DNA of 64,000 bases from the NCBI RefSeq assembly GCF_003063645.1, contig NZ_NESJ01000008.1:124001-188000 (forward strand), given 5' to 3'. Origin of the DNA: Limnohabitans sp. 2KL-51. GTDB lineage: Bacteria; Pseudomonadota; Gammaproteobacteria; Burkholderiales; Burkholderiaceae_C. The notes under the pieces are model-generated. The model was given only the letters and a program-made list of their open reading frames with translations. It had not been told where the DNA came from and ran no database searches. Shown one piece after another: positions 1-64,000 of the stretch. The translations under genes and the position numbers were made by a program. Positions within the stretch are counted from its first letter, which is position 1. Each line of letters opens with the position of its first letter.

Positions 1-282
1 TTCAACCGCTACATCCGCGAAAACCTCGTCCCACTTTGGACCCGCTTTCCTGGTGCACAAGAAGTACGCGTTCTTCGCCAGGTTGAAAGTGACGTGGCCG
101 ATCCGCACTTTGGAATGGTGCTATCGGTACGCTATCCCAGTCGTGAGTCCATCGAGATTGCTTTGGCCTCTGAGGTGCGCATGAAAAGCAAAGAAGTGTC
201 CAAGGACATGATCGCTATGTTCGATGGCACTGTGTTTCACACCGTCTTCAGCGCCGACGAATACGCGCTGCCCACCGATTGA
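1..282 (+). CDS. 3' end of an unrecognised small protein
   Basis: The frame is open from the first base of the window to the TGA at 280-282, so the gene starts upstream and only the last 93 codons are visible. The visible part alternates short beta-like stretches with an amphipathic helix (segments such as MVLSVRYPSRESIEIAL) and ends in ALPTD. This would suit a small ferredoxin-like alpha/beta fold of the EthD/Dabb kind, but I see no diagnostic residue. It lies 35 bases before the TRAP receptor gene on the same strand and may belong to that operon. Function not assigned. Confidence 0.5.
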   Translation, partial: FNRYIRENLVPLWTRFPGAQEVRVLRQVESDVADPHFGMVLSVRYPSRESIEIALASEVRMKSKEVSKDMIAMFDGTVFHTVFSADEYALPTD

Positions 283-317
283 TTTTTTTGACCGCTTTTT
301 AACCTGGAGACAAAACC

Positions 318-1292
318 ATGAAACTTTCCCGCATCCTTCTCGCCTGCCTCGTGGCTGCTGCTGGCACCAGCGCCTTCGCAGCCAAATTCAACCTGAAAAT
401 GGGACACGCCGTCAACGCCACCGACGGCCAGCACGCCGCCGCCCTGAAATTAGCCGAATTGGTCAAACAACGTACCAATGGCGACGTGGAAATCACCGTG
501 TTCCCAGCCAACCAGTTGGGCAACGACGCGGCCATGATCAACGGCACACGCGGCGGCACGATCGACATCGTCTCCAGCGGTGCATCCAACTTCAACGGGA
601 TCGTGCCCAACACCGCCGCGATGGAACTGCCATTTGTGTTCCGCAGCGCGCAACACGCCTACAACGTGCTCGACGGTGCAGTGGGCACGGGCGTGCTCAA
701 CGAATTGTCCCCGCACGGATTGAAGGGCCTGGCCTACTGGGAAAACGGCTGGCGCGCCTTCACCAACAACAAGCGCCCGGTCAACAAGCCCGATGACTTG
801 AAGGGCTTGAAGATCCGTTCGACACCCAACCCGTACCACATCCAGGCCTTCAAGCTGCTGGGCATGAACCCATCGCCCATGCCAATTGCCGAGTTGTACA
901 CCGCGCTGGAAACCGGCACGTTTGACGCGCAAGAGCACCCGATCAACGTGACCTGGTCGTCCAAGTTTTACGAAGTGCAAAAGCACCTGACGGTGAGCAA
1001 CCACGTCTACTCGCCACTGGTCGTGGCCATGAACAAGGTCAAGTTCGACAGCCTGCCGGCCAATTACCAAAAAGTGATGGTGGATGCTGCACGCGAAGCC
1101 GCCACTTACCAACGCAACTTGAATGCGTCCAACGCGGGCAAGGTGGTGGCCGACCTGAAGAAGTCAGGCATGCAAGTGATCGAGAAGGTGGACATGGCCC
1201 CATTCCAAAAAATTGTGTCGGCCGAAATCGCCAAGACCTTTGGTGAAAAAAACGGCCCAGCTTTGCTCAAGGCCATCGAAGACACCAAGTGA
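318..1292 (+). CDS. dctP: TRAP transporter solute-binding protein (DctP family)
   Basis: 324-residue periplasmic receptor of a tripartite ATP-independent transporter that delivers an organic acid to the DctQM membrane unit. Residues 1-22 form a signal peptide (MKLSRILLACLVAAAGTSAFAA). The mature part has the DctP signature blocks, including the YWENGWRAFTNNKRPV segment followed by the DLKGLKIRS motif near residues 135-170. GGAGA at 306-310 lies 7 bases before the ATG. DctQ and DctM follow on the same strand after an intrinsic terminator, a common arrangement that gives the receptor a higher level than the permease. The SDR and idonate dehydrogenase genes downstream suggest a sugar acid as ligand; that is inference. 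Confidence 0.93.
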   Translation: MKLSRILLACLVAAAGTSAFAAKFNLKMGHAVNATDGQHAAALKLAELVKQRTNGDVEITVFPANQLGNDAAMINGTRGGTIDIVSSGASNFNGIVPNTAAMELPFVFRSAQHAYNVLDGAVGTGVLNELSPHGLKGLAYWENGWRAFTNNKRPVNKPDDLKGLKIRSTPNPYHIQAFKLLGMNPSPMPIAELYTALETGTFDAQEHPINVTWSSKFYEVQKHLTVSNHVYSPLVVAMNKVKFDSLPANYQKVMVDAAREAATYQRNLNASNAGKVVADLKKSGMQVIEKVDMAPFQKIVSAEIAKTFGEKNGPALLKAIEDTK

Positions 1293-1310
1293 TGGTTTGA
1301 GTGAGATCAC

Positions 1311-1336
1311 GCCCCCTCCTAGGAGGGGGCTTTTTT
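1311..1336 (+). terminator. Intrinsic terminator/attenuator after dctP
   Basis: GCCCCCTCCT followed directly by its exact reverse complement AGGAGGGGGC and then six T residues. The 20-base stem sits between dctP and dctQ, so it probably lets only part of the transcripts continue into the permease genes. Confidence 0.85.
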
Positions 1337-1347
1337 GCGAATGACGA

Positions 1348-1887
1348 ATGAAAAAAATCAACGACCTTTTCTTCAAGCTGGCTGAGATCACACTGGTCAT
1401 CATGTTGTCGGCCATGGTGATCATGGTGTTTGGCAATGTGGTGCTGCGCTACGGCTTCAACGACGGCATCATCAGTTCTGAAGAGTTGTCGCGGTTTTTG
1501 TTCATCTGGATCACGTTTTTAGGGGCCATCGTCACCATGCGTGACAACGGTCATTTGGGCTTGGATTCTGTGGTTCGAAAGCTCAGTTTGCAAGGCAAAA
1601 AAATGGCTTTTGGTATCTCCAATGTGCTGATGCTGGGCTGCTGTGTGCTGATGTTTTACGGCACCCTCAAACAACACGGCATCAATGCCACTACGCGTTC
1701 AGCGGTCACCGAAATTCCCATGAGCTGGGTTTATGGCGTGGGCTATATCACCAGCTTGGCCATGGGCCTCATGATCATCGGCAATTTGGTGAAGTTGGCC
1801 AAAGGCAACTTCAATGAATCCGACTTGATTCAGGTCCAGGACTCCGAAGAAGTCGTGACAGCGCACACGCAAGGGGCACCCAAATGA
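1348..1887 (+). CDS. dctQ: TRAP transporter small permease (DctQ family)
   Basis: 179-residue integral membrane protein with four predicted hydrophobic segments (about residues 13-35, 48-66, 88-108 and 128-150), the usual size and topology for DctQ. The sequence RYGFNDGIISSEELSRFLFIW is the conserved region after the first membrane segment, and TMRDNGHLGLD is the typical cytoplasmic loop motif. It bridges the DctP receptor and the DctM transport subunit in the inner membrane. Its stop overlaps the start of dctM by four bases (ATGA), indicating translational coupling. Confidence 0.92.
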   Translation: MKKINDLFFKLAEITLVIMLSAMVIMVFGNVVLRYGFNDGIISSEELSRFLFIWITFLGAIVTMRDNGHLGLDSVVRKLSLQGKKMAFGISNVLMLGCCVLMFYGTLKQHGINATTRSAVTEIPMSWVYGVGYITSLAMGLMIIGNLVKLAKGNFNESDLIQVQDSEEVVTAHTQGAPK

Positions 1888-3167
1888 CCGTCCTTGTATT
1901 CATTGTTTCGCTGCTCGCCGCCATGGCGCTGGGCATGCCACTGGCGTTTTCGCTCATCGTTTCGGGTGTGGCATTGATGCTGCACATGGATAACTTCGAC
2001 ACCCAAATCGTGTCGCAAAACCTCATCAATGGAGCTGACAACTTTCCGCTCATGGCCGTGCCCTTTTTCATGCTGGCCGGTGAGTTGATGAACGCTGGCG
2101 GCATGAGCCGACGCATTGTCAACTCGGCCATGGTGTGGGTCGGCCATTTCCGTGGCGGCTTGGGTTATGTGGCGGTGTTCGCTGCCATCGTCATGGCCAG
2201 CCTGTCGGGTTCAGCCGTGGCCGACACGGCTGCCTTGGCCGCAGTGCTGATGCCCATGATGCGCGACGCAGGTTACCGCATGGACCGATCAGCAGGCCTG
2301 ATTGCGGCAGGCGGCATCATCGCACCCGTCATCCCGCCCTCGATTGGCTTCATTTTGTTTGGCGTGATCGGTGGCGTGTCCATTTCCAAACTGTTCATGG
2401 CGGGCATCTTCCCTGGCCTCATGATGGGTTTTGCCCTGATTGTGACCTGGTGGATCGTGGCTCGCAAAGACAATGTGGTGGTGGCCGAAAAAGTGCCGTT
2501 CAAAGAACGTATTTCGGTGACCATCAACGCGTTTTGGTCTTACTTGTTGGCCATTGTGATCATCGGCGGCATGAAGATGGGCATCTTCACGCCCACCGAG
2601 GCGGCTGTGGTAGCGGTGGTTTATTCCTTGTTTGTGGGTTTGTTCATCTACCGTGAAATCAAGTTCAAAGACCTGTACCGCATCATTTTGTCGGCCGCCA
2701 AAACCTCTTCGGTGGTGATGTTCTTGGTGGCTGCCGCGCTGGTGTCGGCCTGGCTGATCACGGTGGCCAATATTCCGGCCCAGATTGTTGAAATTTTGCG
2801 GCCGTTCATCGACAACAAAACCCTGCTGATGGTCATGCTGATGCTGCTGGTGATGATTGTGGGCACGGCGCTGGACTTTGCGCCGACGGTGCTGATCCTC
2901 ACGCCCGTGCTGATGCCTTTGGTGCGTGAGGCAGGCATTGACCCGGTCTACTTTGGCGTGCTGTTCATCATGAACAACGCCATCGGGCTGCTCACACCGC
3001 CGGTAGGTACGGTGCTGAACGTGGTGTGCGGAGTAGGCCGTATTCCGATGCATGACGTCATCCGTGGTGTCATGCCTTTCCTCTTGTCGCAGGTTGTCGT
3101 CATGGGCTCTTTGATCGCCTTTCCGAGCCTGGTGATGGTTCCTCTCAAATGGATGCTGATGCGATGA
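1884..3167 (+). CDS. dctM: TRAP transporter large permease (DctM family)
   Basis: 427-residue, highly hydrophobic transport subunit with about twelve membrane segments. It contains the DctM hallmark stretches GSAVADTAALAAVLMPMM, GGIIAPVIPPSIGFI and NNAIGLLTPPVGTVLNV. It couples sodium or proton influx to uptake of the substrate caught by DctP. The start overlaps dctQ (ATGA), and its own stop overlaps the next gene (ATGA at 3164-3167), so transporter and dehydrogenases are co-translated. Confidence 0.94.
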   Translation: MTVLVFIVSLLAAMALGMPLAFSLIVSGVALMLHMDNFDTQIVSQNLINGADNFPLMAVPFFMLAGELMNAGGMSRRIVNSAMVWVGHFRGGLGYVAVFAAIVMASLSGSAVADTAALAAVLMPMMRDAGYRMDRSAGLIAAGGIIAPVIPPSIGFILFGVIGGVSISKLFMAGIFPGLMMGFALIVTWWIVARKDNVVVAEKVPFKERISVTINAFWSYLLAIVIIGGMKMGIFTPTEAAVVAVVYSLFVGLFIYREIKFKDLYRIILSAAKTSSVVMFLVAAALVSAWLITVANIPAQIVEILRPFIDNKTLLMVMLMLLVMIVGTALDFAPTVLILTPVLMPLVREAGIDPVYFGVLFIMNNAIGLLTPPVGTVLNVVCGVGRIPMHDVIRGVMPFLLSQVVVMGSLIAFPSLVMVPLKWMLMR

Positions 3168-3931
3168 ATGTTTTGGACTCTTTTCAACTCTCGGGCCGCC
3201 GCGCGCTGATCACCGGCTCTTCTGCAGGCATCGGTCTGGCTCTGGCCGAAGCCCTGGCGCAAGCGGGGGCGCATGTCATCCTTAACGGCCGCACGACCAA
3301 TAAGATAGAGGCCGCAGCTCTTGCCCTGCAAGCGCAAGGCCTGTCGGTCAGCACCTCGGTGTTTGACGTGACCGACGCCGACAGCGTGCGTTCAGCCGTC
3401 GAGCAGATCGAGGTCGAAGGCCCGATTGACATCCTGGTCAACAACGCGGGCATGCAAATTCGCGGGCCTTTGCATGAATATGCCGACAGCGACTGGCACA
3501 CGATCATGAAGACCAACCTGGACAGCGTGTACTACGTGGGCCAAGCGGTGGCCAAAAAGATGATCCCGCGTGGACGCGGCAAGATCATCAACATCTGCTC
3601 GGTACAAAGCGAGCTGGGCCGCCCCGGCATTGCGCCCTACACCGCCACCAAAGGCGCGGTCAAGATGCTCACCAAAGGCATGGCGATTGACTGGGGTCAG
3701 TTTGGCATCAACGTCAACGGCATTGGCCCGGGTTACTTCAAGACCGAACTGAATCAGAAACTGGTCGATGATCCTGCCTTCAGTAGTTGGCTGGTGGGCC
3801 GCACGCCGAGCCGCCGCTGGGGCAATGTCGAGGACCTGGGCGGCGCGGCCGTCTTTTTAGCCTCGGATGCATCGCGCTTTGTGAACGGCCATATTTTGTA
3901 TGTGGACGGCGGCGTGACCGCGACCCTTTGA
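3164..3931 (+). CDS. SDR oxidoreductase, gluconate 5-dehydrogenase-like
   Basis: 255-residue classical short-chain dehydrogenase. Visible motifs are the TGSSAGIG nucleotide-binding loop near residue 18, NNAGMQIRG in the middle, and a catalytic Ser followed by YTATK (Tyr-x3-Lys) near residue 155. The N-terminus FQLSGRRALITG is typical of gluconate 5-dehydrogenases (interconversion of D-gluconate and 5-keto-D-gluconate). The ATG at 3164 is chosen because it overlaps the dctM stop as ATGA; an in-frame ATG at 3149 is possible but would lie inside dctM. Next to an idonate dehydrogenase, a role in idonate/gluconate interconversion is plausible but not proven. Confidence 0.85.
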   Translation: MNVLDSFQLSGRRALITGSSAGIGLALAEALAQAGAHVILNGRTTNKIEAAALALQAQGLSVSTSVFDVTDADSVRSAVEQIEVEGPIDILVNNAGMQIRGPLHEYADSDWHTIMKTNLDSVYYVGQAVAKKMIPRGRGKIINICSVQSELGRPGIAPYTATKGAVKMLTKGMAIDWGQFGINVNGIGPGYFKTELNQKLVDDPAFSSWLVGRTPSRRWGNVEDLGGAAVFLASDASRFVNGHILYVDGGVTATL

Positions 3932-3953
3932 ACACCACTTGCAAGGAAAAACC

Positions 3954-4994
3954 ATGAAATCAGTTGTATGCCATTCGGCCAAAGACCTGCGCGTCGAAGA
4001 CACCGAACTGCCCACTTTGGGCGAACACCAACTGCGGGTGAATGTGGCCTATGGTGGCATTTGCGGCTCTGATTTGCATTACTACCAGCACGGGGGTTTT
4101 GGCACCGTGCGCATCAAGCAGCCCATTGCATTGGGCCATGAAATCTCGGGGGTGGTCGATGGTTTTGGATCGGGCGTTCAGGGCACGGTCAAAGGCCAGC
4201 GCATTGCCATCTCGCCCTCGCGCCCCTGCGGGAACTGCCGTTTTTGCCAAGCAGGTCAACACAACCATTGCCTGAACATGCGCTTTTACGGCAGCGCCAT
4301 GCCCTTCCCCCACATTCAGGGCGCGTTCTCTGAGCAACTGATCATCGAGGGCTACCAAGCCCACCCGATTGCCGACCACCTGAGCTTGTCCGAAGCCGCT
4401 TTGGCCGAGCCTTTGTCGGTGGGTTTGCACGCCATTCAACGCGCTGGCAGCGTGCTGGGCAAGCAGGTGCTGGTGACAGGCTGCGGCCCCATTGGCTCGC
4501 TGCTGATTGGCGCTTTGCGCCGAGCCGGTGCGGCGCGCATTGTGGCCGCCGACATTGCGGACTTGCCGCTCAAGTGCGCCAAGGAAATGGGTGCAGACGA
4601 AACCATCAACCTCAAAACCCAGCCCGAAGCGCTGGACAAATACAAGCTTGACAAAGGCCAGTTCGATGCCGTCTTCGAAGCATCGGGCAGCGAAGCCGCA
4701 TTGCGCGTGGGCTTGGACACCATCGTGCCGCGTGGCGTCTTAATCACTGTGGGCATGGGCGGCGACATCAGCCTGCCCATGACACAACTGGTGGCCAAAG
4801 AAGTGGATCTGCGCGGCACCTTCCGCTTCCATGCCGAATTTGCCACCGCCGTGCGCTTTTTGAACGAAGGCCTGGTCAACGGCAAACCGGTCATCACCGG
4901 TATCTTGCCTGTGGAACGCGCCATCGAAGCCTTCGACCTCGCCGCCGACAAAAGCCAGTCACTCAAAGTACAGATTTCTTTTCAAAACGCCTGA
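3954..4994 (+). CDS. idnD: L-idonate 5-dehydrogenase-like zinc alcohol dehydrogenase
   Basis: 346-residue medium-chain dehydrogenase. The catalytic zinc site is seen in GGICGSDLHYY (Cys about 38) and GHE (about 63-65), and the structural zinc lobe in CGNCRFCQAGQHNHC (four Cys). The NAD(P) fold is marked by VTGCGPIGSLL. This layout and the CGSDLHYYQHGG segment are those of L-idonate 5-dehydrogenase, which oxidises L-idonate to 5-ketogluconate. AAGGA at 3943-3947 supports the ATG at 3954. With the preceding gluconate 5-dehydrogenase-like SDR it could convert L-idonate to D-gluconate; other polyol or aldonate substrates cannot be excluded. Confidence 0.83.
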   Translation: MKSVVCHSAKDLRVEDTELPTLGEHQLRVNVAYGGICGSDLHYYQHGGFGTVRIKQPIALGHEISGVVDGFGSGVQGTVKGQRIAISPSRPCGNCRFCQAGQHNHCLNMRFYGSAMPFPHIQGAFSEQLIIEGYQAHPIADHLSLSEAALAEPLSVGLHAIQRAGSVLGKQVLVTGCGPIGSLLIGALRRAGAARIVAADIADLPLKCAKEMGADETINLKTQPEALDKYKLDKGQFDAVFEASGSEAALRVGLDTIVPRGVLITVGMGGDISLPMTQLVAKEVDLRGTFRFHAEFATAVRFLNEGLVNGKPVITGILPVERAIEAFDLAADKSQSLKVQISFQNA

Positions 4995-5033
4995 AAATCT
5001 GGCGGTACCAGACCTCTTTAGAAAGTTCTCACC

Positions 5034-5783
5034 ATGTCCAAAATCGCTCTCGTCACCGGAGCCAGTTCCGGCATCGGCAAAGCCTGCGCCCTCGCTTTGC
5101 TCAAAGAAGGCTGGCAAGTCGTTTTGATTGGGCGACGCGCCGACGCCTTGGCTGCGGCGGTGGCCGAAGCGGGCCTCAACGCTGGCAACGCCCACGCCAT
5201 CCCGACCGATCTGTCCAAGGAGCCTGAAGTCAAAGCCCTGTTCGAGCAAATTCGCACCCGCTTTGGCCGCCTCGATCTGGTGTTCAACAACGCAGGCATC
5301 TCGCTGCCCTACACCTTGCCCGGCGATCTGTCGGGCGACGAATGGCGCCGGGCTGTCGACATCAACTTGAACGGCGCGTTCTACACCTTGTCGAATGCCT
5401 TCAAGCTGATGCAAGAGCAAAGCCCACAAGGTGGCCGCATCATCAACAACGGCTCTATCTCGGCCCATGTGCCGCGCCCGGGCTCGATTGCCTACACCGC
5501 AACCAAACACGCCATCTCGGGACTGACCCGCGCAGCTTCATTGGATGGCCGCCCTTACAGCATCGCGGTCGGCCAGATCGACATTGGCAACGTCGCCTCG
5601 GACATGACGCTCAGAATGGCCTCGGGCGTCCACCAGGCCGACCTCAGCATCAAAGCCGAGCCGCGCATGGACATGTCGGCCGTGGTCGAGACCTTCCTGA
5701 CCATGGCGCGCCTACCTTTGTCGGCCAACATCTTGTTCACCACCGTGATGGCGACCAACATGCCGTTTGTAGGACGCGGTTGA
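5034..5783 (+). CDS. SDR family oxidoreductase
   Basis: 249-residue short-chain dehydrogenase with TGASSGIGKA at residues 8-17, NNAGISLPY near residue 86, and an active site with Ser in ISAHVPRPG followed by YTATK. Length and motifs are classical for an NAD(P)-dependent alcohol dehydrogenase. It is the last gene of the plus-strand sugar-acid operon, 39 bases after idnD. Its C-terminal region differs from the SDR at 3164, so the two are probably not isoenzymes. The substrate is likely a sugar acid or its keto derivative, judged only from context. Confidence 0.85.
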   Translation: MSKIALVTGASSGIGKACALALLKEGWQVVLIGRRADALAAAVAEAGLNAGNAHAIPTDLSKEPEVKALFEQIRTRFGRLDLVFNNAGISLPYTLPGDLSGDEWRRAVDINLNGAFYTLSNAFKLMQEQSPQGGRIINNGSISAHVPRPGSIAYTATKHAISGLTRAASLDGRPYSIAVGQIDIGNVASDMTLRMASGVHQADLSIKAEPRMDMSAVVETFLTMARLPLSANILFTTVMATNMPFVGRG

Positions 5784-5813
5784 TTTATGGATACCAGTGG
5801 GCGTGTTCCACGC

Positions 5814-5908
5814 CCATCGCCCACAGGGTGGGCTCCTACAAATTGCGCACAGTGACCCACGCACACCATGAATCATCCGGCGTAGGAGCCCACCCCTGTG
5901 GGCGATGG
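5814..5908. repeat. Inverted pair of REP-like elements
   Basis: 5814-5839 and 5882-5908 are reverse complements apart from a one-base indel, separated by 42 bases. Each unit reads GTAGGAGCCCACCCC then TGTGGGCGATGG on its forward strand and contains its own internal GCCCAC/GTGGGC palindrome. The unit recurs at 17287 and 53372. The form resembles the extragenic REP sequences of Pseudomonas, which also begin TGTAGGAGC. It sits between two convergent genes. Confidence 0.75.
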
Positions 5909-5937
5909 CTTATTCAGCGCAAACGCTGAATAAGCCA
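5906..5937. terminator. Strong hairpin between convergent genes
   Basis: TGGCTTATTCAGCG, a CAAA loop and the exact complement CGCTGAATAAGCCA form a 14-bp perfect stem. It has no T run on either strand, so it may act as an mRNA 3' stabiliser or a weak bidirectional terminator rather than a classical intrinsic terminator. Confidence 0.5.
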
Positions 5938-5944
5938 TAAGCAA

Positions 5945-7138
5945 TCACCGGCTCACCCGCACCACAGCATCAACCCGCTTGTGCAGATCAGGCAGCAACT
6001 CCAAGCCCAAACCCGGCTTGTCGTTCAGGCTGATCATGCCGTTCTTCACCTGCGGCAACTCGGTCACCAGCTCCTTGTACCAACCGCTGTAAAAAGCGCG
6101 TACGCTTTCCTGAATCAGCGCATTGGGTGCGTGCAGCGACAAGTGCGTGGAGGCGGCCCATACCACCGGCCCGGTGCAGTCGTGCGGGGCCACAGGCAGC
6201 TGCCAGGCGTCGGCCATGGCTGCGATCTTGCGGGCCTCGGTCAGGCCACCGCACCAGCTCAGGTCAAGCATGGCGACACCGCCCACGCCGGTTTGCAAAT
6301 AATCTTTGAAGCCCCATTTGTAGCTCAGCGTCTCGCTGGCGCAAATCAAAGCCTTGCAGTCCACCGCGTACTGCTTGAGCAAGTCGAGGCTGTCCATGCG
6401 GATCGCGTCTTCGTGCCAGAAGGTGTCGAACTCTTGCAAGGCGCGAGAGATTTTTTGCGCCATGGGCAAGCGCCACAGGCTGTGGAACTCGACCATGATG
6501 TCCATCTTGTCGCCCACCGCATTCCTGATTTTGCGAAAGGGCTCCAGCGCCGTGTTCAGGTCTTGCGGGCTGATGTACTGGCCGTGCGACTTTTCTGCGG
6601 CCACATCAAAGGGCCAAATCTTCATGCCGGTGATGCCTTCGCTCAAAAGCGACTCGGCCACCTCGTCGGCGCTGTGCAAAAAGCCCTGCAGGTCTTCGTA
6701 AGGCCCCGCGCCCTGCCCCAAGCCCCAGTTGGAACTGCTCTGATTGACGTTGCTGCGGATGTACTGGTAGCCCGCGCAGGTGTTGTACACGCGGATTTCG
6801 TCGCGACTTTTACCGCCTAGCGCCGTGTAAACCGGCATGCCAGCGGCTTTGCCAAAGATATCCCACAGCGCAATATCCACCGCCGAATTGCCGCGTGTCT
6901 CGACCCCGGACCCGCGCCAGCCCAAATAGCCGGTGATGTCGCGCTGGCGAGATTCGATGGCCAATGGGTCTTGCCCCACCAGCTTGGGGGCCACCCATTC
7001 GTGTAAGTACGCTTCGACCGCTTGCGCGCCCATGAAAGTTTCGCCCAGACCCACCAGACCCTCGTCGGTGTGCAGGCGCACCCAGATGATGTTGGGAAAT
7101 TCCCCCAGGCGGATGGTTTCGAGTTGCGTGATTTTCAT
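5945..7138 (-). CDS. Enolase-superfamily (mandelate racemase-like) sugar-acid dehydratase
   Basis: 397-residue member of the mandelate racemase/muconate lactonizing group. After an N-terminal capping domain (residues 1-120) the barrel carries a Lys in GMKIWPFD, metal-ligand acids in MVEFHSLW, WHEDAI and ASETL, and a His in APHDCTGP, matching the acid sugar dehydratase plan. Such enzymes remove water from an aldonate or aldarate to give a 2-keto-3-deoxy acid. It ends the FadR-type-regulated TRAP operon. The ATG at 7138 is preferred because homologues begin MKIT; an in-frame ATG lies at 7150 and neither has a clear ribosome site. The exact substrate is unknown. Confidence 0.85.
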   Translation of the reverse strand: MKITQLETIRLGEFPNIIWVRLHTDEGLVGLGETFMGAQAVEAYLHEWVAPKLVGQDPLAIESRQRDITGYLGWRGSGVETRGNSAVDIALWDIFGKAAGMPVYTALGGKSRDEIRVYNTCAGYQYIRSNVNQSSSNWGLGQGAGPYEDLQGFLHSADEVAESLLSEGITGMKIWPFDVAAEKSHGQYISPQDLNTALEPFRKIRNAVGDKMDIMVEFHSLWRLPMAQKISRALQEFDTFWHEDAIRMDSLDLLKQYAVDCKALICASETLSYKWGFKDYLQTGVGGVAMLDLSWCGGLTEARKIAAMADAWQLPVAPHDCTGPVVWAASTHLSLHAPNALIQESVRAFYSGWYKELVTELPQVKNGMISLNDKPGLGLELLPDLHKRVDAVVRVSR

Positions 7139-7225
7139 GGCAGCACCCATTTCAGTCGTTAAAAAAGCCCCACAGCATGTGGCCGTGGAGCTTGTGGGTT
7201 CAGCAAAAAGGCTGAGGGCGGGGCA

Positions 7226-8233
7226 TCAACCGCCGCGTGACTTCTTCAACTCGTCTTGCACCACCTTGATGGCATCCGCTCCGATCGAGTCCTTGTGCTT
7301 GTCGTACACCGAAGCGACCTTGGCGCGGATGCGGTTTTGCTCAGCTGCGCTCACCTCGTTGACCTGCATGCCCTTGGTCTTCAGGCTGGCCAAAGATCTT
7401 TCGTTCAAAGTGCGGTTGGCCGCACGTTGCACTTTTTGGCCTTCCATGGCGGCTTCACGCAACACGGCTTGCTCTTGAGGGTTCAGTTGATCCCACAGCT
7501 TCTTGCTGTACAGCACCAGGAAAGGTGTGTAAGCGTGACGCGTCACGCTCAGGTACTTTTGCACTTCATTGAACTTGGAGGTCTCAATGGTCACAAAGGG
7601 GTTTTCCTGGCCGTCGATGGTCTTGGTTTCCAAGGCGGTGAACACCTCACCAAAGGCCATGGGCACAGCGTTGGTGCCCAAGGTCTTGAAGGTGTCCAGG
7701 AAGATGTTGTTTTGCATGACGCGCACTTTGACGCCATCGAAGTCTTCCAGCTTGGTCACTGGGCGCTTGCTGTTGGTCAGGTTGCGGAAACCGTTTTCCC
7801 AATAGGCCAGGTTCACCAGGCCAGCGGCTTCGAGCTTGGCATTGAAGTACTTGCCTGCTGCGCCATCCAGCACCGCATCGGCTTCTTTCTCGTTGGCAAA
7901 CAGGAAGGGCAGGTCAAACACACCCAACTCTTTGATGATGCCCACCAGCGGCGAGCTGGAGGTGCAGACCATCTCTTGGGTGCCTGCACGCAAGGCTTGG
8001 GTGGCTGGCAAGTCGCCGCCCGCTGCACCGCCCCAGAAGGCGGTGATCTTCATCTTGCCACCAGTCTTGGCAGCCAAGATTTCTTGCATTTTCTTGACGC
8101 CCACGCCCACCGGGTGGTCTTCGTTCACACCGTTGGTGAACTTGATGTTGCGATCGGCAAACTGCGCCATGGCGCTCGATGCCACCAGGAAAGTGCCCGC
8201 GATCAGGGCTACCAGATTTCTGCGTTTCAACAT
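7226..8233 (-). CDS. dctP: TRAP transporter solute-binding protein (DctP family)
   Basis: 335-residue periplasmic receptor with a signal peptide at residues 1-23 (ending SSAMAQ). It shows the DctP signature AYWENGFRNLTNSKRPV followed by FDGVKVRVMQNN near residues 140-170 and the ALETKTIDGQENP ligand-loop region near 195. AAAGGAGAC precedes the ATG. It follows dctM by 35 bases on the minus strand, giving gene order Q-M-P, the reverse of the first TRAP operon (P-Q-M). The dehydratase downstream suggests a hexonate, pentonate or tetronate ligand. Confidence 0.93.
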   Translation of the reverse strand: MLKRRNLVALIAGTFLVASSAMAQFADRNIKFTNGVNEDHPVGVGVKKMQEILAAKTGGKMKITAFWGGAAGGDLPATQALRAGTQEMVCTSSSPLVGIIKELGVFDLPFLFANEKEADAVLDGAAGKYFNAKLEAAGLVNLAYWENGFRNLTNSKRPVTKLEDFDGVKVRVMQNNIFLDTFKTLGTNAVPMAFGEVFTALETKTIDGQENPFVTIETSKFNEVQKYLSVTRHAYTPFLVLYSKKLWDQLNPQEQAVLREAAMEGQKVQRAANRTLNERSLASLKTKGMQVNEVSAAEQNRIRAKVASVYDKHKDSIGADAIKVVQDELKKSRGG

Positions 8234-8268
8234 GAATGTCTCCTTTAGAAAAACACAGGGTTAAGAAA

Positions 8269-9567
8269 TCATCTCAGCATCCATTTCATCGGCTCGATGA
8301 CGATGGAGGGGAAAGCAATCAACAAGGCCAGCACGCCCAACTGCGCCCACAAGAATGGCAGAACGCCTTTGAAAGCGGTGTCCATGTTGATCTTGGCCAC
8401 ACCACACACCACGTTGAGCACCGTGCCCACGGGCGGCGTGATCAAGCCGATGGCGTTGTTCATGATGAACAGGACACCAAAATAAACCGGGTCAATGCCG
8501 GCCTTAAGGACCAGTGGCATCAGCACGGGTGTGAGGATCAGCACCGTAGGTGTGAAGTCGAGCGCCGTGCCCACCACAATGACCAAGAGCATCAACACCA
8601 CCATGAGCAAAGTCTTGTTGCCCATCAGCGGCTCCATCATGCGGGCCACTTCGGCCGGGATGTTGGCCACCGTGATCAGCCAGGCGCTGACCATGGCGGC
8701 TGCAACCAAAAACATGATGACCGATGTGGTCTTGCCGGCTGCCAAAATCAGGCTGTAGAGCTTGGACCATTGCAATTCACGGTAAATGAACGCGCCCACC
8801 ACAAAGCTGTAAACCGCCGCCACCACCGCTGCCTCGGTGGGGGTGAACACACCGAACTTCATACCGCCAATAATGAAGACCGGCAAGCCGAGCGCCAGGA
8901 TACCTTCACGCGTGGCTTTCAATTTGTCAGACAGATTCATGCGGGTTCCCGGCTGCACGTTTTCGCGCTTGGCTACCCACCACCAAGTCAAGCCAATCGC
9001 CACACCCATCAAAAGGCCCGGCACGATGCCCGCCAAGAAAAGCTTGGTGATGGACACGTTGGCCGCCACACCAAAGATGATGAAGCCAATAGAAGGCGGA
9101 ATCACCGGCGCGATGATGCCGCCCGAAGCGATCAAGCCGGCCGAGCGGCCCACGTTGTAGCCCGCCCGTTTCATCATCGGGATCAGCAAGGCTGCCAGCG
9201 CCGCCGTGTCGGCCACGGCCGAGCCCGACAACGAGGCCATGATGACCGCAGCCATGACGGCCACGTAACCCAACCCGCCCCTGAAATGACCGACCCAGGC
9301 CATGGCCAGGTTCACGATGCGGCGGCTCAGACCGCCCGCATTCATGAACTCACCGGCCAACAAGAAAAATGGCACGGCCAGCAGCGGAAAGTTGTCAGCA
9401 CCGTCCACAAAGCGCTGCGCCAGAATCTGGCTGTCAAACGCGTTGATCATGCCGTTGCTGGCCATGTAGGCCATCAGGCTCAAACCACACACCAACAAGG
9501 CGTAGGCTATGGGCATGCCAAGGGCCATGGCCCCCAGCAAGCTGAATACAAAAACGGCGATGGTCAT
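8269..9567 (-). CDS. dctM: TRAP transporter large permease (DctM family)
   Basis: 432-residue polytopic transport subunit with the blocks GSAVADTAALAALLIPMM, GGIIAPVIPPSIGFI and NNAIGLITPPVGTVLNV. It is clearly paralogous to the DctM at 1884, sharing those stretches nearly word for word. Its start overlaps the dctQ stop by four bases (9564-9567). Sodium- or proton-coupled uptake of the organic acid bound by the DctP encoded just downstream. Confidence 0.94.
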   Translation of the reverse strand: MTIAVFVFSLLGAMALGMPIAYALLVCGLSLMAYMASNGMINAFDSQILAQRFVDGADNFPLLAVPFFLLAGEFMNAGGLSRRIVNLAMAWVGHFRGGLGYVAVMAAVIMASLSGSAVADTAALAALLIPMMKRAGYNVGRSAGLIASGGIIAPVIPPSIGFIIFGVAANVSITKLFLAGIVPGLLMGVAIGLTWWWVAKRENVQPGTRMNLSDKLKATREGILALGLPVFIIGGMKFGVFTPTEAAVVAAVYSFVVGAFIYRELQWSKLYSLILAAGKTTSVIMFLVAAAMVSAWLITVANIPAEVARMMEPLMGNKTLLMVVLMLLVIVVGTALDFTPTVLILTPVLMPLVLKAGIDPVYFGVLFIMNNAIGLITPPVGTVLNVVCGVAKINMDTAFKGVLPFLWAQLGVLALLIAFPSIVIEPMKWMLR

Positions 9568-10145
9568 GCGCGGCCCCGCACCTCTGGGGTCATGCCGCCA
9601 GGTGTCACACCTTTTGGCTGCAAGTCATCCAGTACCACCGTGTCCTCAGACTCCACCACCATGACCAAGTCTTCCTCTTCCAGGCGACCGGTCAAGAGCA
9701 AGCGCAATTGGTTGAGGTTCATCACCGCCATGACGCTGGCTGTCACGTAACCAATGCCATAAATCCAGATCATGGAAATGCCCACCACCACCGAGATGTT
9801 GGTCACTTGCAAATCGTGCATCTTCCAGGTGCCCCAAAAGAACAGCACGTTGCAGCCGAGCATCATCGCTTCACTCAAGAAAAAGCACAGTTTTTTGCCG
9901 CCCAAGGGCAAGCGACGCACCAGCGTATCCACACCCAAATGGCCCTTCTCGCGCATGGCCACCATGGCCCCGAGGTAGGTCAGCCAAATGAAGCAGTAGC
10001 GCGACATCTCGTCCGAGATGGAAATACCTGAGTTGAAACCGTAGCGCAATACCACGTTGCCAAAGACCATGATCACCATGGCCACGAGGCAAGCCACCAC
10101 CAGAAATTCCAGCAGCTTGAAAAAGAGATCAATGATTTTGTGCAA
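9564..10145 (-). CDS. dctQ: TRAP transporter small permease (DctQ family)
   Basis: 193-residue membrane protein with four hydrophobic segments and the DctQ motifs RYGFNSGISISDEMSRY and MREKGHLGVDTL. It has a longer charged C-terminal tail (residues 155-193) than the DctQ at 1348. The ATG at 10145 lies 17 bases inside the 3' end of the regulator gene, so translation of regulator and transporter is probably coupled. Confidence 0.92.
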   Translation of the reverse strand: MHKIIDLFFKLLEFLVVACLVAMVIMVFGNVVLRYGFNSGISISDEMSRYCFIWLTYLGAMVAMREKGHLGVDTLVRRLPLGGKKLCFFLSEAMMLGCNVLFFWGTWKMHDLQVTNISVVVGISMIWIYGIGYVTASVMAVMNLNQLRLLLTGRLEEEDLVMVVESEDTVVLDDLQPKGVTPGGMTPEVRGRA

Positions 10146-10950
10146 GTGCGGCCCCTGATTTTTGAACGCTCATTTTGGCGTTGGGTTTGGTAAGGGCTTT
10201 CGGTTTGGTTTGGGTCTTGATCGGTGTGGCCAAGCCCGAGACCACCGGCAGTTTTTTACGAGACGACAGCACCAGATCGATGTCGTCTTTGGCCCCCTCG
10301 ATCAAGACCATGATGGCGCGTTCGGCTTTGGCTGGCTCCCGTGCGATCACAGCGTTGAGCACGGCACGGTGCAGCGGCAAAGAGTTTCTCGGGCCATCTT
10401 TGATGCGGGTAGAAATTTCAAAACTGGTTCGAAGCAAGGCGTTGAGGGCCTTGCTCATCTGCACCAGCATGCGGTTGTGTGAGGCCTGCAGCAAACCTTC
10501 GTGAAAGCGCAGATCGTGCGTAACGTAATCGCCGCCCTGTTCCACCGCTTGTTTCATGCCAGCGTAGGCAGCCTCGATGTGGACAATGTCTTCGGGTGCA
10601 GCCCGCTCGGCAGCCAGGCGAACCGCAGCGGGCTCCACCACACGGCGCAGCTCTTGCAGATCTTTCAAAAAATCTGGCGTCAGGCCGCAGCGCGCCTGCC
10701 AAGCCACCACATCGGGGTCAAACCAGTTCCAGTGTGCATCGGGCATGACTCGGGTGCCCACCTTGGGACCGGTCGAAAGCAGCCCCTTGGCCACCAGTGA
10801 CTTGATGGCTTCGCGCACCACGGTGCGGCTCACACCCAGCTCTTCACACAAGATCGGCTCAGGAGGCAGGCTCGCGCCCACACCATAGCGACCTGACAAA
10901 ATGGCCTGGCCCAATAAATCAAGAGAATTTTTGTGGAAATTGTTCGTCAT
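10129..10950 (-). CDS. GntR-family regulator, FadR/FCD subfamily
   Basis: 273-residue repressor-type protein. Residues about 10-75 form the winged helix with the signature LCEELGVSRTVVREAIKSL; residues about 95-220 form the all-helical FCD ligand domain, with His-containing segments (HDLRFHEGLL and SLPLHRAVLNAV) that usually bind a metal and the acid ligand. The basic tail (KTQTKPKALTKPNAK) is unusual and low in complexity. It heads the operon with dctQMP and the enolase-type dehydratase, and lies divergent from the IlvD-type dehydratase. The 15-bp sites at 10973 and 11086 are its likely operators, with derepression by a pathway acid. Both points are inferred. Confidence 0.9.
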   Translation of the reverse strand: MTNNFHKNSLDLLGQAILSGRYGVGASLPPEPILCEELGVSRTVVREAIKSLVAKGLLSTGPKVGTRVMPDAHWNWFDPDVVAWQARCGLTPDFLKDLQELRRVVEPAAVRLAAERAAPEDIVHIEAAYAGMKQAVEQGGDYVTHDLRFHEGLLQASHNRMLVQMSKALNALLRTSFEISTRIKDGPRNSLPLHRAVLNAVIAREPAKAERAIMVLIEGAKDDIDLVLSSRKKLPVVSGLATPIKTQTKPKALTKPNAKMSVQKSGAALAQNH

Positions 10951-10972
10951 GGCCTAAAGCGTTTGAGCGACC

Positions 10973-10987
10973 TATCATATGATGATT
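10973..10987. promoter_or_regulatory. Candidate FadR-type operator, copy 1
   Basis: TATCATATGATGATT, containing the perfect palindrome ATCATATGAT, 23 bases before the regulator start. It agrees at 12 of 15 positions with the reverse complement of the site at 11086-11100, giving the shared pattern TATCRTATGAYGATW. Confidence 0.6.
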
Positions 10988-11010
10988 GAAGGCCTGAAAC
11001 AGACTCTGGT

Positions 11011-11046
11011 AAACCCTAGGCTCAGTCGTCTTGGTGTCTAGGGTTT
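11011..11046. repeat. Inverted repeat in the divergent promoter region
   Basis: AAACCCTAG at 11011-11019 and its exact complement CTAGGGTTT at 11038-11046 are separated by 18 bases, midway between the two candidate FadR-type sites. It could be a further regulator site or a leader hairpin; nothing decides between these. Confidence 0.4.
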
Positions 11047-11085
11047 GCCCCATGTCGCTGGTTTTACAAAGCCCGCTTGTTTTTC

Positions 11086-11100
11086 TATCGTCATACGATA
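11086..11100. promoter_or_regulatory. Candidate FadR-type operator, copy 2
   Basis: TATCGTCATACGATA, with TATCG and CGATA as exact inverted arms, 45 bases before the start of the IlvD-type dehydratase. Read on the other strand it is TATCGTATGACGATA and matches the site next to the regulator gene, so both divergent units are probably controlled together. Confidence 0.6.
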
Positions 11101-11144
11101 GGATTTTCAAGATTCACCATTGACCTTCAACCAGGACACGCATC

Positions 11145-12893
11145 ATGAGCGACAACAACGGCAGCCCGCCCCGCAAAAAGCCCGAAGACCTGCGAAGCCA
11201 GCAATGGTTTGGTCGCCAAGACCGCGATGGCTTTGCCTATCGCAGCTGGGTCAAGGGCAAAGGCGTGCCGCATGACCAGTTTGATGGCCGCCCGGTCATT
11301 GGCATCTGCAACACCTTCAGCGAACTCACGCCCTGCAACTCGCACTTCCGCACGCTGGCCGAGCAGGTCAAGATCGGGGTTTATGAAGCGGGTGGCTTTC
11401 CGCTTGAATTCCCCGTGATGTCGCTGGGCGAAACCCTGCTGCGCCCTACCGCCATGCTCTACCGCAACCTGGCCAGCATGGACGTGGAAGAAAGCATTCG
11501 CGGCAACCCGATCGATGGCGTGGTGCTGCTGATGGGCTGCGACAAAACCACCCCCAGCTTGCTGATGGGCGCATCCAGCGTGGGCCTGCCCACCATCGGC
11601 GTCTCGGGCGGCCCCATGCTGAACGGCAAATGGCGCGGGCAAGAACTCGGCTCAGGCACGGGCGTCTGGAGCATGAGCGAGCAAGTGCGTGCAGGCACAC
11701 TCAAATTGGCCGACTTCTTTGAAGCCGAAAGCTGCATGCACCGCAGCCACGGCCACTGCATGACCATGGGCACCGCCAGCACCATGGCCAGCATGGTCGA
11801 GGCACTGGGCATTGGCCTGCCCGGCAACGCCGCCTACCCCGCGGTGGACGGCCGACGCAATGTGCTGGCCCGCGATGCGGGGCGCCGAATCGTGGAGATG
11901 GTGCACACCGACCAAACCATCAGCAAAGTGCTCACACGCGAAGCCTTTGAAAACGCCATCCGCACGCTGGCCGCGATTGGCGGCTCAACCAACGCCGTGA
12001 TCCACCTGATCGCGATTGCCGGTCGCCTCGGCCTGAAGCTCACCGTGGACGACTTTGAGCGCTTGGGCAGCGATCTGCCTTGCCTGTTAAATTTGCAGCC
12101 CTCAGGTGACCACCTGATGGAAGACTTTTGCTATGCCGGTGGTCTGCCGGTGGTGATGAAAGAAATCGAGCACTTGCTGCACAAAGACATCGTGACCGTG
12201 AGCGGCAAGACCGTGGCCGAGAACAACGCCAACGCCGTCAACTACGACCCGCGCGTGATCAAAACATTTGCAGCCCCTTTCAAAGAAAAGGCAGGCATCG
12301 CCATCCTGCGCGGCAACCTGGCCCCGCGTGGCGCGGTCATCAAACCCAGCGCTGCCACACCTTCGCTGATGGTGCACACTGGCCGCGCCGTGGTGTTTGA
12401 AGACAGCCACGATTTCCACAAACGCATCGACGATGAGAGCCTGGATGTGGACGAGAACTGCATCCTGGTGCTCAAGAACTGTGGCCCTAAGGGCTACCCC
12501 GGCATGGCCGAGGTGGGCAACATGCCGCTGCCGCCCAAGGTGCTGCGCAAAGGCATCACCGACATGGTGCGCATCTCGGACGCCCGCATGAGCGGCACGG
12601 CCTACGGCACCGTGGTGCTGCACACCACGCCCGAAGCCGCTGCGGGCGGGCCGCTGGCCGTGGTCCAAAACGGCGACATGATCGAACTGAACGTGCCCGA
12701 GCGCAAACTGCAACTGCTCATCAGCGACGAAGAACTGGCGCGCCGTTTGGCCCTTTGGGAAAAGCCCGCCCCCGCCATGAACTCAGGTTACTGGAAGCTC
12801 TATATTGACCATGTGCTGCAAGCCGACGAAGGTGCGGACATGGACTTTTTGGTCGGCCAGCGCGGCTCGGCCGTGCCCAAAGACAACCATTGA
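11145..12893 (+). CDS. IlvD/Edd-family aldonate dehydratase (L-arabinonate dehydratase type)
   Basis: 582-residue iron-sulfur dehydratase. Candidate [2Fe-2S] ligands are Cys64 (LTPCNSH), Cys132 (GCDKTTPS) and Cys205 (GHCMTMGTAS), spaced as in pentonate dehydratases; Lys134 in GCDKTTP is the expected carbamylated metal-site lysine, and SDARMSGT near residue 482 is the conserved C-terminal motif. It removes water from a sugar acid to give a 2-keto-3-deoxy acid. Length and the N-terminal FGRQDRDGFAYRSW segment point to the L-arabinonate/D-xylonate branch rather than to branched-chain amino-acid IlvD. It is followed after 16 bases by denD and is probably controlled by the divergent FadR-type regulator. 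Confidence 0.9.
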   Translation: MSDNNGSPPRKKPEDLRSQQWFGRQDRDGFAYRSWVKGKGVPHDQFDGRPVIGICNTFSELTPCNSHFRTLAEQVKIGVYEAGGFPLEFPVMSLGETLLRPTAMLYRNLASMDVEESIRGNPIDGVVLLMGCDKTTPSLLMGASSVGLPTIGVSGGPMLNGKWRGQELGSGTGVWSMSEQVRAGTLKLADFFEAESCMHRSHGHCMTMGTASTMASMVEALGIGLPGNAAYPAVDGRRNVLARDAGRRIVEMVHTDQTISKVLTREAFENAIRTLAAIGGSTNAVIHLIAIAGRLGLKLTVDDFERLGSDLPCLLNLQPSGDHLMEDFCYAGGLPVVMKEIEHLLHKDIVTVSGKTVAENNANAVNYDPRVIKTFAAPFKEKAGIAILRGNLAPRGAVIKPSAATPSLMVHTGRAVVFEDSHDFHKRIDDESLDVDENCILVLKNCGPKGYPGMAEVGNMPLPPKVLRKGITDMVRISDARMSGTAYGTVVLHTTPEAAAGGPLAVVQNGDMIELNVPERKLQLLISDEELARRLALWEKPAPAMNSGYWKLYIDHVLQADEGADMDFLVGQRGSAVPKDNH

Positions 12894-12909
12894 TATTCAA
12901 GGAAACAAG

Positions 12910-13926
12910 ATGCGTATTTTGATCACCGGCGGTGCCGGATTTTTGGGCGCTCGCCTGGCCCGCGAGATTTTGAAACGCGGCCAACTCAACGGGCAAAGCG
13001 TGAGCGAATTGGTGATTGCCGACCTCTTCCACGCGCCTGCCGACCTGCTGGCCGACCCACGGGTCAAGGGCCATGCAGGCCCCATGCTGGAACAAGCCCA
13101 GTTGTTCAAGAGCGGGTTTGACGGCGTGTTCCACCTCGCGTCGGCCGTTTCGGGTGAATGCGAGCTGGACTTTGATTTGGGCTTGCGCTCTAACGTGGAC
13201 AGCAGCCGTTTGTTGCTCGACAGCATCCGTGCGTCCACCGAGCGATTGGGCAAAGCCCCGCGCCTGGTGTTTGCCAGCTCGGTCGCGGTGTTCGGGCCCG
13301 ATGCGGCCAACCCCATGCCCGCGCTGGTGGCCGACACCACCTTGCCCACGCCACAAACCTCGTATGGCACGCACAAGCTGATGATCGAGTACATGGTCGC
13401 CGACTACACCCGCAAGGGCTACATCGACGGCCGCGCCGCCCGCCTGATGACGGTGGCCGTGCGCCCTGGCAAACCCAACGGTGCAGCGTCTTCGTTCTTC
13501 AGCGGCATCATCCGCGAGCCCTTGGCGGGCACGGCTACCACCTGCCCTGTGGACGCGCATGTGTCGCACCCCATCTCTTCGCCTGGCACCACCGTTCATG
13601 GCCTGATCACCGTGTTCGAGGCCAGCCGCGAAGCCTTCGGTGGCCGCATGGCGCTGAACCTGCCGGGCCTGAACGTCAAGGTCAGCGACATGCTGGCCGC
13701 GCTTGAAAAAGTCGCTGGCCCCGCTGTGCGCGCCCGCGTGACTTTTCAGAAAGACGAACGCATCGCCGCCATCGTGGACAACTGGGCCAAGGGCTGCACC
13801 TTTGAGCGCGCACATGCTCTAGGCCTCCGAGCCGATGCCAGCTACGAAGCCATCATCGAGCAGTACATCGAGGACTGCAAAACCCGCCCAGGCTACCCGG
13901 CCGAGGCCTTGAACGGTTTGAAGTGA
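12910..13926 (+). CDS. denD: D-erythronate dehydrogenase-like NAD-dependent epimerase/dehydratase
   Basis: 338-residue extended SDR. The Rossmann motif GGAGFLG is at residues 7-13; ASSVAVFG holds the catalytic Ser and YGTHK the Tyr-x3-Lys pair. The N-terminus, FHLASAVSGECELDFDLG and the RPGKPNGAASSFFSGIIREPL block are characteristic of DenD, which oxidises D-erythronate at C2 as the first step of tetronate catabolism. The ATG at 12910 follows AAGGAAACAAG; an upstream in-frame start would overlap the dehydratase. Kinase and isomerase partners of the tetronate pathway (DenK, OiaT/OiaX/OiaC) are not seen here, so its role in this locus may differ. Confidence 0.85.
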   Translation: MRILITGGAGFLGARLAREILKRGQLNGQSVSELVIADLFHAPADLLADPRVKGHAGPMLEQAQLFKSGFDGVFHLASAVSGECELDFDLGLRSNVDSSRLLLDSIRASTERLGKAPRLVFASSVAVFGPDAANPMPALVADTTLPTPQTSYGTHKLMIEYMVADYTRKGYIDGRAARLMTVAVRPGKPNGAASSFFSGIIREPLAGTATTCPVDAHVSHPISSPGTTVHGLITVFEASREAFGGRMALNLPGLNVKVSDMLAALEKVAGPAVRARVTFQKDERIAAIVDNWAKGCTFERAHALGLRADASYEAIIEQYIEDCKTRPGYPAEALNGLK

Positions 13927-13931
13927 GCTTT

Positions 13932-13972
13932 AAAAAAGGCCGCCACGCTGATGCTGCGTGGCGGCCTTTTTT
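13932..13972. terminator. Bidirectional intrinsic terminator
   Basis: AAAAAAGGCCGCCACGC pairs with GCGTGGCGGCCTTTTTT in a 17-bp stem with a 7-base loop. T runs follow on both strands, so it ends both denD and the convergent PLP-enzyme gene. Confidence 0.9.
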
Positions 13973-13989
13973 CACCATGTGTTCATGGT

Positions 13990-15270
13990 TCAAAAATGCG
14001 TGCTGATCGCCCCGCTGATGCGGCCATCGTCTTCGATGATGGCCATCCAGCGCCATTTGTCAAAGGTGGTGCAGGGGTGAGAAATGCCCATTGCCACCCG
14101 ATCCCCCACCTGCGGCCAGACGCCTTCGGCGTCAAACACCATGTGCGCGTGCTGGTCACTCAAGGCCTTGACTTTCCACGATTCGGGTGTGGCCTGTATC
14201 GCATTGGCACCACGATGACCGCGCGCTGCCCAGCGCACCGGCATGGGCAAGCATTGGTCAAAAGACAGGTCGCGCCGCCCCGCGCTCAAAATGGCCAGCC
14301 CCGGCTCAGGCACCGACTGCACTTTGGCCCATATCTCCAGCGCGGGCTGCAGCGACGCGCTCAAGCCCTCACGCGCTTCTACCAGCTTCAGGTAACGGGC
14401 GTAGTTCCAGTGGTCGTGCGTGACATAACAGCCCGAGCGCAACACGCCTTGGATCGGGCGGCTTTTGACCTGGGTTTTGAGCATCGGGATCACCAGATCG
14501 AACACGGCCGAGCCACCCGCCGACAACAAGACCTCGTCAGCGCCCCACAAGTGCTGTTCATCGATCTGCTGGACCAGCGCCTGCACACCGCGCACCAGGG
14601 CGCTGACGGCCTCCATGTCGTGGGCGCTGTCACACTTACCCAGCCCGCCCTCGTAGCACTCCACACCGCCCAAACGCACCACGCCCGACTCGGCCATGGC
14701 CTGTGCCAACAGCAAGGCTTGTTCGTGGGTGCGGCAACCCGTGCGGTAGCCCGCGATGCCCAGCTCCAAAAGCACATCCCAACAACGCGGCTGACCGCGC
14801 CGTGTACCCCAGTCGGTCAAGGTCTGCAACTGCGCCAGCGAATCAACCAAAAACCAGACGCGCGCTTGCGGGTGCTGCCGCAACAAAAAATCAAGCCCGT
14901 CCAGATCGGCATCGGACACCAACTGGTTGGCGATGATGGCGCGCTGCGCCCCGGCCGCCAGGCCCACGCGAAGCTGGTGCACATTGGCAAAAGTCAGGCC
15001 CCAGGCCCCGGCTTGCAGTTGCATGCGAAACAACTCGGGCGACATCGTGGTCTTGCCGTGCGGAGCCAGTGCCACGCCTTTGCGCTGCACAAAGTCCTGC
15101 ATCCAGGCCAAGTTGTGCGTGAGGGCTGGGCGGCGCAGAACGGCCACCGGGTAAGCCAGCGCATCGTCCAGCAAATGCCAGCCGCGCGCGCCCAACTGCG
15201 ACACCGCGCAAGGCTCGGCCGCCAAGGGGAAGCCTTTGCAAGCAGCGTTCAGTACAAAATCGTGTTCCAT
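13990..15270 (-). CDS. PLP-dependent D-threonine aldolase/D-serine deaminase-like enzyme
   Basis: 426-residue protein of the alanine racemase N-terminal barrel type. The PLP lysine is in LAPHGKTTM near residue 65. C-terminal zinc-site features of the D-serine dehydratase-like domain are present (GDRVAMGISHPCTTFDKW near residue 395, with His and Cys). Relatives are annotated amino-acid deaminase or D-threonine aldolase and act on D-beta-hydroxy amino acids. The start at 15270 is chosen because GGAG lies 9 bases upstream; an in-frame ATG at 15285 would include that site. It is divergent from kdgK by 81 bases. Its place in a sugar-acid locus is unexplained. Confidence 0.82.
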   Translation of the reverse strand: MEHDFVLNAACKGFPLAAEPCAVSQLGARGWHLLDDALAYPVAVLRRPALTHNLAWMQDFVQRKGVALAPHGKTTMSPELFRMQLQAGAWGLTFANVHQLRVGLAAGAQRAIIANQLVSDADLDGLDFLLRQHPQARVWFLVDSLAQLQTLTDWGTRRGQPRCWDVLLELGIAGYRTGCRTHEQALLLAQAMAESGVVRLGGVECYEGGLGKCDSAHDMEAVSALVRGVQALVQQIDEQHLWGADEVLLSAGGSAVFDLVIPMLKTQVKSRPIQGVLRSGCYVTHDHWNYARYLKLVEAREGLSASLQPALEIWAKVQSVPEPGLAILSAGRRDLSFDQCLPMPVRWAARGHRGANAIQATPESWKVKALSDQHAHMVFDAEGVWPQVGDRVAMGISHPCTTFDKWRWMAIIEDDGRISGAISTHF

Positions 15271-15351
15271 GGTTCTGTGCTCCATTCACCGCGTGGACAA
15301 TCCAACTTCGATTCTCCCACCGCCCACTGAATCTATTTTGCTTTTGTTCGC

Positions 15352-16314
15352 ATGACACACCCCTCCAAAACCCTCGACATCGTGGCCCTCGGCGAAGCCA
15401 TGGTCGAGTTCAACCAAACCCCAGGCCAAGCCCCCGACGAGGCGCCGATGTACCTTCAGGGATTTGGCGGAGACACCAGCAACGCCGCCATTGCAGCTGC
15501 GCGGGCTGGCGCACACGTGGCTTACCTGAGCCGCTTGGGCACGGACCGCTGGGGCGAGCGCCTCATGGACCTCTGGCAGCGCGAAAACGTGGGCACCACC
15601 ACCGTGCTGCGCGATGTCCAAGCACCTACAGGCATGTACTTTGTCAGCCACGATGCACAAGGCCATCACTTCAGCTACGCCCGTGCCGGATCGGCCGCCA
15701 GCCGCATGCAACCGACAGACCTCGCGCACTGGCAAGATACCATCGCCAGCAGCCAGTGGCTTCACCTGTCGGGCATCTCGCTGGCGATCTCAAGCTCAGC
15801 CTGCGACACGGCTTTTGCCGCCATGCAGCTCGCCCGCAACGTCGGCACACAGGTGGCACTCGACTCCAACTTGCGCTTGTCGTTGTGGCCCTTGGCCCGA
15901 GCACAAGCCTGCATCCGCCATGCGGTGAGCTTGTGTAATTTGTTTTTGCCCAGCCTCGAAGACATGACCGCCCTCACCGGCCTCACCCAAGCGCAAGACA
16001 TCATTGACTGGAGCCATGCACACGGCGCAGCGCAGGTGGTGCTCAAGCTGGGCGCAGACGGCGCGTTGGCCAGCGACGGCACCCAGCGCCGCAGCGTGCC
16101 GGGTTGTGCCGTGCACGCACGGGACGCCACCGGCGCAGGCGACTGTTTTGCGGGCAACCTGTTGGCGCAACTGTCTTCGGACCACAACCTGTGGGACGCC
16201 ACGGCCTATGCCAACGCCGCAGCCGCCTTATCGGTGCAGGGCATCGGGGCAGTGAGTCCTTTGCCTAGGCGTGATGCGGTGCTGGACCTGCTGAATAAAG
16301 GCACACACGCATGA
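15352..16314 (+). CDS. kdgK: 2-dehydro-3-deoxygluconokinase (PfkB family)
   Basis: 320-residue ribokinase-fold sugar kinase. It begins with the family pattern VALGEAMVEFNQTPG, has FGGDTSNAAIAAARAGAHVAYLSRLG (PfkB signature 1) near residues 38-63 and HARDATGAGDCFAGN (signature 2, with catalytic Asp) near residues 254-268. It phosphorylates 2-keto-3-deoxygluconate to KDPG. Its stop overlaps dgoK by four bases (ATGA). Together with the two dehydratases upstream it supplies the next step for 2-keto-3-deoxy acids. Confidence 0.9.
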   Translation: MTHPSKTLDIVALGEAMVEFNQTPGQAPDEAPMYLQGFGGDTSNAAIAAARAGAHVAYLSRLGTDRWGERLMDLWQRENVGTTTVLRDVQAPTGMYFVSHDAQGHHFSYARAGSAASRMQPTDLAHWQDTIASSQWLHLSGISLAISSSACDTAFAAMQLARNVGTQVALDSNLRLSLWPLARAQACIRHAVSLCNLFLPSLEDMTALTGLTQAQDIIDWSHAHGAAQVVLKLGADGALASDGTQRRSVPGCAVHARDATGAGDCFAGNLLAQLSSDHNLWDATAYANAAAALSVQGIGAVSPLPRRDAVLDLLNKGTHA

Positions 16315-17276
16315 ACACCCCCACCGCCACCCAAGCCAGCTCACACCCGACTGCCCCACAGAGGCCCGTGATCGCCATCGACTGGGGCACCTCCTCGCTG
16401 CGCGGCGCGCGGCTCGGTGCCAGCGGCCAGGTGCTTGAATCCCGCGAATTTCCACGCGGCATCCTCACCGTAGCGCCTGGGCAGTTTGAATCGGTGTTCC
16501 ACGAACTCTTTGGCGACTGGATGCAAGCAGAGGGTGCCCTGTGCCTGATCTCGGGCATGGCGGGCAGCCGCCAGGGCTGGCAAGAAGCGCCCTACTGCCC
16601 CTGCCCAGCCGGCTTTGCCGAGCTGGGCCAGCACCTGCTGTGGCTCCAGCCCGGGCGCATCGCCTTGGTGCCGGGCCTGACCTGTTTAAGCGCAGACGCG
16701 CTGCACACGCCCGATGTGATGCGCGGCGAGGAGGTACAAATTTTTGGTGCCCTTGAATTGGCTGGCCGCGACAGCGCCACCCTGGTGCTGCCCGGCACGC
16801 ACAGCAAATGGGTGCAGGTGCAGGGCGGCCGCGTCACGCAGTTCCAGACTTTCATGACCGGCGAGGTGTTTGCGCTGATGAGCCAGCACTCGATTTTGGG
16901 TAAGACCCTTGATCTTAACGGGGCCTTCGACGAAGCGATTTTTTTGCAAGGCGTGGACCAAAGCCAGCAAACGGGCAGCGTGTTGCACCACCTGTTTGCG
17001 GTGCGCACCCTGGGCTTGTTTGACCGCCTGAGCGCGGCACAATTGCCCAGTTATTTGTCGGGCCTGCTGATTGGTGAAGAGCTGCGCACCCAAAGTCTGT
17101 CGCCATCGCAGGATGGGCCCGTGATCCTGATCGGCAGTGACGCCCTCACGCTGCGTTACACCCTGGGCCTGCAACACCTGGGCATCGCCTGCCAAAGCCA
17201 CGGCGCTGAAGCCACTTGGGCGGGCCTGTTCGCACTGGCCAGCACCTGCCCACACACACAACCCTTCAACCCATGA
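16311..17276 (+). CDS. dgoK: 2-dehydro-3-deoxygalactonokinase
   Basis: 321-residue ASKHA-fold kinase of the DgoK family: IDWGTSSLRGARL at residues 23-35 is the phosphate-1 region, ISGMAGSRQGW is the family motif, and VLPGTHSKWVQV with FQTFMTGEVFAL follow in the centre. It phosphorylates 2-keto-3-deoxy-D-galactonate at O6. Having both KdgK and DgoK coupled by ATGA suggests that the locus handles epimeric keto-deoxy acids. Confidence 0.92.
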   Translation: MNTPTATQASSHPTAPQRPVIAIDWGTSSLRGARLGASGQVLESREFPRGILTVAPGQFESVFHELFGDWMQAEGALCLISGMAGSRQGWQEAPYCPCPAGFAELGQHLLWLQPGRIALVPGLTCLSADALHTPDVMRGEEVQIFGALELAGRDSATLVLPGTHSKWVQVQGGRVTQFQTFMTGEVFALMSQHSILGKTLDLNGAFDEAIFLQGVDQSQQTGSVLHHLFAVRTLGLFDRLSAAQLPSYLSGLLIGEELRTQSLSPSQDGPVILIGSDALTLRYTLGLQHLGIACQSHGAEATWAGLFALASTCPHTQPFNP

Positions 17277-17286
17277 CACGCCACCT

Positions 17287-17328
17287 TGTGGGAGCCCACC
17301 CCGTGGGCGTTGGGCGTGGCTCACGCCC
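17287..17328. repeat. REP-like element with adjoining hairpin
   Basis: 17287-17309 reads TGTGGGAGCCCACCCC then GTGGGCG, nearly the same unit as at 5882 and 53372. It is followed by GGGCGTG, GCT and CACGCCC (17312-17328), a 7-bp stem with a 3-base loop. It lies between dgoK and the aldolase gene and could stabilise the upstream mRNA. Confidence 0.7.
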
Positions 17329-17352
17329 TGAAACATTCAACAACACCCCACC

Positions 17353-17994
17353 ATGACACCATCCTCAAACCCCGCCTCGATCCTGGCCCAAGCCATGGCC
17401 CAACTCCCCCTGATCGCCATCTTGCGCGGCCTGACTCCTGCCGAAGCTCCGGCCATGGGTGAGGCGCTGGTCAGCAGCGGCTTTGCCATCATCGAGGTGC
17501 CTCTCAACTCGCCCGAGCCCTTGAAGAGCATCGCCGCACTGACTCAGCAATTTCCGCAAACCCTGATCGGCGCAGGCACCGTGCTGAACGTGCAGCAGGT
17601 CAAGGAAGTTCACGCAGCAGGCGGCCGCCTGGTCGTGGCCCCCAACTTCAACCCCGCCGTGGTCGCGCAGGCCTTGGCCCTGAACATGGTGGTGTTGCCC
17701 GGCGTGGCCACCCCCACCGAAGCCTTTGCCGCACTCGAGGCAGGCGCCCATGGGCTCAAGCTATTCCCGGCCGAGATGATCACACCCGCCACCGTCAAAG
17801 CGATGCGGGCTGTGCTGCCCAAAGCAGCGGCCTTGATGCCGGTAGGAGGCATCACGCCCGAAAACATGGCCGTTTACCGCGCCGCTGGCGCAACAGGTTT
17901 TGGTTTGGGTTCGGCCTTGTATGCGCCTGGGCGCAGTGCTGAACTGGTGCAAGAAAAGGCAGCGGCATTTGTGCGGACCTGGCAAGCCATCTGA
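17353..17994 (+). CDS. dgoA: 2-dehydro-3-deoxy-6-phosphogalactonate/gluconate aldolase
   Basis: 213-residue class I aldolase of the KDPG/KDPGal family. The catalytic Glu is in FAIIEVPLNSP (about residue 45) and the Schiff-base Lys in HGLKLFPAEMITP (about 137). IEVPLNSP rather than LEVTLRT is the DgoA-type version of this motif; compare the Eda-type protein at 44405, which has LEVTLRT. It splits phosphorylated keto-deoxy acids into pyruvate and glyceraldehyde 3-phosphate. It follows dgoK on the same strand, separated by the REP-like element. Confidence 0.92.
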   Translation: MTPSSNPASILAQAMAQLPLIAILRGLTPAEAPAMGEALVSSGFAIIEVPLNSPEPLKSIAALTQQFPQTLIGAGTVLNVQQVKEVHAAGGRLVVAPNFNPAVVAQALALNMVVLPGVATPTEAFAALEAGAHGLKLFPAEMITPATVKAMRAVLPKAAALMPVGGITPENMAVYRAAGATGFGLGSALYAPGRSAELVQEKAAAFVRTWQAI

Positions 17995-18029
17995 GGCCAT
18001 GAAAGGCACAGGGTCTGGGTCTTTGAAGA

Positions 18030-18317
18030 TCAGGGCAACCGAGTCATGGCCGTGTCGTAAACCAAATTTTTATCGCCTTTGCCCACGGCGATAACAGTGA
18101 CAAAAACAGTGTCGTCATCCACCCCGTACACCAACCTGTACCCGGCCTGTCGCAACTTGATCTTGTAGCAATCGGGCATATTGGACAAAGCCGCAGATGG
18201 CAACCGAGGCTCTTGCAATCGTTCCATCAGTTTTTTCTTGAGCGGTGCTTTGATGCTGCCATCCAACTTTTGCCATTCGGCCCAGGCCAGCTCGTGAAAG
18301 CGCAGCTTAAAGGTCAT
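18030..18317 (-). CDS. relE: RelE-type mRNA interferase toxin
   Basis: 95-residue toxin of the RelE/ParE superfamily. Typical features are the N-terminal FKLRFHELAWAEWQKLD helix, LPSAALSNMPDCYKIKLRQA and GYRLVYGVDDDTVFVTVIAVGK in the C-terminal sheet, with the basic and aromatic residues expected for ribosome-dependent mRNA cleavage. The ATG at 18317 overlaps the antitoxin stop by 11 bases, a usual translational coupling in this family. It stands at the left edge of the low-GC island. Confidence 0.92.
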   Translation of the reverse strand: MTFKLRFHELAWAEWQKLDGSIKAPLKKKLMERLQEPRLPSAALSNMPDCYKIKLRQAGYRLVYGVDDDTVFVTVIAVGKGDKNLVYDTAMTRLP

Positions 18318-18552
18318 CGGGGTTGATCTCGATGAAAGGGCCATCGGCGCGCTGCCGAACCAGCTGTGCGTCTTGCAAATCTTCGAGTTGGTTGAGCAAC
18401 CTCTCAAAATACGCCGCAGGCACCAAGTAGGCCTCTGGCCGGTTGTGGTTGAGTACCGCTACCGGTTCATCGTCGGCTTGCGCCAAGATGCTGGCGTAAT
18501 GACGCTTGAGTTCGGTGACGCTGATGCTGCTTTTGCTGAGAATCGTGTCCAT
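18307..18552 (-). CDS. relB: Phd/YefM-RelB-type antitoxin
   Basis: 81-residue antitoxin: the N-terminal part SSISVTELKRHYASILAQADDEPVAVLNHNRPEAYLVP is the Phd/YefM DNA-binding and dimer fold, followed by an acidic, probably disordered toxin-neutralising tail. AGGAGGC lies just before the ATG. Such antitoxins repress their own operon, and AAATGACATTT at 18582 is a candidate site. Confidence 0.92.
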   Translation of the reverse strand: MDTILSKSSISVTELKRHYASILAQADDEPVAVLNHNRPEAYLVPAAYFERLLNQLEDLQDAQLVRQRADGPFIEINPDDL

Positions 18553-18581
18553 AACGGCCTCCTGTTCACAAAAGACATCCT

Positions 18582-18592
18582 AAATGACATTT
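18582..18592. promoter_or_regulatory. Candidate antitoxin operator
   Basis: AAATGACATTT is a perfect 5+1+5 palindrome 30 bases upstream of the antitoxin start, in an AT-rich promoter-like stretch. The role is inferred from position and from the autoregulation usual in this family. Confidence 0.4.
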
Positions 18593-18637
18593 TTAATGAT
18601 GCCAAATTAAATGCCTTTCAGATTCAGATCCGCCCCC

Positions 18638-18790
18638 CTGCCGCCCGTCTCTGAAATCCGCCAGCGCTTGGTATATCTCTTCCTTGGTGTTCATCACAAC
18701 CGGGCGTACTGCACGATGGGTTGCTTGAGTGGCTTGCCCCCACCAGAATCAACTTGGCATCGGCCCAGGCCTCATTCACCACGCCACCAG
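18638..18790 (-). pseudogene. Decayed 3' fragment of a pirin gene
   Basis: This stretch aligns base by base with the 3' part of the intact pirin gene near 38024-38173. Shared blocks include TTCCTTGGTGTTCATCACAA, TACTGCACGATGGG and CTTGGCATCGG. Single-base deletions (CACAACCGGGCG against CACAAACGGGCC, and in the following GGCTT segment) break the reading frame, which would otherwise read DAKLILV and later MNTKEEIYQALADFRDGR as in pirin. The fragment has the same orientation as the intact gene and no 5' part. With the intact copy it forms a direct repeat around the 19-kb low-GC cluster. Confidence 0.85.
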
Positions 18791-18984
18791 GAGGTCTCTG
18801 AACCCTTAGCCCGACATTGACCGCATCAAAAACTCCACAACAAAATGTGGTCCAATTGAAACCGATGAGATAACTCACAGCAAGAAATTCAGGCACGAGT
18901 GGTTTCGAGCCAACGAAAAACGGCCCCAATAGTCATGTTCTTTTTCGGTTTGCGATCTGTCAACAGTCCAACGACCTATACCTT
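18791..18984. other. Low-GC intergenic stretch, no feature recognised
   Basis: The stretch between the pirin fragment and the regulator gene holds no recognisable gene remnant. TATACC just before 18985 could be a -10 element, but no matching -35 box is convincing. Confidence 0.4.
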
Positions 18985-19731
18985 ATGCCACCAGCAACAC
19001 CCAAAAGAATGCCGACAACCGGCACCAATCAGAAAATCTCACCGGGCACGCGAGTCGAAGAAAATGCAATTCAAAAGATACTGGCAAAGCGCGGGGTTGC
19101 CTCCAAGTCAGTCATCAATCCACGCCCACGTACTTCGCAATCGACACCGACAAACAATGTGGCCATGAGCGAACAGCAATTCGTCGGACCTGACATCGGT
19201 CGGCGCTTACGCAACTTGCGTCATATCAAAGGATTGACCCTCAAGGACCTGGCAGATCGAACGCTCTGTTCAGAGAGCATGCTCTCCAAAGTTGAGAACG
19301 GGAAAGCTCAGGTCTCTCTCACCTTGCTGCACCGCATTGTTCACAGCCTCGACATCACCATCACCGCATTGTTCAGCGAATCACGGGCCGATCAGGGCGT
19401 GGTGACCAGGGCCCAAGACCGCTCTACATTTCGAATCGATGCCAATGGTTCTCGACTGGAGCGGCTCATCCCACCCAACCTGGGACATTTGCTGGAAGGC
19501 AACCTGCACATACTCGAGCCGGGTGGCGGCAGCGATGGCATTCTGACCCACGAAGGCGAAGAAGTAGGCTATGTCCTGAGCGGGGTTTTTGAATTGACAG
19601 TGAGTGGCGTGCAGTATTTACTCCATTCAGGTGATTCGTTTGTTTACCGATCAGAGGAGCCGCACAGTTATCGCAATCCTGGAAAAGTGACAACCCGTGT
19701 GATTTGGGTCAGCACACCGCCCACTTTCTGA
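18985..19731 (+). CDS. XRE-family regulator with cupin domain
   Basis: 248-residue regulator: a helix-turn-helix of the XRE type at about 70-125 (RRLRNLRHIKGLTLKDLA then SESMLSKVENGKAQVS) and a C-terminal cupin_2 barrel at about 175-245 (HEGEEVGYVLSGVFELTV, EEPHSYRN). Regulators of this build (PuuR type) sense small acids or amines in the cupin pocket. A shorter start at 19165 (MSEQQ, 188 residues) would match the usual family length; the first 60 residues are basic and low in complexity, and neither start has a good ribosome site. It is convergent with the last gene of the catabolic cluster, so it is the likely cluster regulator. Confidence 0.85.
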   Translation: MPPATPKRMPTTGTNQKISPGTRVEENAIQKILAKRGVASKSVINPRPRTSQSTPTNNVAMSEQQFVGPDIGRRLRNLRHIKGLTLKDLADRTLCSESMLSKVENGKAQVSLTLLHRIVHSLDITITALFSESRADQGVVTRAQDRSTFRIDANGSRLERLIPPNLGHLLEGNLHILEPGGGSDGILTHEGEEVGYVLSGVFELTVSGVQYLLHSGDSFVYRSEEPHSYRNPGKVTTRVIWVSTPPTF

Positions 19732-19759
19732 AATAACGTGACTTGCCGGAAACCACAGG

Positions 19760-20947
19760 TCAAGGTTGGTATTGCAAACCCGGAAATTGCTGAGGCAAGG
19801 ATAAAAGTTGCCGATCACTGAAGCGGCGACTCATCAATGACAAGCCCAAAGCTTTGCCATCCAACACAGCCAGCGGCATGGTGATCTGCGGCAAACCCGC
19901 CATTGATGCAAGGCTCAACAAAGTCAATGCGTTGGTGCGGTCTTCAGCACTGCTGGCATGGCCTTTTTGGGGTGCCAGGTAGGAGACTGTTGGCAAGCAA
20001 ATGACCGCCCCTTCCAGATAAGCATTCACCACGGCAACATTTTTCAGCATATCGGCTCGGGCCACTTGGGCCTGTTCATCATTGATCGTGGATGCCCATT
20101 CAAACCTTTCCTTGATGCCTGGGCCCAACTGCGGTTTTTGACTGCGAATCCATGGCCCATGCATTGACCAGGCCTCATGACCTTGAACCAAGCGAAACGG
20201 ATCTTGCCAATCAATCAATCGACCCTGTGAGAGAGGGTCCTTGACCTCGCCATTGAACAATCTGGCGATCCGATCGGTGAATGGCTTCAATGCCTTACCA
20301 AAGCCGGGATGCACAAGCCCCCAGATGTCTTCAGGCAGGGCCAACTTCAAATGACCAAACTCTCTGCCCTGTTGATCTGGCGGCAAAAGGACAGAGCCCA
20401 CACGCAAAAAATGATCCCAGGATTTGGACATCCAGCCGGGCGTATCAAAACTGGGTGCAAGTGGAACCACGCCCTGGGTGGACAAGACACCGTGTGTCGG
20501 CCTGAACCCCCAAAGACCACAGAAGCTGGCCGGCAAGCGAACGGAGCCCGCCGTGTCAGTGCCTATCGAAAAATCACACAATCCTGCAGCAGCAGCGGCG
20601 GCGGCACCAGAACTGGAACCACCAGGGATGCAATCAGGGTTATGGGGGTTCACTGGTGTTCCGTAGTGCACGTTTTCACCCACCAAGCTGTAAGCCAGTT
20701 CTTCCGTGATGGTTTTGCCGACGAAGCGAGCACCCGCGTTGAGAAGGCTTTGAAACAGCTCGGCATGCTGCAGCGGCACCGCGTGAGATGCGCGCCAATC
20801 AGGATTTCCTGCACCTGTGGCATGTCCTGCAATGTCAAAAAGATCTTTGACGGACATGGTCAAACCCGCCAATGGCCCATCGGCCTGCTCTTGGATAGAA
20901 AACACTTCTCCAGGAACAAATGCGTTCCAATCTGTATCGGCTGTCAC
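19760..20947 (-). CDS. Amidase signature-family hydrolase
   Basis: 395-residue amidase. The Ser-Ser-Lys triad is visible: Lys in MSVKDLFD (about 34), the glycine/serine loop GGSSSGAAAAA (about 108) and the nucleophile loop GTDTAGSVRLPA (about 130). It hydrolyses an amide to acid and ammonia. The GTG at 20947 is chosen because AAGGAGA lies 8 bases upstream; a TTG at 20965 is in frame but includes that site. It is somewhat short for the family (usually 450-500) and is the promoter-distal gene of the 18-gene cluster. Substrate unknown. Confidence 0.85.
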   Translation of the reverse strand: MTADTDWNAFVPGEVFSIQEQADGPLAGLTMSVKDLFDIAGHATGAGNPDWRASHAVPLQHAELFQSLLNAGARFVGKTITEELAYSLVGENVHYGTPVNPHNPDCIPGGSSSGAAAAAAAGLCDFSIGTDTAGSVRLPASFCGLWGFRPTHGVLSTQGVVPLAPSFDTPGWMSKSWDHFLRVGSVLLPPDQQGREFGHLKLALPEDIWGLVHPGFGKALKPFTDRIARLFNGEVKDPLSQGRLIDWQDPFRLVQGHEAWSMHGPWIRSQKPQLGPGIKERFEWASTINDEQAQVARADMLKNVAVVNAYLEGAVICLPTVSYLAPQKGHASSAEDRTNALTLLSLASMAGLPQITMPLAVLDGKALGLSLMSRRFSDRQLLSLPQQFPGLQYQP

Positions 20948-20985
20948 AGTCTCTCCTTGGTTCAATCAATGCTCAAAATTTTGGC

Positions 20986-22161
20986 TTATGCCTTGATCTT
21001 GAAGAGTTTCATGGCGCTGCCACCCTTGATCAGTTTTCGATCTTCTGCACTCAAGTGACCGACGCTGTCGATCAACTTAACAGGGTTGTCTTCACCCATA
21101 TCAAAAGGGTAATCGGTGCCAAGGAGAATGCGCTGGGCGCCATAGCGGTCAACAAGATTACCCAAAATTTGAGCATCATGGGTGATGGTGTCAAAGTAAA
21201 TTTTCTCCAAATAACTGGAGGGTTTTTTCTGGATGACTGTGCGGGCATCTGCACGGGCCTTCCAGGCATGGTCCATTCGCGCCCAATAGCTTGCAATGTA
21301 GCCACCACCATGCGAAGCCAAAATTTTCAATTTGGGATAACGGGCCAGAACACCATCAAAAATCAAGTGGCCCAAAGCCAAACTGGTTTCGAGGGGATTG
21401 CCCATCACGTTGTTGAAGTAATGTTCAACGAAACGCTCACCTTGTGAAAACCCCATGGGATGCAGAAAAAGAACAATGCCCATGCTCTCGGCTTTGGCGA
21501 AAAACTTTTCCAGCTTCAAGGCAGGATCGGTCAGATTTTTACCGTTGACATTGGTACAAATTTGAACACCGCGCAGACCCAGAACGTTGACGGCATGCTC
21601 CAACTCCTGAATGGCCAACTCCACGTCCTGCAAGGGGATCGTCCCCATCCCGACAAAACGATCAGGTCGTTGATCAACGACCATCGCAATGCTCTCGTTG
21701 ATATCGCGGGATATCTGGGCACCCAGCACAGGCTCGGTGAAGTAAAAATATTGAATGGGCGCCGGGGAGATCACTTGAACATCAACACCCATTTTGTCCA
21801 TGTCCTTGAGCCTGACCTCTACCTGGTTGAATTTGGGCCCGCGCTCCTGAATCTGCTTCGTGTTCACTTGGCGCGACAACTCGGTGGCATAAACAGCGGT
21901 GGCATCGTGCTTGGCAGGCTGCAAGTGCGCGTATTTCGCGCCGACCACTGGGCTGAGGTAGTGGCAATGCACATCCACCACCTTCGCGGGCGACACCCGC
22001 TTGATCGCCTTGCCCGAAAGCGACTCAGGCGAAGGTGTCCGTTTGGACGCACCCGCTGAAGCCATCGCCTGTCTGGGCAAGGAAAACAAGCCCGACACAC
22101 CAGAGCTGGCTGAGTGGCGGTGACTGGGATTTTGACAAGAAGATGAGCAAGTGTAAAACAT
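20986..22161 (-). CDS. Amidohydrolase-2 (ACMSD-like) metal-dependent decarboxylase or hydrolase
   Basis: 391-residue TIM-barrel protein. Metal ligands typical of aminocarboxymuconate-semialdehyde decarboxylase relatives are seen: HCH in VVDVHCHYLSP (about 65), His in LFLHPMGFS, His in ILASHGGGYIA and Asp in LLGTDYPFDMG. Members decarboxylate aromatic or heterocyclic acids without oxygen, or hydrolyse related rings. The first 60 residues (Ser-rich, RRL-free) do not belong to the barrel; the start is uncertain and 22065 (MASAG) is an alternative. Within this cluster a non-oxidative decarboxylation of a ring acid or of an opened product is plausible. Confidence 0.83.
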   Translation of the reverse strand: MFYTCSSSCQNPSHRHSASSGVSGLFSLPRQAMASAGASKRTPSPESLSGKAIKRVSPAKVVDVHCHYLSPVVGAKYAHLQPAKHDATAVYATELSRQVNTKQIQERGPKFNQVEVRLKDMDKMGVDVQVISPAPIQYFYFTEPVLGAQISRDINESIAMVVDQRPDRFVGMGTIPLQDVELAIQELEHAVNVLGLRGVQICTNVNGKNLTDPALKLEKFFAKAESMGIVLFLHPMGFSQGERFVEHYFNNVMGNPLETSLALGHLIFDGVLARYPKLKILASHGGGYIASYWARMDHAWKARADARTVIQKKPSSYLEKIYFDTITHDAQILGNLVDRYGAQRILLGTDYPFDMGEDNPVKLIDSVGHLSAEDRKLIKGGSAMKLFKIKA

Positions 22162-22263
22162 GGTTCAACCGGACTTTCAAAGAAAAAAGAACATGAGACA
22201 GCCCATCAAGGCCTGAGCATTGTGCGGATTCAAACGGGCATGGGCAGTCATATAGGCGCGTCT

Positions 22264-24366
22264 CTATGCCGAATTCAGAATGAATTGCGTCAATCGCTCA
22301 GGCGTCAAGGGCAAATGCCGCGCCCGAATACCAATGGCCCTGTACAAGGCATTTCCAACAGCGGCAGGAACCGGGCCTGCTGCAACTTCTCCGCTGCCCA
22401 GGCTGGGACATTCTGGACGATCGATCACATGGACTTCGACCTCGGGAATTTCACTGAAAGCGATGATGGGGTATTCGGCCCAGGTACGGGAAGTGATGCC
22501 GCTGGCGTCCCAGTTCACTTGCTCTTTGAGCGTCCAACTCAAAGACTGAATGATGCCGCCTTCAATTTGATTGATCAGGCCATCTGGATTAACGACGAGA
22601 CCGACATCCACCACCGCCCATATTTTTTCAACCGTGATTATTTCTTCCACACGGATCAAGGCGGCGACCGCACAGTAGCCTGCAACATTTTTGTAGCGGC
22701 CAAAGCCCAAACCCAAACCATGCAAGCCATCGGCTTCACCTTGCTGTCGCCACCCACAAACCTTAGCCAGCCTTTCAAGAACGGCCACCGCTCGTGGATC
22801 GCTCAGATGCTGCAAGCGAAAATCCAGTGCATCCACCGACAATTTTTCTGCCATTTCATCCATGAATGACTCCATGGCGAACAAATTGACATACGAACCC
22901 AAACTGCGCAGAGCCGAGGTGCGCAAGGTCGCATCAGGGATGAAGAAATAATCAACTTGTTGGTGTGCAAAGTCATACAAGGCGACCGCATTGCGATGAC
23001 CACCCCCGGCCGGCAAGGGCAAATCGGCAGGAACCGGTTTTTCTGATCCACCATCCACCTGCCATGCGCCCAACAGGTTCACGCCCGCACCTCCCGGTCG
23101 CGTCAAATGCGAGTGGCTCCAAAGGGAGAGGTTCCAATCGCATATCCGCCCCGCCGAATCGACACCCGCTCTGATATTCACCAGACTGGGCGCACCCAAA
23201 GGTGAAGCTGTCATTTCGTCTTCACGAGACCATTGCATGCGAATGGGAACGCCCAATTTGAATGAAACAAAAGCCGCATCAAATGCCACATCGTCCGCAC
23301 CATTGTGGCCATAGCATCCCGAGCCGTGCAGATGAATGACCTGAACTGCGTCCAGCGACAGGTCAAATGCTTTGGCCAAATCGGAACGCAGCGGAAATAC
23401 ACCTTGAGTGTGCGACCAAACCTCCATTTGCCCATGGGTCCACTTTGCCAATGCACAGGAAGGACCGATCGATGCATGGGCAATGTAAGGCCTCGAATAC
23501 CGGGCCTCATGCAACACACTCGCATCCCGTCGCACACCCTGCTGATGAACGGTGCTGGACTCACCAGCCAAACTCAGCAGCAAGGCTTCCATATCAGAAG
23601 CCATGGTCAGCGATTTTTTCAATGCGAATCGGACAAAAGAACGCGCTTTTTCAGTCGCCTTGACCAATTCAGCCTCATCTGGCCCCACCACCGCCAAAAA
23701 GTCGCGGGAATGAACCACATGCTGGACACCTGGCAAACAGGCCATGGCTTGCACGTCGACAAAATCAATGACCGACTCCCCCACGCTGCCCCTGATCATT
23801 CTGGCGTGCAACATACCGGGCACGGAGACATCGTGGATGAAACCCGTGCCGGACAACTTCTGCACAAAGTCGGGTCTTGAAATGCTTTGACCGACCCACC
23901 TGCGAGAGGGCATTAACGATGATGCGCCAATCGACTGCCTCACATCAAGCCGATGCAGCAAAGACCAATAACTGCAGGTCTTGTCAGATCCGCTGCTGGA
24001 AAAAATACCCCGCTCGAGTTCGATGGCCTCAGGCGCAACACACAAGGCATCGGCTGCAGCCAGCATGAAAATTTGACGCGCAAACAAACAAGCCATGCGC
24101 ACCGAATGGCCACCTTGATCGATGGACTGACTGCCTGCCGTGTGGCCCTCATCTGGACCTTGCAATGTGTTGCCCCCCTCGAATTCAAGCTGGTCAGGAT
24201 CAATCCCCAAGGCATCACAGGCGATTTGTTGAAGCGCGATTTCAACACCCTGGCCTAACTCCACCTTGCCGGAATGCAAAGTGATGAGGCCTGACTTTTC
24301 AAACGTCAACCATTGATGGAGACTGGGGTTTTTGACAATGCCTAGCGGCACAGAGATCGGCTTCAT
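22264..24366 (-). CDS. Molybdenum hydroxylase large subunit (xanthine dehydrogenase/IorB-like family)
   Basis: 700-residue molybdopterin-binding subunit. It carries GKVELGQGVEIALQQIACDALG near residue 33, the GSGCYGHNGADDVAFDAAF Mo-cofactor loop in the centre, and the catalytic Glu660 in SLGSGEVAAGPVPAAVGNAL at the C-terminus. Such enzymes hydroxylate a carbon next to a ring nitrogen, taking oxygen from water. With the 2Fe-2S protein upstream it forms a two-subunit enzyme like nicotinate (NicAB) or isoquinoline (IorAB) dehydrogenase; no FAD subunit is present. Unlike NicB it has no C-terminal cytochrome c extension, so the electron acceptor is open. Substrate unknown. Confidence 0.88.
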   Translation of the reverse strand: MKPISVPLGIVKNPSLHQWLTFEKSGLITLHSGKVELGQGVEIALQQIACDALGIDPDQLEFEGGNTLQGPDEGHTAGSQSIDQGGHSVRMACLFARQIFMLAAADALCVAPEAIELERGIFSSSGSDKTCSYWSLLHRLDVRQSIGASSLMPSRRWVGQSISRPDFVQKLSGTGFIHDVSVPGMLHARMIRGSVGESVIDFVDVQAMACLPGVQHVVHSRDFLAVVGPDEAELVKATEKARSFVRFALKKSLTMASDMEALLLSLAGESSTVHQQGVRRDASVLHEARYSRPYIAHASIGPSCALAKWTHGQMEVWSHTQGVFPLRSDLAKAFDLSLDAVQVIHLHGSGCYGHNGADDVAFDAAFVSFKLGVPIRMQWSREDEMTASPLGAPSLVNIRAGVDSAGRICDWNLSLWSHSHLTRPGGAGVNLLGAWQVDGGSEKPVPADLPLPAGGGHRNAVALYDFAHQQVDYFFIPDATLRTSALRSLGSYVNLFAMESFMDEMAEKLSVDALDFRLQHLSDPRAVAVLERLAKVCGWRQQGEADGLHGLGLGFGRYKNVAGYCAVAALIRVEEIITVEKIWAVVDVGLVVNPDGLINQIEGGIIQSLSWTLKEQVNWDASGITSRTWAEYPIIAFSEIPEVEVHVIDRPECPSLGSGEVAAGPVPAAVGNALYRAIGIRARHLPLTPERLTQFILNSA

Positions 24367-24396
24367 CTCAGACCTACTCCGACTGTGCGTGGCTCA

Positions 24397-24945
24397 TCAG
24401 GGTGTCCCATTCAGACCACCCTGCACGTGAAGCTTCAAATCGGCCAAGCGCTGTTTGGCCAGATCAACCGCTTTGAGAATCCTGGTGTGGGTACCACAAC
24501 GGCACAAATGACGGTCCAGAACGCGGATGATCTGATCGCGATCTGGCGATAAATTTTGACGGAACAGCAACACCAATGAAACCAAGATGCCATTGACGCA
24601 ATAGCCGCATTGAGCGGCCTGCACATCGATGAACGACTGGTGAACAACAGAACCAATTTCATTGCTCATCAAATAGTCGACCGTCTCCACAGTTTGCAGA
24701 TCAGCAGCCCCTAGTGGCGTTTCGCAAGACTGAACCGCCTGGCCATTCAAGCCCACCGTGCAGGCACCACAGTGACCACTGCCGCAACCAAAGCGAACAC
24801 TTTTACAGTCAAGCTGATGGCGCAAAACATAAAGAAGCGGCGTTTGCTTTGCCACTTCAGCAGTTTTCCATTCGCCGTTGATGTGTATTTGGGCCAAGTT
24901 ATGAAACCCGACCGGAGACATTGACGCACAGCACTTGGAAACCAT
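24397..24945 (-). CDS. Molybdenum hydroxylase 2Fe-2S subunit
   Basis: 182-residue iron-sulfur protein. The plant-type ferredoxin cluster is bound by FGCGSGHCGACTVGL and a later Cys (QSCETP); the second cluster by AAQCGYCVNGI and LCRCGTHTRI in the four-helix domain. It passes electrons from the molybdenum centre. It is immediately upstream of the large subunit (30-base gap). The first 15 residues (CC-containing) may be a mis-set start; an in-frame ATG at 24921 gives 174 residues, but neither start has a clear ribosome site. Confidence 0.9.
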   Translation of the reverse strand: MVSKCCASMSPVGFHNLAQIHINGEWKTAEVAKQTPLLYVLRHQLDCKSVRFGCGSGHCGACTVGLNGQAVQSCETPLGAADLQTVETVDYLMSNEIGSVVHQSFIDVQAAQCGYCVNGILVSLVLLFRQNLSPDRDQIIRVLDRHLCRCGTHTRILKAVDLAKQRLADLKLHVQGGLNGTP

Positions 24946-24979
24946 CCACGGGAAAGAAGGCCTTCTGTTCTGGATGCAT

Positions 24980-25870
24980 TCAGACCTCTAACGGAACATT
25001 GAAAGAAGATGCCGGCATGGACTTGAGCAGACGGTGAATCACAGAACTGTCGCTGTCACCATGGCCAGCTTGGTACGCCAAGGAATACAAGACACGCGCC
25101 CTGTCAAAGACCGGCGAAGGCGCGCCGGCATCTGCAACGAAATCAGAGATGATGCCCATGTCTTTTTGCCAAAGGTGCATCGACATCATCGGTGAGTAAT
25201 CTTCGGCAGCCATGCGAGGCCCCCTGATTTGCCACATCCTGGATTGCCCCGCACTGTCCGAGATGGCTGCCAGTACAAGTTCCAAATTCAAATGGGACCT
25301 CTCTGCCAATATCAAGGCCTCTGCAGTCGCTGCATTGTGGATAGCCACCAAATAATTGGCGACCATTTTCAGCTTCATGCCATTGCCAAAGGCACCCAGA
25401 TAAAACTGGCTTCTGGAGAACCCTTCCATGACCAGCTTGACCTTTTTGAAGGCGGCGTTTGGACCACTTCCGTAGACCACAAGATCTTTGGTCTGAGCTT
25501 GCGATCCCGTTCCCGACAAAGGGCAATCGAGCAAAACCATGCGGGTTTGACTCAGGAGTCGCCTGGCCGCCATTTTTTCCTTGATCGGTAATGTGCTGGT
25601 CTCGATCACCGTCAGTTTTTTGGCTTCGGATTCCGCCAACGAATGGCACACCGTCATCAGGGATGCTGCGGACGGCAAAGAAGTGATCAGCACATCGACT
25701 TTTTCAGCCAGATCCTGAACAGAACGACAAACCGAACCCTTGGCGGCCTTGAACAATTTTTTCTGCGTGGGGTTGATGTCGTAGCCATGCACCACAAAAC
25801 CCGAGCGCATCAAGTTCTGGGCCATGGCCAGACCCATCACACCCAATCCAATAACGCCAACTGTTGTCAT
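24980..25870 (-). CDS. NAD(P)-dependent beta-hydroxyacid dehydrogenase (HIBADH family)
   Basis: 296-residue enzyme with the Rossmann start VGVIGLGVMGLAMAQNLMRSG, the DCPLSGTGSQAQ substrate loop near residue 120 and the catalytic Lys in GNGMKLKMVANYLVAI near residue 170. Family members oxidise 3-hydroxy acids (3-hydroxyisobutyrate, tartronate, L-threonate) or reduce the semialdehyde. Here it could process a hydroxy acid released after ring opening. It sits between an amidase gene and the hydroxylase genes. Confidence 0.87.
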   Translation of the reverse strand: MTTVGVIGLGVMGLAMAQNLMRSGFVVHGYDINPTQKKLFKAAKGSVCRSVQDLAEKVDVLITSLPSAASLMTVCHSLAESEAKKLTVIETSTLPIKEKMAARRLLSQTRMVLLDCPLSGTGSQAQTKDLVVYGSGPNAAFKKVKLVMEGFSRSQFYLGAFGNGMKLKMVANYLVAIHNAATAEALILAERSHLNLELVLAAISDSAGQSRMWQIRGPRMAAEDYSPMMSMHLWQKDMGIISDFVADAGAPSPVFDRARVLYSLAYQAGHGDSDSSVIHRLLKSMPASSFNVPLEV

Positions 25871-25901
25871 TGGGAGCCCACCAGAAAGTCGAGGCAGGAC
25901 G

Positions 25902-27320
25902 TCATGGCATGGACGATGGCGGTAAGGCTTGATGCCAAGGGGTCACGGTCTGAAATGCATGCCCCAACTTCAACAACTTGCCTTCATCAAAAGCCCGCCC
26001 CACCAATTGAAAGGCGACCGGCATCGAATTCACAAATCCGGCCGGAACACTCAGGGAGGGTAAGCCCAGATAATTGATAGCGCGGTTGCAATGCGTGATG
26101 ATGGCAATTTTTTTGGAGATGACACCCCAGTCACCCTCAGTGGTTTCTGCGATGCTGGGAACTGGAACAGGTATCGTTGGCAGCAAAGCACAATCGGCAT
26201 CGCGCATCGTCATGCTCACCCACTTGTGAGCCCATTCGGTTCTGGCACTGATGGCCTCGTAATAATCGATACCCGTGAAATCAAAACCTGGCATGAATCG
26301 CGCCAAAACCTGCTCTGCGTAATCCTGGCGTCGCGTCTCAATCCAGTGCTTGTGAAGCGATGCGGCCTCCACGGTCAAAACAATCGACATCAAACGATTG
26401 ATCGCGGCCATGTCGGGCGGTTCAGTGCGGATGATGGCAGCACCCAGGTCTGTGAAAACACGCTCGGCCTCTTCGATAGCGGTCGCAACGCCAGCATCCA
26501 GATGCTCTCGGTAATAGCCGCTAGGCACAGCTATTTTCATGCCTCGCAAATCACCTTCCAGTTGGGCCTCGTAATCAGGAACTGCATGTTGGCTACTGAC
26601 AGGGTCCAGGCCATCATGCCCCGCCATGACCTTCAACAAACGTGCGCAATCGCGTGCGCTTCTGGCCAAAGGTCCAACGCAGTCCAGCGATTTGGACAAG
26701 GGCATCACCCCAAACGAACTCACCCTGGACCAGCTCGGTTTCAGACCGGTGACGCCGCACATCGCAGAGGGGTGACGAATCGAACCGCCGGTGTCGGTCC
26801 CCATGGATGCGTAAGTTAACCTAGCCGCCACTGCTGCCCCCGAACCACTCGAAGAGCCTCCGGGACAATCATCGGTATTCCAGGGGTTTCGCACATGGCC
26901 GTAATGCAAATTAAAACCCGTGGGACTCATGGCAAATTCTGCCATGTGCAAAAGGCCCAGATCAATGGCACCAGCTTCGTCCAATCGAGACAAGGCCGTT
27001 GACGTCACATCTGGGATGAAGTCTTTCGTGATGATGGAACCATCATTGGTTTTTCGACCTCGCCGGTAAAACAACTCTTTGTGCGCCATGGGAACGCCGT
27101 GCAGCAACCCCAGAGATTTGCCTTGGGATTGGAGCGCATCGGCCCTGCGCGCGGACTGCAATGCTGCCTCTGCCTGAAGGGAAGACACACAATTGAGCTG
27201 TGGCCCTATTTTTTGCAATCGGTCCAAAGCAATTTGTGTCAGTTTTTCCGAGCTGACCTCACCCCGAGCAATGGCGCTGGCCGCCTCACATACGCCCAAA
27301 TTCGCTAGTTGATCGGTCAT
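25902..27320 (-). CDS. Amidase signature-family hydrolase
   Basis: 472-residue amidase of normal family length. The triad is seen as Lys in PMAHKELFYRRG (about 82), GGSSSGSGAAVAA (about 154) and GTDTGGSIRHPS (about 178). It is related to aspartyl/glutamyl-tRNA amidotransferase subunit A, but no gatB or gatC is nearby, so a catabolic amidase is more likely. It differs clearly from the shorter amidase at 19760, so the cluster has two distinct enzymes for amide bonds. Confidence 0.88.
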   Translation of the reverse strand: MTDQLANLGVCEAASAIARGEVSSEKLTQIALDRLQKIGPQLNCVSSLQAEAALQSARRADALQSQGKSLGLLHGVPMAHKELFYRRGRKTNDGSIITKDFIPDVTSTALSRLDEAGAIDLGLLHMAEFAMSPTGFNLHYGHVRNPWNTDDCPGGSSSGSGAAVAARLTYASMGTDTGGSIRHPSAMCGVTGLKPSWSRVSSFGVMPLSKSLDCVGPLARSARDCARLLKVMAGHDGLDPVSSQHAVPDYEAQLEGDLRGMKIAVPSGYYREHLDAGVATAIEEAERVFTDLGAAIIRTEPPDMAAINRLMSIVLTVEAASLHKHWIETRRQDYAEQVLARFMPGFDFTGIDYYEAISARTEWAHKWVSMTMRDADCALLPTIPVPVPSIAETTEGDWGVISKKIAIITHCNRAINYLGLPSLSVPAGFVNSMPVAFQLVGRAFDEGKLLKLGHAFQTVTPWHQALPPSSMP

Positions 27321-27338
27321 GGTTGTCTCGTTTGGGGT

Positions 27339-28043
27339 TTAGCGAACACCCAGGAAACGCTGCATGGTGTCACGGTCATTCATCAATTCATCGGCCAGGC
27401 AGTGGTGAACAATTTCACCCGTCTCCATCAGGTACACCTCATGGGCCACCGACAAAGCGCTGTAAAGATTTTGTTCAACCAACAAGATGCCCAAACCGGT
27501 TTTACCCAACTCGGCAACGATCTCTTCCAGGTGTTGAACCATGACAGGTGCCAGCCCTTCGGTGGGCTCATCCATCAACAACATTTCGGGATCGGTCATC
27601 AAAGCTCTGGCCACTGCGAGCATTTGTCGTTCGCCGCCCGAGAGCTGGGTGCCCAAATTGTTCTTGCGCTCCTCCAAGCGAGGAAACAGCTCGAACATCT
27701 TCTTGATCGTCCATTTGCTGTCAGAATTTTTGGAGGCAAAAACCGTCAAATGTTCGGTGACAGTCAAAGATGCAAAAAGTCGTCGACCTTGCGGGACAAA
27801 TCCAATGCGCTTGGAGGCAATCAAGTGCGGGCTGAGGCCCACCAACTCATGCCCATCGTATTTGACACTGCCTTTGCTGATGCGAGGCGGGTTCAAGCCC
27901 ATGATGGAACGGATCAGCGTGGTCTTACCCATCCCGTTTCGTCCCAGCAAAGCCACAACCTTGCCTTTTGGCACTTTCATGTTGACGCCACGCAAAATAT
28001 GGGCATCACCGTAATAACTGTGCAGATCACTGATTTCAAGCAT
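27339..28043 (-). CDS. livF: Branched-chain amino-acid/amide ABC transporter ATPase LivF
   Basis: 234-residue ATPase with Walker A GRNGMGKTTL, the signature LSGGERQMLA, Walker B LLMDEP and the LivF-type start MLEISDLHSYYGDAHILRGV. The ATG at 28043 overlaps the livG stop by 8 bases. With LivG it powers the permease encoded upstream. Confidence 0.93.
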   Translation of the reverse strand: MLEISDLHSYYGDAHILRGVNMKVPKGKVVALLGRNGMGKTTLIRSIMGLNPPRISKGSVKYDGHELVGLSPHLIASKRIGFVPQGRRLFASLTVTEHLTVFASKNSDSKWTIKKMFELFPRLEERKNNLGTQLSGGERQMLAVARALMTDPEMLLMDEPTEGLAPVMVQHLEEIVAELGKTGLGILLVEQNLYSALSVAHEVYLMETGEIVHHCLADELMNDRDTMQRFLGVR

Positions 28044-28791
28044 GGCGTGGCTTTCCCAAATAAACCTCTTGCACCTTTTCATCGGCACGAATCTCGTCAG
28101 GTGTTCCTCCAGTGAGCACTTGTCCGAAATGCAGGCACGTGACGTAATCCACCAAACCCAAGGCCAGATCCATGTCGTGTTCGATCAAGATCAAGGTGAG
28201 ATCTCTGGGCAGGGCATTGATGACATCGGCCATCTTGACCCGCTCTGCGGGTGACAAACCTGCAGCGGGCTCGTCGAGCAACAACAACTTGGGTTTTTGC
28301 ACCAAGGCCATGGCCATTTCCAATTGCCGCTGCTCACCATAAGACATGGTTTTGACCTCGGTGTTACGCTGCCCCGTCAACTGCGAATTCTCAAGCGCCA
28401 TCTCGATCGCTTCTTTTTCTGAGGGATTGGGCTGACCGCTACCAAAGAGCGCAAATTTGCGATTAGAAAGTCCGCAAACGGCCAAGCGTATGTTCTCCTG
28501 CACCGACAACTGTGGAAAAAGATTGGTGATCTGAAATGTGCGCGAGATACCCAGACTTGCCCGCTTGTTGGTGGAAAAGCGTGTCATGTCTGCCCCATCA
28601 AAGTGCACCGTTCCGCTGGAAATCGGAACCACACCGGCAATGGCATTGAACAATGTGGTTTTACCTGCACCATTGGGGCCAATGATGGCGCGCCTCTGGC
28701 CAGCAGGTACCGACAAGGTCACACCGTCTACAGCCCGCAAGGCACCAAAAGTGACACTCACGTTTTGAAGAGAAAGAATGGAATTCGTCAC
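28036..28791 (-). CDS. livG: Branched-chain amino-acid/amide ABC transporter ATPase LivG
   Basis: 251-residue ATPase with Walker A GPNGAGKTTL, signature MSYGEQRQLEMA, Walker B LLLDEPAAGLSP and the LivG C-terminal block IEHDMDLALGLVDYVTCLHFGQVL. The GTG at 28791 is chosen because AAGGGA lies 8 bases upstream; a GTG at 28839 is in frame but has no such site. Confidence 0.92.
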   Translation of the reverse strand: MTNSILSLQNVSVTFGALRAVDGVTLSVPAGQRRAIIGPNGAGKTTLFNAIAGVVPISSGTVHFDGADMTRFSTNKRASLGISRTFQITNLFPQLSVQENIRLAVCGLSNRKFALFGSGQPNPSEKEAIEMALENSQLTGQRNTEVKTMSYGEQRQLEMAMALVQKPKLLLLDEPAAGLSPAERVKMADVINALPRDLTLILIEHDMDLALGLVDYVTCLHFGQVLTGGTPDEIRADEKVQEVYLGKPRHA

Positions 28792-28876
28792 AAAAAATAT
28801 CCCTTGATGGCCAGTGTGCCTGAGGGCTTGCTCAGACACACTGACAGGCGTGCTTCAATGCTTGTTGATCAACCGA

Positions 28877-30133
28877 TCAGGACTTCTTGATCCCCTGGAA
28901 ATCACGGCTGTATGGAGGTTGCTTCATGTAAACCTCAGGGTCGTATTTGCCAAATTGCGACACGCCAGGGTAGACCTCGATCGGGACGTTCCAGAACTTG
29001 CCATCCGGACGGACTTTTGTTTCGCGAATGAACACGTCATACACAGGGTTGCCATACCGGTCCAATTTGACGGGTCGACCCAGTGGCGAATTGGTCAATT
29101 CGGTCGACCTGACCGCGTTGAGGAAGGCTGTTTTGTCCTCAACACGGCCATTGATTTTCTTGATCGCTTCGGCAATCCACATGGCACCCGAATACAGTGA
29201 AAAACCGTAAATCGAGGGCAATTTGTCGTAGGCAGCAGTGTATTCAGCCACAAACTTTTTGGTGGCTGCGTTGTCTGAGCCTTCAGCAAAGTGCGCAGAA
29301 GAAATAATGCCACCGGACTCCGCACCCAGGGTGCGAATCACGGACTGGTCTGTCAGGTTCATGGCACCGTACATGGGCAACTTGCCCTGCAGGCCAAAGT
29401 TCTGAAATTGCTTGATGAAGCGGTTGGCATCCGCGCCGGTTTCCATCACGAAAACAGCATCGGCACCCGCATTTCTGATCTGCGCCAGGTAGGGGCTAAA
29501 GTCTGCCGTGTTGATGGGGTGCCAGAACTGCTGAATGACCTGACCACCCAATTCGGTGAAGGTCTGGCAAAAACCACCGCACTGCTCATGGCCAAAGGTG
29601 TAGTCCTGGGAAATCGTCACGATCTTGCGGACTTTTTTCACGTTGTAAGCGTATTCAGCCAATGGCCGTGGCATCTGGCTGGCGGAATAACCGGCCACAC
29701 GGATGATGTTGGGCACGGCTTTGCGTTGTGTCAATTCATCTGCCGCAACGACTGGAATGAAGTAAGGCGTTCCACTGGAACGCGCGAATTCCGAAATGGC
29801 CAAACCGGTGTTGGCCAAGACACTGCCCATCAGGAAGTGCACATTGCGCTGCTCCACCAGTCGACGTGATTTTTGCAAGGCCATGTCTGGGTTGGAGCCG
29901 TCGTCTTCCACCACGATCTCGACCTGACGTCCTGCCAAAGTCAAACCGTTTTGCTTCCAGTACAGCTCGAAACCCTCAACCAGTTCTTTGCCGCCAGCTG
30001 CCAAGACCCCGGTCAATGGCGACAACAAACCAATACGGATAGGCCCTGTTTGGGCTTGCGCAGTATTGACCCAAGGCGCTGCGCCAGCAGCCACAGTCAA
30101 ACCTACGGATTTAATGAAATTTCTACGTTCCAT
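28877..30133 (-). CDS. ABC transporter substrate-binding protein (Leu/Ile/Val or aromatic-acid type)
   Basis: 418-residue periplasmic receptor. The start MERRNFIKSVGLTVAAG ending AQAQ is a twin-arginine type signal peptide (residues 1-28). The mature part begins IRIGLLSPLTGVLAAGGKEL, the type I periplasmic-binding fold of family HAAT, and includes ISQDYTFGHEQCGGF. The ATG at 30133 has AGGAG upstream. This receptor class includes binders of amides, urea and aromatic acids as well as amino acids, so it may bind the heterocycle degraded by this cluster. Confidence 0.9.
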   Translation of the reverse strand: MERRNFIKSVGLTVAAGAAPWVNTAQAQTGPIRIGLLSPLTGVLAAGGKELVEGFELYWKQNGLTLAGRQVEIVVEDDGSNPDMALQKSRRLVEQRNVHFLMGSVLANTGLAISEFARSSGTPYFIPVVAADELTQRKAVPNIIRVAGYSASQMPRPLAEYAYNVKKVRKIVTISQDYTFGHEQCGGFCQTFTELGGQVIQQFWHPINTADFSPYLAQIRNAGADAVFVMETGADANRFIKQFQNFGLQGKLPMYGAMNLTDQSVIRTLGAESGGIISSAHFAEGSDNAATKKFVAEYTAAYDKLPSIYGFSLYSGAMWIAEAIKKINGRVEDKTAFLNAVRSTELTNSPLGRPVKLDRYGNPVYDVFIRETKVRPDGKFWNVPIEVYPGVSQFGKYDPEVYMKQPPYSRDFQGIKKS

Positions 30134-30183
30134 GATGCACTCCTGATTGATGAAAAAACAATGGAAAAACAACTACGGCTTAC

Positions 30184-31116
30184 TTACTTCTTCTCACGCG
30201 ACTTGAGAAAATTACGGGCAGCACCCAGAACGCCGGTTGGGGCAAAGATCATCGTGAAGATGAACATGAAGCCCAGCACCATCAACCAACGCTCGGTGTA
30301 CAAACTGACAAAATTTTCAAGGGCAATGACCAAGATGGCCCCGATGATGGCGCCGAACAAAGTGCCTACACCGCCCACAATGGCCATCAACAAGCCCTCT
30401 ACAGATTGCGCCAATGCGACTGTTGAAGGGCTGACAAAGCTGTTGAAAAAAGCATACAAGGCACCCGCAATGCCTGCGAAGAATCCGGACACGACAAAGC
30501 CAATGAACAAATGCAGCGGAACGTTGTACCCCAAGGTCCGCATGCGCGACTCACTGTCGCGAATCCCCTTCAAGGTCAGCCCGAAGGGTGAATTGACAAA
30601 CTTCCACAAGCTGAAAGTCACCACGGCGAAACAGGCTGCGACAAAGTAGTACAGATTCTTTTTATTGAGCAACCATTCGGGTGCCACACTGCCACGAATG
30701 CCGTTCTCTCCGCCGGTGACAGACGTCCACCGCAAACAAACGCCCCAGACAATCATGCCCAGGGCCAGAGTCAGCAAGATGAAGTACACCCCTGAGGTTC
30801 TGATTGCCAACGCTGCAAAGATCATGGAAATGACCATGGCCGCCAATATGCCAAAAAAGGCACCCAGCCAAACCGATCCACCGATCACCGTGACGTAATG
30901 GAGGACCACGTAGGTGGCCACACCAAAGATGGCGCCATGGCACAAGGAGGTTCTCCCCGTGAAACCCGCCATGATGTCAACCGACATGGCCAGCATGGCG
31001 AAAATCAAAATTTCAGTCGCAATGCTGGTTTTGTAGCCTGGTAAAAGCGTCGGAATCAGTGCCAGCACCGTCAGGCCCAAGATGGCATAAACCGCTTGTT
31101 TTTTGTTGACCAACAT
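30184..31116 (-). CDS. livM: Branched-chain amino-acid/amide ABC transporter permease LivM
   Basis: 310-residue membrane protein with about ten hydrophobic segments and the LivM landmark MAGFTGRTSLCHGAIFGVATY near residue 50 and VSGFFAGIAGALYAFFNSFVSP near residue 213. Its ATG directly follows the livH stop codon. Confidence 0.92.
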   Translation of the reverse strand: MLVNKKQAVYAILGLTVLALIPTLLPGYKTSIATEILIFAMLAMSVDIMAGFTGRTSLCHGAIFGVATYVVLHYVTVIGGSVWLGAFFGILAAMVISMIFAALAIRTSGVYFILLTLALGMIVWGVCLRWTSVTGGENGIRGSVAPEWLLNKKNLYYFVAACFAVVTFSLWKFVNSPFGLTLKGIRDSESRMRTLGYNVPLHLFIGFVVSGFFAGIAGALYAFFNSFVSPSTVALAQSVEGLLMAIVGGVGTLFGAIIGAILVIALENFVSLYTERWLMVLGFMFIFTMIFAPTGVLGAARNFLKSREKK

Positions 31117-31974
31117 TTAAGCCACCTTTCCAAAAAGACCCAATGGTCTGAATGCCAAGAGAATGGCCATGGGCCCAAAAATCACGAAATAAGCCAATTC
31201 AGGAAACCAGACCTGCCCGAAAGTGGAGAGCATGCCCACCAACAAACTGCCCACCGCAGCACCAATCAAGCTGCCGCGCCCACCGATGATCACAACGGCC
31301 AGGCTGTAGACCAGAATTTCGGAATCTGCGGTGGGGTAAAGCGTCAGGAATGCGCCCCCCATCACACCACCCAAACCAGCCAGTGCAGAACCCAGCATGA
31401 AGGTGTAAATAAACACTCTGCGAATGTCTACACCCATGGCAGAGACTGTTTCGGCATCGTCGACGCCAGCGCGGATCAGAGCCCCGAGTCGGGTCTTGGT
31501 GATCAAAAGACTCAGCGAGATGAAAATCACCACCCCAACCAATAGGACAAACAATCGGTATATCGGGTAGGTGATGCTTCCGAATTCAGCGGGGCCATCC
31601 AGGAAAGCCGGCACCTGAATGCTGAAGGTGTCGCCTCCCCACAAAACCAAAGCCAGATCGTTGAGTACAAAGGCGACGCCCAGGGTCAGCAACACCTGTC
31701 GGAGTTCGACCCCACGCACAAACCTCAGCAGTCCAAAGTCAATGATGAAACCGATCAGCGCAACACCCACCGCAGCGCCAATGGCCCCCAAAAAGAAGTT
31801 GCCAGTCAGGTTGGCCACGGTCAACCCCAAATAACCTCCAAAAAGGTACAGGGCACCATGCGCCAGATTCACGATTCGCATGAGACCAAAGATCAAGGTA
31901 AAGCCGCTGGCCACGACGAACAGCAAAGCCGCAAATGTTGCTCCATTGAGGAGTTGAAATATCGTCATTGACAC
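31117..31974 (-). CDS. livH: Branched-chain amino-acid/amide ABC transporter permease LivH
   Basis: 285-residue membrane protein with the LivH motifs SGFTLIFGLMRIVNLAHGALYLFGGY near the N-terminus and AGLGGVMGGAFLTLYPTADSE near residue 200. GTG at 31974 or ATG at 31968 can serve as start; AAGGATG lies upstream of both. A 98-base gap separates it from the deacetylase-like gene, the longest within the upper half of the cluster, so an internal promoter is possible. Confidence 0.92.
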   Translation of the reverse strand: MSMTIFQLLNGATFAALLFVVASGFTLIFGLMRIVNLAHGALYLFGGYLGLTVANLTGNFFLGAIGAAVGVALIGFIIDFGLLRFVRGVELRQVLLTLGVAFVLNDLALVLWGGDTFSIQVPAFLDGPAEFGSITYPIYRLFVLLVGVVIFISLSLLITKTRLGALIRAGVDDAETVSAMGVDIRRVFIYTFMLGSALAGLGGVMGGAFLTLYPTADSEILVYSLAVVIIGGRGSLIGAAVGSLLVGMLSTFGQVWFPELAYFVIFGPMAILLAFRPLGLFGKVA

Positions 31975-32072
31975 GGTAAGTTCATCCTTTAGATTCGGAC
32001 TTTCGTCACTTTAAACACACACCACTGAACATCCAACATTAGGGCTTGCGGTCAGGTCAAGGTCCCGTAGCT

Positions 32073-32957
32073 TCAGTCCCGGTCAAACTGAGAAGGTTGC
32101 GACGCATACCAGTCCAGGATCTGCTCTCCTGTCCAGAACAACACATCCTTGCGCGCACGAATTTCAGTCAACAGTTGTTTGTAATATTTGAGACGATGGG
32201 GTGCCCCCATGATGTAGGGGTGAACCACCAAGGCCATCACACGTGCTGAATCGGCAGAGTCTTCATAAATTTGCTCAAATTGATCCATGCCCCGGCGGTA
32301 GTATTCCGAAGCGGTGTGGTGCTGAATCAGCATCATCGCGACATCGTTGCACTCTTGGGTGTAAGGCACGTTGACGATGGGTTGATGGCGTGTCTTCAAG
32401 ACCACCGGTTGATCATCCAAAACCCAATCACACACGTACTCATAACCGTTCTCGGACAACAAGTCAGGGGTATGCCAGGTTTCTGTCAAGCCGGGCCCCA
32501 GCCAGCCGCGAGGACGTTTCTGAGTGAACGCCTTGATCGCTTCGGTGGTTTTGGCTATGTCTTCCTGCTCGTTTTCGACCTTCTGCATGTTTCTCTGGGT
32601 ATAACCGTGGCCCATGAACTCCCATCCCCTGTCCAGAGCAGCCTGAGAGATCGGCTCATAGGCCTTGATGGCCGAACCATTGATGGCCAACACCGCCTTG
32701 ATGTCGAGTTCATCAAGCACCTTCAACATCCGCCAGAAACCCACCCGGTTACCGTATTCATGCCACGCCCAGTTGGGAATATCAGGCATGGGCGATCCGC
32801 CTGCTGGCGGTGTCAGAACCGTTCTTGGCATCGTTTGATCGATGTCCCACTCTTCAATGTTCACGATGGTCCAGACCACCATGCGTGCCCCACCTGGCAA
32901 CTTTAGCGGCTTTCGGGCGTTGATCGGAGAGTATTGAATTCTTTCCAAAGGCTTCAT
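32073..32957 (-). CDS. PuuE-like polysaccharide deacetylase-family hydrolase, copy A
   Basis: 294-residue NodB-fold protein. PNWAWHEYGNRVGFWRML, WEFMGHGYTQRNMQ, GWLGPGLTETWHTPDLL and VHPYIMGAPHRLKYY are the recognisable blocks of the PuuE allantoinase/cyclic-imidase branch. The NodB metal motif (TFDDG) is replaced by NIEEWD, which argues against sugar deacetylation and for hydrolysis of a cyclic amide bond. The ATG at 32957 has CAGGAG upstream. It is a paralogue of copy B at 33657, equal in length, with a FAH-family gene between them. Confidence 0.85.
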   Translation of the reverse strand: MKPLERIQYSPINARKPLKLPGGARMVVWTIVNIEEWDIDQTMPRTVLTPPAGGSPMPDIPNWAWHEYGNRVGFWRMLKVLDELDIKAVLAINGSAIKAYEPISQAALDRGWEFMGHGYTQRNMQKVENEQEDIAKTTEAIKAFTQKRPRGWLGPGLTETWHTPDLLSENGYEYVCDWVLDDQPVVLKTRHQPIVNVPYTQECNDVAMMLIQHHTASEYYRRGMDQFEQIYEDSADSARVMALVVHPYIMGAPHRLKYYKQLLTEIRARKDVLFWTGEQILDWYASQPSQFDRD

Positions 32958-32961
32958 GTCA

Positions 32962-33657
32962 TCAGCTCCTGGCACCAATGGTGATTTCCAAATTGCTCAA
33001 TCCCTGGACCGTTCCACGAAGAACATCGCCAGGAAAAACGGGTGCAACCCCAGCCGGTGTTCCGGTGTAAATCAGATCGCCTTCTGCCAAGTCGTATGCA
33101 TGCGAAAGCTTGCTGACAATTTCAGGCACATTCCAGATCATTTTTTCGATCACCGAATCCTGTTTGCTTTGCCCATTGACCGACACAGCAATGCGCCCAC
33201 TCTGCAGGTGCCCAACCTCGGCGACCGTACGCAAATTGCCACAAGGTGCAGAGGCATCGAAACTCTTTCCAATTTCCCATGGCAAGCCATTTTTTCCGGA
33301 TTCACGTTGGCGATCGCGCCGAGTCATGTCCAAACCCACTGCATAGCCAAAAACATGGTCCAGTGCCCTCTCTTGGCTGACCGAACGACCGGCCTTGCCG
33401 ATGGCGATCACCAGTTCCACTTCAAACTGGAAGTCTTCGGTTTGCGGGGGGTAAGGCACCGTTTGTCCGCTCAGCACAATGGCGTCGCGAGGCTTCTGAA
33501 AAAAGAAGGGCGGGTCACGCTCATCCGACTCCTTCATTTCGCGAATATGCTCCAGGTAATTGCGACCCACGCAATAAATCCTTCTGACCGGAAAAAAGGT
33601 GTCCGACCCGTCAACTGGAACCACCACAACTTCGGGTAACTGAACTGCGTAGTGCAT
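32962..33657 (-). CDS. Fumarylacetoacetate hydrolase-family protein (fumarylpyruvate hydrolase-like)
   Basis: 231-residue FAH-fold enzyme. IYCVGRNYLEHIREM and PPFFFQKPRDAIV near residues 28-60 are very like gentisate-pathway fumarylpyruvate hydrolases; metal-binding acids lie in FQFEVELVIAIGKAG and the GYAVGLDMTRRDRQ segment. It cleaves a C-C bond in an acylpyruvate or hydrolyses/decarboxylates a related keto acid. The TGATG overlap with copy B upstream indicates coupling. No ring-cleavage dioxygenase is present to make fumarylpyruvate, so a different acylpyruvate-type intermediate is likely. Confidence 0.87.
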   Translation of the reverse strand: MHYAVQLPEVVVVPVDGSDTFFPVRRIYCVGRNYLEHIREMKESDERDPPFFFQKPRDAIVLSGQTVPYPPQTEDFQFEVELVIAIGKAGRSVSQERALDHVFGYAVGLDMTRRDRQRESGKNGLPWEIGKSFDASAPCGNLRTVAEVGHLQSGRIAVSVNGQSKQDSVIEKMIWNVPEIVSKLSHAYDLAEGDLIYTGTPAGVAPVFPGDVLRGTVQGLSNLEITIGARS

Positions 33658-34541
33658 CACTTGGCTGTCTTTCTGGCGGTTTGGTACCAGTCCAGAATCT
33701 GCTCACCATTCCAGTGCATCACACCCGTATGTTTGGCCATGTGCTTGTAAACCTCTTCAAGGTATTTGATGCGGAAAGGCTGACCGGAAATATAGGGATG
33801 AATGGCAATGGCCATCACACGTGGACGGTCCGAGCCTTCCTCATACAAGCGGTCAAAGGTGTCGATGCACTTTTGCGTCCAGTAGGAAGCCTCATGGTGC
33901 TGTACAGCCATCATGGGGATATCGTTGTTTTCAACGGTATAGGGGATGGTGATCAGCGGACCATGCTCGGTTTGAATTTCGGTGGGCTCTTCGTCATAGA
34001 CCCAGTCACCAATGTATTTGACGCCCGCTGCGGCCAGATGGTCAGGCGTTTCATTAGTTTGAGTCAGACCTGGGCCAAGCCAGCCCACAGGACGCTTGCC
34101 GGTGAATTTTTCAATCACATCCAATGAGCGCTTGATCATCGCAGGCTGGTCCGGCTCGAGGTGAATCGGGCCTTGCTGGTAGCTGTGGCCCATGAACTCC
34201 CAACCGGCATCCAGACACGCCTGAGCCACGCGGGGATAGTCTTCGCAAACACGGGCGTTGATGGACAAAGTGGGTTTGATGCCCAGCCTTTGGTAGAGCT
34301 CATGAAAGCGCCAGAATCCCACCCGCATGCCGTATTCGTGCCAGCTCCAATTGGGCACATCCGGCAAAAGCACAGCCCCTGTTGGCGCCGGTATGACCTG
34401 ACGGGCCATGGGCTTGCTGATGTCCCAAACCTCCAAATTGACAATGGTCCAGACAATGATCTTGCCGTCATCGGGCAATTTCATTTTGGGGCGATCAACA
34501 ATCGCACTGTAGGGAACTCGTTCGCGTGGAATCATGGTCAT
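33657..34541 (-). CDS. PuuE-like polysaccharide deacetylase-family hydrolase, copy B
   Basis: 294-residue NodB-fold protein paralogous to copy A, with PNWSWHEYGMRVGFWR, WEFMGHSYQQGPIHL, GWLGPGLTQTNETPDHL and IHPYISGQPFRIKYL. The metal motif position reads NLEVWD, again without the Asp pair of deacetylases. AAGGAGTG precedes the ATG. Known relatives include allantoinase PuuE and, as I recall, a bacterial cyclic imidase; ring opening of a lactam, imide or ureide is therefore the best guess. Two copies may form a heteromer or act on successive ring substrates. Confidence 0.85.
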   Translation of the reverse strand: MTMIPRERVPYSAIVDRPKMKLPDDGKIIVWTIVNLEVWDISKPMARQVIPAPTGAVLLPDVPNWSWHEYGMRVGFWRFHELYQRLGIKPTLSINARVCEDYPRVAQACLDAGWEFMGHSYQQGPIHLEPDQPAMIKRSLDVIEKFTGKRPVGWLGPGLTQTNETPDHLAAAGVKYIGDWVYDEEPTEIQTEHGPLITIPYTVENNDIPMMAVQHHEASYWTQKCIDTFDRLYEEGSDRPRVMAIAIHPYISGQPFRIKYLEEVYKHMAKHTGVMHWNGEQILDWYQTARKTAK

Positions 34542-34553
34542 GTCTTCACTCCT

Positions 34554-35024
34554 TTATTTCTGGACGTAGTTGATTACCCAACTTTCAACAATCTGACTGC
34601 CCGCTTGCTTCAGGATCACGGACATGGGGCATCGCGCATTCAGGTCCTCGCGCAGACGAAGCATGTCGTCTTCAGTGCCTGAGGTCGTGGCATTCACCTT
34701 CAATTCAATAATAGGAAACGGCACAGGCACATCGGCCACCCGGTCAATGCCACGGTGGTCCAAATGGCCCAGCACATCGATCTTGTCGATCTTCAAATCG
34801 ATCTTCATCTCCATCGCAATGCGGCGTGCAATCACATTGGTGCAACCGATCAAGGCACCCAATAAAGTCTCCAATGGCGTAGGCCCCACATCGGTGCCAT
34901 GCCGGTAGGGTGGCTCATCGATCACAAACGAATGGCCACGCACACGCACTTCCGTGAGACTCGCTGTGGGCGCATAACCCTCCAACGCCACCTTGATCAA
35001 CTTGTGCTCTTTGACATTCAGCAC
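34554..35024 (-). CDS. OsmC family protein
   Basis: 156-residue OsmC/Ohr-fold protein with the two redox cysteines in LIGCTNVIARRIAM (about 73) and NARCPMSVIL (about 135). It may reduce organic peroxides, though OsmC proteins in catabolic clusters often have other unknown roles. The GTG at 35024 has AAGGAAAT upstream and overlaps the aldolase gene by 7 bases. Confidence 0.87.
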   Translation of the reverse strand: MLNVKEHKLIKVALEGYAPTASLTEVRVRGHSFVIDEPPYRHGTDVGPTPLETLLGALIGCTNVIARRIAMEMKIDLKIDKIDVLGHLDHRGIDRVADVPVPFPIIELKVNATTSGTEDDMLRLREDLNARCPMSVILKQAGSQIVESWVINYVQK

Positions 35025-35710
35025 GCTATTTCCTTTTTGAGTGCCTCAAGACCCGGCTTGATCAGCGCTTCTAAGCTGTGAAAGTTGAACACGGCGCCCT
35101 TTTTTTGCCAAGCTTTGGCATTAGCCAAAGTGACAGGCAAACCAAAACGTTCACCCTGCTCCTTGATTTTTCGGGCGATGTGATCCAAAGCCTCTTGCAC
35201 TTGAGGCACCGTGATATCGCCGCCAAAACCCATGCTGTGAGACAAGTCATAAGGCCCGATCAGGAACAAATCAAACCCTTTGACAGCCAGGATCTCATCG
35301 ATATTTGTCATCCCTGCCTCAGACTCGATCTGGGGAATGATGATCATGTCACCCGCCCTGCTGCCACAGGCATAACTGACGGTTTCCAAAATAAGCCTTG
35401 CCTCTTGCGCCGTTTCAACCCGGGGAACGATCAAGCCATCAATGCCCCGATCCAGATAACTCACCCAGTCCTCCACCTGCCGGGTTTTGCTGCGGACCAC
35501 CGCTGCTGCACCATGTCGCTGGGCCGCGCGAGCCATGGGCCCCACCATGTCGATGCCAATTCCGGCCCGTTCGCAATCGATGAACAAAATGTCTATGCCC
35601 AATTTGGACACCAAATCAGCCATGTCAAAACCACCAGCAAAGGTGTTGATGGCCAACACTGGCTGATTGGCTTGAATTTTGTTTTTGGCGTTGGATCGAA
35701 AATTCGTCAT
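35018..35710 (-). CDS. HpcH/HpaI aldolase/citrate lyase-family protein, altered active site
   Basis: 230-residue TIM barrel of the class II pyruvate aldolase family. The metal-site Glu and Asp are visible in IPQIESEAG (about 145) and LIGPYDLS (about 170), and the pyruvate-binding Arg in VVRSKTRQVEDW (about 72). At the position where HpaI has the catalytic His (EHA or EHG) this protein has CERAG, an Arg instead. It may act on a different substrate or use another base. Its start overlaps the isochorismatase-like gene as ATGA. Confidence 0.85.
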   Translation of the reverse strand: MTNFRSNAKNKIQANQPVLAINTFAGGFDMADLVSKLGIDILFIDCERAGIGIDMVGPMARAAQRHGAAAVVRSKTRQVEDWVSYLDRGIDGLIVPRVETAQEARLILETVSYACGSRAGDMIIIPQIESEAGMTNIDEILAVKGFDLFLIGPYDLSHSMGFGGDITVPQVQEALDHIARKIKEQGERFGLPVTLANAKAWQKKGAVFNFHSLEALIKPGLEALKKEIAC

Positions 35711-36348
35711 GCTTTTTTCAGTTCATTTAAAGACATGATTTCAGCGCTGGTCATCACAAATCCAAGCGCCGTTCGTATGCAAAGCAAAGCGGCATCGTGC
35801 AAACCAGGATCGTCCATGGTGTCCACACAGTCGCTGGGCACAATGACCGCGTAATCCTTGGAACAAGCGGCCGCAACAGTTGAAAGCACACAACTGTTGG
35901 TGTTGACACCCGTGATGATGAGGGTGTTGATCCCGTGGGCTCTCAATGTGAAATCCAGATCAGTTCCTACAAAGCAGTCGTAGCGCTTTTTGGTGTTCAC
36001 GATCCAGTCTTTTTTCGCATCCAACACTTGCGGCATCACCGTGCACCCAGGTGATCCCTGCAAATTGTGGCGCTCCACATTTTTGCGCGTGGCATGCGGA
36101 TCATCGGCTCGCGTTCTCCAAAACGGGTTGGACCGAATTTCAGGCACATCACGGTAAGTGGTCACCAAGTGGATGACAGGCCAATCCTGTTCACGGCACC
36201 AAGCAAACAATTGGGCGGCATTGCCCAGAACACGATCGGCTTGGGCCTGTGTCTTGACAGGCATGGTGGCCACAGAAAGGTCCATGTGGCCACGGTGCAA
36301 ATCGATCGCGATGACGGCTGCTTTGACTTTGTCGACACCAAAATTCAT
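35707..36348 (-). CDS. Isochorismatase-like cysteine hydrolase
   Basis: 213-residue hydrolase. The Asp-Lys-Cys triad is seen in AVIAIDLHRGHMD (Asp about 15), NTKKRYDCFVG (Lys about 120) and GVNTNSCVLSTVAA (Cys about 154). Family members include maleamate amidase (NicF), N-carbamoylsarcosine amidohydrolase and ureidoacrylate hydrolase, all acting on linear amides formed in N-heterocycle catabolism. In this cluster it is a good candidate for removing ammonia from the opened ring. Confidence 0.88.
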   Translation of the reverse strand: MNFGVDKVKAAVIAIDLHRGHMDLSVATMPVKTQAQADRVLGNAAQLFAWCREQDWPVIHLVTTYRDVPEIRSNPFWRTRADDPHATRKNVERHNLQGSPGCTVMPQVLDAKKDWIVNTKKRYDCFVGTDLDFTLRAHGINTLIITGVNTNSCVLSTVAAACSKDYAVIVPSDCVDTMDDPGLHDAALLCIRTALGFVMTSAEIMSLNELKKA

Positions 36349-36355
36349 GACAGCC

Positions 36356-37582
36356 TCAGATCAAAGGGTTGTGAGAAGTGCTCAGCAGTTTTTTCTGATC
36401 GATGCCAAAACGGTCTGCCAACCAATCGGCCAGAATTTCCTGACCGATGGTCGGGTTGTCATGCTGGCAATGCTCCGCGCCCGTCTCTTCTTCAGACAAC
36501 AAGCGCAAGGTCACATCCACCCCCTTGGCCTTACCGTAGTCATAGACCTTCTTGGCTTGCGATACGGTCAACACATCGTGCCCACCGTGCATGACCAAAA
36601 ACGGACACTTCATGTGATCAAGATGACCATCCAGGGTGAAGTCGCGCGCCTTTTCCATGGAAGCTTTCATGGTGGGTTTGCCAAAAACCCACTTGATGTG
36701 CTCAGCCAAGCCATGGTCTTCAGAGGCATTGCCCCAGAGGTCGGTGATGGCCCAGATGGCACCATGCGCAATGCAAGCGGCCAAACGCGGCTCATAACAA
36801 CCCGCACGCGCAGCGTAATACCCTCCCAGGCTGGAGCCCGCCACAGCAATGCGCTTGGGATCCACATCGTCACGCTTTTCAAGCCAGTCAATGCACTTGC
36901 CAATGGGCACTTCGGTGTCGACCCTGTTAACGACGTTGTGGCGACGCAAAGTACCGCCCTGGCCGGGGCCGTCGATCATCAACACCGAGATGCCACGCTG
37001 AACAGCACCACGGGCTTGCATGAACCACATTTCATCCTTGATGGAATCCAGACCACCCATGCAAATCAACACGGGTTGGCGCTTCTCGGGGAAAGGCGCA
37101 CGCACGAAGTAGCCGCAAATAGTGACCCCGTTTTCGTAAGGAATTTCAACCGCTTCACCCGCAGGATTCAAATGCGAAATGAACTTTTTGCTGCAAGCCT
37201 CCATCTTCTCGAATGTAGGCAAGCGACGAGGGTCATCGGGCTTGAGGAAAAATTCTGCCTGACGGTAATAGTCTGCAGCCCGCAAGTAACAGTTCATGGA
37301 CGTTTTGATGTGTCCCAGGCTCTCTTCTTCGCAGCCGCGATGCCAGTTGCGATCACCAATGTGCATCCATTCTTTGTGCCAGCTTTCAAGATCTCCGGGA
37401 ATCATGCGGCTGGCGGCTTGGAACACCTCACTGACCGAACCTCCACCCTCTTGGGTTTCGCCCAAGCCACGGCGGAACTGATACGCCAGCCAAGGGTGCT
37501 CTGGCCAGTGGTGCCAGCCGTAGGGCTCGTAATGCGGCAGTCGGTTTTCAGTGATTTTTTCGATCAGGTTGTCTTCTGACAT
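36356..37582 (-). CDS. Alpha/beta hydrolase of the 2,6-dihydropseudooxynicotine hydrolase-like group
   Basis: 408-residue protein with an N-terminal helical domain of about 140 residues (HWPEHPWLAYQFRRGLGE, then AADYYRQAEFF) and a C-terminal alpha/beta hydrolase fold. The nucleophile is Ser in AVAGSSLGGYYAAR (about 248), with acid and His candidates in VMHGGHDVLT and EEETGAEHCQHDN. This two-domain build is that of the C-C bond hydrolase of nicotine catabolism and of FrsA-like esterases. It is the first gene of the 18-gene cluster, with the palindrome at 37625 upstream. Confidence 0.85.
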   Translation of the reverse strand: MSEDNLIEKITENRLPHYEPYGWHHWPEHPWLAYQFRRGLGETQEGGGSVSEVFQAASRMIPGDLESWHKEWMHIGDRNWHRGCEEESLGHIKTSMNCYLRAADYYRQAEFFLKPDDPRRLPTFEKMEACSKKFISHLNPAGEAVEIPYENGVTICGYFVRAPFPEKRQPVLICMGGLDSIKDEMWFMQARGAVQRGISVLMIDGPGQGGTLRRHNVVNRVDTEVPIGKCIDWLEKRDDVDPKRIAVAGSSLGGYYAARAGCYEPRLAACIAHGAIWAITDLWGNASEDHGLAEHIKWVFGKPTMKASMEKARDFTLDGHLDHMKCPFLVMHGGHDVLTVSQAKKVYDYGKAKGVDVTLRLLSEEETGAEHCQHDNPTIGQEILADWLADRFGIDQKKLLSTSHNPLI

Positions 37583-38004
37583 GTGGAGAGTTCCCGCTGT
37601 TTGATTCCAGAATCATTCACTATTTTCAAGTGACTTGAATGATCATACGCAGGCCATTCAAACTGTCCACTGTTTTTTGTTAGTAGATACCCGATGACCG
37701 CTGCACCAAGCACTTCAGGCCACGCGCAATTCACGCACAGAAGTGGGTTCGAGCAACTTTAAAAGCTCTGAGAAAACAAGGTCAACCACCGTGCCGCCCC
37801 TTTCAGGGGCGCGCAAGAACAGGCATGCCTCAAGTTTGCGCATCCAAATCGGTGCTACAAGGTGCATCAACACAAGAGTGCACTGCGTTGGCACATCCAG
37901 CAAAGGCCGCATCCTTCAGTCTGTTCACAAATCAAGCATGCATGCCGTGGTGCGCGGCCCCAAAGCGTTGCGAAATAAATGAAAGGCCAGAAAAAAACGA
38001 CAAC
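37583..38004. other. Cluster promoter region and right island edge
   Basis: 422 bases between the first gene of the cluster and the pirin gene. It contains the palindrome at 37625-37639 and AT-rich DNA near the start, consistent with the cluster promoter. A minus-strand open frame of 65 codons (37715-37912, ending LLEPTSVRELRVA) has a C-terminus that looks protein-like, but I do not recognise it; it may be a fragment of a lost gene. Nothing else is recognised. Confidence 0.45.
37625..37639. promoter_or_regulatory. Candidate operator of the catabolic cluster
   Basis: TTCAAGTGACTTGAA is a perfect 7+1+7 palindrome 43 bases upstream of the first cluster gene. A second inverted repeat with a different centre, ATCATTCA (37612-37619) and TGAATGAT (37636-37643), overlaps it. 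The XRE-cupin protein encoded at the far end is the most likely ligand, but no second copy of the site was noticed near its own gene. Confidence 0.5.
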
Positions 38005-38889
38005 TCAGGCTTTTTCACCGAGCCGCCCATCCCGGAAATCCGCCAAGGCTTGGTAAATTTCTTCCTTGGTGTTCATCACAAACGGGCCGTACTGCACGAT
38101 GGGCTGCTTGAGCGGCTGACCCGCCACCAGGATCAGCTTGGCATCGGTACTGGCCTCAATCACCACACCATCGGCTTGCGGTGTGTTTTTCAAAATGGCC
38201 ATGCGCTGCAGGGGCACGGCCTGCCCTGCGATGCGCACCTCGCCCCGGTACACGTACACAAAGGCGTTGTGGCCTTCGGGCAGTGTTTGCTCAAAACGCG
38301 AACCCTGAGGCATGTGCAGATCCAGAAACAATGGCTGGGTGATGTCGCGGGACACCGCGCCCTGCACGCCGTGGCTGGCCCCAGCAATCACCGTCACGGC
38401 CACGCCTTCGGGCGTCTGAAACTGAGGCAACTGCGCGTTCTGGAAATCGCGGTACCAAGGCGCTTGCATTTTTTCAGAGCTGTGCAGGTTCAGCCAGAGT
38501 TGAAAGCCCTCCATCACACCATCGGCTTGCTGCGGGATTTCGGAATGGATCACCCCTTGGCCCGCGGTCATCCATTGCACGCCGCCGTTTTGCAGCAGGC
38601 CTTCATTGCCCGCGCTGTCGCGGTGCAGCATGCGCCCGGCGATCATGTAGGTCACGGTTTCAAAACCCCGGTGCGGGTGGTCCGGAAATCCCGCGATGTA
38701 GTCGTCTGGCTTGTCGCTGCCAAAGGCGTCCAGCATCAAAAACGGATCGAGCCGATGCTGCAAATCTTGGGTGAGGATTCGGCTGAGTTTGACGCCCGCG
38801 CCATCCGAGGTGGCCTGGCCGGTGACCAGGCGCTCGATGGTGCGAGAGACGTGCACGGCGTGCGGGTTGGAAGCTTGAGACACAACCAA
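38005..38889 (-). CDS. Pirin family protein
   Basis: 294-residue bicupin. The N-terminal metal site is in FPDHPHRGFETVTYM (about 62-70), followed by GVIHSEIPQQ and EGFQLWLNLHSSEKM, all standard for bacterial pirins, some of which act as quercetin dioxygenases or regulators. The C-terminal 50 residues are encoded by the DNA repeated in degenerate form at 18638-18790. The gene is intact and GC-rich, marking the right border of the low-GC cluster. Confidence 0.93.
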   Translation of the reverse strand: MVVSQASNPHAVHVSRTIERLVTGQATSDGAGVKLSRILTQDLQHRLDPFLMLDAFGSDKPDDYIAGFPDHPHRGFETVTYMIAGRMLHRDSAGNEGLLQNGGVQWMTAGQGVIHSEIPQQADGVMEGFQLWLNLHSSEKMQAPWYRDFQNAQLPQFQTPEGVAVTVIAGASHGVQGAVSRDITQPLFLDLHMPQGSRFEQTLPEGHNAFVYVYRGEVRIAGQAVPLQRMAILKNTPQADGVVIEASTDAKLILVAGQPLKQPIVQYGPFVMNTKEEIYQALADFRDGRLGEKA

Positions 38890-38910
38890 TCCTTTTCAAA
38901 AACCAAACGA

Positions 38911-39288
38911 TCAACCGGGACGGTGCAAGGCGCAGATCTTGTTGCCATCGGGGTCGCGCAAGTAAGCCAAGTAGATCTTGCCTGCGGGGCCTTCGCGAAA
39001 GCCGGGTGGGTTTTCGCAAGTGTTGCCGCCGTTGGCCACACCCGCCGCGTGAAAGGCATCGCCCTGCTCAGGGGATTTGACGGAGAAGCCAATGGTGCTG
39101 CCGTTGCCGTGGCAGGCGGGCTCGCCGTTGATGGGCGTGGTGATGCCAAAAGTGCCCGTAGGGCTGCGGTAGAAATAACGGTTGTTGTTGGCAACGCCCG
39201 GGCCATAGCCCAAGGTGCCCAACACAGCGTCATAAAACTTTTTGGAAACTTCCAGGTCTTTCACACCCACCATCACATGACTGAACAT
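38911..39288 (-). CDS. VOC family (glyoxalase/dioxygenase fold) protein
   Basis: 125-residue single vicinal-oxygen-chelate module: FSHVMVGVKDLEVSKKFYDAVLG at the start and KIYLAYLRDPDGNKICALHR at the end. Candidate metal ligands are the first His and the late region around DPDGNKIC, although the usual final Glu is replaced by Cys. The ATG at 39288 is supported by GGAGAAAACA just upstream. Substrate unknown. Confidence 0.85.
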   Translation of the reverse strand: MFSHVMVGVKDLEVSKKFYDAVLGTLGYGPGVANNNRYFYRSPTGTFGITTPINGEPACHGNGSTIGFSVKSPEQGDAFHAAGVANGGNTCENPPGFREGPAGKIYLAYLRDPDGNKICALHRPG

Positions 39289-39399
39289 TGTTTTCTCCAT
39301 GTAGACCCGTTGCAGGGCAAATTTGTAGAATATTCATGTTAGCGGATGCCGCCCAGGCAGGCAGCGCGCCCACCTTTTTAACCCTAAATCAACCCCAAC

Positions 39400-40146
39400 T
39401 CAAGCCTGCTTCAAACTCTGCAAGCAGGCATGCGCAGGCCCGTCCCACTGCGGCGGCAGCTGGTGTTTGGCTTGCAAATAATGGTGGGTATAAACGTCCA
39501 AGTAGGCCTGAAGGGTTTCGGCTGCGTGCGCCTCACCCGCCAGCTCCAGGCACATGGCGGCCACTTCGCTGGTGCAAAAGTGGTCATCTCGCTTGGAGCG
39601 GCGCAACTGGTAGCGCGAGACCTGCTCGGGGTTCAAGCTGAGCACGGGCAAGGCGTTCAGGTAGGGGCTCTTGCGGAACATCTTGCGCGCTTCGGGCCAG
39701 GTGGCATCCAGCAAAATGAACAGTGGGCGTTGACCAGCGGGCAGGGGCTGCACCGCTTGCACTACCCGATCAGGCGTCACAAATTCACCTGGAAACACCA
39801 CAAAGGTCTGCCACTGCGGATCGGCTAGCAGCGCCATCAAAGCCGGGTCTACCTCGGTGCGGGTCCAGCCGAAGGCAAAGGTGTCTGGCACCACATCGGC
39901 GATCAGCCAACCGGTGTTGCTGGGCTTGAGAGGTTCGATGTCGGCCATGAGCAAACACATGCCCGATTGGGTGGCCAACTCGGGTCGCACACCGCACAGG
40001 CAGTGACTGGGCACCAAGCGACAGCCGGGGCAGCGTTCACCCTTGATACCGCCACGCGCCAAGAAGGGTTTGGCGCTGCGGGCCAGGCGTTCAGCGCGCA
40101 AGTGCGAGACGGCGTGGGGCGCTTTCAAAGCCAAGGCGTTCTTCAA
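39400..40146 (-). CDS. tRNA-uridine aminocarboxypropyltransferase, DTW domain (TapT-like)
   Basis: 248-residue protein with an N-terminal zinc-type motif (RCPGCRLVPSHCLCG, four Cys) and the DTW-domain motif FILLDATWPEARKMFRKSPYL (DATW variant) near residue 148. Homologues in E. coli (TapT/YfiP) place the 3-amino-3-carboxypropyl group on U47 of tRNAs. The start overlaps the stop of the RIO kinase gene (ATGA). Confidence 0.88.
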   Translation of the reverse strand: MKNALALKAPHAVSHLRAERLARSAKPFLARGGIKGERCPGCRLVPSHCLCGVRPELATQSGMCLLMADIEPLKPSNTGWLIADVVPDTFAFGWTRTEVDPALMALLADPQWQTFVVFPGEFVTPDRVVQAVQPLPAGQRPLFILLDATWPEARKMFRKSPYLNALPVLSLNPEQVSRYQLRRSKRDDHFCTSEVAAMCLELAGEAHAAETLQAYLDVYTHHYLQAKHQLPPQWDGPAHACLQSLKQA

Positions 40147-41024
40147 GCGGCAGGCGTGGCCATCCGCAGTCGACGGGCCGCCTCTTCGTCACGCGCATCG
40201 TCGATCTCGCGCAGCACGGCCGCCATGTCCACGTTGGCAGTCGACCACTCAAAACGACCGGTGAGCGGTGTTTCGTTGCTCAGCAATCCCGCTTGGTACA
40301 GGCTCCAGATTTCAGGGCCAAAGTCGGTCTTTAAAAGTGCTGGGGCAAATTGCCCGAAAAAGTCGCGCAGGTTGCCCACATCGCGCAGCAGCATGCGCTG
40401 GGCGTGGTTGTTGCCGGCCGCGTCCACCGCTTGCGGCAGGTCGATGATGACGGGCTCGTCCACCCCTGGCTGATCGCCCTCGCCCGGGATGTGCGCCAAC
40501 AAAATGTTGAACTCTGACAAGTCGCCATGCACAACGCCCGCGCACAGCATGCGCACCACCTCGCCAATCAGGGTGGCGTGGTGCTGCAGGGCCTGCGCAG
40601 GCGTGAAAACCACATCGTTCAGGCGCGGCGCAGCATCGCCCTGCGCGTCGGTGACCAGTTCCATCAGCAGCACGCCGTCGAAAAAGTTGAACGGTCGGGG
40701 CACGCGCACACCCGCTGCGGCCAAGCGGTAAAGCGCATCGACCTCGGCACTTTGCCAGGTGGCCTCTTGTTCTTGCCTGCCAAACTTGCTGCCCTTGGCC
40801 ATGGCGCGGGCCGAGCGCGAGTTCTTGACTTTGCGGTTTTCGGTGTAATCCACGGCTTGCCGAAAGCTGCGGTGGGTGGCCTCTTTGTAAATCTTGGCGC
40901 AGCGGGTCTCGTCGCCGCAGCGCACCACAAAGACCATGGCCTCCTTGCCGCTCATGAGCTGACGCACCACGGTGTCGATCAGGCCCTCTTCGACCAGGGC
41001 CTGGAGCCTCGGTGGTGCTTTCAT
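40143..41024 (-). CDS. RIO1-family serine protein kinase
   Basis: 293-residue kinase: the nucleotide loop LMSGKEAMVFVVRC (about 24), ATP-binding Lys in RCAKIYKEATHRSF (about 44), the long RIO insertion SRSARAMAKGSKFGRQE, catalytic HGDLSEFNILL (Asp about 165) and the metal Asp in VIIDLPQAVD (about 192). It resembles bacterial RIO kinases of the PA4780 type. It is coupled to the DTW gene downstream and follows a small zinc-ribbon gene. Confidence 0.9.
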   Translation of the reverse strand: MKAPPRLQALVEEGLIDTVVRQLMSGKEAMVFVVRCGDETRCAKIYKEATHRSFRQAVDYTENRKVKNSRSARAMAKGSKFGRQEQEATWQSAEVDALYRLAAAGVRVPRPFNFFDGVLLMELVTDAQGDAAPRLNDVVFTPAQALQHHATLIGEVVRMLCAGVVHGDLSEFNILLAHIPGEGDQPGVDEPVIIDLPQAVDAAGNNHAQRMLLRDVGNLRDFFGQFAPALLKTDFGPEIWSLYQAGLLSNETPLTGRFEWSTANVDMAAVLREIDDARDEEAARRLRMATPAA

Positions 41025-41033
41025 GGGGTGGCT

Positions 41034-41285
41034 TCAGTGTTCAAGCAAGGCCCAGCCTGCGTGCTGGTTGGACTTGTTGTTTTCGTATTCCCAGGCCGCG
41101 CCGCAGCGGTCGCAGCGGTAGCGGGTGAAGCTGGCTTGGCCGTTGCCACGGTCTTCGCGGCTATGGGTGCCTTGTACCAGTTCGGCGTGGCCAGGGGCTT
41201 TGCGCCAATGGCGTTGAATGCCAGCGCAGGGTTCACACAAATCGGGCGCAGCAGGCTTGGGAGCGCTGGGGGTTGACGGGGTCAT
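41034..41285 (-). CDS. Small zinc-ribbon protein
   Basis: 83 residues with two Cys pairs, DLCEPCAG (17, 20) and YRCDRCGAAWEYE (58, 61), which would form one zinc ribbon. The ATG at 41285 is chosen because the protein-like sequence starts there. It lies 9 bases before the RIO kinase gene, so the two are likely co-transcribed. Function unknown. Confidence 0.65.
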   Translation of the reverse strand: MTPSTPSAPKPAAPDLCEPCAGIQRHWRKAPGHAELVQGTHSREDRGNGQASFTRYRCDRCGAAWEYENNKSNQHAGWALLEH

Positions 41286-41472
41286 GAAGGGGGGATGTCC
41301 TGGACAATGCCTGAGCAGGCGATGCTTGCATTGTCGCCGCCTAAGGGCCTTGCAGCGCCTGAGCGTGACACGGACTGCGAAATATCTTCCCCGCGCTTGC
41401 AGGTGACAGACCACCCCACCAGACTGTGGCAGCATGAGCCCCAATTCAAACCAGCTGCCAGGAGACCGAACC

Positions 41473-42279
41473 ATGCCCACCCCCACCCCCCTGCCCAATG
41501 CCCTGTCCTTTGGCCTGCAAGGCCGCGTGGCCATCGTCACCGGCGCGGCCAACGGCATTGGCGAGGCCTGTGCCCGGCGCTTTGCGGCTGAAGGAGCCCA
41601 TGTGGTCCTGGCCGATGTGAACAGCGATCGCGGCGCTGCCGTGGCCGCCGAATTGCGCACCGCTGGCCACAGCGCCGGTTTCATGGCCTGCGACGTCTCC
41701 CGCAAGGCCGACGTCGACGCCTTGGTCGACCATGTGCTGCAGGCCTTTGGCAGCATCGACGTGCTGGTCAACAACGCGGGCATCTTCCGGGCGGCTGATT
41801 TTTTGGACGTGACCGAAGAGGACTTCGACGCCGTGATCAATGTGAACATCAAGGGCTCTTTCCTGATGGGCCAGGCCGCTGCCCGCGTCATGAAAAGCAC
41901 TGGCGGGGGTTCCATCGTCAACATGAGTTCAGTCAACGCGGTGCTGGCCATTCCCAATATCGCCAGCTACAACGTGAGCAAAGGCGGCATCAACCAGCTC
42001 ACACGCGCCATGTCCCTGGCACTGGCGGACTTCGGCATCCGAGTGAACGCGGTGGCCCCGGGCACCATTGCCACCGAACTGGCCCGCCAGGCGGTGCTGA
42101 CCAGCGAGGCTGCCGAAAAGAAAATCATGATGCGCACGCCCATGAAGCGCTTGGGCGAGCCCGACGAGGTGGCCAAGGTGGTGGCCTTTTTGGCCAGCGA
42201 TGCGGCCAGCTACATCACCGGCGAAATCGTCACCGTGGACGGCGGGCGCATGGCACTCAATTACACCGTGCCAATTTGA
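41473..42279 (+). CDS. SDR family oxidoreductase
   Basis: 268-residue classical short-chain dehydrogenase: VTGAANGIGEA (about 24), NNAGIFRAADF (about 103) and SSVNAVLAIPNIASYNVSKGG with Ser, Tyr and Lys of the active site. The ATG at 41473 has AGGAGA 7 bases upstream. It is followed by a thioesterase and a glyoxalase gene on the same strand, an arrangement compatible with acyl-CoA or aldehyde metabolism; substrate not evident. Confidence 0.87.
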   Translation: MPTPTPLPNALSFGLQGRVAIVTGAANGIGEACARRFAAEGAHVVLADVNSDRGAAVAAELRTAGHSAGFMACDVSRKADVDALVDHVLQAFGSIDVLVNNAGIFRAADFLDVTEEDFDAVINVNIKGSFLMGQAAARVMKSTGGGSIVNMSSVNAVLAIPNIASYNVSKGGINQLTRAMSLALADFGIRVNAVAPGTIATELARQAVLTSEAAEKKIMMRTPMKRLGEPDEVAKVVAFLASDAASYITGEIVTVDGGRMALNYTVPI

Positions 42280-42294
42280 AGAAAGTACCCTGAT

Positions 42295-42867
42295 GTGATC
42301 ATCCCTATCAACCCACCCCATACATCACTTGAGGCTTGGCTGGCCCAAGAAAAGGCCGTGCGCCAGCGGCTGGATGCTGGCGCTGGGCCCGGCGTAGCTC
42401 GCCCGGACCAGGTGGCAGGAAAAACCGGCTTGGAGGTCATGCAAGGCCTGCTCAGCGGCGAACTGCCCTACGCCAGCATCGCCAAAACACTCGACTTTGT
42501 GCTCATCGAGGTCAGCGCCGGCCAAGCCATTTTTCAAGGCACGCCAGGCTTGAACCACATGAACCCGCTGGGCACGGTGCACGGCGGCTGGTTTGCCACC
42601 TTGCTCGACTCGGCCCTGGGCTGCGCCGTCCACACCATGATGCCGCCCGGTCGCGGCTACACCACGGCCGACCTGAGCGTCAAGCTCGTCAAAGCCCTCA
42701 CCCCCAAAGTGCAGCGCGTGCGTGCCATTGGCCAAGTGGTGCACTGCGGCCGCCAGTTGGCCACCGCCGAAGCCCGGCTGGTCGGGCCCGACGGCACCCT
42801 GTACGCCCATGCCAGCACGGCCTGCCTTGTTTTTGAAATGCCATCACCCACCGGAAATAAACCATGA
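42295..42867 (+). CDS. PaaI-family hotdog thioesterase
   Basis: 190-residue protein with the hotdog motif [30 protein letters not shown] (HGG with the following Asp) near residue 88 and [10 protein letters not shown], as in PaaI-type acyl-CoA thioesterases. It starts with GTG 15 bases after the SDR stop. It overlaps gloA by four bases (ATGA). Probably hydrolyses an aromatic or short acyl-CoA. Confidence 0.85.
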
Positions 42868-43250
42868 GACTTCTTCACACCATGCTGCGCGTGGGCAACC
42901 TCCAGCGCTCGATCGACTTTTATACAAAGGTGCTGGGCATGACGCTCAACCGCACCTCCGAAAACCCCGAGTACAAGTACTCCTTGGCCTTTGTCGGGTA
43001 TGGCAAAAATCCAGACCATGCAGAGATCGAGTTGACCTACAACTGGGGCACCGAGAGTTATGACATCGGCACGGCTTTTGGTCACATTGCCTTGGGTGTG
43101 CCAGACGCCTACGCGGCTTGCGAAAAAATCAAAGCTGCTGGAGGCCAAGTCACGCGTGAAGCAGGCCCCGTCAAAGGCGGCACCACTGTGATCGCGTTTG
43201 TGACCGACCCCGATGGTTACAAGATCGAGCTGATCCAGCGGACGGAATAG
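42864..43250 (+). CDS. gloA: Lactoylglutathione lyase (glyoxalase I)
   Basis: 128 residues, matching the full GloA length. Metal ligands are visible: His5 ([12 protein letters not shown]), Glu56 ([10 protein letters not shown]), His74 (FGHIALGV) and Glu122 (YKIELIQR). It converts the methylglyoxal-glutathione hemithioacetal to S-lactoylglutathione. It is coupled to the upstream thioesterase gene by an ATGA overlap. Confidence 0.95.
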
Positions 43251-43315
43251 GCAAGCGCCAGAGCATTGCGGCCCGGGCCATGGATGGGGTGATGTCTGCA
43301 CACCCCGATGGCGTC

Positions 43316-44299
43316 TTAGTCGATCGCTATTTGTGCGTCACGAATGACCTTGGCCCATTTTTCGGTATCTCGTTGGGTCCAGGCTTGGACTTCTTCGGCT
43401 GAACCTGGCTGCAGCTCTGTGCCCGCAGCTTCTATCTTGGCCACCAAGGCCGGTGTCTTCAAGGCTTTTGTTAAAGCCATGTTGATGCTGTCCGTTACGG
43501 CCTTGGGGGTGTTCAAAGGCGCATACATGGCGTACCAGGTGTTGTAGTCAAAGCCAGGCAAAGTCGTGGCCATGAGTGGCAATGATTTGGTGGCGGCAGA
43601 CCGACTTGGCGAGGTGGCGGCGAGCACTTTGACCAGACCCTTATCGGCCAAGCCTTGCAAGGAAGGCAGACTGCTGAACATGGCGCTGACTTCGCCAGAA
43701 ATCAAATCGTTCACCGCACCTGAGCTGCCTTTGTAGGGCACATGAAGCACGTTGGTTTTAGACAGTAACTTGAACATTTCCATGCCCAAATGGGCGGTGC
43801 CGCCAGTGCCTGCAGAAGCAAAACTCACTTTGCCGGGGTTGGCTTTAGCGAAATCGATGAGCTCTGGAATACTCTTGACCGGCAACTTGGCAGAAACCAC
43901 CAACACGTGCGGGCCGGTCGAGATGGTGGACACAGGTTTGAGCTTGGCCACCAAGTCAGCGCCTCCGCGCTTGCTCAGCATAGGTTGCAACACCATGTTG
44001 CCAAAGGCTGCCAAAAGCAGGGTATGCCCATCCGGTTCAGCGCGCGCCACAACACCCAGTGCGGGCACGCCCATGCCACCCCCTTGATTTTCGACGGTCA
44101 CGCTCTGTTTGAGGTCGGCTGTCAACACCAAGGCCAACTCACGCGCCACCAAGTCTGCAGGACCACCCGCAGCATAAGGAACAATCAATTTGACAGGTTT
44201 ATTCGGCCAAGCACTGGTTTGCGCCTGTACACCCAAGTGAAGGCTGGCGAGCACGCTGAAAGCCAACAAGACCAAGCTGTGCGCGGAAAAATTTAACAT
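43316..44299 (-). CDS. Bug/TctC family tripartite tricarboxylate transporter receptor
   Basis: 327-residue periplasmic binding protein with a signal peptide (residues 1-27, ending GVQAQ). Signature blocks: WPNKPVKLIVPYAAGGPADLVAREL (about 31-55), VENQGGGMGVPALGVVA and VSFASAGTGGTAHLGMEMFK. Such receptors are numerous in Burkholderiales and often lack their own permease, as here, where no tctA or tctB gene is adjacent. Ligand not predictable. Confidence 0.92.
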   Translation of the reverse strand: MLNFSAHSLVLLAFSVLASLHLGVQAQTSAWPNKPVKLIVPYAAGGPADLVARELALVLTADLKQSVTVENQGGGMGVPALGVVARAEPDGHTLLLAAFGNMVLQPMLSKRGGADLVAKLKPVSTISTGPHVLVVSAKLPVKSIPELIDFAKANPGKVSFASAGTGGTAHLGMEMFKLLSKTNVLHVPYKGSSGAVNDLISGEVSAMFSSLPSLQGLADKGLVKVLAATSPSRSAATKSLPLMATTLPGFDYNTWYAMYAPLNTPKAVTDSINMALTKALKTPALVAKIEAAGTELQPGSAEEVQAWTQRDTEKWAKVIRDAQIAID

Positions 44300-44404
44300 T
44301 CAAAATCCCTGAGTTAAGCTGAACCTGATGGACAGCGACCAACAGGCGGTCATCGCGCAAGGTGGCCGTGAGGCCTAGATGTTAGCTTGACTCAGATGGG
44401 GCGG

Positions 44405-45042
44405 TCATCGCACCCATTGGCGTGTGGCACGGGCCAGCGACTCGATGCGCACCCAGTCGCCTTGGACCAGTGCATCGGCAGGCACCAGCCATGAGCCACC
44501 CACGCAGGCCACATTGGGCAGGCTCAAAAACTCCAATGCATTACCCGGTGTAACGCCGCCGGTTGGGCAAAACTTCACATCAAAGAACGGGCCGCTCCAG
44601 GCCTTGAGCATGGCAGGGCCGCCCGCTTGCATGGCAGGGAAGAATTTGAGTTCGGTGTAACCGTCTTCTTGGGCCATCATGATTTCGCTGCCGGTGGCCA
44701 CACCGGGCAGCAATGACAAACCGTGGTCGCGGCAAGCTTGGCCGACTGTCTTGGTGTAGCCGGGGCTTACCGCAAAACGGGCACCGGCTTTGGCGGCTGC
44801 TGCGGCGTCAGCTGGGCTGCGCACCGTGCCGGCACCAACCACGGCGCCCTCCACTTCCTTGGCAATCGCTTCCATGCAGGCCAGGGCCTGCGGGGTGCGC
44901 AAGGTGACTTCGAGCATGCGGATGCCACCGGCCACCAGCGCACGCGCCATGGGCACCGCATGCGCCACATCGTGCAACACGATCACTGGGATCACCGGGG
45001 CGTCTTGCATCACTTGGAGGGCGGTCAGTTTTCCACTCAGAT

Positions 45043-45052
<10 letters not shown>
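44405..45052 (-). CDS. eda: KDPG aldolase (2-keto-4-hydroxyglutarate aldolase type)
   Basis: 215-residue class I aldolase: [14 protein letters not shown] holds the catalytic Glu (about 48) and [14 protein letters not shown] the Schiff-base Lys (about 136). It cleaves KDPG to pyruvate and glyceraldehyde 3-phosphate, the last Entner-Doudoroff step. Its start overlaps the end of edd by 10 bases. It differs from the DgoA-type aldolase at 17353 (IEVPLNSP motif). Confidence 0.95.
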
Positions 45053-46908
<1,856 letters not shown>

Positions 46909-46930
46909 GTTTTGACGCCGGATGAGGCGT

Positions 46931-46945
46931 AGTAACTAAATTACA
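46931..46945. promoter_or_regulatory. Candidate HexR operator
   Basis: AGTAACTAAATTACA matches the known HexR box TGTAATTAAATTACA at 13 of 15 positions and lies 22 bases before edd. HexR normally represses Entner-Doudoroff genes and is released by KDPG. No hexR gene is in the window. Confidence 0.55.
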
Positions 46946-47032
46946 TGACCGATGGTAACCGCGTTCCCCTGCTTTAGCGCGTTTGGCAAGTTACGGACAG
47001 GGTACAACTTACTGAAGACAGCTGAGCGCCGT

Positions 47033-47058
47033 AAAAAAACCCGCTAAGGCGGGTTTTT
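47033..47058 (-). terminator. Intrinsic terminator
   Basis: CCCGC, a TAAG loop and GCGGG flanked by A and T runs. Read on the minus strand the stem is followed by seven T residues, so it ends the small Ala-rich protein gene at 47076 just before the edd promoter region. Confidence 0.85.
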
Positions 47059-47075
47059 GGCAGGCCCGTGACGCG

Positions 47076-47318
47076 TTACTTGGCAGCGGATGCGTTCGCG
47101 GCGGCGGGCGCTGCAGAGGCTTCCGCTGCGGGCGCTGATGCGTCTGCTGCTGGCGCAGAAGCTTCGGCTACTGGCGCTGATACTGCCGCTGGCACTGCCG
47201 GTGTTGTTTTTTTGCTTTTGGCAATGCCAAAGCCGACTGCCAGGCCCACGGCCAGCAAGACTGCTGCGGCAACAACGGCCAAAGCCACGGGTTGGTTGTC
47301 ATCTTCTTGGGTCGACAT
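47076..47318 (-). CDS. Small membrane-anchored Ala/Pro-rich protein
   Basis: 80 residues: a short polar start (MSTQEDDNQP), one hydrophobic segment (about 11-33, VALAVVAAAVLLAVGLAVGF), a basic stop (KSKK), then a low-complexity tail made of repeated PAAxASA units. It would be anchored in the inner membrane. The composition is like many poorly conserved proteobacterial proteins, and no function can be inferred. Confidence 0.6.
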   Translation of the reverse strand: MSTQEDDNQPVALAVVAAAVLLAVGLAVGFGIAKSKKTTPAVPAAVSAPVAEASAPAADASAPAAEASAAPAAANASAAK

Positions 47319-47369
47319 GGGTTTTTTCTCCGAAAATAATAGGAATATTGTAATAGGGCCTCGTTGCAC

Positions 47370-47984
47370 ATGACCGACATCCAAGCCGTCACAGCCCAAG
47401 CGCCAGCCGCTGACAGTAGCCCCACGCACTTCAAGGGCGATTTGCTCGACCACTTCAGGGCGCAAACCGCTGGCCAAGATTTGTGGGTGTTTGGCTACGC
47501 CTCTCTTTTGTGGCGCCCCGAGTTCGAAGCGCAGGAGCAGCACCTCTCACGCGTTTGGGGGTGGCACCGCGCCCTGAAAATGTGGAGCCGTCTGAACCGG
47601 GGCAGCCCCGAGTGCCCAGGTTTGGTGTTTGCCTTGTTGCCCGGCGGCAGTTGCCAAGGCGTGGCTTACCGAGTGGCCCGAGACCAGGCCGACGCGGTAT
47701 TGGTGCGGTTGTGGGAGCGGGAAATGCCCATGGATATTTACACCCCCAGCTGGCTGCCCTGCGCCACCCCACAAGGCACGGTACGGGCCTTGGCCTTCAC
47801 ATTGCCCCGCAGCAGCCCCAGCTACACCGGGCACTTATCAGCCGAGAGCTATCGGCAAATTTTTCAGCAAGCTTGCGGCCGCTTTGGCACCACGTTTGAC
47901 TATGCCTTGCAGACCTACCGCAGCCTGCAAGCCCACGGCATCGAAGACCGGGCCTTGGCCGCTTTGCTGCGCCACGCCGACTGA
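47370..47984 (+). CDS. Gamma-glutamylcyclotransferase (ChaC-like)
   Basis: 204-residue protein with the ChaC start DLWVFGYASLLWRPEFEAQEQ, PGLVFALLPGGSCQGVAYRV and LWEREMPMDIYTPSWLPC, the last containing the acidic residue region of the active site. Family members release 5-oxoproline from glutathione. The ATG at 47370 is preferred to the TTG at 47364. Divergent from the small membrane protein gene. Confidence 0.9.
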   Translation: MTDIQAVTAQAPAADSSPTHFKGDLLDHFRAQTAGQDLWVFGYASLLWRPEFEAQEQHLSRVWGWHRALKMWSRLNRGSPECPGLVFALLPGGSCQGVAYRVARDQADAVLVRLWEREMPMDIYTPSWLPCATPQGTVRALAFTLPRSSPSYTGHLSAESYRQIFQQACGRFGTTFDYALQTYRSLQAHGIEDRALAALLRHAD

Positions 47985-48113
47985 GCGTTGAGCGTGGTGC
48001 GTGGTGCGGATGATCCACCCGTGCCAGTCAGGGCCAACGGCATCCATTAAGCTCAAAACACCCCTATTGCGCTGGCTCAAAGCCTCAAAAGGCCATCTCC
48101 ATATACTTGCACC

Positions 48114-48746
48114 ATGAACATCGCCGACCTGCGCAAGAGCTACGAAAAAGCAGAGCTCAACGAAAACGCCTCCCACGCCGACCCCTTGAAGCAATTTGAG
48201 CAATGGCTGCAAGAGGCCATCACCTCCGAAGTGCCCGAACCCAACGCCATGACGCTGGCCACCGTGGCCAGCAACCTGCGCCCCAGTACGCGGGTGGTGC
48301 TGATCAAAGGCTGTGATGCGCGCGGCATCGTCTGGTACACCAATTACGACAGCCAAAAAGGCCAAGAGCTTGCGGGTAATCCCTTTGCAGCGCTGCAGTT
48401 CCACTGGGTTGAGCTTGAACGCGTGGTGCGCATCGAAGGCCGGGTCGAAAAGGTCAGCGACGAAGAAAGCGACGCTTATTTCCACAGCCGACCACTCGAT
48501 TCACGCATTGGCGCATGGGCTTCACCACAAAGCCAGGTTATCGACGGGCGCACCGTGCTGGTGACCAACGCTGCCAAATACGCAGCGCAATTCATGCTGC
48601 AGCCGCCCCGCCCACCCCACTGGGGTGGCTACCGGTTGGTGCCTGACCAATGGCAGTTTTGGCAAGGCCGAAAAAGCCGTTTGCATGACCGCTTGCGTTA
48701 CACACCCGCAGGCGATCAGTGGCTACGCGAGCGACTGGCCCCCTGA
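48114..48746 (+). CDS. pdxH: Pyridoxine/pyridoxamine 5'-phosphate oxidase
   Basis: 210-residue flavin enzyme with the PdxH blocks [67 protein letters not shown] and the C-terminal [15 protein letters not shown]. It makes pyridoxal phosphate, which the PLP enzyme at 13990 would use. TATACT close before the start could be a -10 box. Confidence 0.96.
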
Positions 48747-48801
48747 AGCGCTTACGACGAACAAGCACCACACGGCACTGCGCCTGGCTGTCCTGGTGAG
48801 A

Positions 48802-49758
48802 TTAGGCTGGTAACAAGGTCAGCAAGGCCATGGCAAGAGAGATGCCCAACAGGGCCATCAGCGTGGAGATGGCCACGGCAGCAGTGACAGTGTCTTCTGC
48901 CTTGTGGTAACGCTGCGAGAACAAAAACACGTTGGCTCCAATGGGCAAAGCGGCGACCACCACCATCACCGACAAGGCCAGCCCGCGCATGCCCAAAGCC
49001 CAACCCACAGCCAGCATGAGAGCGGGGTGCAAAACGGTCTTGACCAAAGACAACCGCACAACTGCTGAGAGGTTTTTGCCCACGGGGGTTTGCGACAGTG
49101 TGATGCCCACCAGCACCAGTGCGATAGGGCCAAAGGCGCTGCCCAACAATTGCAAAGGTTTGTCAATGACCGGGTGCAAGCCCCAGCCGGTTTGCGCATA
49201 CAGCAGGCCCACGATGATGGGCAACGGCACAGGGTGCAACACCGCGCTGCGGATGGCCTGGCCCACAGTGCGCCACAGTTGCCCTTTTTGGCCAGAAGCA
49301 GCGGCTTGCTCGCTGGCCATTTGCAACTCCAACACCACAGTGGCCATGGTCAGCAGCAACAGCGCATGCAAGGAGATGAGGGTGAACAACAAAACCTGGC
49401 CCGCCTCACCATAGGCCAGGCTTATCAGGGGCACGCCGATCATCAAGGTGTTGCTGAAGATGCCGGCCAACGCCAACACCGAAGCGCGCGAATCGCGACC
49501 ATAGGCGACCAACATGGCAAAAAACAGCACCGCCGCCACCAAAAAGTATTGGAACACCGGGCGCATGTCCAGGCGCTCCAGGTGCACCGAACTCATGGTG
49601 CGAAACAGCAGCGCTGGCGTCAGCACCAGAAACACCAGGTTGGACAAATCGCGCACCGACTCGGGCCGCATGAGCTTGGCCTTGCCCGCGACAGAGCCCA
49701 TCAAGATGAGCAGCACCACGGGCAAAAGAGAGGACATGACGGGATGATCAAGGTTCAT
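48802..49758 (-). CDS. AEC family transporter (auxin efflux carrier-like)
   Basis: 318-residue membrane protein with about ten hydrophobic segments, starting SSLLPVVLLILMGSVAGKAKLM, with FSNTLMIGVPLISLAYG near residue 95 and GANVFLFSQRYHKAEDTVTAAVAIST near the C-terminus, all typical of the AEC family. Such carriers move malonate, malate or other organic acids. It is convergent with pdxH. Ligand unknown. Confidence 0.88.
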   Translation of the reverse strand: MNLDHPVMSSLLPVVLLILMGSVAGKAKLMRPESVRDLSNLVFLVLTPALLFRTMSSVHLERLDMRPVFQYFLVAAVLFFAMLVAYGRDSRASVLALAGIFSNTLMIGVPLISLAYGEAGQVLLFTLISLHALLLLTMATVVLELQMASEQAAASGQKGQLWRTVGQAIRSAVLHPVPLPIIVGLLYAQTGWGLHPVIDKPLQLLGSAFGPIALVLVGITLSQTPVGKNLSAVVRLSLVKTVLHPALMLAVGWALGMRGLALSVMVVVAALPIGANVFLFSQRYHKAEDTVTAAVAISTLMALLGISLAMALLTLLPA

Positions 49759-49840
49759 CCCTGGATTATCTCGGTAAGCCAGCCCTCTCGAACGGCGGAA
49801 ACCAAGTAGCGCCGCCCCTTAGGCGACGCCACGCAGGCCA

Positions 49841-51895
49841 TCAAAACGTGGCCTGAACCCCCAACTTGAAGCTGCGACCCGGCAAAGGCGACTTGCCAAA
49901 GGCCGTGCTCGTGAGGATGGAACTGGCGCTGTAGGCCAGTTGGTCGGTCAGGTTGTCCAAGCGGGCAAACCAGTTCAGCACCGTGGCGTCTAGCTTTTGG
50001 CGGTAAGACACGCTGGCGTTGACCAGGGTGTACGACCCCGTGGCCACGCTGCCTTCGGGCACGCGCTTTTGCTCGGCATGCCAGTCAGCCCCCAGCTTGG
50101 CACTCCAGGGACCATGGCTATGCACCAGCGTGGCACCCACACGCATGGGCGCAATGCGCGGCAAGGGCTCCCCCGTGCTGCTGTTGGTGGCCCGCACCGT
50201 GTCGGCGCGCCAGTCCAGATCAAGTGTTGAGACTTTTTGCCATAGACGCTGACGACCGTTGACTTCCAGACCCTGGAATTTGGCCCTCACGCCTTGGTAA
50301 AGCTGTAATGGCAAAACACCCTCATCATCAGCTGCTTCAGGTCCGACGGGTTCGCCCTCTTCGCCCCGGTACTCGCCCGTGTTCATCAAGCCAATGTAAT
50401 TGGCAAACTGGCTGGCAAATGCTGTCACGACCATGCGGTTCGGGCCCGACTTCCACGCCAAACCACCATCAAGGCTCTTGGACTTTTCCAAGCCCAAGTC
50501 TTTGTTGCCGATTTCCCATGCATGGGTGGCCAGGTGGGGGCCATTGGCAAACAACTCATAGTCTTTGGGCGCACGCTGCGACAAAGCCGCATTGCTGGTC
50601 AAAGACCAAGTGGGCGACAACTTAAAGACCACCCCAGCGGCCACACTGAAGGGGGTGAATTTTTTGGCACCGATGCCCTCGTCAAAACGGTCCAGCTCGG
50701 GGTTGCCCAAGGATTCGACCCGCACCGACTCCCATCGCGCCCCGGCCGTGACTTGGCCCCAGGCGGTGGGCAACTCTTCGTGCACAAAAAGGGCTTGGCT
50801 GCGTGTGCGGCTGAAGGGCGCAAAGGCTTCGTCACCCACCGCAGAAAAGCGGCTCGATTCGGTCTGCACACCGAGCACGCCTTGCCAACCGGCCAGCGCG
50901 CGATGGCGCGCCTCGATGCGCAGGTCTTGCCCCTTGTTTGAAAAAACGGTTTCAGGCCCGCCGTTGAAAAACTCGGTATGCCGGTAATCGGTGTGGCTCA
51001 GGCGGGCTTTGACGCTGTCAAACCAGCCTGACAGTTGGCGCACTTGCCCCTCCAGCGCGTAGCGGGTGGTCTTCATGCCAATCGTCACTTCGTCTTCGGC
51101 CACGGTGCCGTAATCGCTTTGGTAGGTGTTGACCGATGCGCCCAAATAGCCGTGGTCCCAGAAGGTGCTGGCCCCGAAAGCGCCACCCCGGGCGGTGCTG
51201 GCGGAGTTGCAAATGCGCCGGGCGTTGGCAGGCGAGCCGGGTTGGGTGCAATCAAGCGACACTGGCACCCGCACATCGCCTGTGCGGCGGTCAAAACCAT
51301 CCAGGTGCAGGGCATAACGTTCGTTACCCGCCTCTATCAATCCGGCCACACTGCGCTCGTCATTGCCTGTGCCCGCTTGCAGCTGGGCCTTGCCCATCAC
51401 GCCCGAGATCGGTGCGCGCGGGATGCGGTTGTCGATCACGTTGACCACGCCGCCCACGGCGCTGCCGCCATAGAGCAAGGCGGCTGGACCGCGCAAGACC
51501 TCGATGCGGTCGGTGGACAGCACGTCCAAAGGCACCGCATGGTCATAACTGAGCGCAGAGGCGTCCAGGCTGGAGGCGCTGTTGTTCAGCACCCGGATGC
51601 GGTCGCCATCAAGCCCGCGAATGACGGGGCGGCTGGCGTTGGGACCAAAGTAGGTGCTGGACACGCCTGGCAAGCCGTTCAGGGTCTCGCCCAAAGTGCT
51701 TTGCCCGCGTTCGAGCAGGTCGGCGCGGCCCATGGTGCTGACCGGCACGGTGGTGCTGTCGCGCCCCATGGGGTTGCCGGTGATGACAATTTCGCTGGGC
51801 ACGCCCGGTGCGGCGTTTTGCGCCCAGGCATTTGAAAAAGACAAAGTGGCCAAGCAGGCATAAGCCAAGGCCGAAAGCTGAAAAGAATGTGTCAT
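49841..51895 (-). CDS. TonB-dependent outer-membrane receptor (ZnuD-like)
   Basis: 684-residue receptor: signal peptide 1-25 (ending NAWAQ), TonB-box/plug region with EIVITGNPMGRDST, GLPGVSSTYFGPNASRPVIRGLDGDRIRVL and DRIEVLRGPAALLYGGSAVGGVVNV, then a 22-strand type barrel ending in F. The DASALSYDHAVPLDVLSTDRIE segment is like zinc receptor ZnuD. The two small His/Cys-rich exported proteins encoded upstream also point to metal uptake. The metal is inferred, not proven. Confidence 0.88.
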   Translation of the reverse strand: MTHSFQLSALAYACLATLSFSNAWAQNAAPGVPSEIVITGNPMGRDSTTVPVSTMGRADLLERGQSTLGETLNGLPGVSSTYFGPNASRPVIRGLDGDRIRVLNNSASSLDASALSYDHAVPLDVLSTDRIEVLRGPAALLYGGSAVGGVVNVIDNRIPRAPISGVMGKAQLQAGTGNDERSVAGLIEAGNERYALHLDGFDRRTGDVRVPVSLDCTQPGSPANARRICNSASTARGGAFGASTFWDHGYLGASVNTYQSDYGTVAEDEVTIGMKTTRYALEGQVRQLSGWFDSVKARLSHTDYRHTEFFNGGPETVFSNKGQDLRIEARHRALAGWQGVLGVQTESSRFSAVGDEAFAPFSRTRSQALFVHEELPTAWGQVTAGARWESVRVESLGNPELDRFDEGIGAKKFTPFSVAAGVVFKLSPTWSLTSNAALSQRAPKDYELFANGPHLATHAWEIGNKDLGLEKSKSLDGGLAWKSGPNRMVVTAFASQFANYIGLMNTGEYRGEEGEPVGPEAADDEGVLPLQLYQGVRAKFQGLEVNGRQRLWQKVSTLDLDWRADTVRATNSSTGEPLPRIAPMRVGATLVHSHGPWSAKLGADWHAEQKRVPEGSVATGSYTLVNASVSYRQKLDATVLNWFARLDNLTDQLAYSASSILTSTAFGKSPLPGRSFKLGVQATF

Positions 51896-51973
51896 AACGG
51901 TGTGATTTGAAAAACAGGAACAGGCAAGCGCCTTCCGCCACAGACGGAAAGCCAGCCAGACAGGATCAGGGAT

Positions 51974-52390
51974 TCAAATCAACACAGGCGGCGCACGGGC
52001 TTGCGCCGAGGACCAGAGGTCTTGGTCCGGAGAAAAAGCCACCCGAAAAATGGGGGGCACCATGGCCACCCTCGGGGCCAGGCCGGGTGAGCACGTTGCA
52101 CTCAGCCTTTCGGCTTGGGACAGGTGATCCAGCACACGGCACAGATCGGCGTCGACCTCATGACCCAGGGCGTCTGAATGCCCTTCGTGCCGATGTTCAT
52201 CGTGCGCAGGCCCCGCATGTGCCTCGTCCAGCCCATCCGGGGCCGATATCGCCTGCAAAGTCCCGTGGTCACGGCCATGCTCAATGCCGTGCCCAATGTT
52301 GTGCAGATGCCCCCAAAGCGGGGCCCACAGCAAGGCCGCCACCAGCAAGGTGTGCAGCCAAACAGGCAGGCGTGAACGCGAAAAACTCAT
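51974..52390 (-). CDS. His-rich exported small protein
   Basis: 138 residues with a hydrophobic leader (about 9-27, VWLHTLLVAALLWAPLW) followed by a His-rich stretch (HLHNIGHGIEHGRDHG, then HDEHRHEGHSDALGHE) with two Cys later. This looks like a periplasmic metal-binding or metal-handling protein of the DUF2946 type. It lies between a second small exported protein and the TonB receptor, all on the minus strand, so the three may form a metal-uptake operon. Confidence 0.7.
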   Translation of the reverse strand: MSFSRSRLPVWLHTLLVAALLWAPLWGHLHNIGHGIEHGRDHGTLQAISAPDGLDEAHAGPAHDEHRHEGHSDALGHEVDADLCRVLDHLSQAERLSATCSPGLAPRVAMVPPIFRVAFSPDQDLWSSAQARAPPVLI

Positions 52391-52415
52391 GACAACTCAG
52401 GTGGACAGCGGCGCA

Positions 52416-52655
52416 TCAATGCGCGTGCTTCATGCCGCAGTATTTGCCCAGCGCCAAGCCCTTGCAGGCGGTTTGCAGCTCTTTGTTGCATTGGGCCGGT
52501 TTTTTGCCGGACTCCAGGCATTTGGCCGCCGCCTCGTGGGCCTCGGCCATGGCGCGGTGTCGGGCAATGTCTTCCTGGACTTCTTTGGTGCTGTGTTGTG
52601 CCAAGACCCCCCAAGACAAGCTCATGGCGGCAAGAAAAAAGGCAATTTTGTTCAT
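52416..52655 (-). CDS. Small exported Cys/His protein
   Basis: 79 residues: signal peptide 1-19 (MNKIAFFLAAMSLSWGVLA), then a helical segment rich in His, Glu and Ala (EDIARHRAMAEAHEAAAKC), four Cys in all, and a CGMKHAH end. Probably periplasmic with disulfides or metal binding. Family not recognised; it is the first gene of the putative metal operon. Confidence 0.65.
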   Translation of the reverse strand: MNKIAFFLAAMSLSWGVLAQHSTKEVQEDIARHRAMAEAHEAAAKCLESGKKPAQCNKELQTACKGLALGKYCGMKHAH

Positions 52656-52731
52656 GGGTTTTCTTCGGGTAATTGGCTTTGTGGTGACAAGCTTTCAATC
52701 GGACATCGGCCGATACCGGCTGCCAATATTG

Positions 52732-53265
52732 TCACTCACGCACCAGACGCGCAAACGTCTTTTTGAATTTACTCACCTTGGGCGCGGCCACGGCCATGCA
52801 GTAGCCCTGGTAGGGGTTGCGCTCAAAGAAGTCTTGGTGGTAGTCCTCGGCCGCGCTGTAGTTGGCCAGGGCCAGCACCTCGGTCACGATGGGCTGAACA
52901 AAAGCGCGGGCAGCCGTCAATTCGGCGATCATCGCCCGCGCCTCTTCGGCCTGCTCGGGTGTGGTGAAGTAAATGCCGCTGCGGTATTGCGTGCCCGTGT
53001 CGTTGCCCTGGCGGTTCAACGTGGTCGGGTCGTGGATGACAAAGAGGATTTCCAGCAGCTCGCGGGTGCTGACTTGCTCGGGGTCGTATTCGAGTTTGAC
53101 CACTTCGTTGTGGCCTGTGCGGCCGGTGCAGACTTCGTCGTAAGTTGGGGCCATGGTCTGGCCGTTGCAATAACCCGACTCCACGTCGGTCACACCGCGC
53201 ACCTTGACGTACACCGCCTCGGTGCACCAAAAACAGCCGCCGCCTAAGGTCAGGGTTTGGGTCAT
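52732..53265 (-). CDS. msrA: Peptide methionine sulfoxide reductase MsrA
   Basis: 177 residues with the GGGCFWC catalytic motif at 8-14, GYCNGQTMAPTYDEVCTGRTGHNEVVKLEYDP and the C-terminal AEDYHQDFFERNP. It reduces methionine-S-sulfoxide. The ATG at 53265 has GAAGGAACC upstream; the frame is open further back but without family similarity. Confidence 0.95.
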   Translation of the reverse strand: MTQTLTLGGGCFWCTEAVYVKVRGVTDVESGYCNGQTMAPTYDEVCTGRTGHNEVVKLEYDPEQVSTRELLEILFVIHDPTTLNRQGNDTGTQYRSGIYFTTPEQAEEARAMIAELTAARAFVQPIVTEVLALANYSAAEDYHQDFFERNPYQGYCMAVAAPKVSKFKKTFARLVRE

Positions 53266-53371
53266 GTGGGTTCCTTCAAAATCAGACGAGGGAGGGGAAA
53301 AGCCAAGCCGTGAACACAATGGCCCACGAAGCAACTGACCGGCAAAGCCATGAAGGCAGCGCAAAAGGCTC

Positions 53372-53395
53372 ATCGCCCACGGGGTGGGCTCCTAC
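53372..53395 (-). repeat. REP-like element
   Basis: Read on the minus strand GTAGGAGCCCACCCC then GTGGGCGAT, the same unit as the pair near 5814-5908 and the copy at 17287. It lies in the gap between the LysR gene and msrA, both on the minus strand. Confidence 0.75.
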
Positions 53396-53442
53396 AAAAA
53401 TCGATGCCCCGCCCTGAGGCGATGACATCGAATACCCAAGGA

Positions 53443-54321
53443 TTATCGGCCTTGCAGCACCGCCTGCACAAAGTCCCCCAGCGCCGTCTGGTCTCGGTCG
53501 CTGCGCCACAGGCATCGTGTGTCGTAACGTGCATCGACATCGCGCAGCGGCACAAACACTGCGCCCGCCAGCGCTGACTGCTGCAGGGCCTGCGGCACCA
53601 GCGCCACGCCCAAACCTTGCGAGACCAAGGACACCACACTCAGCCAATGGCGCAGCTCGTGCACCACCTGCGGCATCCAGCCGGCCTGTTCGCACAGCAT
53701 CACGATGCGCTCGTGGTAATCGGGCGAAACGGTGCGGGACACAACCACCAGGTCTTGCCCGGCCAGTTCAGCCAGGCCCACACTGGCCGCCCCCGCCAAA
53801 GGGTGGCTGGCGGGCAAACAGGCCACCAAAGGTTGACTGGCCACCAAAATCTGCTCAAAACCCGGCGGCACCCGAGGCGTGTGCACAAAACCCACATCCA
53901 GGCGCTCGCGCAACAAGTCGGACAGCTGCTCGGACGAGCTCAGCTCGCGCAGCACCAGGCGCAAACGCGGGTGGCTGCTTTGAAAGCGGCTGAGGATTTG
54001 CGGCAGGCCGCAGTACAGCATGGTCCCGGCAAAACCGATGTGCAGCTGGCCGGATTGGCCCTCGGCCACATCGCGGGCCTCTCGTGCTGCCGCGCTGGCC
54101 TGCGCCAGCAAGGCCCGGGCAGCGGGCACAAAGGCCTGGCCCGCCGCCGTGAGCTGCACCCCCCGGCTGTTGCGGGTGAACAGCTGCGCCCCCACCGAGG
54201 CTTCGAGCTGCTGGATGTTCAGGCTAAGCGGCGGCTGCGAAATCGACAGGCGCTGGGCCGCACGGCCAAAGTGCAACTCTTCGGCCAACATGAGGAAATA
54301 GCGCAGGTGACGAAATTCCAT
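53443..54321 (-). CDS. LysR family regulator, probable regulator of gcdH
   Basis: 292 residues: N-terminal winged helix (MEFRHLRYFLMLAEELHFGRAAQRLSISQPPLSLNIQQLE) and a two-lobed effector domain, as in LysR proteins of the 290-310 size. It is divergent from gcdH across 100 bases containing a TATTGAT-N9-ATCAATA site. Position suggests control of glutaryl-CoA metabolism; the inducer is unknown. Confidence 0.9.
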   Translation of the reverse strand: MEFRHLRYFLMLAEELHFGRAAQRLSISQPPLSLNIQQLEASVGAQLFTRNSRGVQLTAAGQAFVPAARALLAQASAAAREARDVAEGQSGQLHIGFAGTMLYCGLPQILSRFQSSHPRLRLVLRELSSSEQLSDLLRERLDVGFVHTPRVPPGFEQILVASQPLVACLPASHPLAGAASVGLAELAGQDLVVVSRTVSPDYHERIVMLCEQAGWMPQVVHELRHWLSVVSLVSQGLGVALVPQALQQSALAGAVFVPLRDVDARYDTRCLWRSDRDQTALGDFVQAVLQGR

Positions 54322-54335
54322 GAATTAAAATAATG

Positions 54336-54358
54336 TATTGATAGATAGGCAATCAATA
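54336..54358. promoter_or_regulatory. Candidate LysR-type binding site
   Basis: TATTGAT, nine bases, ATCAATA: perfect 7-bp inverted arms in the intergenic region between the LysR gene (start 54321) and gcdH (start 54422), the usual location and form of a LysR operator. Confidence 0.5.
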
Positions 54359-54421
54359 TTAGACAACTATTCATCACGACCTGACAATCGGCTTCAAGAT
54401 TTTTTTACGGAGACACCCACC

Positions 54422-55609
54422 ATGGCCACCACCAAAAACACCTTCAGCTGGGAAGACCCCTTCAACCTCAGCGCGCAATTGACCGATGACGAGCGTCAGG
54501 TGCAAGAAGCGGCCCGCGCCTACTGCCAAGATCGCCTGCTGCCCCGCGTGACCGATGCCTTTTTGAGCGAAACCACCGACGTGGCCATCTTCCGCGAGAT
54601 GGGCGAGCTGGGCCTGTTGGGTGCCACCATACCGGAGCAGTACGGCGGTGCGGGCTTGAACTACGTCTGCTATGGTTTGGTGGCCCGCGAGGTCGAGCGC
54701 GTGGACAGCGGGTACCGCTCGATGATGAGCGTGCAGTCGTCTTTGGTGATGTTGCCCATCAACGACTTTGGCTCTGAAGCCCAAAAACAAAAATACCTGC
54801 CCAAGCTGGCGCGTGGCGAGTGGATCGGCTGCTTTGGACTGACCGAACCCAACCACGGCTCGGACCCCGGCAGCATGATCACCCGCGCCAAGAAAGTGCC
54901 CGGCGGCTACTCCTTGAGCGGTGCCAAGATGTGGATCACCAACAGCCCGATCGCCGACGTGTTCGTGGTCTGGGCCAAGGACGACAGCGGCCAGATCCGC
55001 GGCTTCATTTTGGAAAAAGGCTGGAAAGGCCTGTCGGCCCCCGCTGTGCACGGCAAGGTGGGTCTGCGTGCCTCGATCACCGGCGAGATCGTCATGGACG
55101 AAGTGTTCTGCCCTGAAGAAAACGCTTTTCCTGAAGTGCGCGGCTTGAAAGGCCCCTTCACCTGCCTCAACAGCGCGCGCTACGGCATCGCCTGGGGTGC
55201 TCTGGGCGCTGCCGAAGACTGCTACACCCGCGCTCGCCAATACGTGATGGACCGCCAGCAGTTTGGCCGCCCCTTGGCCGCCAACCAGCTGATCCAGAAG
55301 AAACTGGCCGATATGCTGACCGAGATCAGCCTTGGCCTGCAAGGGTGCCTCCGCCTGGGCCGCATGAAGGACGAAGGCACCGCCTCGGTGGACCTGACCT
55401 CCATCCTCAAGCGCAACAGCTGCGGCAAAGCACTGGACATCGCCCGCATGGCGCGCGACATGATGGGCGGCAACGGCATCAGCGCCGAATACGGCGTGGC
55501 CCGCCACCTGGTGAACCTGGAAGTGGTCAACACCTACGAAGGCACACACGATGTGCACGCATTGATTTTGGGCCGCGCGATCACCGGGATTCCTGCTTTC
55601 TCCAATTGA
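54422..55609 (+). CDS. gcdH: Glutaryl-CoA dehydrogenase
   Basis: 395-residue acyl-CoA dehydrogenase. FAD and substrate motifs are [17 protein letters not shown] (about 138) and [17 protein letters not shown]; the catalytic Glu is in [20 protein letters not shown], the C-terminal block diagnostic of GcdH. It converts glutaryl-CoA to crotonyl-CoA in lysine, tryptophan and aromatic catabolism. The ATG at 54422 is the start of family similarity; a GGAGACACC site precedes it. Confidence 0.95.
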
Positions 55610-55630
55610 AGCTTGACTCTCAACCACCTA

Positions 55631-55657
55631 AAAGGCTGCCCATGGGCAGCCTTTTTT
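55631..55657 (+). terminator. Intrinsic terminator after gcdH
   Basis: AAAGGCTGCC, CATG and GGCAGCCTTTTTT: a 10-bp stem around a 4-base loop, ending in six T residues, 21 bases after the gcdH stop. Confidence 0.9.
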
Positions 55658-55740
55658 GTTGCGGGTCCAGAGTATCCTTGCGCCTTGACGAAGAACTGCG
55701 TAAACCGTACATTAATAACCCTTCAGTCATTAAGTTGCCC

Positions 55741-56385
55741 GTGATCCCCGCCGACCCCCACGCACCCCACAAACGCGAACGACGCAAACAAGACCGCCCG
55801 GGCGAATTGCTCGAAGCAGCGCTCGACTTGTTTGTTGAAAAAGGCTTTGCCGCCACCCGGGTGGAAGAGGTGGCATTACGGGCTGGTGTGTCCAAAGGCA
55901 CTTTGTTTTTGTACTTTCCCAGCAAGGAAGACCTTTTCAAGGCCGTGGTCCGCGAAAACGTGGTCGCCCCCGTGGCTCAGGGTGCGGCCGAGGTGGCGCA
56001 GTATCAGGGCAGCAGCAGCGAATTGATCGAATGGATGATGCTGCAGTGGTGGCGGCGCTACGGCGCGACCAAGGCCTCAGGCATTTCCAAACTGGTGATG
56101 AGCGAAGCCAACAACTTTCCGGACCTGGCTGATTTTTTTCGCACTGAAGTCATCACGCCCGCCCACGCCTTGGTGCGCAGCGCCTTGCAGCGCGGCATTG
56201 ACCGGGGTGAGTTCCGTGCCGTCCATGTGGAACTGGCGCTGCACTCGGTCATGTCCCCTCTGCTGTTTTTGGTGATGTGGAAGCACTCCATGGGGCCGTG
56301 CTGCCCCAGCCATGAGCAAATTGACCCGGAAGCTTTCATCTCACAACATGCACAATTGTTGGCTCGAGGCCTGTCGAAACCCTGA
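55741..56385 (+). CDS. TetR family regulator
   Basis: 214 residues. The N-terminal helix-turn-helix reads ALDLFVEKGFAATRVEEVALRAGVSKGTLFLYFPSKEDLFKAVV; the rest is an all-helical ligand domain. The GTG at 55741 is the likely start (the frame is open further back through the terminator, and a TTG at 55735 is an alternative). It lies 27 bases before an RND efflux operon on the same strand and is its likely repressor. Confidence 0.88.
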   Translation: MIPADPHAPHKRERRKQDRPGELLEAALDLFVEKGFAATRVEEVALRAGVSKGTLFLYFPSKEDLFKAVVRENVVAPVAQGAAEVAQYQGSSSELIEWMMLQWWRRYGATKASGISKLVMSEANNFPDLADFFRTEVITPAHALVRSALQRGIDRGEFRAVHVELALHSVMSPLLFLVMWKHSMGPCCPSHEQIDPEAFISQHAQLLARGLSKP

Positions 56386-56412
56386 TCCTCACCGGATCAC
56401 ACCCGTCTCACC

Positions 56413-57588
56413 ATGAAAAAATCAACCCTCTGGATCCTCTCGACCGTGGCTGCGGCCGCACTCGTTGCAGGCGGTGCCCGCTGGGCCAGCCAGCGCCAAA
56501 CCGCCACCGCCCCGACGGCCTCTACCGCCGCAGCGGTGCCCAGCATCGAGCTGGCCGCCTCCGACGTGTTCACCGCCCAGACCCAAACCCTGAGCTTGGG
56601 CATCGCCGTATCAGGCTCCCTCAAAGCCACCCAAAGCGCCATCGTCAAGGCCCGTGTAGCCGGTGAGCTGCAAGAGCTCAGCTTGCGTGAAGGCGACCGC
56701 GTGCAAGCTGGGCAGGTGATCGCCCGCATTGACCCCTCAGAATACCAAGCGCGCGTGCGCCAAGCACAGCAGCAAGCCGATTCGGCCAAAGCCCAAGTGG
56801 ACATTGCCCAGCGCCAGTTTGATAACAACCAGGCACTGGTGAACCAAGGCTTCATTTCCCAAACCGCCCTGCTCAACTCCCAGGCCAGCCTGAACGGTGC
56901 CAAGGCCACGCACGCGGCGGCACTGGCAGCGCTGGACCTGGCCGACAAGTCACTGGCCGACGCCACGCTTCGCTCGCCCCTGACGGGCGTGGTGGCGCAA
57001 CGCTTGGCCCAACCTGGCGAGCGCGTGGCCATCGAGGCCCGGCTGATCGAGGTCATCAACCTCTCGCAACTGGAGATAGAAGCCGCCCTGACAGCCGAAG
57101 ACGCCAGTCGCGTGCGGGTGGGCATGACAGCGCAGTTGCAGGTGGAAGGTGTGGCCCAGCCGGTGCCGGCCAAGGTCTTGCGCATCAACCCCAGCGCCCA
57201 AATGGGCAGCCGCAGCGTCGTGGTTTATTTGGGTGTCCAAGGCCGCGAAGGTTTGCGACAAGGCCTGTTTGCCCAGGGCAGTTTGGGCACGCAAAGCCTG
57301 CAGGTGCTGGCAGTGCCCGTGAGCAGTGTGCGCACCGACAAACCGCAGCCCTATGTGCAGGTGGTGCAGGAGGGCAAGGTCGCCCACATCACGGTGCGGA
57401 CCGGTGAGCGCAGCGAAGGTGAGCGACAAAACTTGGTGGCCGTGACCGGCGTGTCCGAAGGCCAGCAAGTGTTGTCGGGCAGCGTGGGGGCCTTGCGCGA
57501 AGGGGTGCAAGTCAAGTTCACGGCAACGGCCAAGTCAGATTTGGCCCCGACTGCGGCGCAGGCCACGCCCTCCAGCGCAACGAAATAG
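56413..57588 (+). CDS. RND efflux periplasmic adaptor subunit
   Basis: 391-residue membrane-fusion protein: N-terminal hydrophobic anchor (residues 4-22), a lipoyl-like half (IVKARVAGELQELSLREGDRV), a coiled-coil hairpin (about 100-165, rich in Q and A), then SPLTGVVAQRLAQPGERV and a beta-barrel domain. It links the inner-membrane pump to an outer-membrane channel, most likely the TolC-type protein encoded at 61846. It has no lipobox Cys. Confidence 0.92.
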   Translation: MKKSTLWILSTVAAAALVAGGARWASQRQTATAPTASTAAAVPSIELAASDVFTAQTQTLSLGIAVSGSLKATQSAIVKARVAGELQELSLREGDRVQAGQVIARIDPSEYQARVRQAQQQADSAKAQVDIAQRQFDNNQALVNQGFISQTALLNSQASLNGAKATHAAALAALDLADKSLADATLRSPLTGVVAQRLAQPGERVAIEARLIEVINLSQLEIEAALTAEDASRVRVGMTAQLQVEGVAQPVPAKVLRINPSAQMGSRSVVVYLGVQGREGLRQGLFAQGSLGTQSLQVLAVPVSSVRTDKPQPYVQVVQEGKVAHITVRTGERSEGERQNLVAVTGVSEGQQVLSGSVGALREGVQVKFTATAKSDLAPTAAQATPSSATK

Positions 57589-57601
57589 CAGGGTTTACAA
57601 C

Positions 57602-60600
57602 ATGTGGTTCACCCGCGTCAGTTTGCAAAACCCGGTGTTTGCCACCATGGTCATGTTGGCCCTGGTGGTGATGGGCATTTTTTCGTTCCAGCGCCTCAAA
57701 GTCGATCAATTCCCCAACATCGACTTTCCGGTGGTGGTGATCAGCACCGAATACCCTGGTGCGTCACCCGAGATTGTGGAAAGCGAAGTCTCCAAAAAAA
57801 TCGAAGAAGGCGTCAACTCGATCGCGGGCATCAGCGCACTGACCTCGCGCAGCTATGAAAACCAGTCCGTCGTGATCATGGAGTTTCAGTTGCAGATCGA
57901 CGGCCGTAAAGCGGCCGAAGATGTGCGCGAAAAAGTCGCCTCGCTTCGCCCCTTGCTGCGCACCGAAATCAAAGAGCCCCGGGTGCTGCGCTTTGACCCT
58001 TCCAGCCGCGCCGTTTGGTCGCTGGCGGTCATCCCCGATGGCAATCGACTCACCGCGGTCGAGCTGACCAATTGGTCCGAGCAGGTGCTGAAAAAGCGAC
58101 TGGAAAACGTGCGTGGTGTGGGCTCGGTCACCTTGGTGGGCGGCAGCAAACGCGAAATCAACCTGTATTTGCAACCGGCCAACATGGAGGCCCTGGGTGT
58201 GACCGCCGAGCAGGTGGTGGCCGCTGTACGCAACGAAAACCAGGACTTGCCCGTGGGCGCGATCCGCTCGCTGGAGCAAGAGCGCATGGTGCAGATCAGC
58301 TCTCGCATGCAAAGGCCCGAGGACTTTGGCCGCATCATCGTGGCACGCAAAAACGGCACTCCCATACGCTTGTCGCAAGTGGCCACGGTGAAAGACGGCG
58401 CACAAGAGCTGGAAAACCTGGCGCTCTACAACGGCCAACGCACGCTCTTGATGTCGGTGCAAAAGTCGCAGGATGAAAACACCATCCAGGTGGTCGATGG
58501 CCTGGTCAAGGCCGTGGCCGAGTTGAAAGGCCAACTGCCGCCGGGTATCAAGCTCGAGCCCATCACCGACAACTCACGGCCCATACGCGTATCTGTGAAC
58601 AACGTGCGCCAGACCCTGATCGAAGGGGCCATCCTCACGGTGCTGATCGTGTTTTTGTTCCTCAACTCCTGGCGCTCCACGGTCATCACAGGCCTGACGC
58701 TGCCGATCTCGCTGATCGGCACCTTCATGTTCATGCAAATGTTCGGCTTCACCATCAACATGATCACGCTGATGGCGCTGAGCCTCTGTGTGGGTCTGCT
58801 GATCGACGACGCCATCGTGGTGCGCGAGAACATCGTGCGCCATGTGCAAATGGGCAAAAGCGCCTACAAGGCCTCTTTGGAGGGCACACAAGAAATTGGC
58901 CTGGCCGTGCTGGCCACCACCTTGTCCATCGTGGCGGTGTTTTTGCCGATCGGTTTCATGGAAGGCATCATCGGCAAGTTTTTCCACGAATTCGGCATCA
59001 CCATCGTGGCGGCCGTGATGATCTCGATGTTCGTCAGCTTCACCCTCGACCCCATGCTCTCGAGCATCTGGCATGACCCGGCCATCGACACGCATGGCAA
59101 AAACCAGGCGCCTGTGAGCTTGTACGACAAAAGCATTGGCCGCGTGACCGGCTGGTTTGACCGGGGCACAGAGCGCATGGCCGATGGCTACCAGGGCATC
59201 TTGCGCTGGGCACTGGTGCACAGAAAGTCCACCGTGTTTCTGGCGCTGGGTATTTTCGTGGCCAGCGTGTTCATGGTCCGGCTGCTGGGCACCGAGTTCG
59301 TGCCCAAAGCGGATTTTTCCGAAACCTCGGTCAAGTTCGAAACCCCAGTAGGCACCTCGCTCGAAGCCACCGAGGCCAAAACACGCCAGGTCGAGGCCAT
59401 CCTGCGCGACTTCCCGGAAGTGCGCTACACGGTCAGCACCATCAACACCGCCAACGCCCAAGGCAAGAACAACGTCAACCTGTACATCCGTTTGGTTGAC
59501 CGCAAAAACCGCAGTCGCAACGCCGACCAGATGTCGGCCGTGCTGCGCGAACGCCTGAAACAAGTGCCCGGCATCGCGGTCACGCATGCCGGTTTGCTCG
59601 ACGCCATTGGCGGCAACAAGCAAGTCGAGTTTTCGCTGCAAGGCCCCGACCAAAAAGAGCTGGAGCGCCTGGCGCTGCTGGCGCTGGCCAAGGTGCGCGA
59701 CATCCCAGGCCTGGTGGATCTGGACTCCAGCGTGAAACCCAATAAACCTGTCATCGGCGTTGAGGTGCTGCGCGACGTGGCATCGGACCTGGGCCTGGGC
59801 ACGGCGCAATTGGCGGGGCCTTTGCGCACTTTGGTGGCGGGGCAAACGGTGGGCAACTGGCGTGCCCCCGACGACCAGACCTACGACGTGAACGTGCGTC
59901 TGGCACCCGAAGCCCGCAACAGCCCGCAAGACCTGGAACGATTGCCCTTCATGGTGGCACCCGCCGCCGATGGCAGCCCACGCATCGTCCGCCTGGGCCA
60001 AGTGGCCAAGGTGAGCGAAACCACCGGTTCCAACCAAATCAACCGGCGCGACATGATGCGCGAAGTGGCCATCAATGCGAACGTGTTCGGACGCTCGGCA
60101 GGCGAGGTCTCGGCCGATGTGCGCAAAGCCATGGACAGCCTGAACCTGCCACCCGGATACCGCTACAGTTTTGGTGGCTCGACCAAAAACATGGGCGAGT
60201 CTTTCAGCTACGCTTTGTCGGCCCTGGTCATGGCGGTGATCTTCATCTACATGATCTTGGCCAGCCAATTCAAAAGCTTCCTGCAGCCCCTGGCTTTGAT
60301 GACCTCCCTGCCGCTGACACTGATTGGCGTGGTACTGGCCCTGATGGCGTTTCGCTCGACCTTGTCGATGTTCTCACTCATCGGTGTGATCATGCTCATG
60401 GGCCTGGTCACCAAAAACGCCATCTTGCTGGTGGACTTTGCCATCCGCGCCCGCGAGGACGGCCTGGAGCGCAGCGAAGCACTGCTGCTGGCGGCCAAGG
60501 TGCGGCTGCGCCCGATTTTGATGACCACCTTGGCCATGATTTTCGGCATGGTGCCGCTGGCCTTTGCCCTGAGCGAAGGCGCCGAGCAACGCGCGCCCAT

Positions 60601-60757
60601 GGGCCAGGCCGTCATTGGCGGGGTGATCACCTCGTCGTTGCTGACGCTGGTGGTGGTACCGGTCGTGTACTGCTACATGGACGATCTGGCCCAATGGCTG
60701 CGTGCCAAGGCAGGCCTTGCTCCGGCCCGTCGGGCTCAGGACACGAGCGCCCCTTAA
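57602..60757 (+). CDS. RND efflux pump permease (HAE1 family)
   Basis: 1051-residue proton-driven transporter with twelve membrane segments and two large periplasmic loops. The proton-relay Asp pair is in [20 protein letters not shown] near residue 400; other signatures are [19 protein letters not shown] (about 50) and [19 protein letters not shown] (about 935). It exports drugs or toxic compounds together with the adaptor encoded just upstream (13-base gap). Confidence 0.95.
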
Positions 60758-60800
60758 AATCAACAGATATTTGATCAAGACCCCCGCAGGAGTAATAAAA

Positions 60801-61460
60801 ATGGATCTGAACCAGGCCCGCTTCAACATGATTGAGCAGCAAATCCGCCCTTGGGAGGTGCTGGACCCGCAAGTTCTGGCCTTGCTGTCCACCGTTCGCA
60901 GAGAAGACTTTGTGCCCCTGGCGCACAAGGCGCTGGCGTTCGTCGACATGGAGATACCGCTTGGCACCCAGCCCCACCAGGTCATGCTCGCCCCGCGCGT
61001 GCAGGCTCGGTTGTTGCAAGACCTGGCTGTGCAAAAAACCGACAAGGTGCTGGACATTGGCACCGGCTCGGGCTTCATGGCTGCCTTGCTGGCGCATCAG
61101 GCGGCCAGCGTGCTGAGCCTGGAGATCGACCCGGCTTTGGCCGCGCAGGCCCAAGCCAACTTGCAAAAGGCCGGCGTGACCAACGTGGTGGTACGCACAG
61201 CCGATGGCAGCCAAGGATCTGCCGCCGACGGTCCGTTTGACGTGATCCTGATCAGTGGTTCCGTGGCCGAAGTGCCCGCCGCCTTGTTGCAGCAACTCTC
61301 TGTGGGGGGGCGCCTCGCCGCCATCGTGGGCGACGAACCGATGATGCGTGCCACCCTCATCAGCCGCACCCATGACAACAGCTGGACCACCACCGAGCCA
61401 TGGGACTGCAACGCACCACGCCTGTCTGGCTTTGTCGAGCCCTCGCGCTTCAAATTCTGA
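60801..61460 (+). CDS. Protein-L-isoaspartate O-methyltransferase family protein
   Basis: 219-residue SAM-dependent methyltransferase of the Pcm fold. Landmarks: FNMIEQQIRPWEVLDPQVL at the start, EDFVPLAHKALAFVDMEIPLG, VLDIGTGSGFMAALLAH (SAM motif I, about 79) and FDVILISGSVAEVPAALLQQL. In Burkholderiales this gene commonly precedes a rhodanese and tolC, as here. CAGGAGTAAT supports the ATG at 60801. True repair activity on isoaspartate is not certain for this subgroup. Confidence 0.9.
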   Translation: MDLNQARFNMIEQQIRPWEVLDPQVLALLSTVRREDFVPLAHKALAFVDMEIPLGTQPHQVMLAPRVQARLLQDLAVQKTDKVLDIGTGSGFMAALLAHQAASVLSLEIDPALAAQAQANLQKAGVTNVVVRTADGSQGSAADGPFDVILISGSVAEVPAALLQQLSVGGRLAAIVGDEPMMRATLISRTHDNSWTTTEPWDCNAPRLSGFVEPSRFKF

Positions 61461-61468
61461 GAGATCCC

Positions 61469-61798
61469 ATGCAGCAAATCTATCCAGCCCAAATCGCTGA
61501 ATGGGCCAGCCAACAGGAACAGCGTCCTGTCTTGCTCGATGTGCGCGAGGGCTGGGAGGTGCAAACCGCCAGCGCCCAGCCTGAAGGCATGGACCTGCTG
61601 AACATGCCCATGCAAACCATTCCGGCACGCTTGCACGAACTCGATAAAAACCGACCGATTGCCTGCCTGTGCCACCACGGCTCGCGCAGCATGCAAGTGG
61701 CCAGCTTCTTGATACAGCAAGGTTTTGAGGTGGTCAATGTGGCCGGCGGCATTCATGCCTGGTCGGCGCAACTGGACCCCAGCATCCCCGTTTATTGA
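61469..61798 (+). CDS. Rhodanese-like domain protein
   Basis: 109-residue single-domain rhodanese: PVLLDVREGWEVQ near residue 20, active-site loop CLCHHGSRSMQVA (Cys about 70) and VVNVAGGIHAWS at the end. It could transfer sulfur or act as a redox partner. ATG at 61469, 8 bases after the methyltransferase stop. Confidence 0.92.
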   Translation: MQQIYPAQIAEWASQQEQRPVLLDVREGWEVQTASAQPEGMDLLNMPMQTIPARLHELDKNRPIACLCHHGSRSMQVASFLIQQGFEVVNVAGGIHAWSAQLDPSIPVY

Positions 61799-61845
61799 AT
61801 CAGATTTTGACCCCTGTGGGACCGACATTTTTACAAAGATATGCA

Positions 61846-63159
61846 ATGAAACTGCGCACCCTGCCCCTGACTTTGGCCTTGATGACCGCCTTTGCAGGCT
61901 CCGCACAAGCTCAAAGCCTGGCCACGCTTTACGAGGCGGCCAAAAAACACGATGCCACCTACAAGTCGGCCCAGTCGCAATACAAGGCTGCACAAGCCAA
62001 GGCCGACCAAGCCAGGGCGTTGCTGCGCCCCTCAGCAGGCCTGGGCGGCAATTTATCGGAATCCTCCTTGAGCAACCTGTCGAACGCGGTGGGCAGTGGG
62101 GAGTTTGGTACGGGTAGTTTGTCCCTCAATGCCAGCCACCCCCTTTATCGGCCGGCCAATCAAATCACCTTTCAACAAGGCCTCAAACAGGAGGACTTGG
62201 CCCAGGCCCAGCTCAACGCAGCAGAGCAGGAACTGATGGTGCGAACCAGCCAAGCCTACTTTGACGTGCTGACGGCGCAAGAAAGCCTGAACTTCGTCCA
62301 AGCGCAAAAGTCAGCAGTGTCTGAACAGCTGGCCGCCGCCAAGCGCAACTTTGAGGTCGGCACCGCCACCATCACCGATACCCGTGAAGCCCAGGCCCGT
62401 TTTGACCTGGTCATAGCGCAAGAAATTGCCGCTGAAAACGACCTGCAGGTCAAACGGCTGGCACTCGACCAAACCGTGGGCACCGCTCAGATCAAGCCCC
62501 TGGGATTGCAAACTGAAGCCGACATCGCCCGTCTGCACAGTGGAACGGTCGATTCATGGGTGGCTCAATCCGAAGCCAACAACACCAGCTTGGCACAGGC
62601 CCGCATTGCGCTGGAAGTGGCACAACTGGAAATCGACAAAGCCAAAGCCGCCCTCAAACCCACCGCAGATCTGAACGCCAGCTTCGGCATGACACGCTAC
62701 CGCAACGGTGCAATCACTCAGCCCAACACCAATGTCGCCACCATTGGGGTGGCCTTCAATATGCCTTTGTACACCGGCCAAGCCAGTCAAAACCGCATCC
62801 TGGAAACCGTGGCCCTGCAAGACAAGGCTCGCAACGATCTGGAAGCAGCCCAGCGCAATGTGGCCCAAGCCACCCGCACCGCCTTTTATGGCGTGCAATC
62901 AGGCCTGAGCCAGATCAAGGCCTTGCAAGCGGCCGAAGCCTCCAGCCAAAGCGCCCTGGATGCCAACAAACTGGGCTACCAGGTGGGCGTGCGCATTAAC
63001 ATCGATGTGCTCAACAGCCAAAGCCAGCTGTTCCAGACCAAACGCGACCTGGCCAAAGCCCGCCACGATGTGCTGCTGGGCCAGTTGCGGCTGCGCCAGT
63101 CCAGCGGCACTTTGCAATACGCAGATTTGCAGGCAGTCAGCGGCTTGCTGCAAAAATAA
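61846..63159 (+). CDS. tolC: TolC family outer-membrane channel
   Basis: 437 residues with a signal peptide (1-23, ending GSAQAQ) and two repeats of the outer-membrane efflux protein domain: SLATLYEAAKKHDATYKSAQ and AARNFEVG-type VGTATITDTREAQARFDL in the first half, LGYQVGVRINIDVLNSQSQLFQTKRDLAKARHD in the second. It forms the exit duct for RND pumps or type I secretion. The ATG at 61846 gives a normal signal peptide; the frame is open back to the rhodanese stop. Confidence 0.94.
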   Translation: MKLRTLPLTLALMTAFAGSAQAQSLATLYEAAKKHDATYKSAQSQYKAAQAKADQARALLRPSAGLGGNLSESSLSNLSNAVGSGEFGTGSLSLNASHPLYRPANQITFQQGLKQEDLAQAQLNAAEQELMVRTSQAYFDVLTAQESLNFVQAQKSAVSEQLAAAKRNFEVGTATITDTREAQARFDLVIAQEIAAENDLQVKRLALDQTVGTAQIKPLGLQTEADIARLHSGTVDSWVAQSEANNTSLAQARIALEVAQLEIDKAKAALKPTADLNASFGMTRYRNGAITQPNTNVATIGVAFNMPLYTGQASQNRILETVALQDKARNDLEAAQRNVAQATRTAFYGVQSGLSQIKALQAAEASSQSALDANKLGYQVGVRINIDVLNSQSQLFQTKRDLAKARHDVLLGQLRLRQSSGTLQYADLQAVSGLLQK

Positions 63160-63217
63160 GCGGCATTGCCCTGCTTCTGGGGAAAACGAACGCCTGGCTT
63201 ACTAGTCCGGCATGGCT

Positions 63218-64000
63218 TCAGAGCAGTCCTGCCATTGCCTGGGCATAGCGCTGGGCAGCACCCCGGCTTTGGGCCACCAAATCCAGCCCTTTTTGACGGG
63301 CGTTTTCCAGTTCAGTCGGTTGCCCTAGCCAACGCACCACCTGGTCCAGCGCACTGTCCATATCACTGACACGGACCGCAGCCCCCGCTTGCTCTGCGTT
63401 TTGGGCGGCTTCGGTGAAGTTGAAGGTGTGCGGGCCCATGATGACCGGGCAGCCAAAGGCAGCAGCCTCGATCAGGTTCTGTCCACCCAATGACATGAAA
63501 CTGCCGCCCAGCAAGGCCATATCGGCGCTTTGAAAATACACCGGCATCTCGCCCAAGCTGTCGCCCAGCCAAACTGGCACCTTGTCTGCATGAACAGGCA
63601 ACGGCTGTCCCTCGTTCCAGTTCGAGCGACGAACAACGCTCAAACCCTGCGCAGCCATTAAATCGTGGACTTCGTCAAAGCGCTGAGGGTGCCTGGGCAC
63701 CAACAACCAGACCACACACCCCGCCCGGAACGCGGCCAATCGATCCGCATTGGCCATCAAGGCCTGCAGCCACAAAGCCTCTTCACCTTCTCGGCTGCTG
63801 GCCAACATGACCACCGGGCAAGGGCTGCCATTGCAATGCCATTGTTTGCGCCAGACTTGGGCCAAGGCCTGCGCATCCAGCTGGGGTTTTACGTCAAATT
63901 TGAGGTTGCCCAACACCGCCTGCACCGTAGCGCCCAAATGCTCAAGGCGTGCCCTGTCTTGAGGACTTTGTGCCCACACCGCACTCAAGCACCGGTATGC
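63218..64000 (-). CDS. waaA: 3-deoxy-D-manno-octulosonic acid transferase, C-terminal part
   Basis: The frame is open to the window end, so the gene begins beyond 64000; about 260 C-terminal residues are visible. The GT-B domain motifs LGNLKFDVKPQL, MLASSREGEE, LLVPRHPQRFDEV and GGSFMSLGGQNLIEAAAFGCPVIMGPHTFNF (about 150-180 of the visible part) are diagnostic of WaaA, which adds Kdo to lipid A. It is convergent with tolC. Confidence 0.95.
   Translation of the reverse strand, partial: AYRCLSAVWAQSPQDRARLEHLGATVQAVLGNLKFDVKPQLDAQALAQVWRKQWHCNGSPCPVVMLASSREGEEALWLQALMANADRLAAFRAGCVVWLLVPRHPQRFDEVHDLMAAQGLSVVRRSNWNEGQPLPVHADKVPVWLGDSLGEMPVYFQSADMALLGGSFMSLGGQNLIEAAAFGCPVIMGPHTFNFTEAAQNAEQAGAAVRVSDMDSALDQVVRWLGQPTELENARQKGLDLVAQSRGAAQRYAQAMAGLL

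Follow-up and report, generated by a model that had tools for sequence, protein, structure and literature searches.

A catabolic gene island of Limnohabitans sp. 2KL-51 with a probable, mainly hydrolytic route for a small nitrogen-containing ring compound

Results and discussion

Organization and acquisition of the gene island

The window analysed here, a 64,000-nucleotide stretch of a Limnohabitans sp. 2KL-51 contig, carries a catabolic island of 18 tightly packed genes on the minus strand (19760-37582). Family and profile searches of the island proteins located, all on this strand, every enzyme class that had been named in a preliminary description of the DNA. The genes, together with the bordering and regulatory features, are as follows.

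18640..18786, minus: partial copy of a pirin gene 3′ end at the left edge of the island (84-88% identity to 38022-38170, gap-free segments)
18985..19731, plus: PuuR-like HTH-cupin regulator, beyond the 3′ end of the operon (PF01381/PF13560 and PF07883)
19760..20965, minus: second amidase-signature enzyme, last gene of the operon (NF006169, 435.4 bits versus a cut-off of 391)
20986..22161, minus: ACMSD-like Amidohydro_2 protein (PF04909; PDB ACMSD 4igm, 184 bits)
22264..24366, minus: Mo hydroxylase molybdopterin subunit, moL (PF20256, PF02738; PDB 8gy3)
24397..24945, minus: Mo hydroxylase 2Fe-2S subunit, moS, accessory module (PF00111, PF01799)
24980..25870, minus: 3-hydroxyisobutyrate-dehydrogenase (HIBADH)-family enzyme, accessory module (PF03446, PF14833)
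25902..27320, minus: amidase-signature enzyme, AtzE/GatA-like (PF01425)
27339..28088, minus: ABC ATPase, LivF/UrtE type (PF00005; TIGR03410 below cut-off)
28036..28839, minus: ABC ATPase, LivG/UrtD type (PF00005, PF12399; TIGR03411 below cut-off)
28877..30172, minus: ABC substrate-binding protein (PF13458; Tat-signal model match)
30184..31116, minus: ABC permease, LivM/UrtC type (PF02653; UrtC model below cut-off)
31117..31974, minus: ABC permease, LivH/UrtB type (PF02653; UrtB model below cut-off)
32073..32978, minus: PuuE-like protein 2 (likely true start at the ATG of residue 8, 32957)
32962..33660, minus: FAH-family acylpyruvase/fumarylpyruvate-hydrolase-like enzyme (PF01557; best PDB match 4maq)
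33657..34541, minus: PuuE-like protein 1 (PF01522)
34554..35024, minus: OsmC-like protein (PF02566)
35018..35710, minus: HpcH/HpaI-type aldolase homologue (PF03328; best PDB match 4b5s)
35707..36348, minus: isochorismatase-like cysteine hydrolase (PF00857)
36356..37582, minus: frsA-like alpha/beta hydrolase, first gene of the operon (best PDB sequence match 2jbw)
37625..37639, no strand: probable operator palindrome TTCAAGTnACTTGAA, between the -10-like element and the frsA start
37642..37669, minus: sigma-70-like promoter TGGACA-16-TATGAT ahead of frsA (10/12 consensus matches; the whole scan gave no more sites than shuffles)
38005..38889, minus: intact pirin gene at the right border of the island, outside the pathway (PF02678, PF05726)

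Neighbouring genes are separated by -53 to 102 nucleotides at all 17 junctions, and it is therefore plausible that the 18 minus-strand genes form one compact operon, as had been proposed. Limnohabitans acquired the island horizontally, as evident from its GC content (0.532 versus ~0.60 in the flanks) and from the empty site in three relatives, in which the pirin gene adjoins a KDPG-aldolase gene. Four carriers were compared at the DNA level, namely the 2KL-51 window and genomes G028 (locus L013), G010 (L014) and G032 (L158). The island genes are under purifying selection, with dN/dS values of 0.010-0.172 across all of them in comparisons with G032 and G010 (dS is saturated for G010).

The HTH-cupin regulator gene, which the preliminary description had missed, is present in five of 40 genomes of the genus, the same five that carry the palindrome TTCAAGTnACTTGAA. 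The palindrome occurs once in each of these five Limnohabitans carriers and in none of the other 35 genomes; one exact site per genome was found in 6/6 carriers, compared with none for a reversed-pattern control in the same six. The spacing between palindrome and regulator is ~18.6 kb in all five Limnohabitans carriers. The palindrome is a probable operator through which the HTH-cupin protein would repress the operon, with the substrate releasing the repressor.

A hydrolytic core is conserved across many genera

Loci holding both PuuE genes and the importer were taken as core clusters (n = 26). The hydrolytic core comprises an FrsA-type hydrolase, an isochorismatase, two PuuE-like proteins, an acylpyruvase-type FAH enzyme and a Liv-type importer, often with an amidase and an ACMSD-like protein, and it recurs in Alpha- and Betaproteobacteria, including many soil and water bacteria. 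The arrangement is far beyond chance, because the core gene order is seen again in many other genera. The co-conservation for which a check had been proposed is thus borne out, and the genes behave as one unit with one probable operator.

Among the 26 core clusters, the isochorismatase-like gene is present in 24, the frsA-like gene in 22, the AtzE/GatA-like amidase gene in 16, the HpcH/HpaI-type gene in 12 and the HIBADH-family gene in three. The ACMSD-like gene occurs in at least 13 at a loose 30% cut-off, which is a lower bound because flanks end, and the second amidase gene at one locus or more, the flanks being too short for a full count; the genomes of L013 and L014 also carry this gene. 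An OsmC-like gene, overlooked in the preliminary description and without a place in the pathway proposed below, is found in six.

The two PuuE-like proteins share 46% identity, and the best NCBIfam match of both is the PuuE allantoinase equivalog TIGR03212, whose cut-off of 424.6 bits they miss at 108.0 bits (PuuE1) and 106.4 bits. Their predicted structures adopt a PuuE-type fold: among solved structures, PuuE and PuuE-like proteins match them best, well ahead of CE4 enzymes. Pseudomonas PuuE allantoinase (PDB 3cl6, 1z7a) is ~22-24% identical to them and differs in its operon partners. PuuE allantoinases are marked by an active site without metal. In alignments of the island proteins, Gln128 occupies what we take to be the place of the second His in the H-x3-H motif of NodB-fold enzymes. 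The predicted fold lends support to the hydrolytic ring opening suggested earlier, with PuuE1 a probable cyclic amide/imide hydrolase and PuuE2 a probable ring-opening enzyme of the same kind.

The FrsA-like protein has near full-length homology, with catalytic residues kept, to 2,6-dihydroxypseudooxynicotine hydrolase (2jbw; E 1.4e-26, 97 bits, query 59-393), its best solved relative, at low identity and in a near tie with 3fnb, a named acylaminoacyl peptidase (E 2e-26, 96.5 bits). The next PDB matches are AntI and Yellowish-green-1-like proteins. Residues S251, D336 and H371, which from alignment we take to be the Ser-Asp-His triad, recur in 97% or more of 25 aligned sequences (2KL-51 included), and dN/dS is 0.010 versus G032. 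The protein is a probable C-C (retro-Claisen type) hydrolase. The closest solved relatives of the FAH protein, 4maq (245 bits) and FAHD1 (145 bits), are named fumarylpyruvate hydrolase or acylpyruvase, a likeness by name. The C-C-type and FAH hydrolases named in the preliminary description therefore appear to be of 2,6-dihydroxypseudooxynicotine hydrolase and acylpyruvase type, respectively. An FAH gene accompanies PuuE2 homologues at 51 of 80 loci; it was not seen at the other 29, some of which are cut by contig ends, so FAH may not act directly after PuuE2.

Of the remaining enzymes, the isochorismatase-like protein matches the BiuH and RutB models below cut-off and is a probable amide/ureide hydrolase, the AtzE/GatA-like amidase matches GatA first in the PDB, with biuret hydrolase 6c62 also among the matches, and the ACMSD-like protein is probably a decarboxylase or hydrolase. 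The dedicated importer predicted earlier is supported by Liv/Urt-type genes within the operon that encode two permeases, a binding protein and two ATPases. The UrtABCDE urea-transporter equivalog cut-offs were not reached by these subunits (e.g. UrtB 148/250, UrtD 234/304, UrtE 234/286 bits).

Proposed pathway

We think it probable that the acquired island enables its host to import a small ring compound containing nitrogen and to degrade it, mainly by hydrolysis, as a source of nitrogen and carbon. The likeliest candidates are cyclic amides, imides and ureides, and pyridones or pyrimidones that are already oxidised. The Liv-type importer would take up the compound and PuuE2 would hydrolyse a ring C-N bond, with PuuE1 acting on a second form or a second ring bond. 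The isochorismatase-like enzyme and the amidase would then set ammonia free, the acylpyruvase-type FAH and FrsA-type enzymes would cleave a beta-dicarbonyl or acylpyruvate chain to pyruvate-like and carboxylic acids, and the HpcH/HpaI homologue would remove a hydroxy-oxo acid. Limnohabitans and a few others also have an accessory module of Mo hydroxylase, HIBADH-type dehydrogenase, ACMSD-like protein and second amidase. Its probable role is to channel rings that are less oxidised, or that bear a carboxyl group, into the core by means of water-derived hydroxylation and decarboxylation. Fold and family do not fix the chemistry, as the NodB fold includes deacetylases and the FAH family includes decarboxylases and tautomerases.

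A bolder and only tentative extension is that these loci encode a widespread, O2-independent and almost wholly hydrolytic route, not described before, for a common natural N-heterocycle. A PuuE-family enzyme would open the oxidised ring (the lactam or imide tautomer of a hydroxypyridine or pyrimidine) with water and an acylpyruvase-type FAH would yield pyruvate. PuuE, FAH and a transporter would be the minimal form, and the Limnohabitans island an extended one in which the Mo hydroxylase and ACMSD-like decarboxylase admit aromatic ring acids.

The molybdenum hydroxylase and alternative explanations

The Mo hydroxylase belongs to the xanthine-oxidase family by its 2Fe-2S subunit, its molybdopterin domains and Glu660 of moL, which lies in a GxGE motif, is conserved in four sequences and is presumably the active-site Glu. 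With a MoCoBD_2 stretch at its N-terminus, moL has a domain order that we take to be IorB-like. No FAD subunit for this enzyme is encoded within the cluster.

The preliminary description had made hydroxylation by this enzyme the fixed entry step, in one linear oxygenase-free pathway that starts on an aromatic pyridine-type ring and continues with opening by PuuE. The Mo genes do lie inside the operon in all four carriers compared, and the constant palindrome-to-regulator distance in the five Limnohabitans carriers fits such a pathway. Sister clusters L128, L129 and L133 likewise join related Mo, PuuE-like and ACMSD-like genes, but they add a luciferase-like monooxygenase gene. An association of Mo with PuuE-like genes in sister clusters was found in 5/20 cases versus 0/20 controls (one-sided p = 0.024), but two of these five had already been counted among the linked clusters and another two have near-identical gene sets, leaving few independent cases; Liv-type genes nearby showed no difference in the same comparison (7/20 versus 4/20, p = 0.24). 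However, linked Mo genes are present in only 5/26 core clusters, or 5/20 with a downstream flank of ~10 kb, and were not seen in the other 21 loci, 15 of which have such a flank. Many of these genomes do have Mo-gene homologues at other places, mostly in other contexts. Furthermore, moS and moL rank with the less constrained island genes (moL dN/dS 0.129 versus G032), and in one carrier, Limnohabitans sp. 2KL-17 (G010), moL is interrupted by an in-frame stop. The Mo hydroxylase lies outside the conserved core, and an obligatory first hydroxylation is unlikely; given the linkage, constraint and stop codon, ring hydroxylation is probably an optional funnel.

The separate occurrence of the modules in other genomes and their different constraint could also mean that two independent modules share one promoter, the hydrolytic one for one substrate and the Mo/HIBADH/ACMSD-like/amidase one for another. 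We regard this as quite unlikely, since the palindrome-to-regulator length is equal in all five carriers, Mo genes directly follow core genes at L060 and L067, and the sister module contains a PuuE-like gene of its own, a hint of related chemistry.

A ureide or purine-side pathway, in which the PuuE-like enzymes attack ureides such as allantoin or hydantoin-like compounds, carbamoyl intermediates are processed by the isochorismatase and amidases, and the importer is urea-like, would suit the TIGR03212, BiuH, RutB and Urt matches and the AtzE-like amidase, and an FAH-family ureidoglycolate lyase exists. We give it little credence, as model matches fall far below curated cut-offs (e.g. 108 versus 424.6 bits), no allantoate-processing family is among those listed for the island proteins, and the FrsA-type hydrolase would have no obvious role. 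A non-catabolic role, such as deacetylation of the cell wall or of polysaccharides, agrees with the Pfam name of the PuuE-like proteins (polysaccharide deacetylase) and is disfavoured as very improbable by their predicted fold and by the amidase, FAH and small-molecule importer genes that accompany theirs.

Relation to described pathways

Returning to the mainly hydrolytic route that we favour, no whole-cluster match to an experimentally solved pathway emerged from the searches made. The preliminary description had called the island oxygenase-free; this holds for the 19 island proteins, whose listed matches, for four of them the best 25 in NCBIfam, include no oxygenase family, and specifically no flavin monooxygenase or ring-cleaving dioxygenase of the aerobic nic or pic pathways, but not for the sister clusters with their luciferase-like monooxygenase. 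The picolinate (pic) pathway combines a Mo hydroxylase and the ACMSD-family PicC with a monooxygenase and a ring-cleaving dioxygenase; the island shares a Mo hydroxylase and an Amidohydro_2-type protein with it and lacks the pic oxygenases.

The nicotinate route of Eubacterium barkeri and Azorhizobium caulinodans also includes a HIBADH-family dehydrogenase. As outlined in PMC9304392, it proceeds by hydroxylation and partial saturation to hydrolytic C-N ring opening. Oxygenase-free nicotinate routes are thus already described, and the contrast drawn earlier with known routes, although correct for the nic and pic oxygenases, was incomplete. The E. barkeri-type route requires a 6-hydroxynicotinate reductase and a PF01979-type enamidase, whereas PF01979 has no match among the 19 island proteins and no reductase of this type was recognised among the listed families.

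In the Aspergillus nidulans nicotinate pathway, the cyclic imide hydrolase HxnM, of the same superfamily as the island PuuE-like proteins, is followed by an amidase, as outlined in the same source (PMC9304392). HxnM, which belongs with the Pseudomonas putida type of cyclic imide hydrolase, resembles metal-binding HpPgdA. In its pathway it is preceded by a Mo hydroxylase step, another two hydroxylations and reductive steps; the island, unlike that pathway, is without a monooxygenase or a recognised ring reductase. The island FAH enzyme shares its family with fumarylpyruvate hydrolase, FAHD1 and KpiD, the last of which is proposed, in the account given in PMC7356986, to split 3-formylpyruvate in 4-hydroxypyridine catabolism, where the ring is opened by a dioxygenase.

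Both the PuuE+FAH nucleus and its extended operon span Alpha- and Betaproteobacteria, and Streptomyces plasmids too can carry the PuuE+FAH pair; the substrate is therefore probably a common environmental nitrogen compound for whose breakdown no bacterial pathway is known. With a single-palindrome regulon, strains that have an empty site and a carrier with the moL stop, the question is testable. If ring opening is hydrolytic, oxygen-free heterocycle catabolism would be extended in aerobes, and many proteins labelled polysaccharide deacetylase or allantoinase would need reassignment. Transporter and regulator are swapped among PuuE+FAH loci and extended operons, and at other PuuE2 loci a transporter is the sole companion.

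Gene content and borders of the island

The island comprises 18 genes in a single run on the minus strand (19760-37582), with all 17 intergenic distances falling within -53 to 102 nt. The enzyme classes named in the preliminary description agree with the Pfam and NCBIfam assignments of these genes, which add one gene to its list, encoding an OsmC-like protein. That observation is right, and the system it describes is real. The genome carrying the window (G000) yields seven PuuE2 matches, located on contigs C1, C5, C6, C8 and C75, and thus holds several PuuE-like paralogues, which perhaps serve other roles. Features within and beside the island are as follows.

18030-18407, minus strand, ParE-like toxin gene at the left island edge, adjoining the KDPG aldolase gene
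18985-19731, plus strand, HTH-cupin regulator gene, PuuR-like, just past the last island gene
34554-35024, minus strand, OsmC-like gene inside the operon
37825-39342, plus strand, 505-aa open reading frame lacking a Pfam or NCBIfam match and overlapping the minus-strand pirin gene; probably not a gene

Genes on both sides have other functions: to the left lie those for KDPG aldolase, 2-keto-3-deoxy-galactonokinase and a ParE-like protein, and to the right those for pirin, DTW and RIO proteins. The GC content of the cluster is 0.532, versus 0.593 and 0.611 in its flanks. An empty-site search with both flanking genes as anchors covered 22 same-genus genomes, including the window's own, and placed both anchors on a single contig in seven. 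A distance of 2.3-2.8 kb separates the anchors in G013, G015 and G017, where blastn shows pirin directly after KDPG aldolase, against approximately 23 kb in the window's genome and 22 kb in a second Limnohabitans carrier (G010); G004 and G021 have approximately 10 kb of a different arrangement between them. Furthermore, the pirin 3′ end is partly duplicated at the left border (18640-18786), with 84-88% identity to the intact copy (38022-38170). Given the short spacing in three relatives and this partial copy, the island is an insertion. The pirin duplicate is an insertion scar; no integrase family is among the Pfam and NCBIfam assignments listed for the island genes.

A hydrolytic core shared among genera

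A scan of a species-genome collection with PuuE2 returned at least 590 relatives, of which we retained the best 80 loci, at 70-98% identity. Gene presence in these loci was scored by our own cut-offs, below which L031, with its puuE1 in two pieces, falls, and genes in fetched loci were called approximately with our own codon-score caller. The preliminary description had proposed seeking the gene set in other genomes, and its core indeed recurs in several genera: PuuE1, PuuE2 and LivH occur together in 26 of these best 80 of at least 590 loci, with hosts that include Bradyrhizobium, Tardiphaga, Azorhizobium, Aquabacter, Phreatobacter, Ramlibacter, Rubrivivax and Limnohabitans. The following counts are lower bounds, because contig ends and the 10-kb flank reduce them, most strongly for the last genes, which may lie farther out (approximately 10 kb downstream of PuuE2 is reached in only 20 of the 26 loci).

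Genes found in the 26 core loci (lower bounds)
LivM, 26; binding protein, 25; each ATPase, 24
Isochorismatase, 24; FAH, 23; FrsA, 22
Amidase, 16; ACMSD-like, 13; HpcH, 12
OsmC, 6 (L013, L014, L015, L032, L041 and L087)
Molybdenum hydroxylase subunits, 5; HIBADH-type, 3; second amidase, 1

Pairwise dN/dS against another Limnohabitans carrier (G032) is lowest for frsA, isochorismatase, the two PuuE genes and four transporter genes (0.010-0.038). The fifth transporter gene, encoding an ATPase, falls with hpcH, osmC, fah, the first amidase and the ACMSD-like gene at 0.050-0.091, and the highest values (0.119-0.172) belong to HIBADH, the two molybdenum hydroxylase subunits, the regulator and the second amidase. 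Against G010, dS is saturated.

FAH is present in 51 of the best 80 of at least 590 PuuE2 loci, sometimes in the order regulator-FAH-PuuE2-transporter, where the transporter genes are of the MFS type (typed in L029, with 14 loci in that family) or the TRAP type (L030). Cupriavidus necator carries fah-puuE2 (L061 and L086), and the long form of the cluster is present in Tardiphaga and Bradyrhizobium. A variant cluster (L053, L040, L044, L047, L064, L070 and L090) has the importer followed by an aldehyde dehydrogenase, an ACMSD-like protein and a second PuuE-like gene, and some of its loci also carry an asparaginase-like gene. When FrsA was used to search 399 genomes of the order, 28 gave a match at E 1e-60 or better, and the only close matches besides the window were in G143 (87%) and G182 (84%). 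Part of the gene order is present in G143 (L139) and none in G182 (L140), and seven further regions examined, with FrsA matches of 60-67% (L141-L147), had no other core genes alongside, except weak FAH or LivH-like matches.

Hydroxylation as a probable addition to the core

The molybdenum hydroxylase genes are linked in five of the 26 core clusters, or five of the 20 with approximately 10 kb downstream. Some homologue (E 1e-40 or better) exists in 23 of the 26 core genomes, the five linked ones included. In three loci (L128, L129 and L133), this homologue resides in a different cluster, which encodes a PuuE-like protein of its own with 51-52% identity to PuuE1, along with Liv permeases and ATPases, a HIBADH-family protein and an ACMSD-like protein. 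L128 and L129 additionally carry genes for an alpha/beta hydrolase, a flavin reductase, an acyl-CoA-dehydrogenase-like flavoprotein and a Gfo/Idh/MocA protein.

L129, 929-15289, sister cluster in Alphaproteobacteria, related to those in L128 and L133

As a control for linkage, 20 higher-identity loci for the hydroxylase were compared with 20 lower-identity loci, one of which (L172) also carries a higher-identity fragment of the molybdopterin subunit gene, moL. PuuE-like and ACMSD-like genes were each nearby in 5 higher-identity loci and in no lower-identity locus, HIBADH-type genes in 6 and none, and Liv-type genes in 7 and 4. Linkage had already been counted for two of the five clusters with a PuuE-like gene, and without them the control becomes weak (3 of 18 versus 0 of 20), so that independent support for the association is thin. 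In Limnohabitans sp. 2KL-17, moL is interrupted by an in-frame TAG stop (G434:C21:21708-23786, within L124), possibly a natural loss of the hydroxylase. Together, these observations argue that hydroxylation supplements a hydrolytic core.

These results bear on the earlier proposal of an oxygenase-free pathway in which hydroxylation with water precedes hydrolytic ring opening. In Limnohabitans, the steps could plausibly run in this order, but hydroxylation as the opening step does not belong to the conserved part of the pathway. ‘Oxygenase-free’ describes the gene content of the island only, since a luciferase-like monooxygenase gene adjoins the PuuE-like gene in the sister clusters L128, L129 and L133.

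A conserved palindrome and its candidate regulator

The palindrome TTCAAGTnACTTGAA lies upstream of frsA, immediately downstream of a -10-like element, and is common to four compared Limnohabitans sequences and an Alcaligenaceae locus (L015). Exact sites occur once per genome in all six carrier genomes and in five of 40 same-genus genomes; the reversed pattern, used as a control, gave a single chance site in each of two of these 40. The regulator gene (E 1e-40) is found among the 40 in exactly the five palindrome-bearing genomes, which are also the five, among 36 same-genus genomes, whose PuuE2 is 94-100% identical to that of the window. Palindrome and regulator gene are separated by approximately 18.6 kb in all five same-genus carriers, and the regulator gene directly precedes frsA in L015. 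We infer that the HTH-cupin regulator binds the palindrome. Many alphaproteobacterial clusters carry a GntR/FCD gene in its stead, a family present in 38 of the best 80 of at least 590 loci, and several of these clusters have a TGTATACA-like box upstream, as judged by eye.

Because a scan for promoter-like sites gave no excess over shuffled sequences (8 versus a mean of 11.2), the promoter call is based only on position beside the conserved palindrome. Terminator-like sites likewise showed no excess (24 versus 24.0 in shuffles).

Relation to known pathways and plasmid-borne clusters

Among the papers listed by full-text searches of open-licence literature, none was recognised as describing this cluster, which does not establish that no description exists. 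The riboflavin/lumichrome pathway (PMC12746152) resembles the island in its amidases, xanthine-oxidase-type step and FAH gene, but was rejected because its P450, Rieske and catechol dioxygenases are absent from the island. For an isonicotinate/citrazinate route, also considered as a candidate, a literature search gave nothing useful. A route for nicotinate that opens the ring hydrolytically and uses no ring-cleaving oxygenase has already been described (PMC9304392). We file the island with catabolic clusters for nitrogen heterocycles, and regard its PuuE and FAH nucleus as uncharacterised.

Among the matches listed for the FrsA-like protein and PuuE2 in plasmid records, of which four regions were examined, no record states a substrate for this gene set. 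None of the 147 FrsA matches reaches 60% identity, and eight of 512 records match PuuE2 at 60-80%. On one Variovorax and one Streptomyces plasmid, genes for FAH, PuuE-like, MFS, TauE/SafE and amidohydrolase proteins occur together.

L188, 4079-9924, and L189, 9271-14422, PuuE and FAH plasmid loci in Streptomyces and Variovorax, with MFS, TauE/SafE-type exporter and ATZ/TRZ-like amidohydrolase genes

The TauE/SafE-type exporter on these plasmids may be a hint that a by-product is anionic or contains sulfur.
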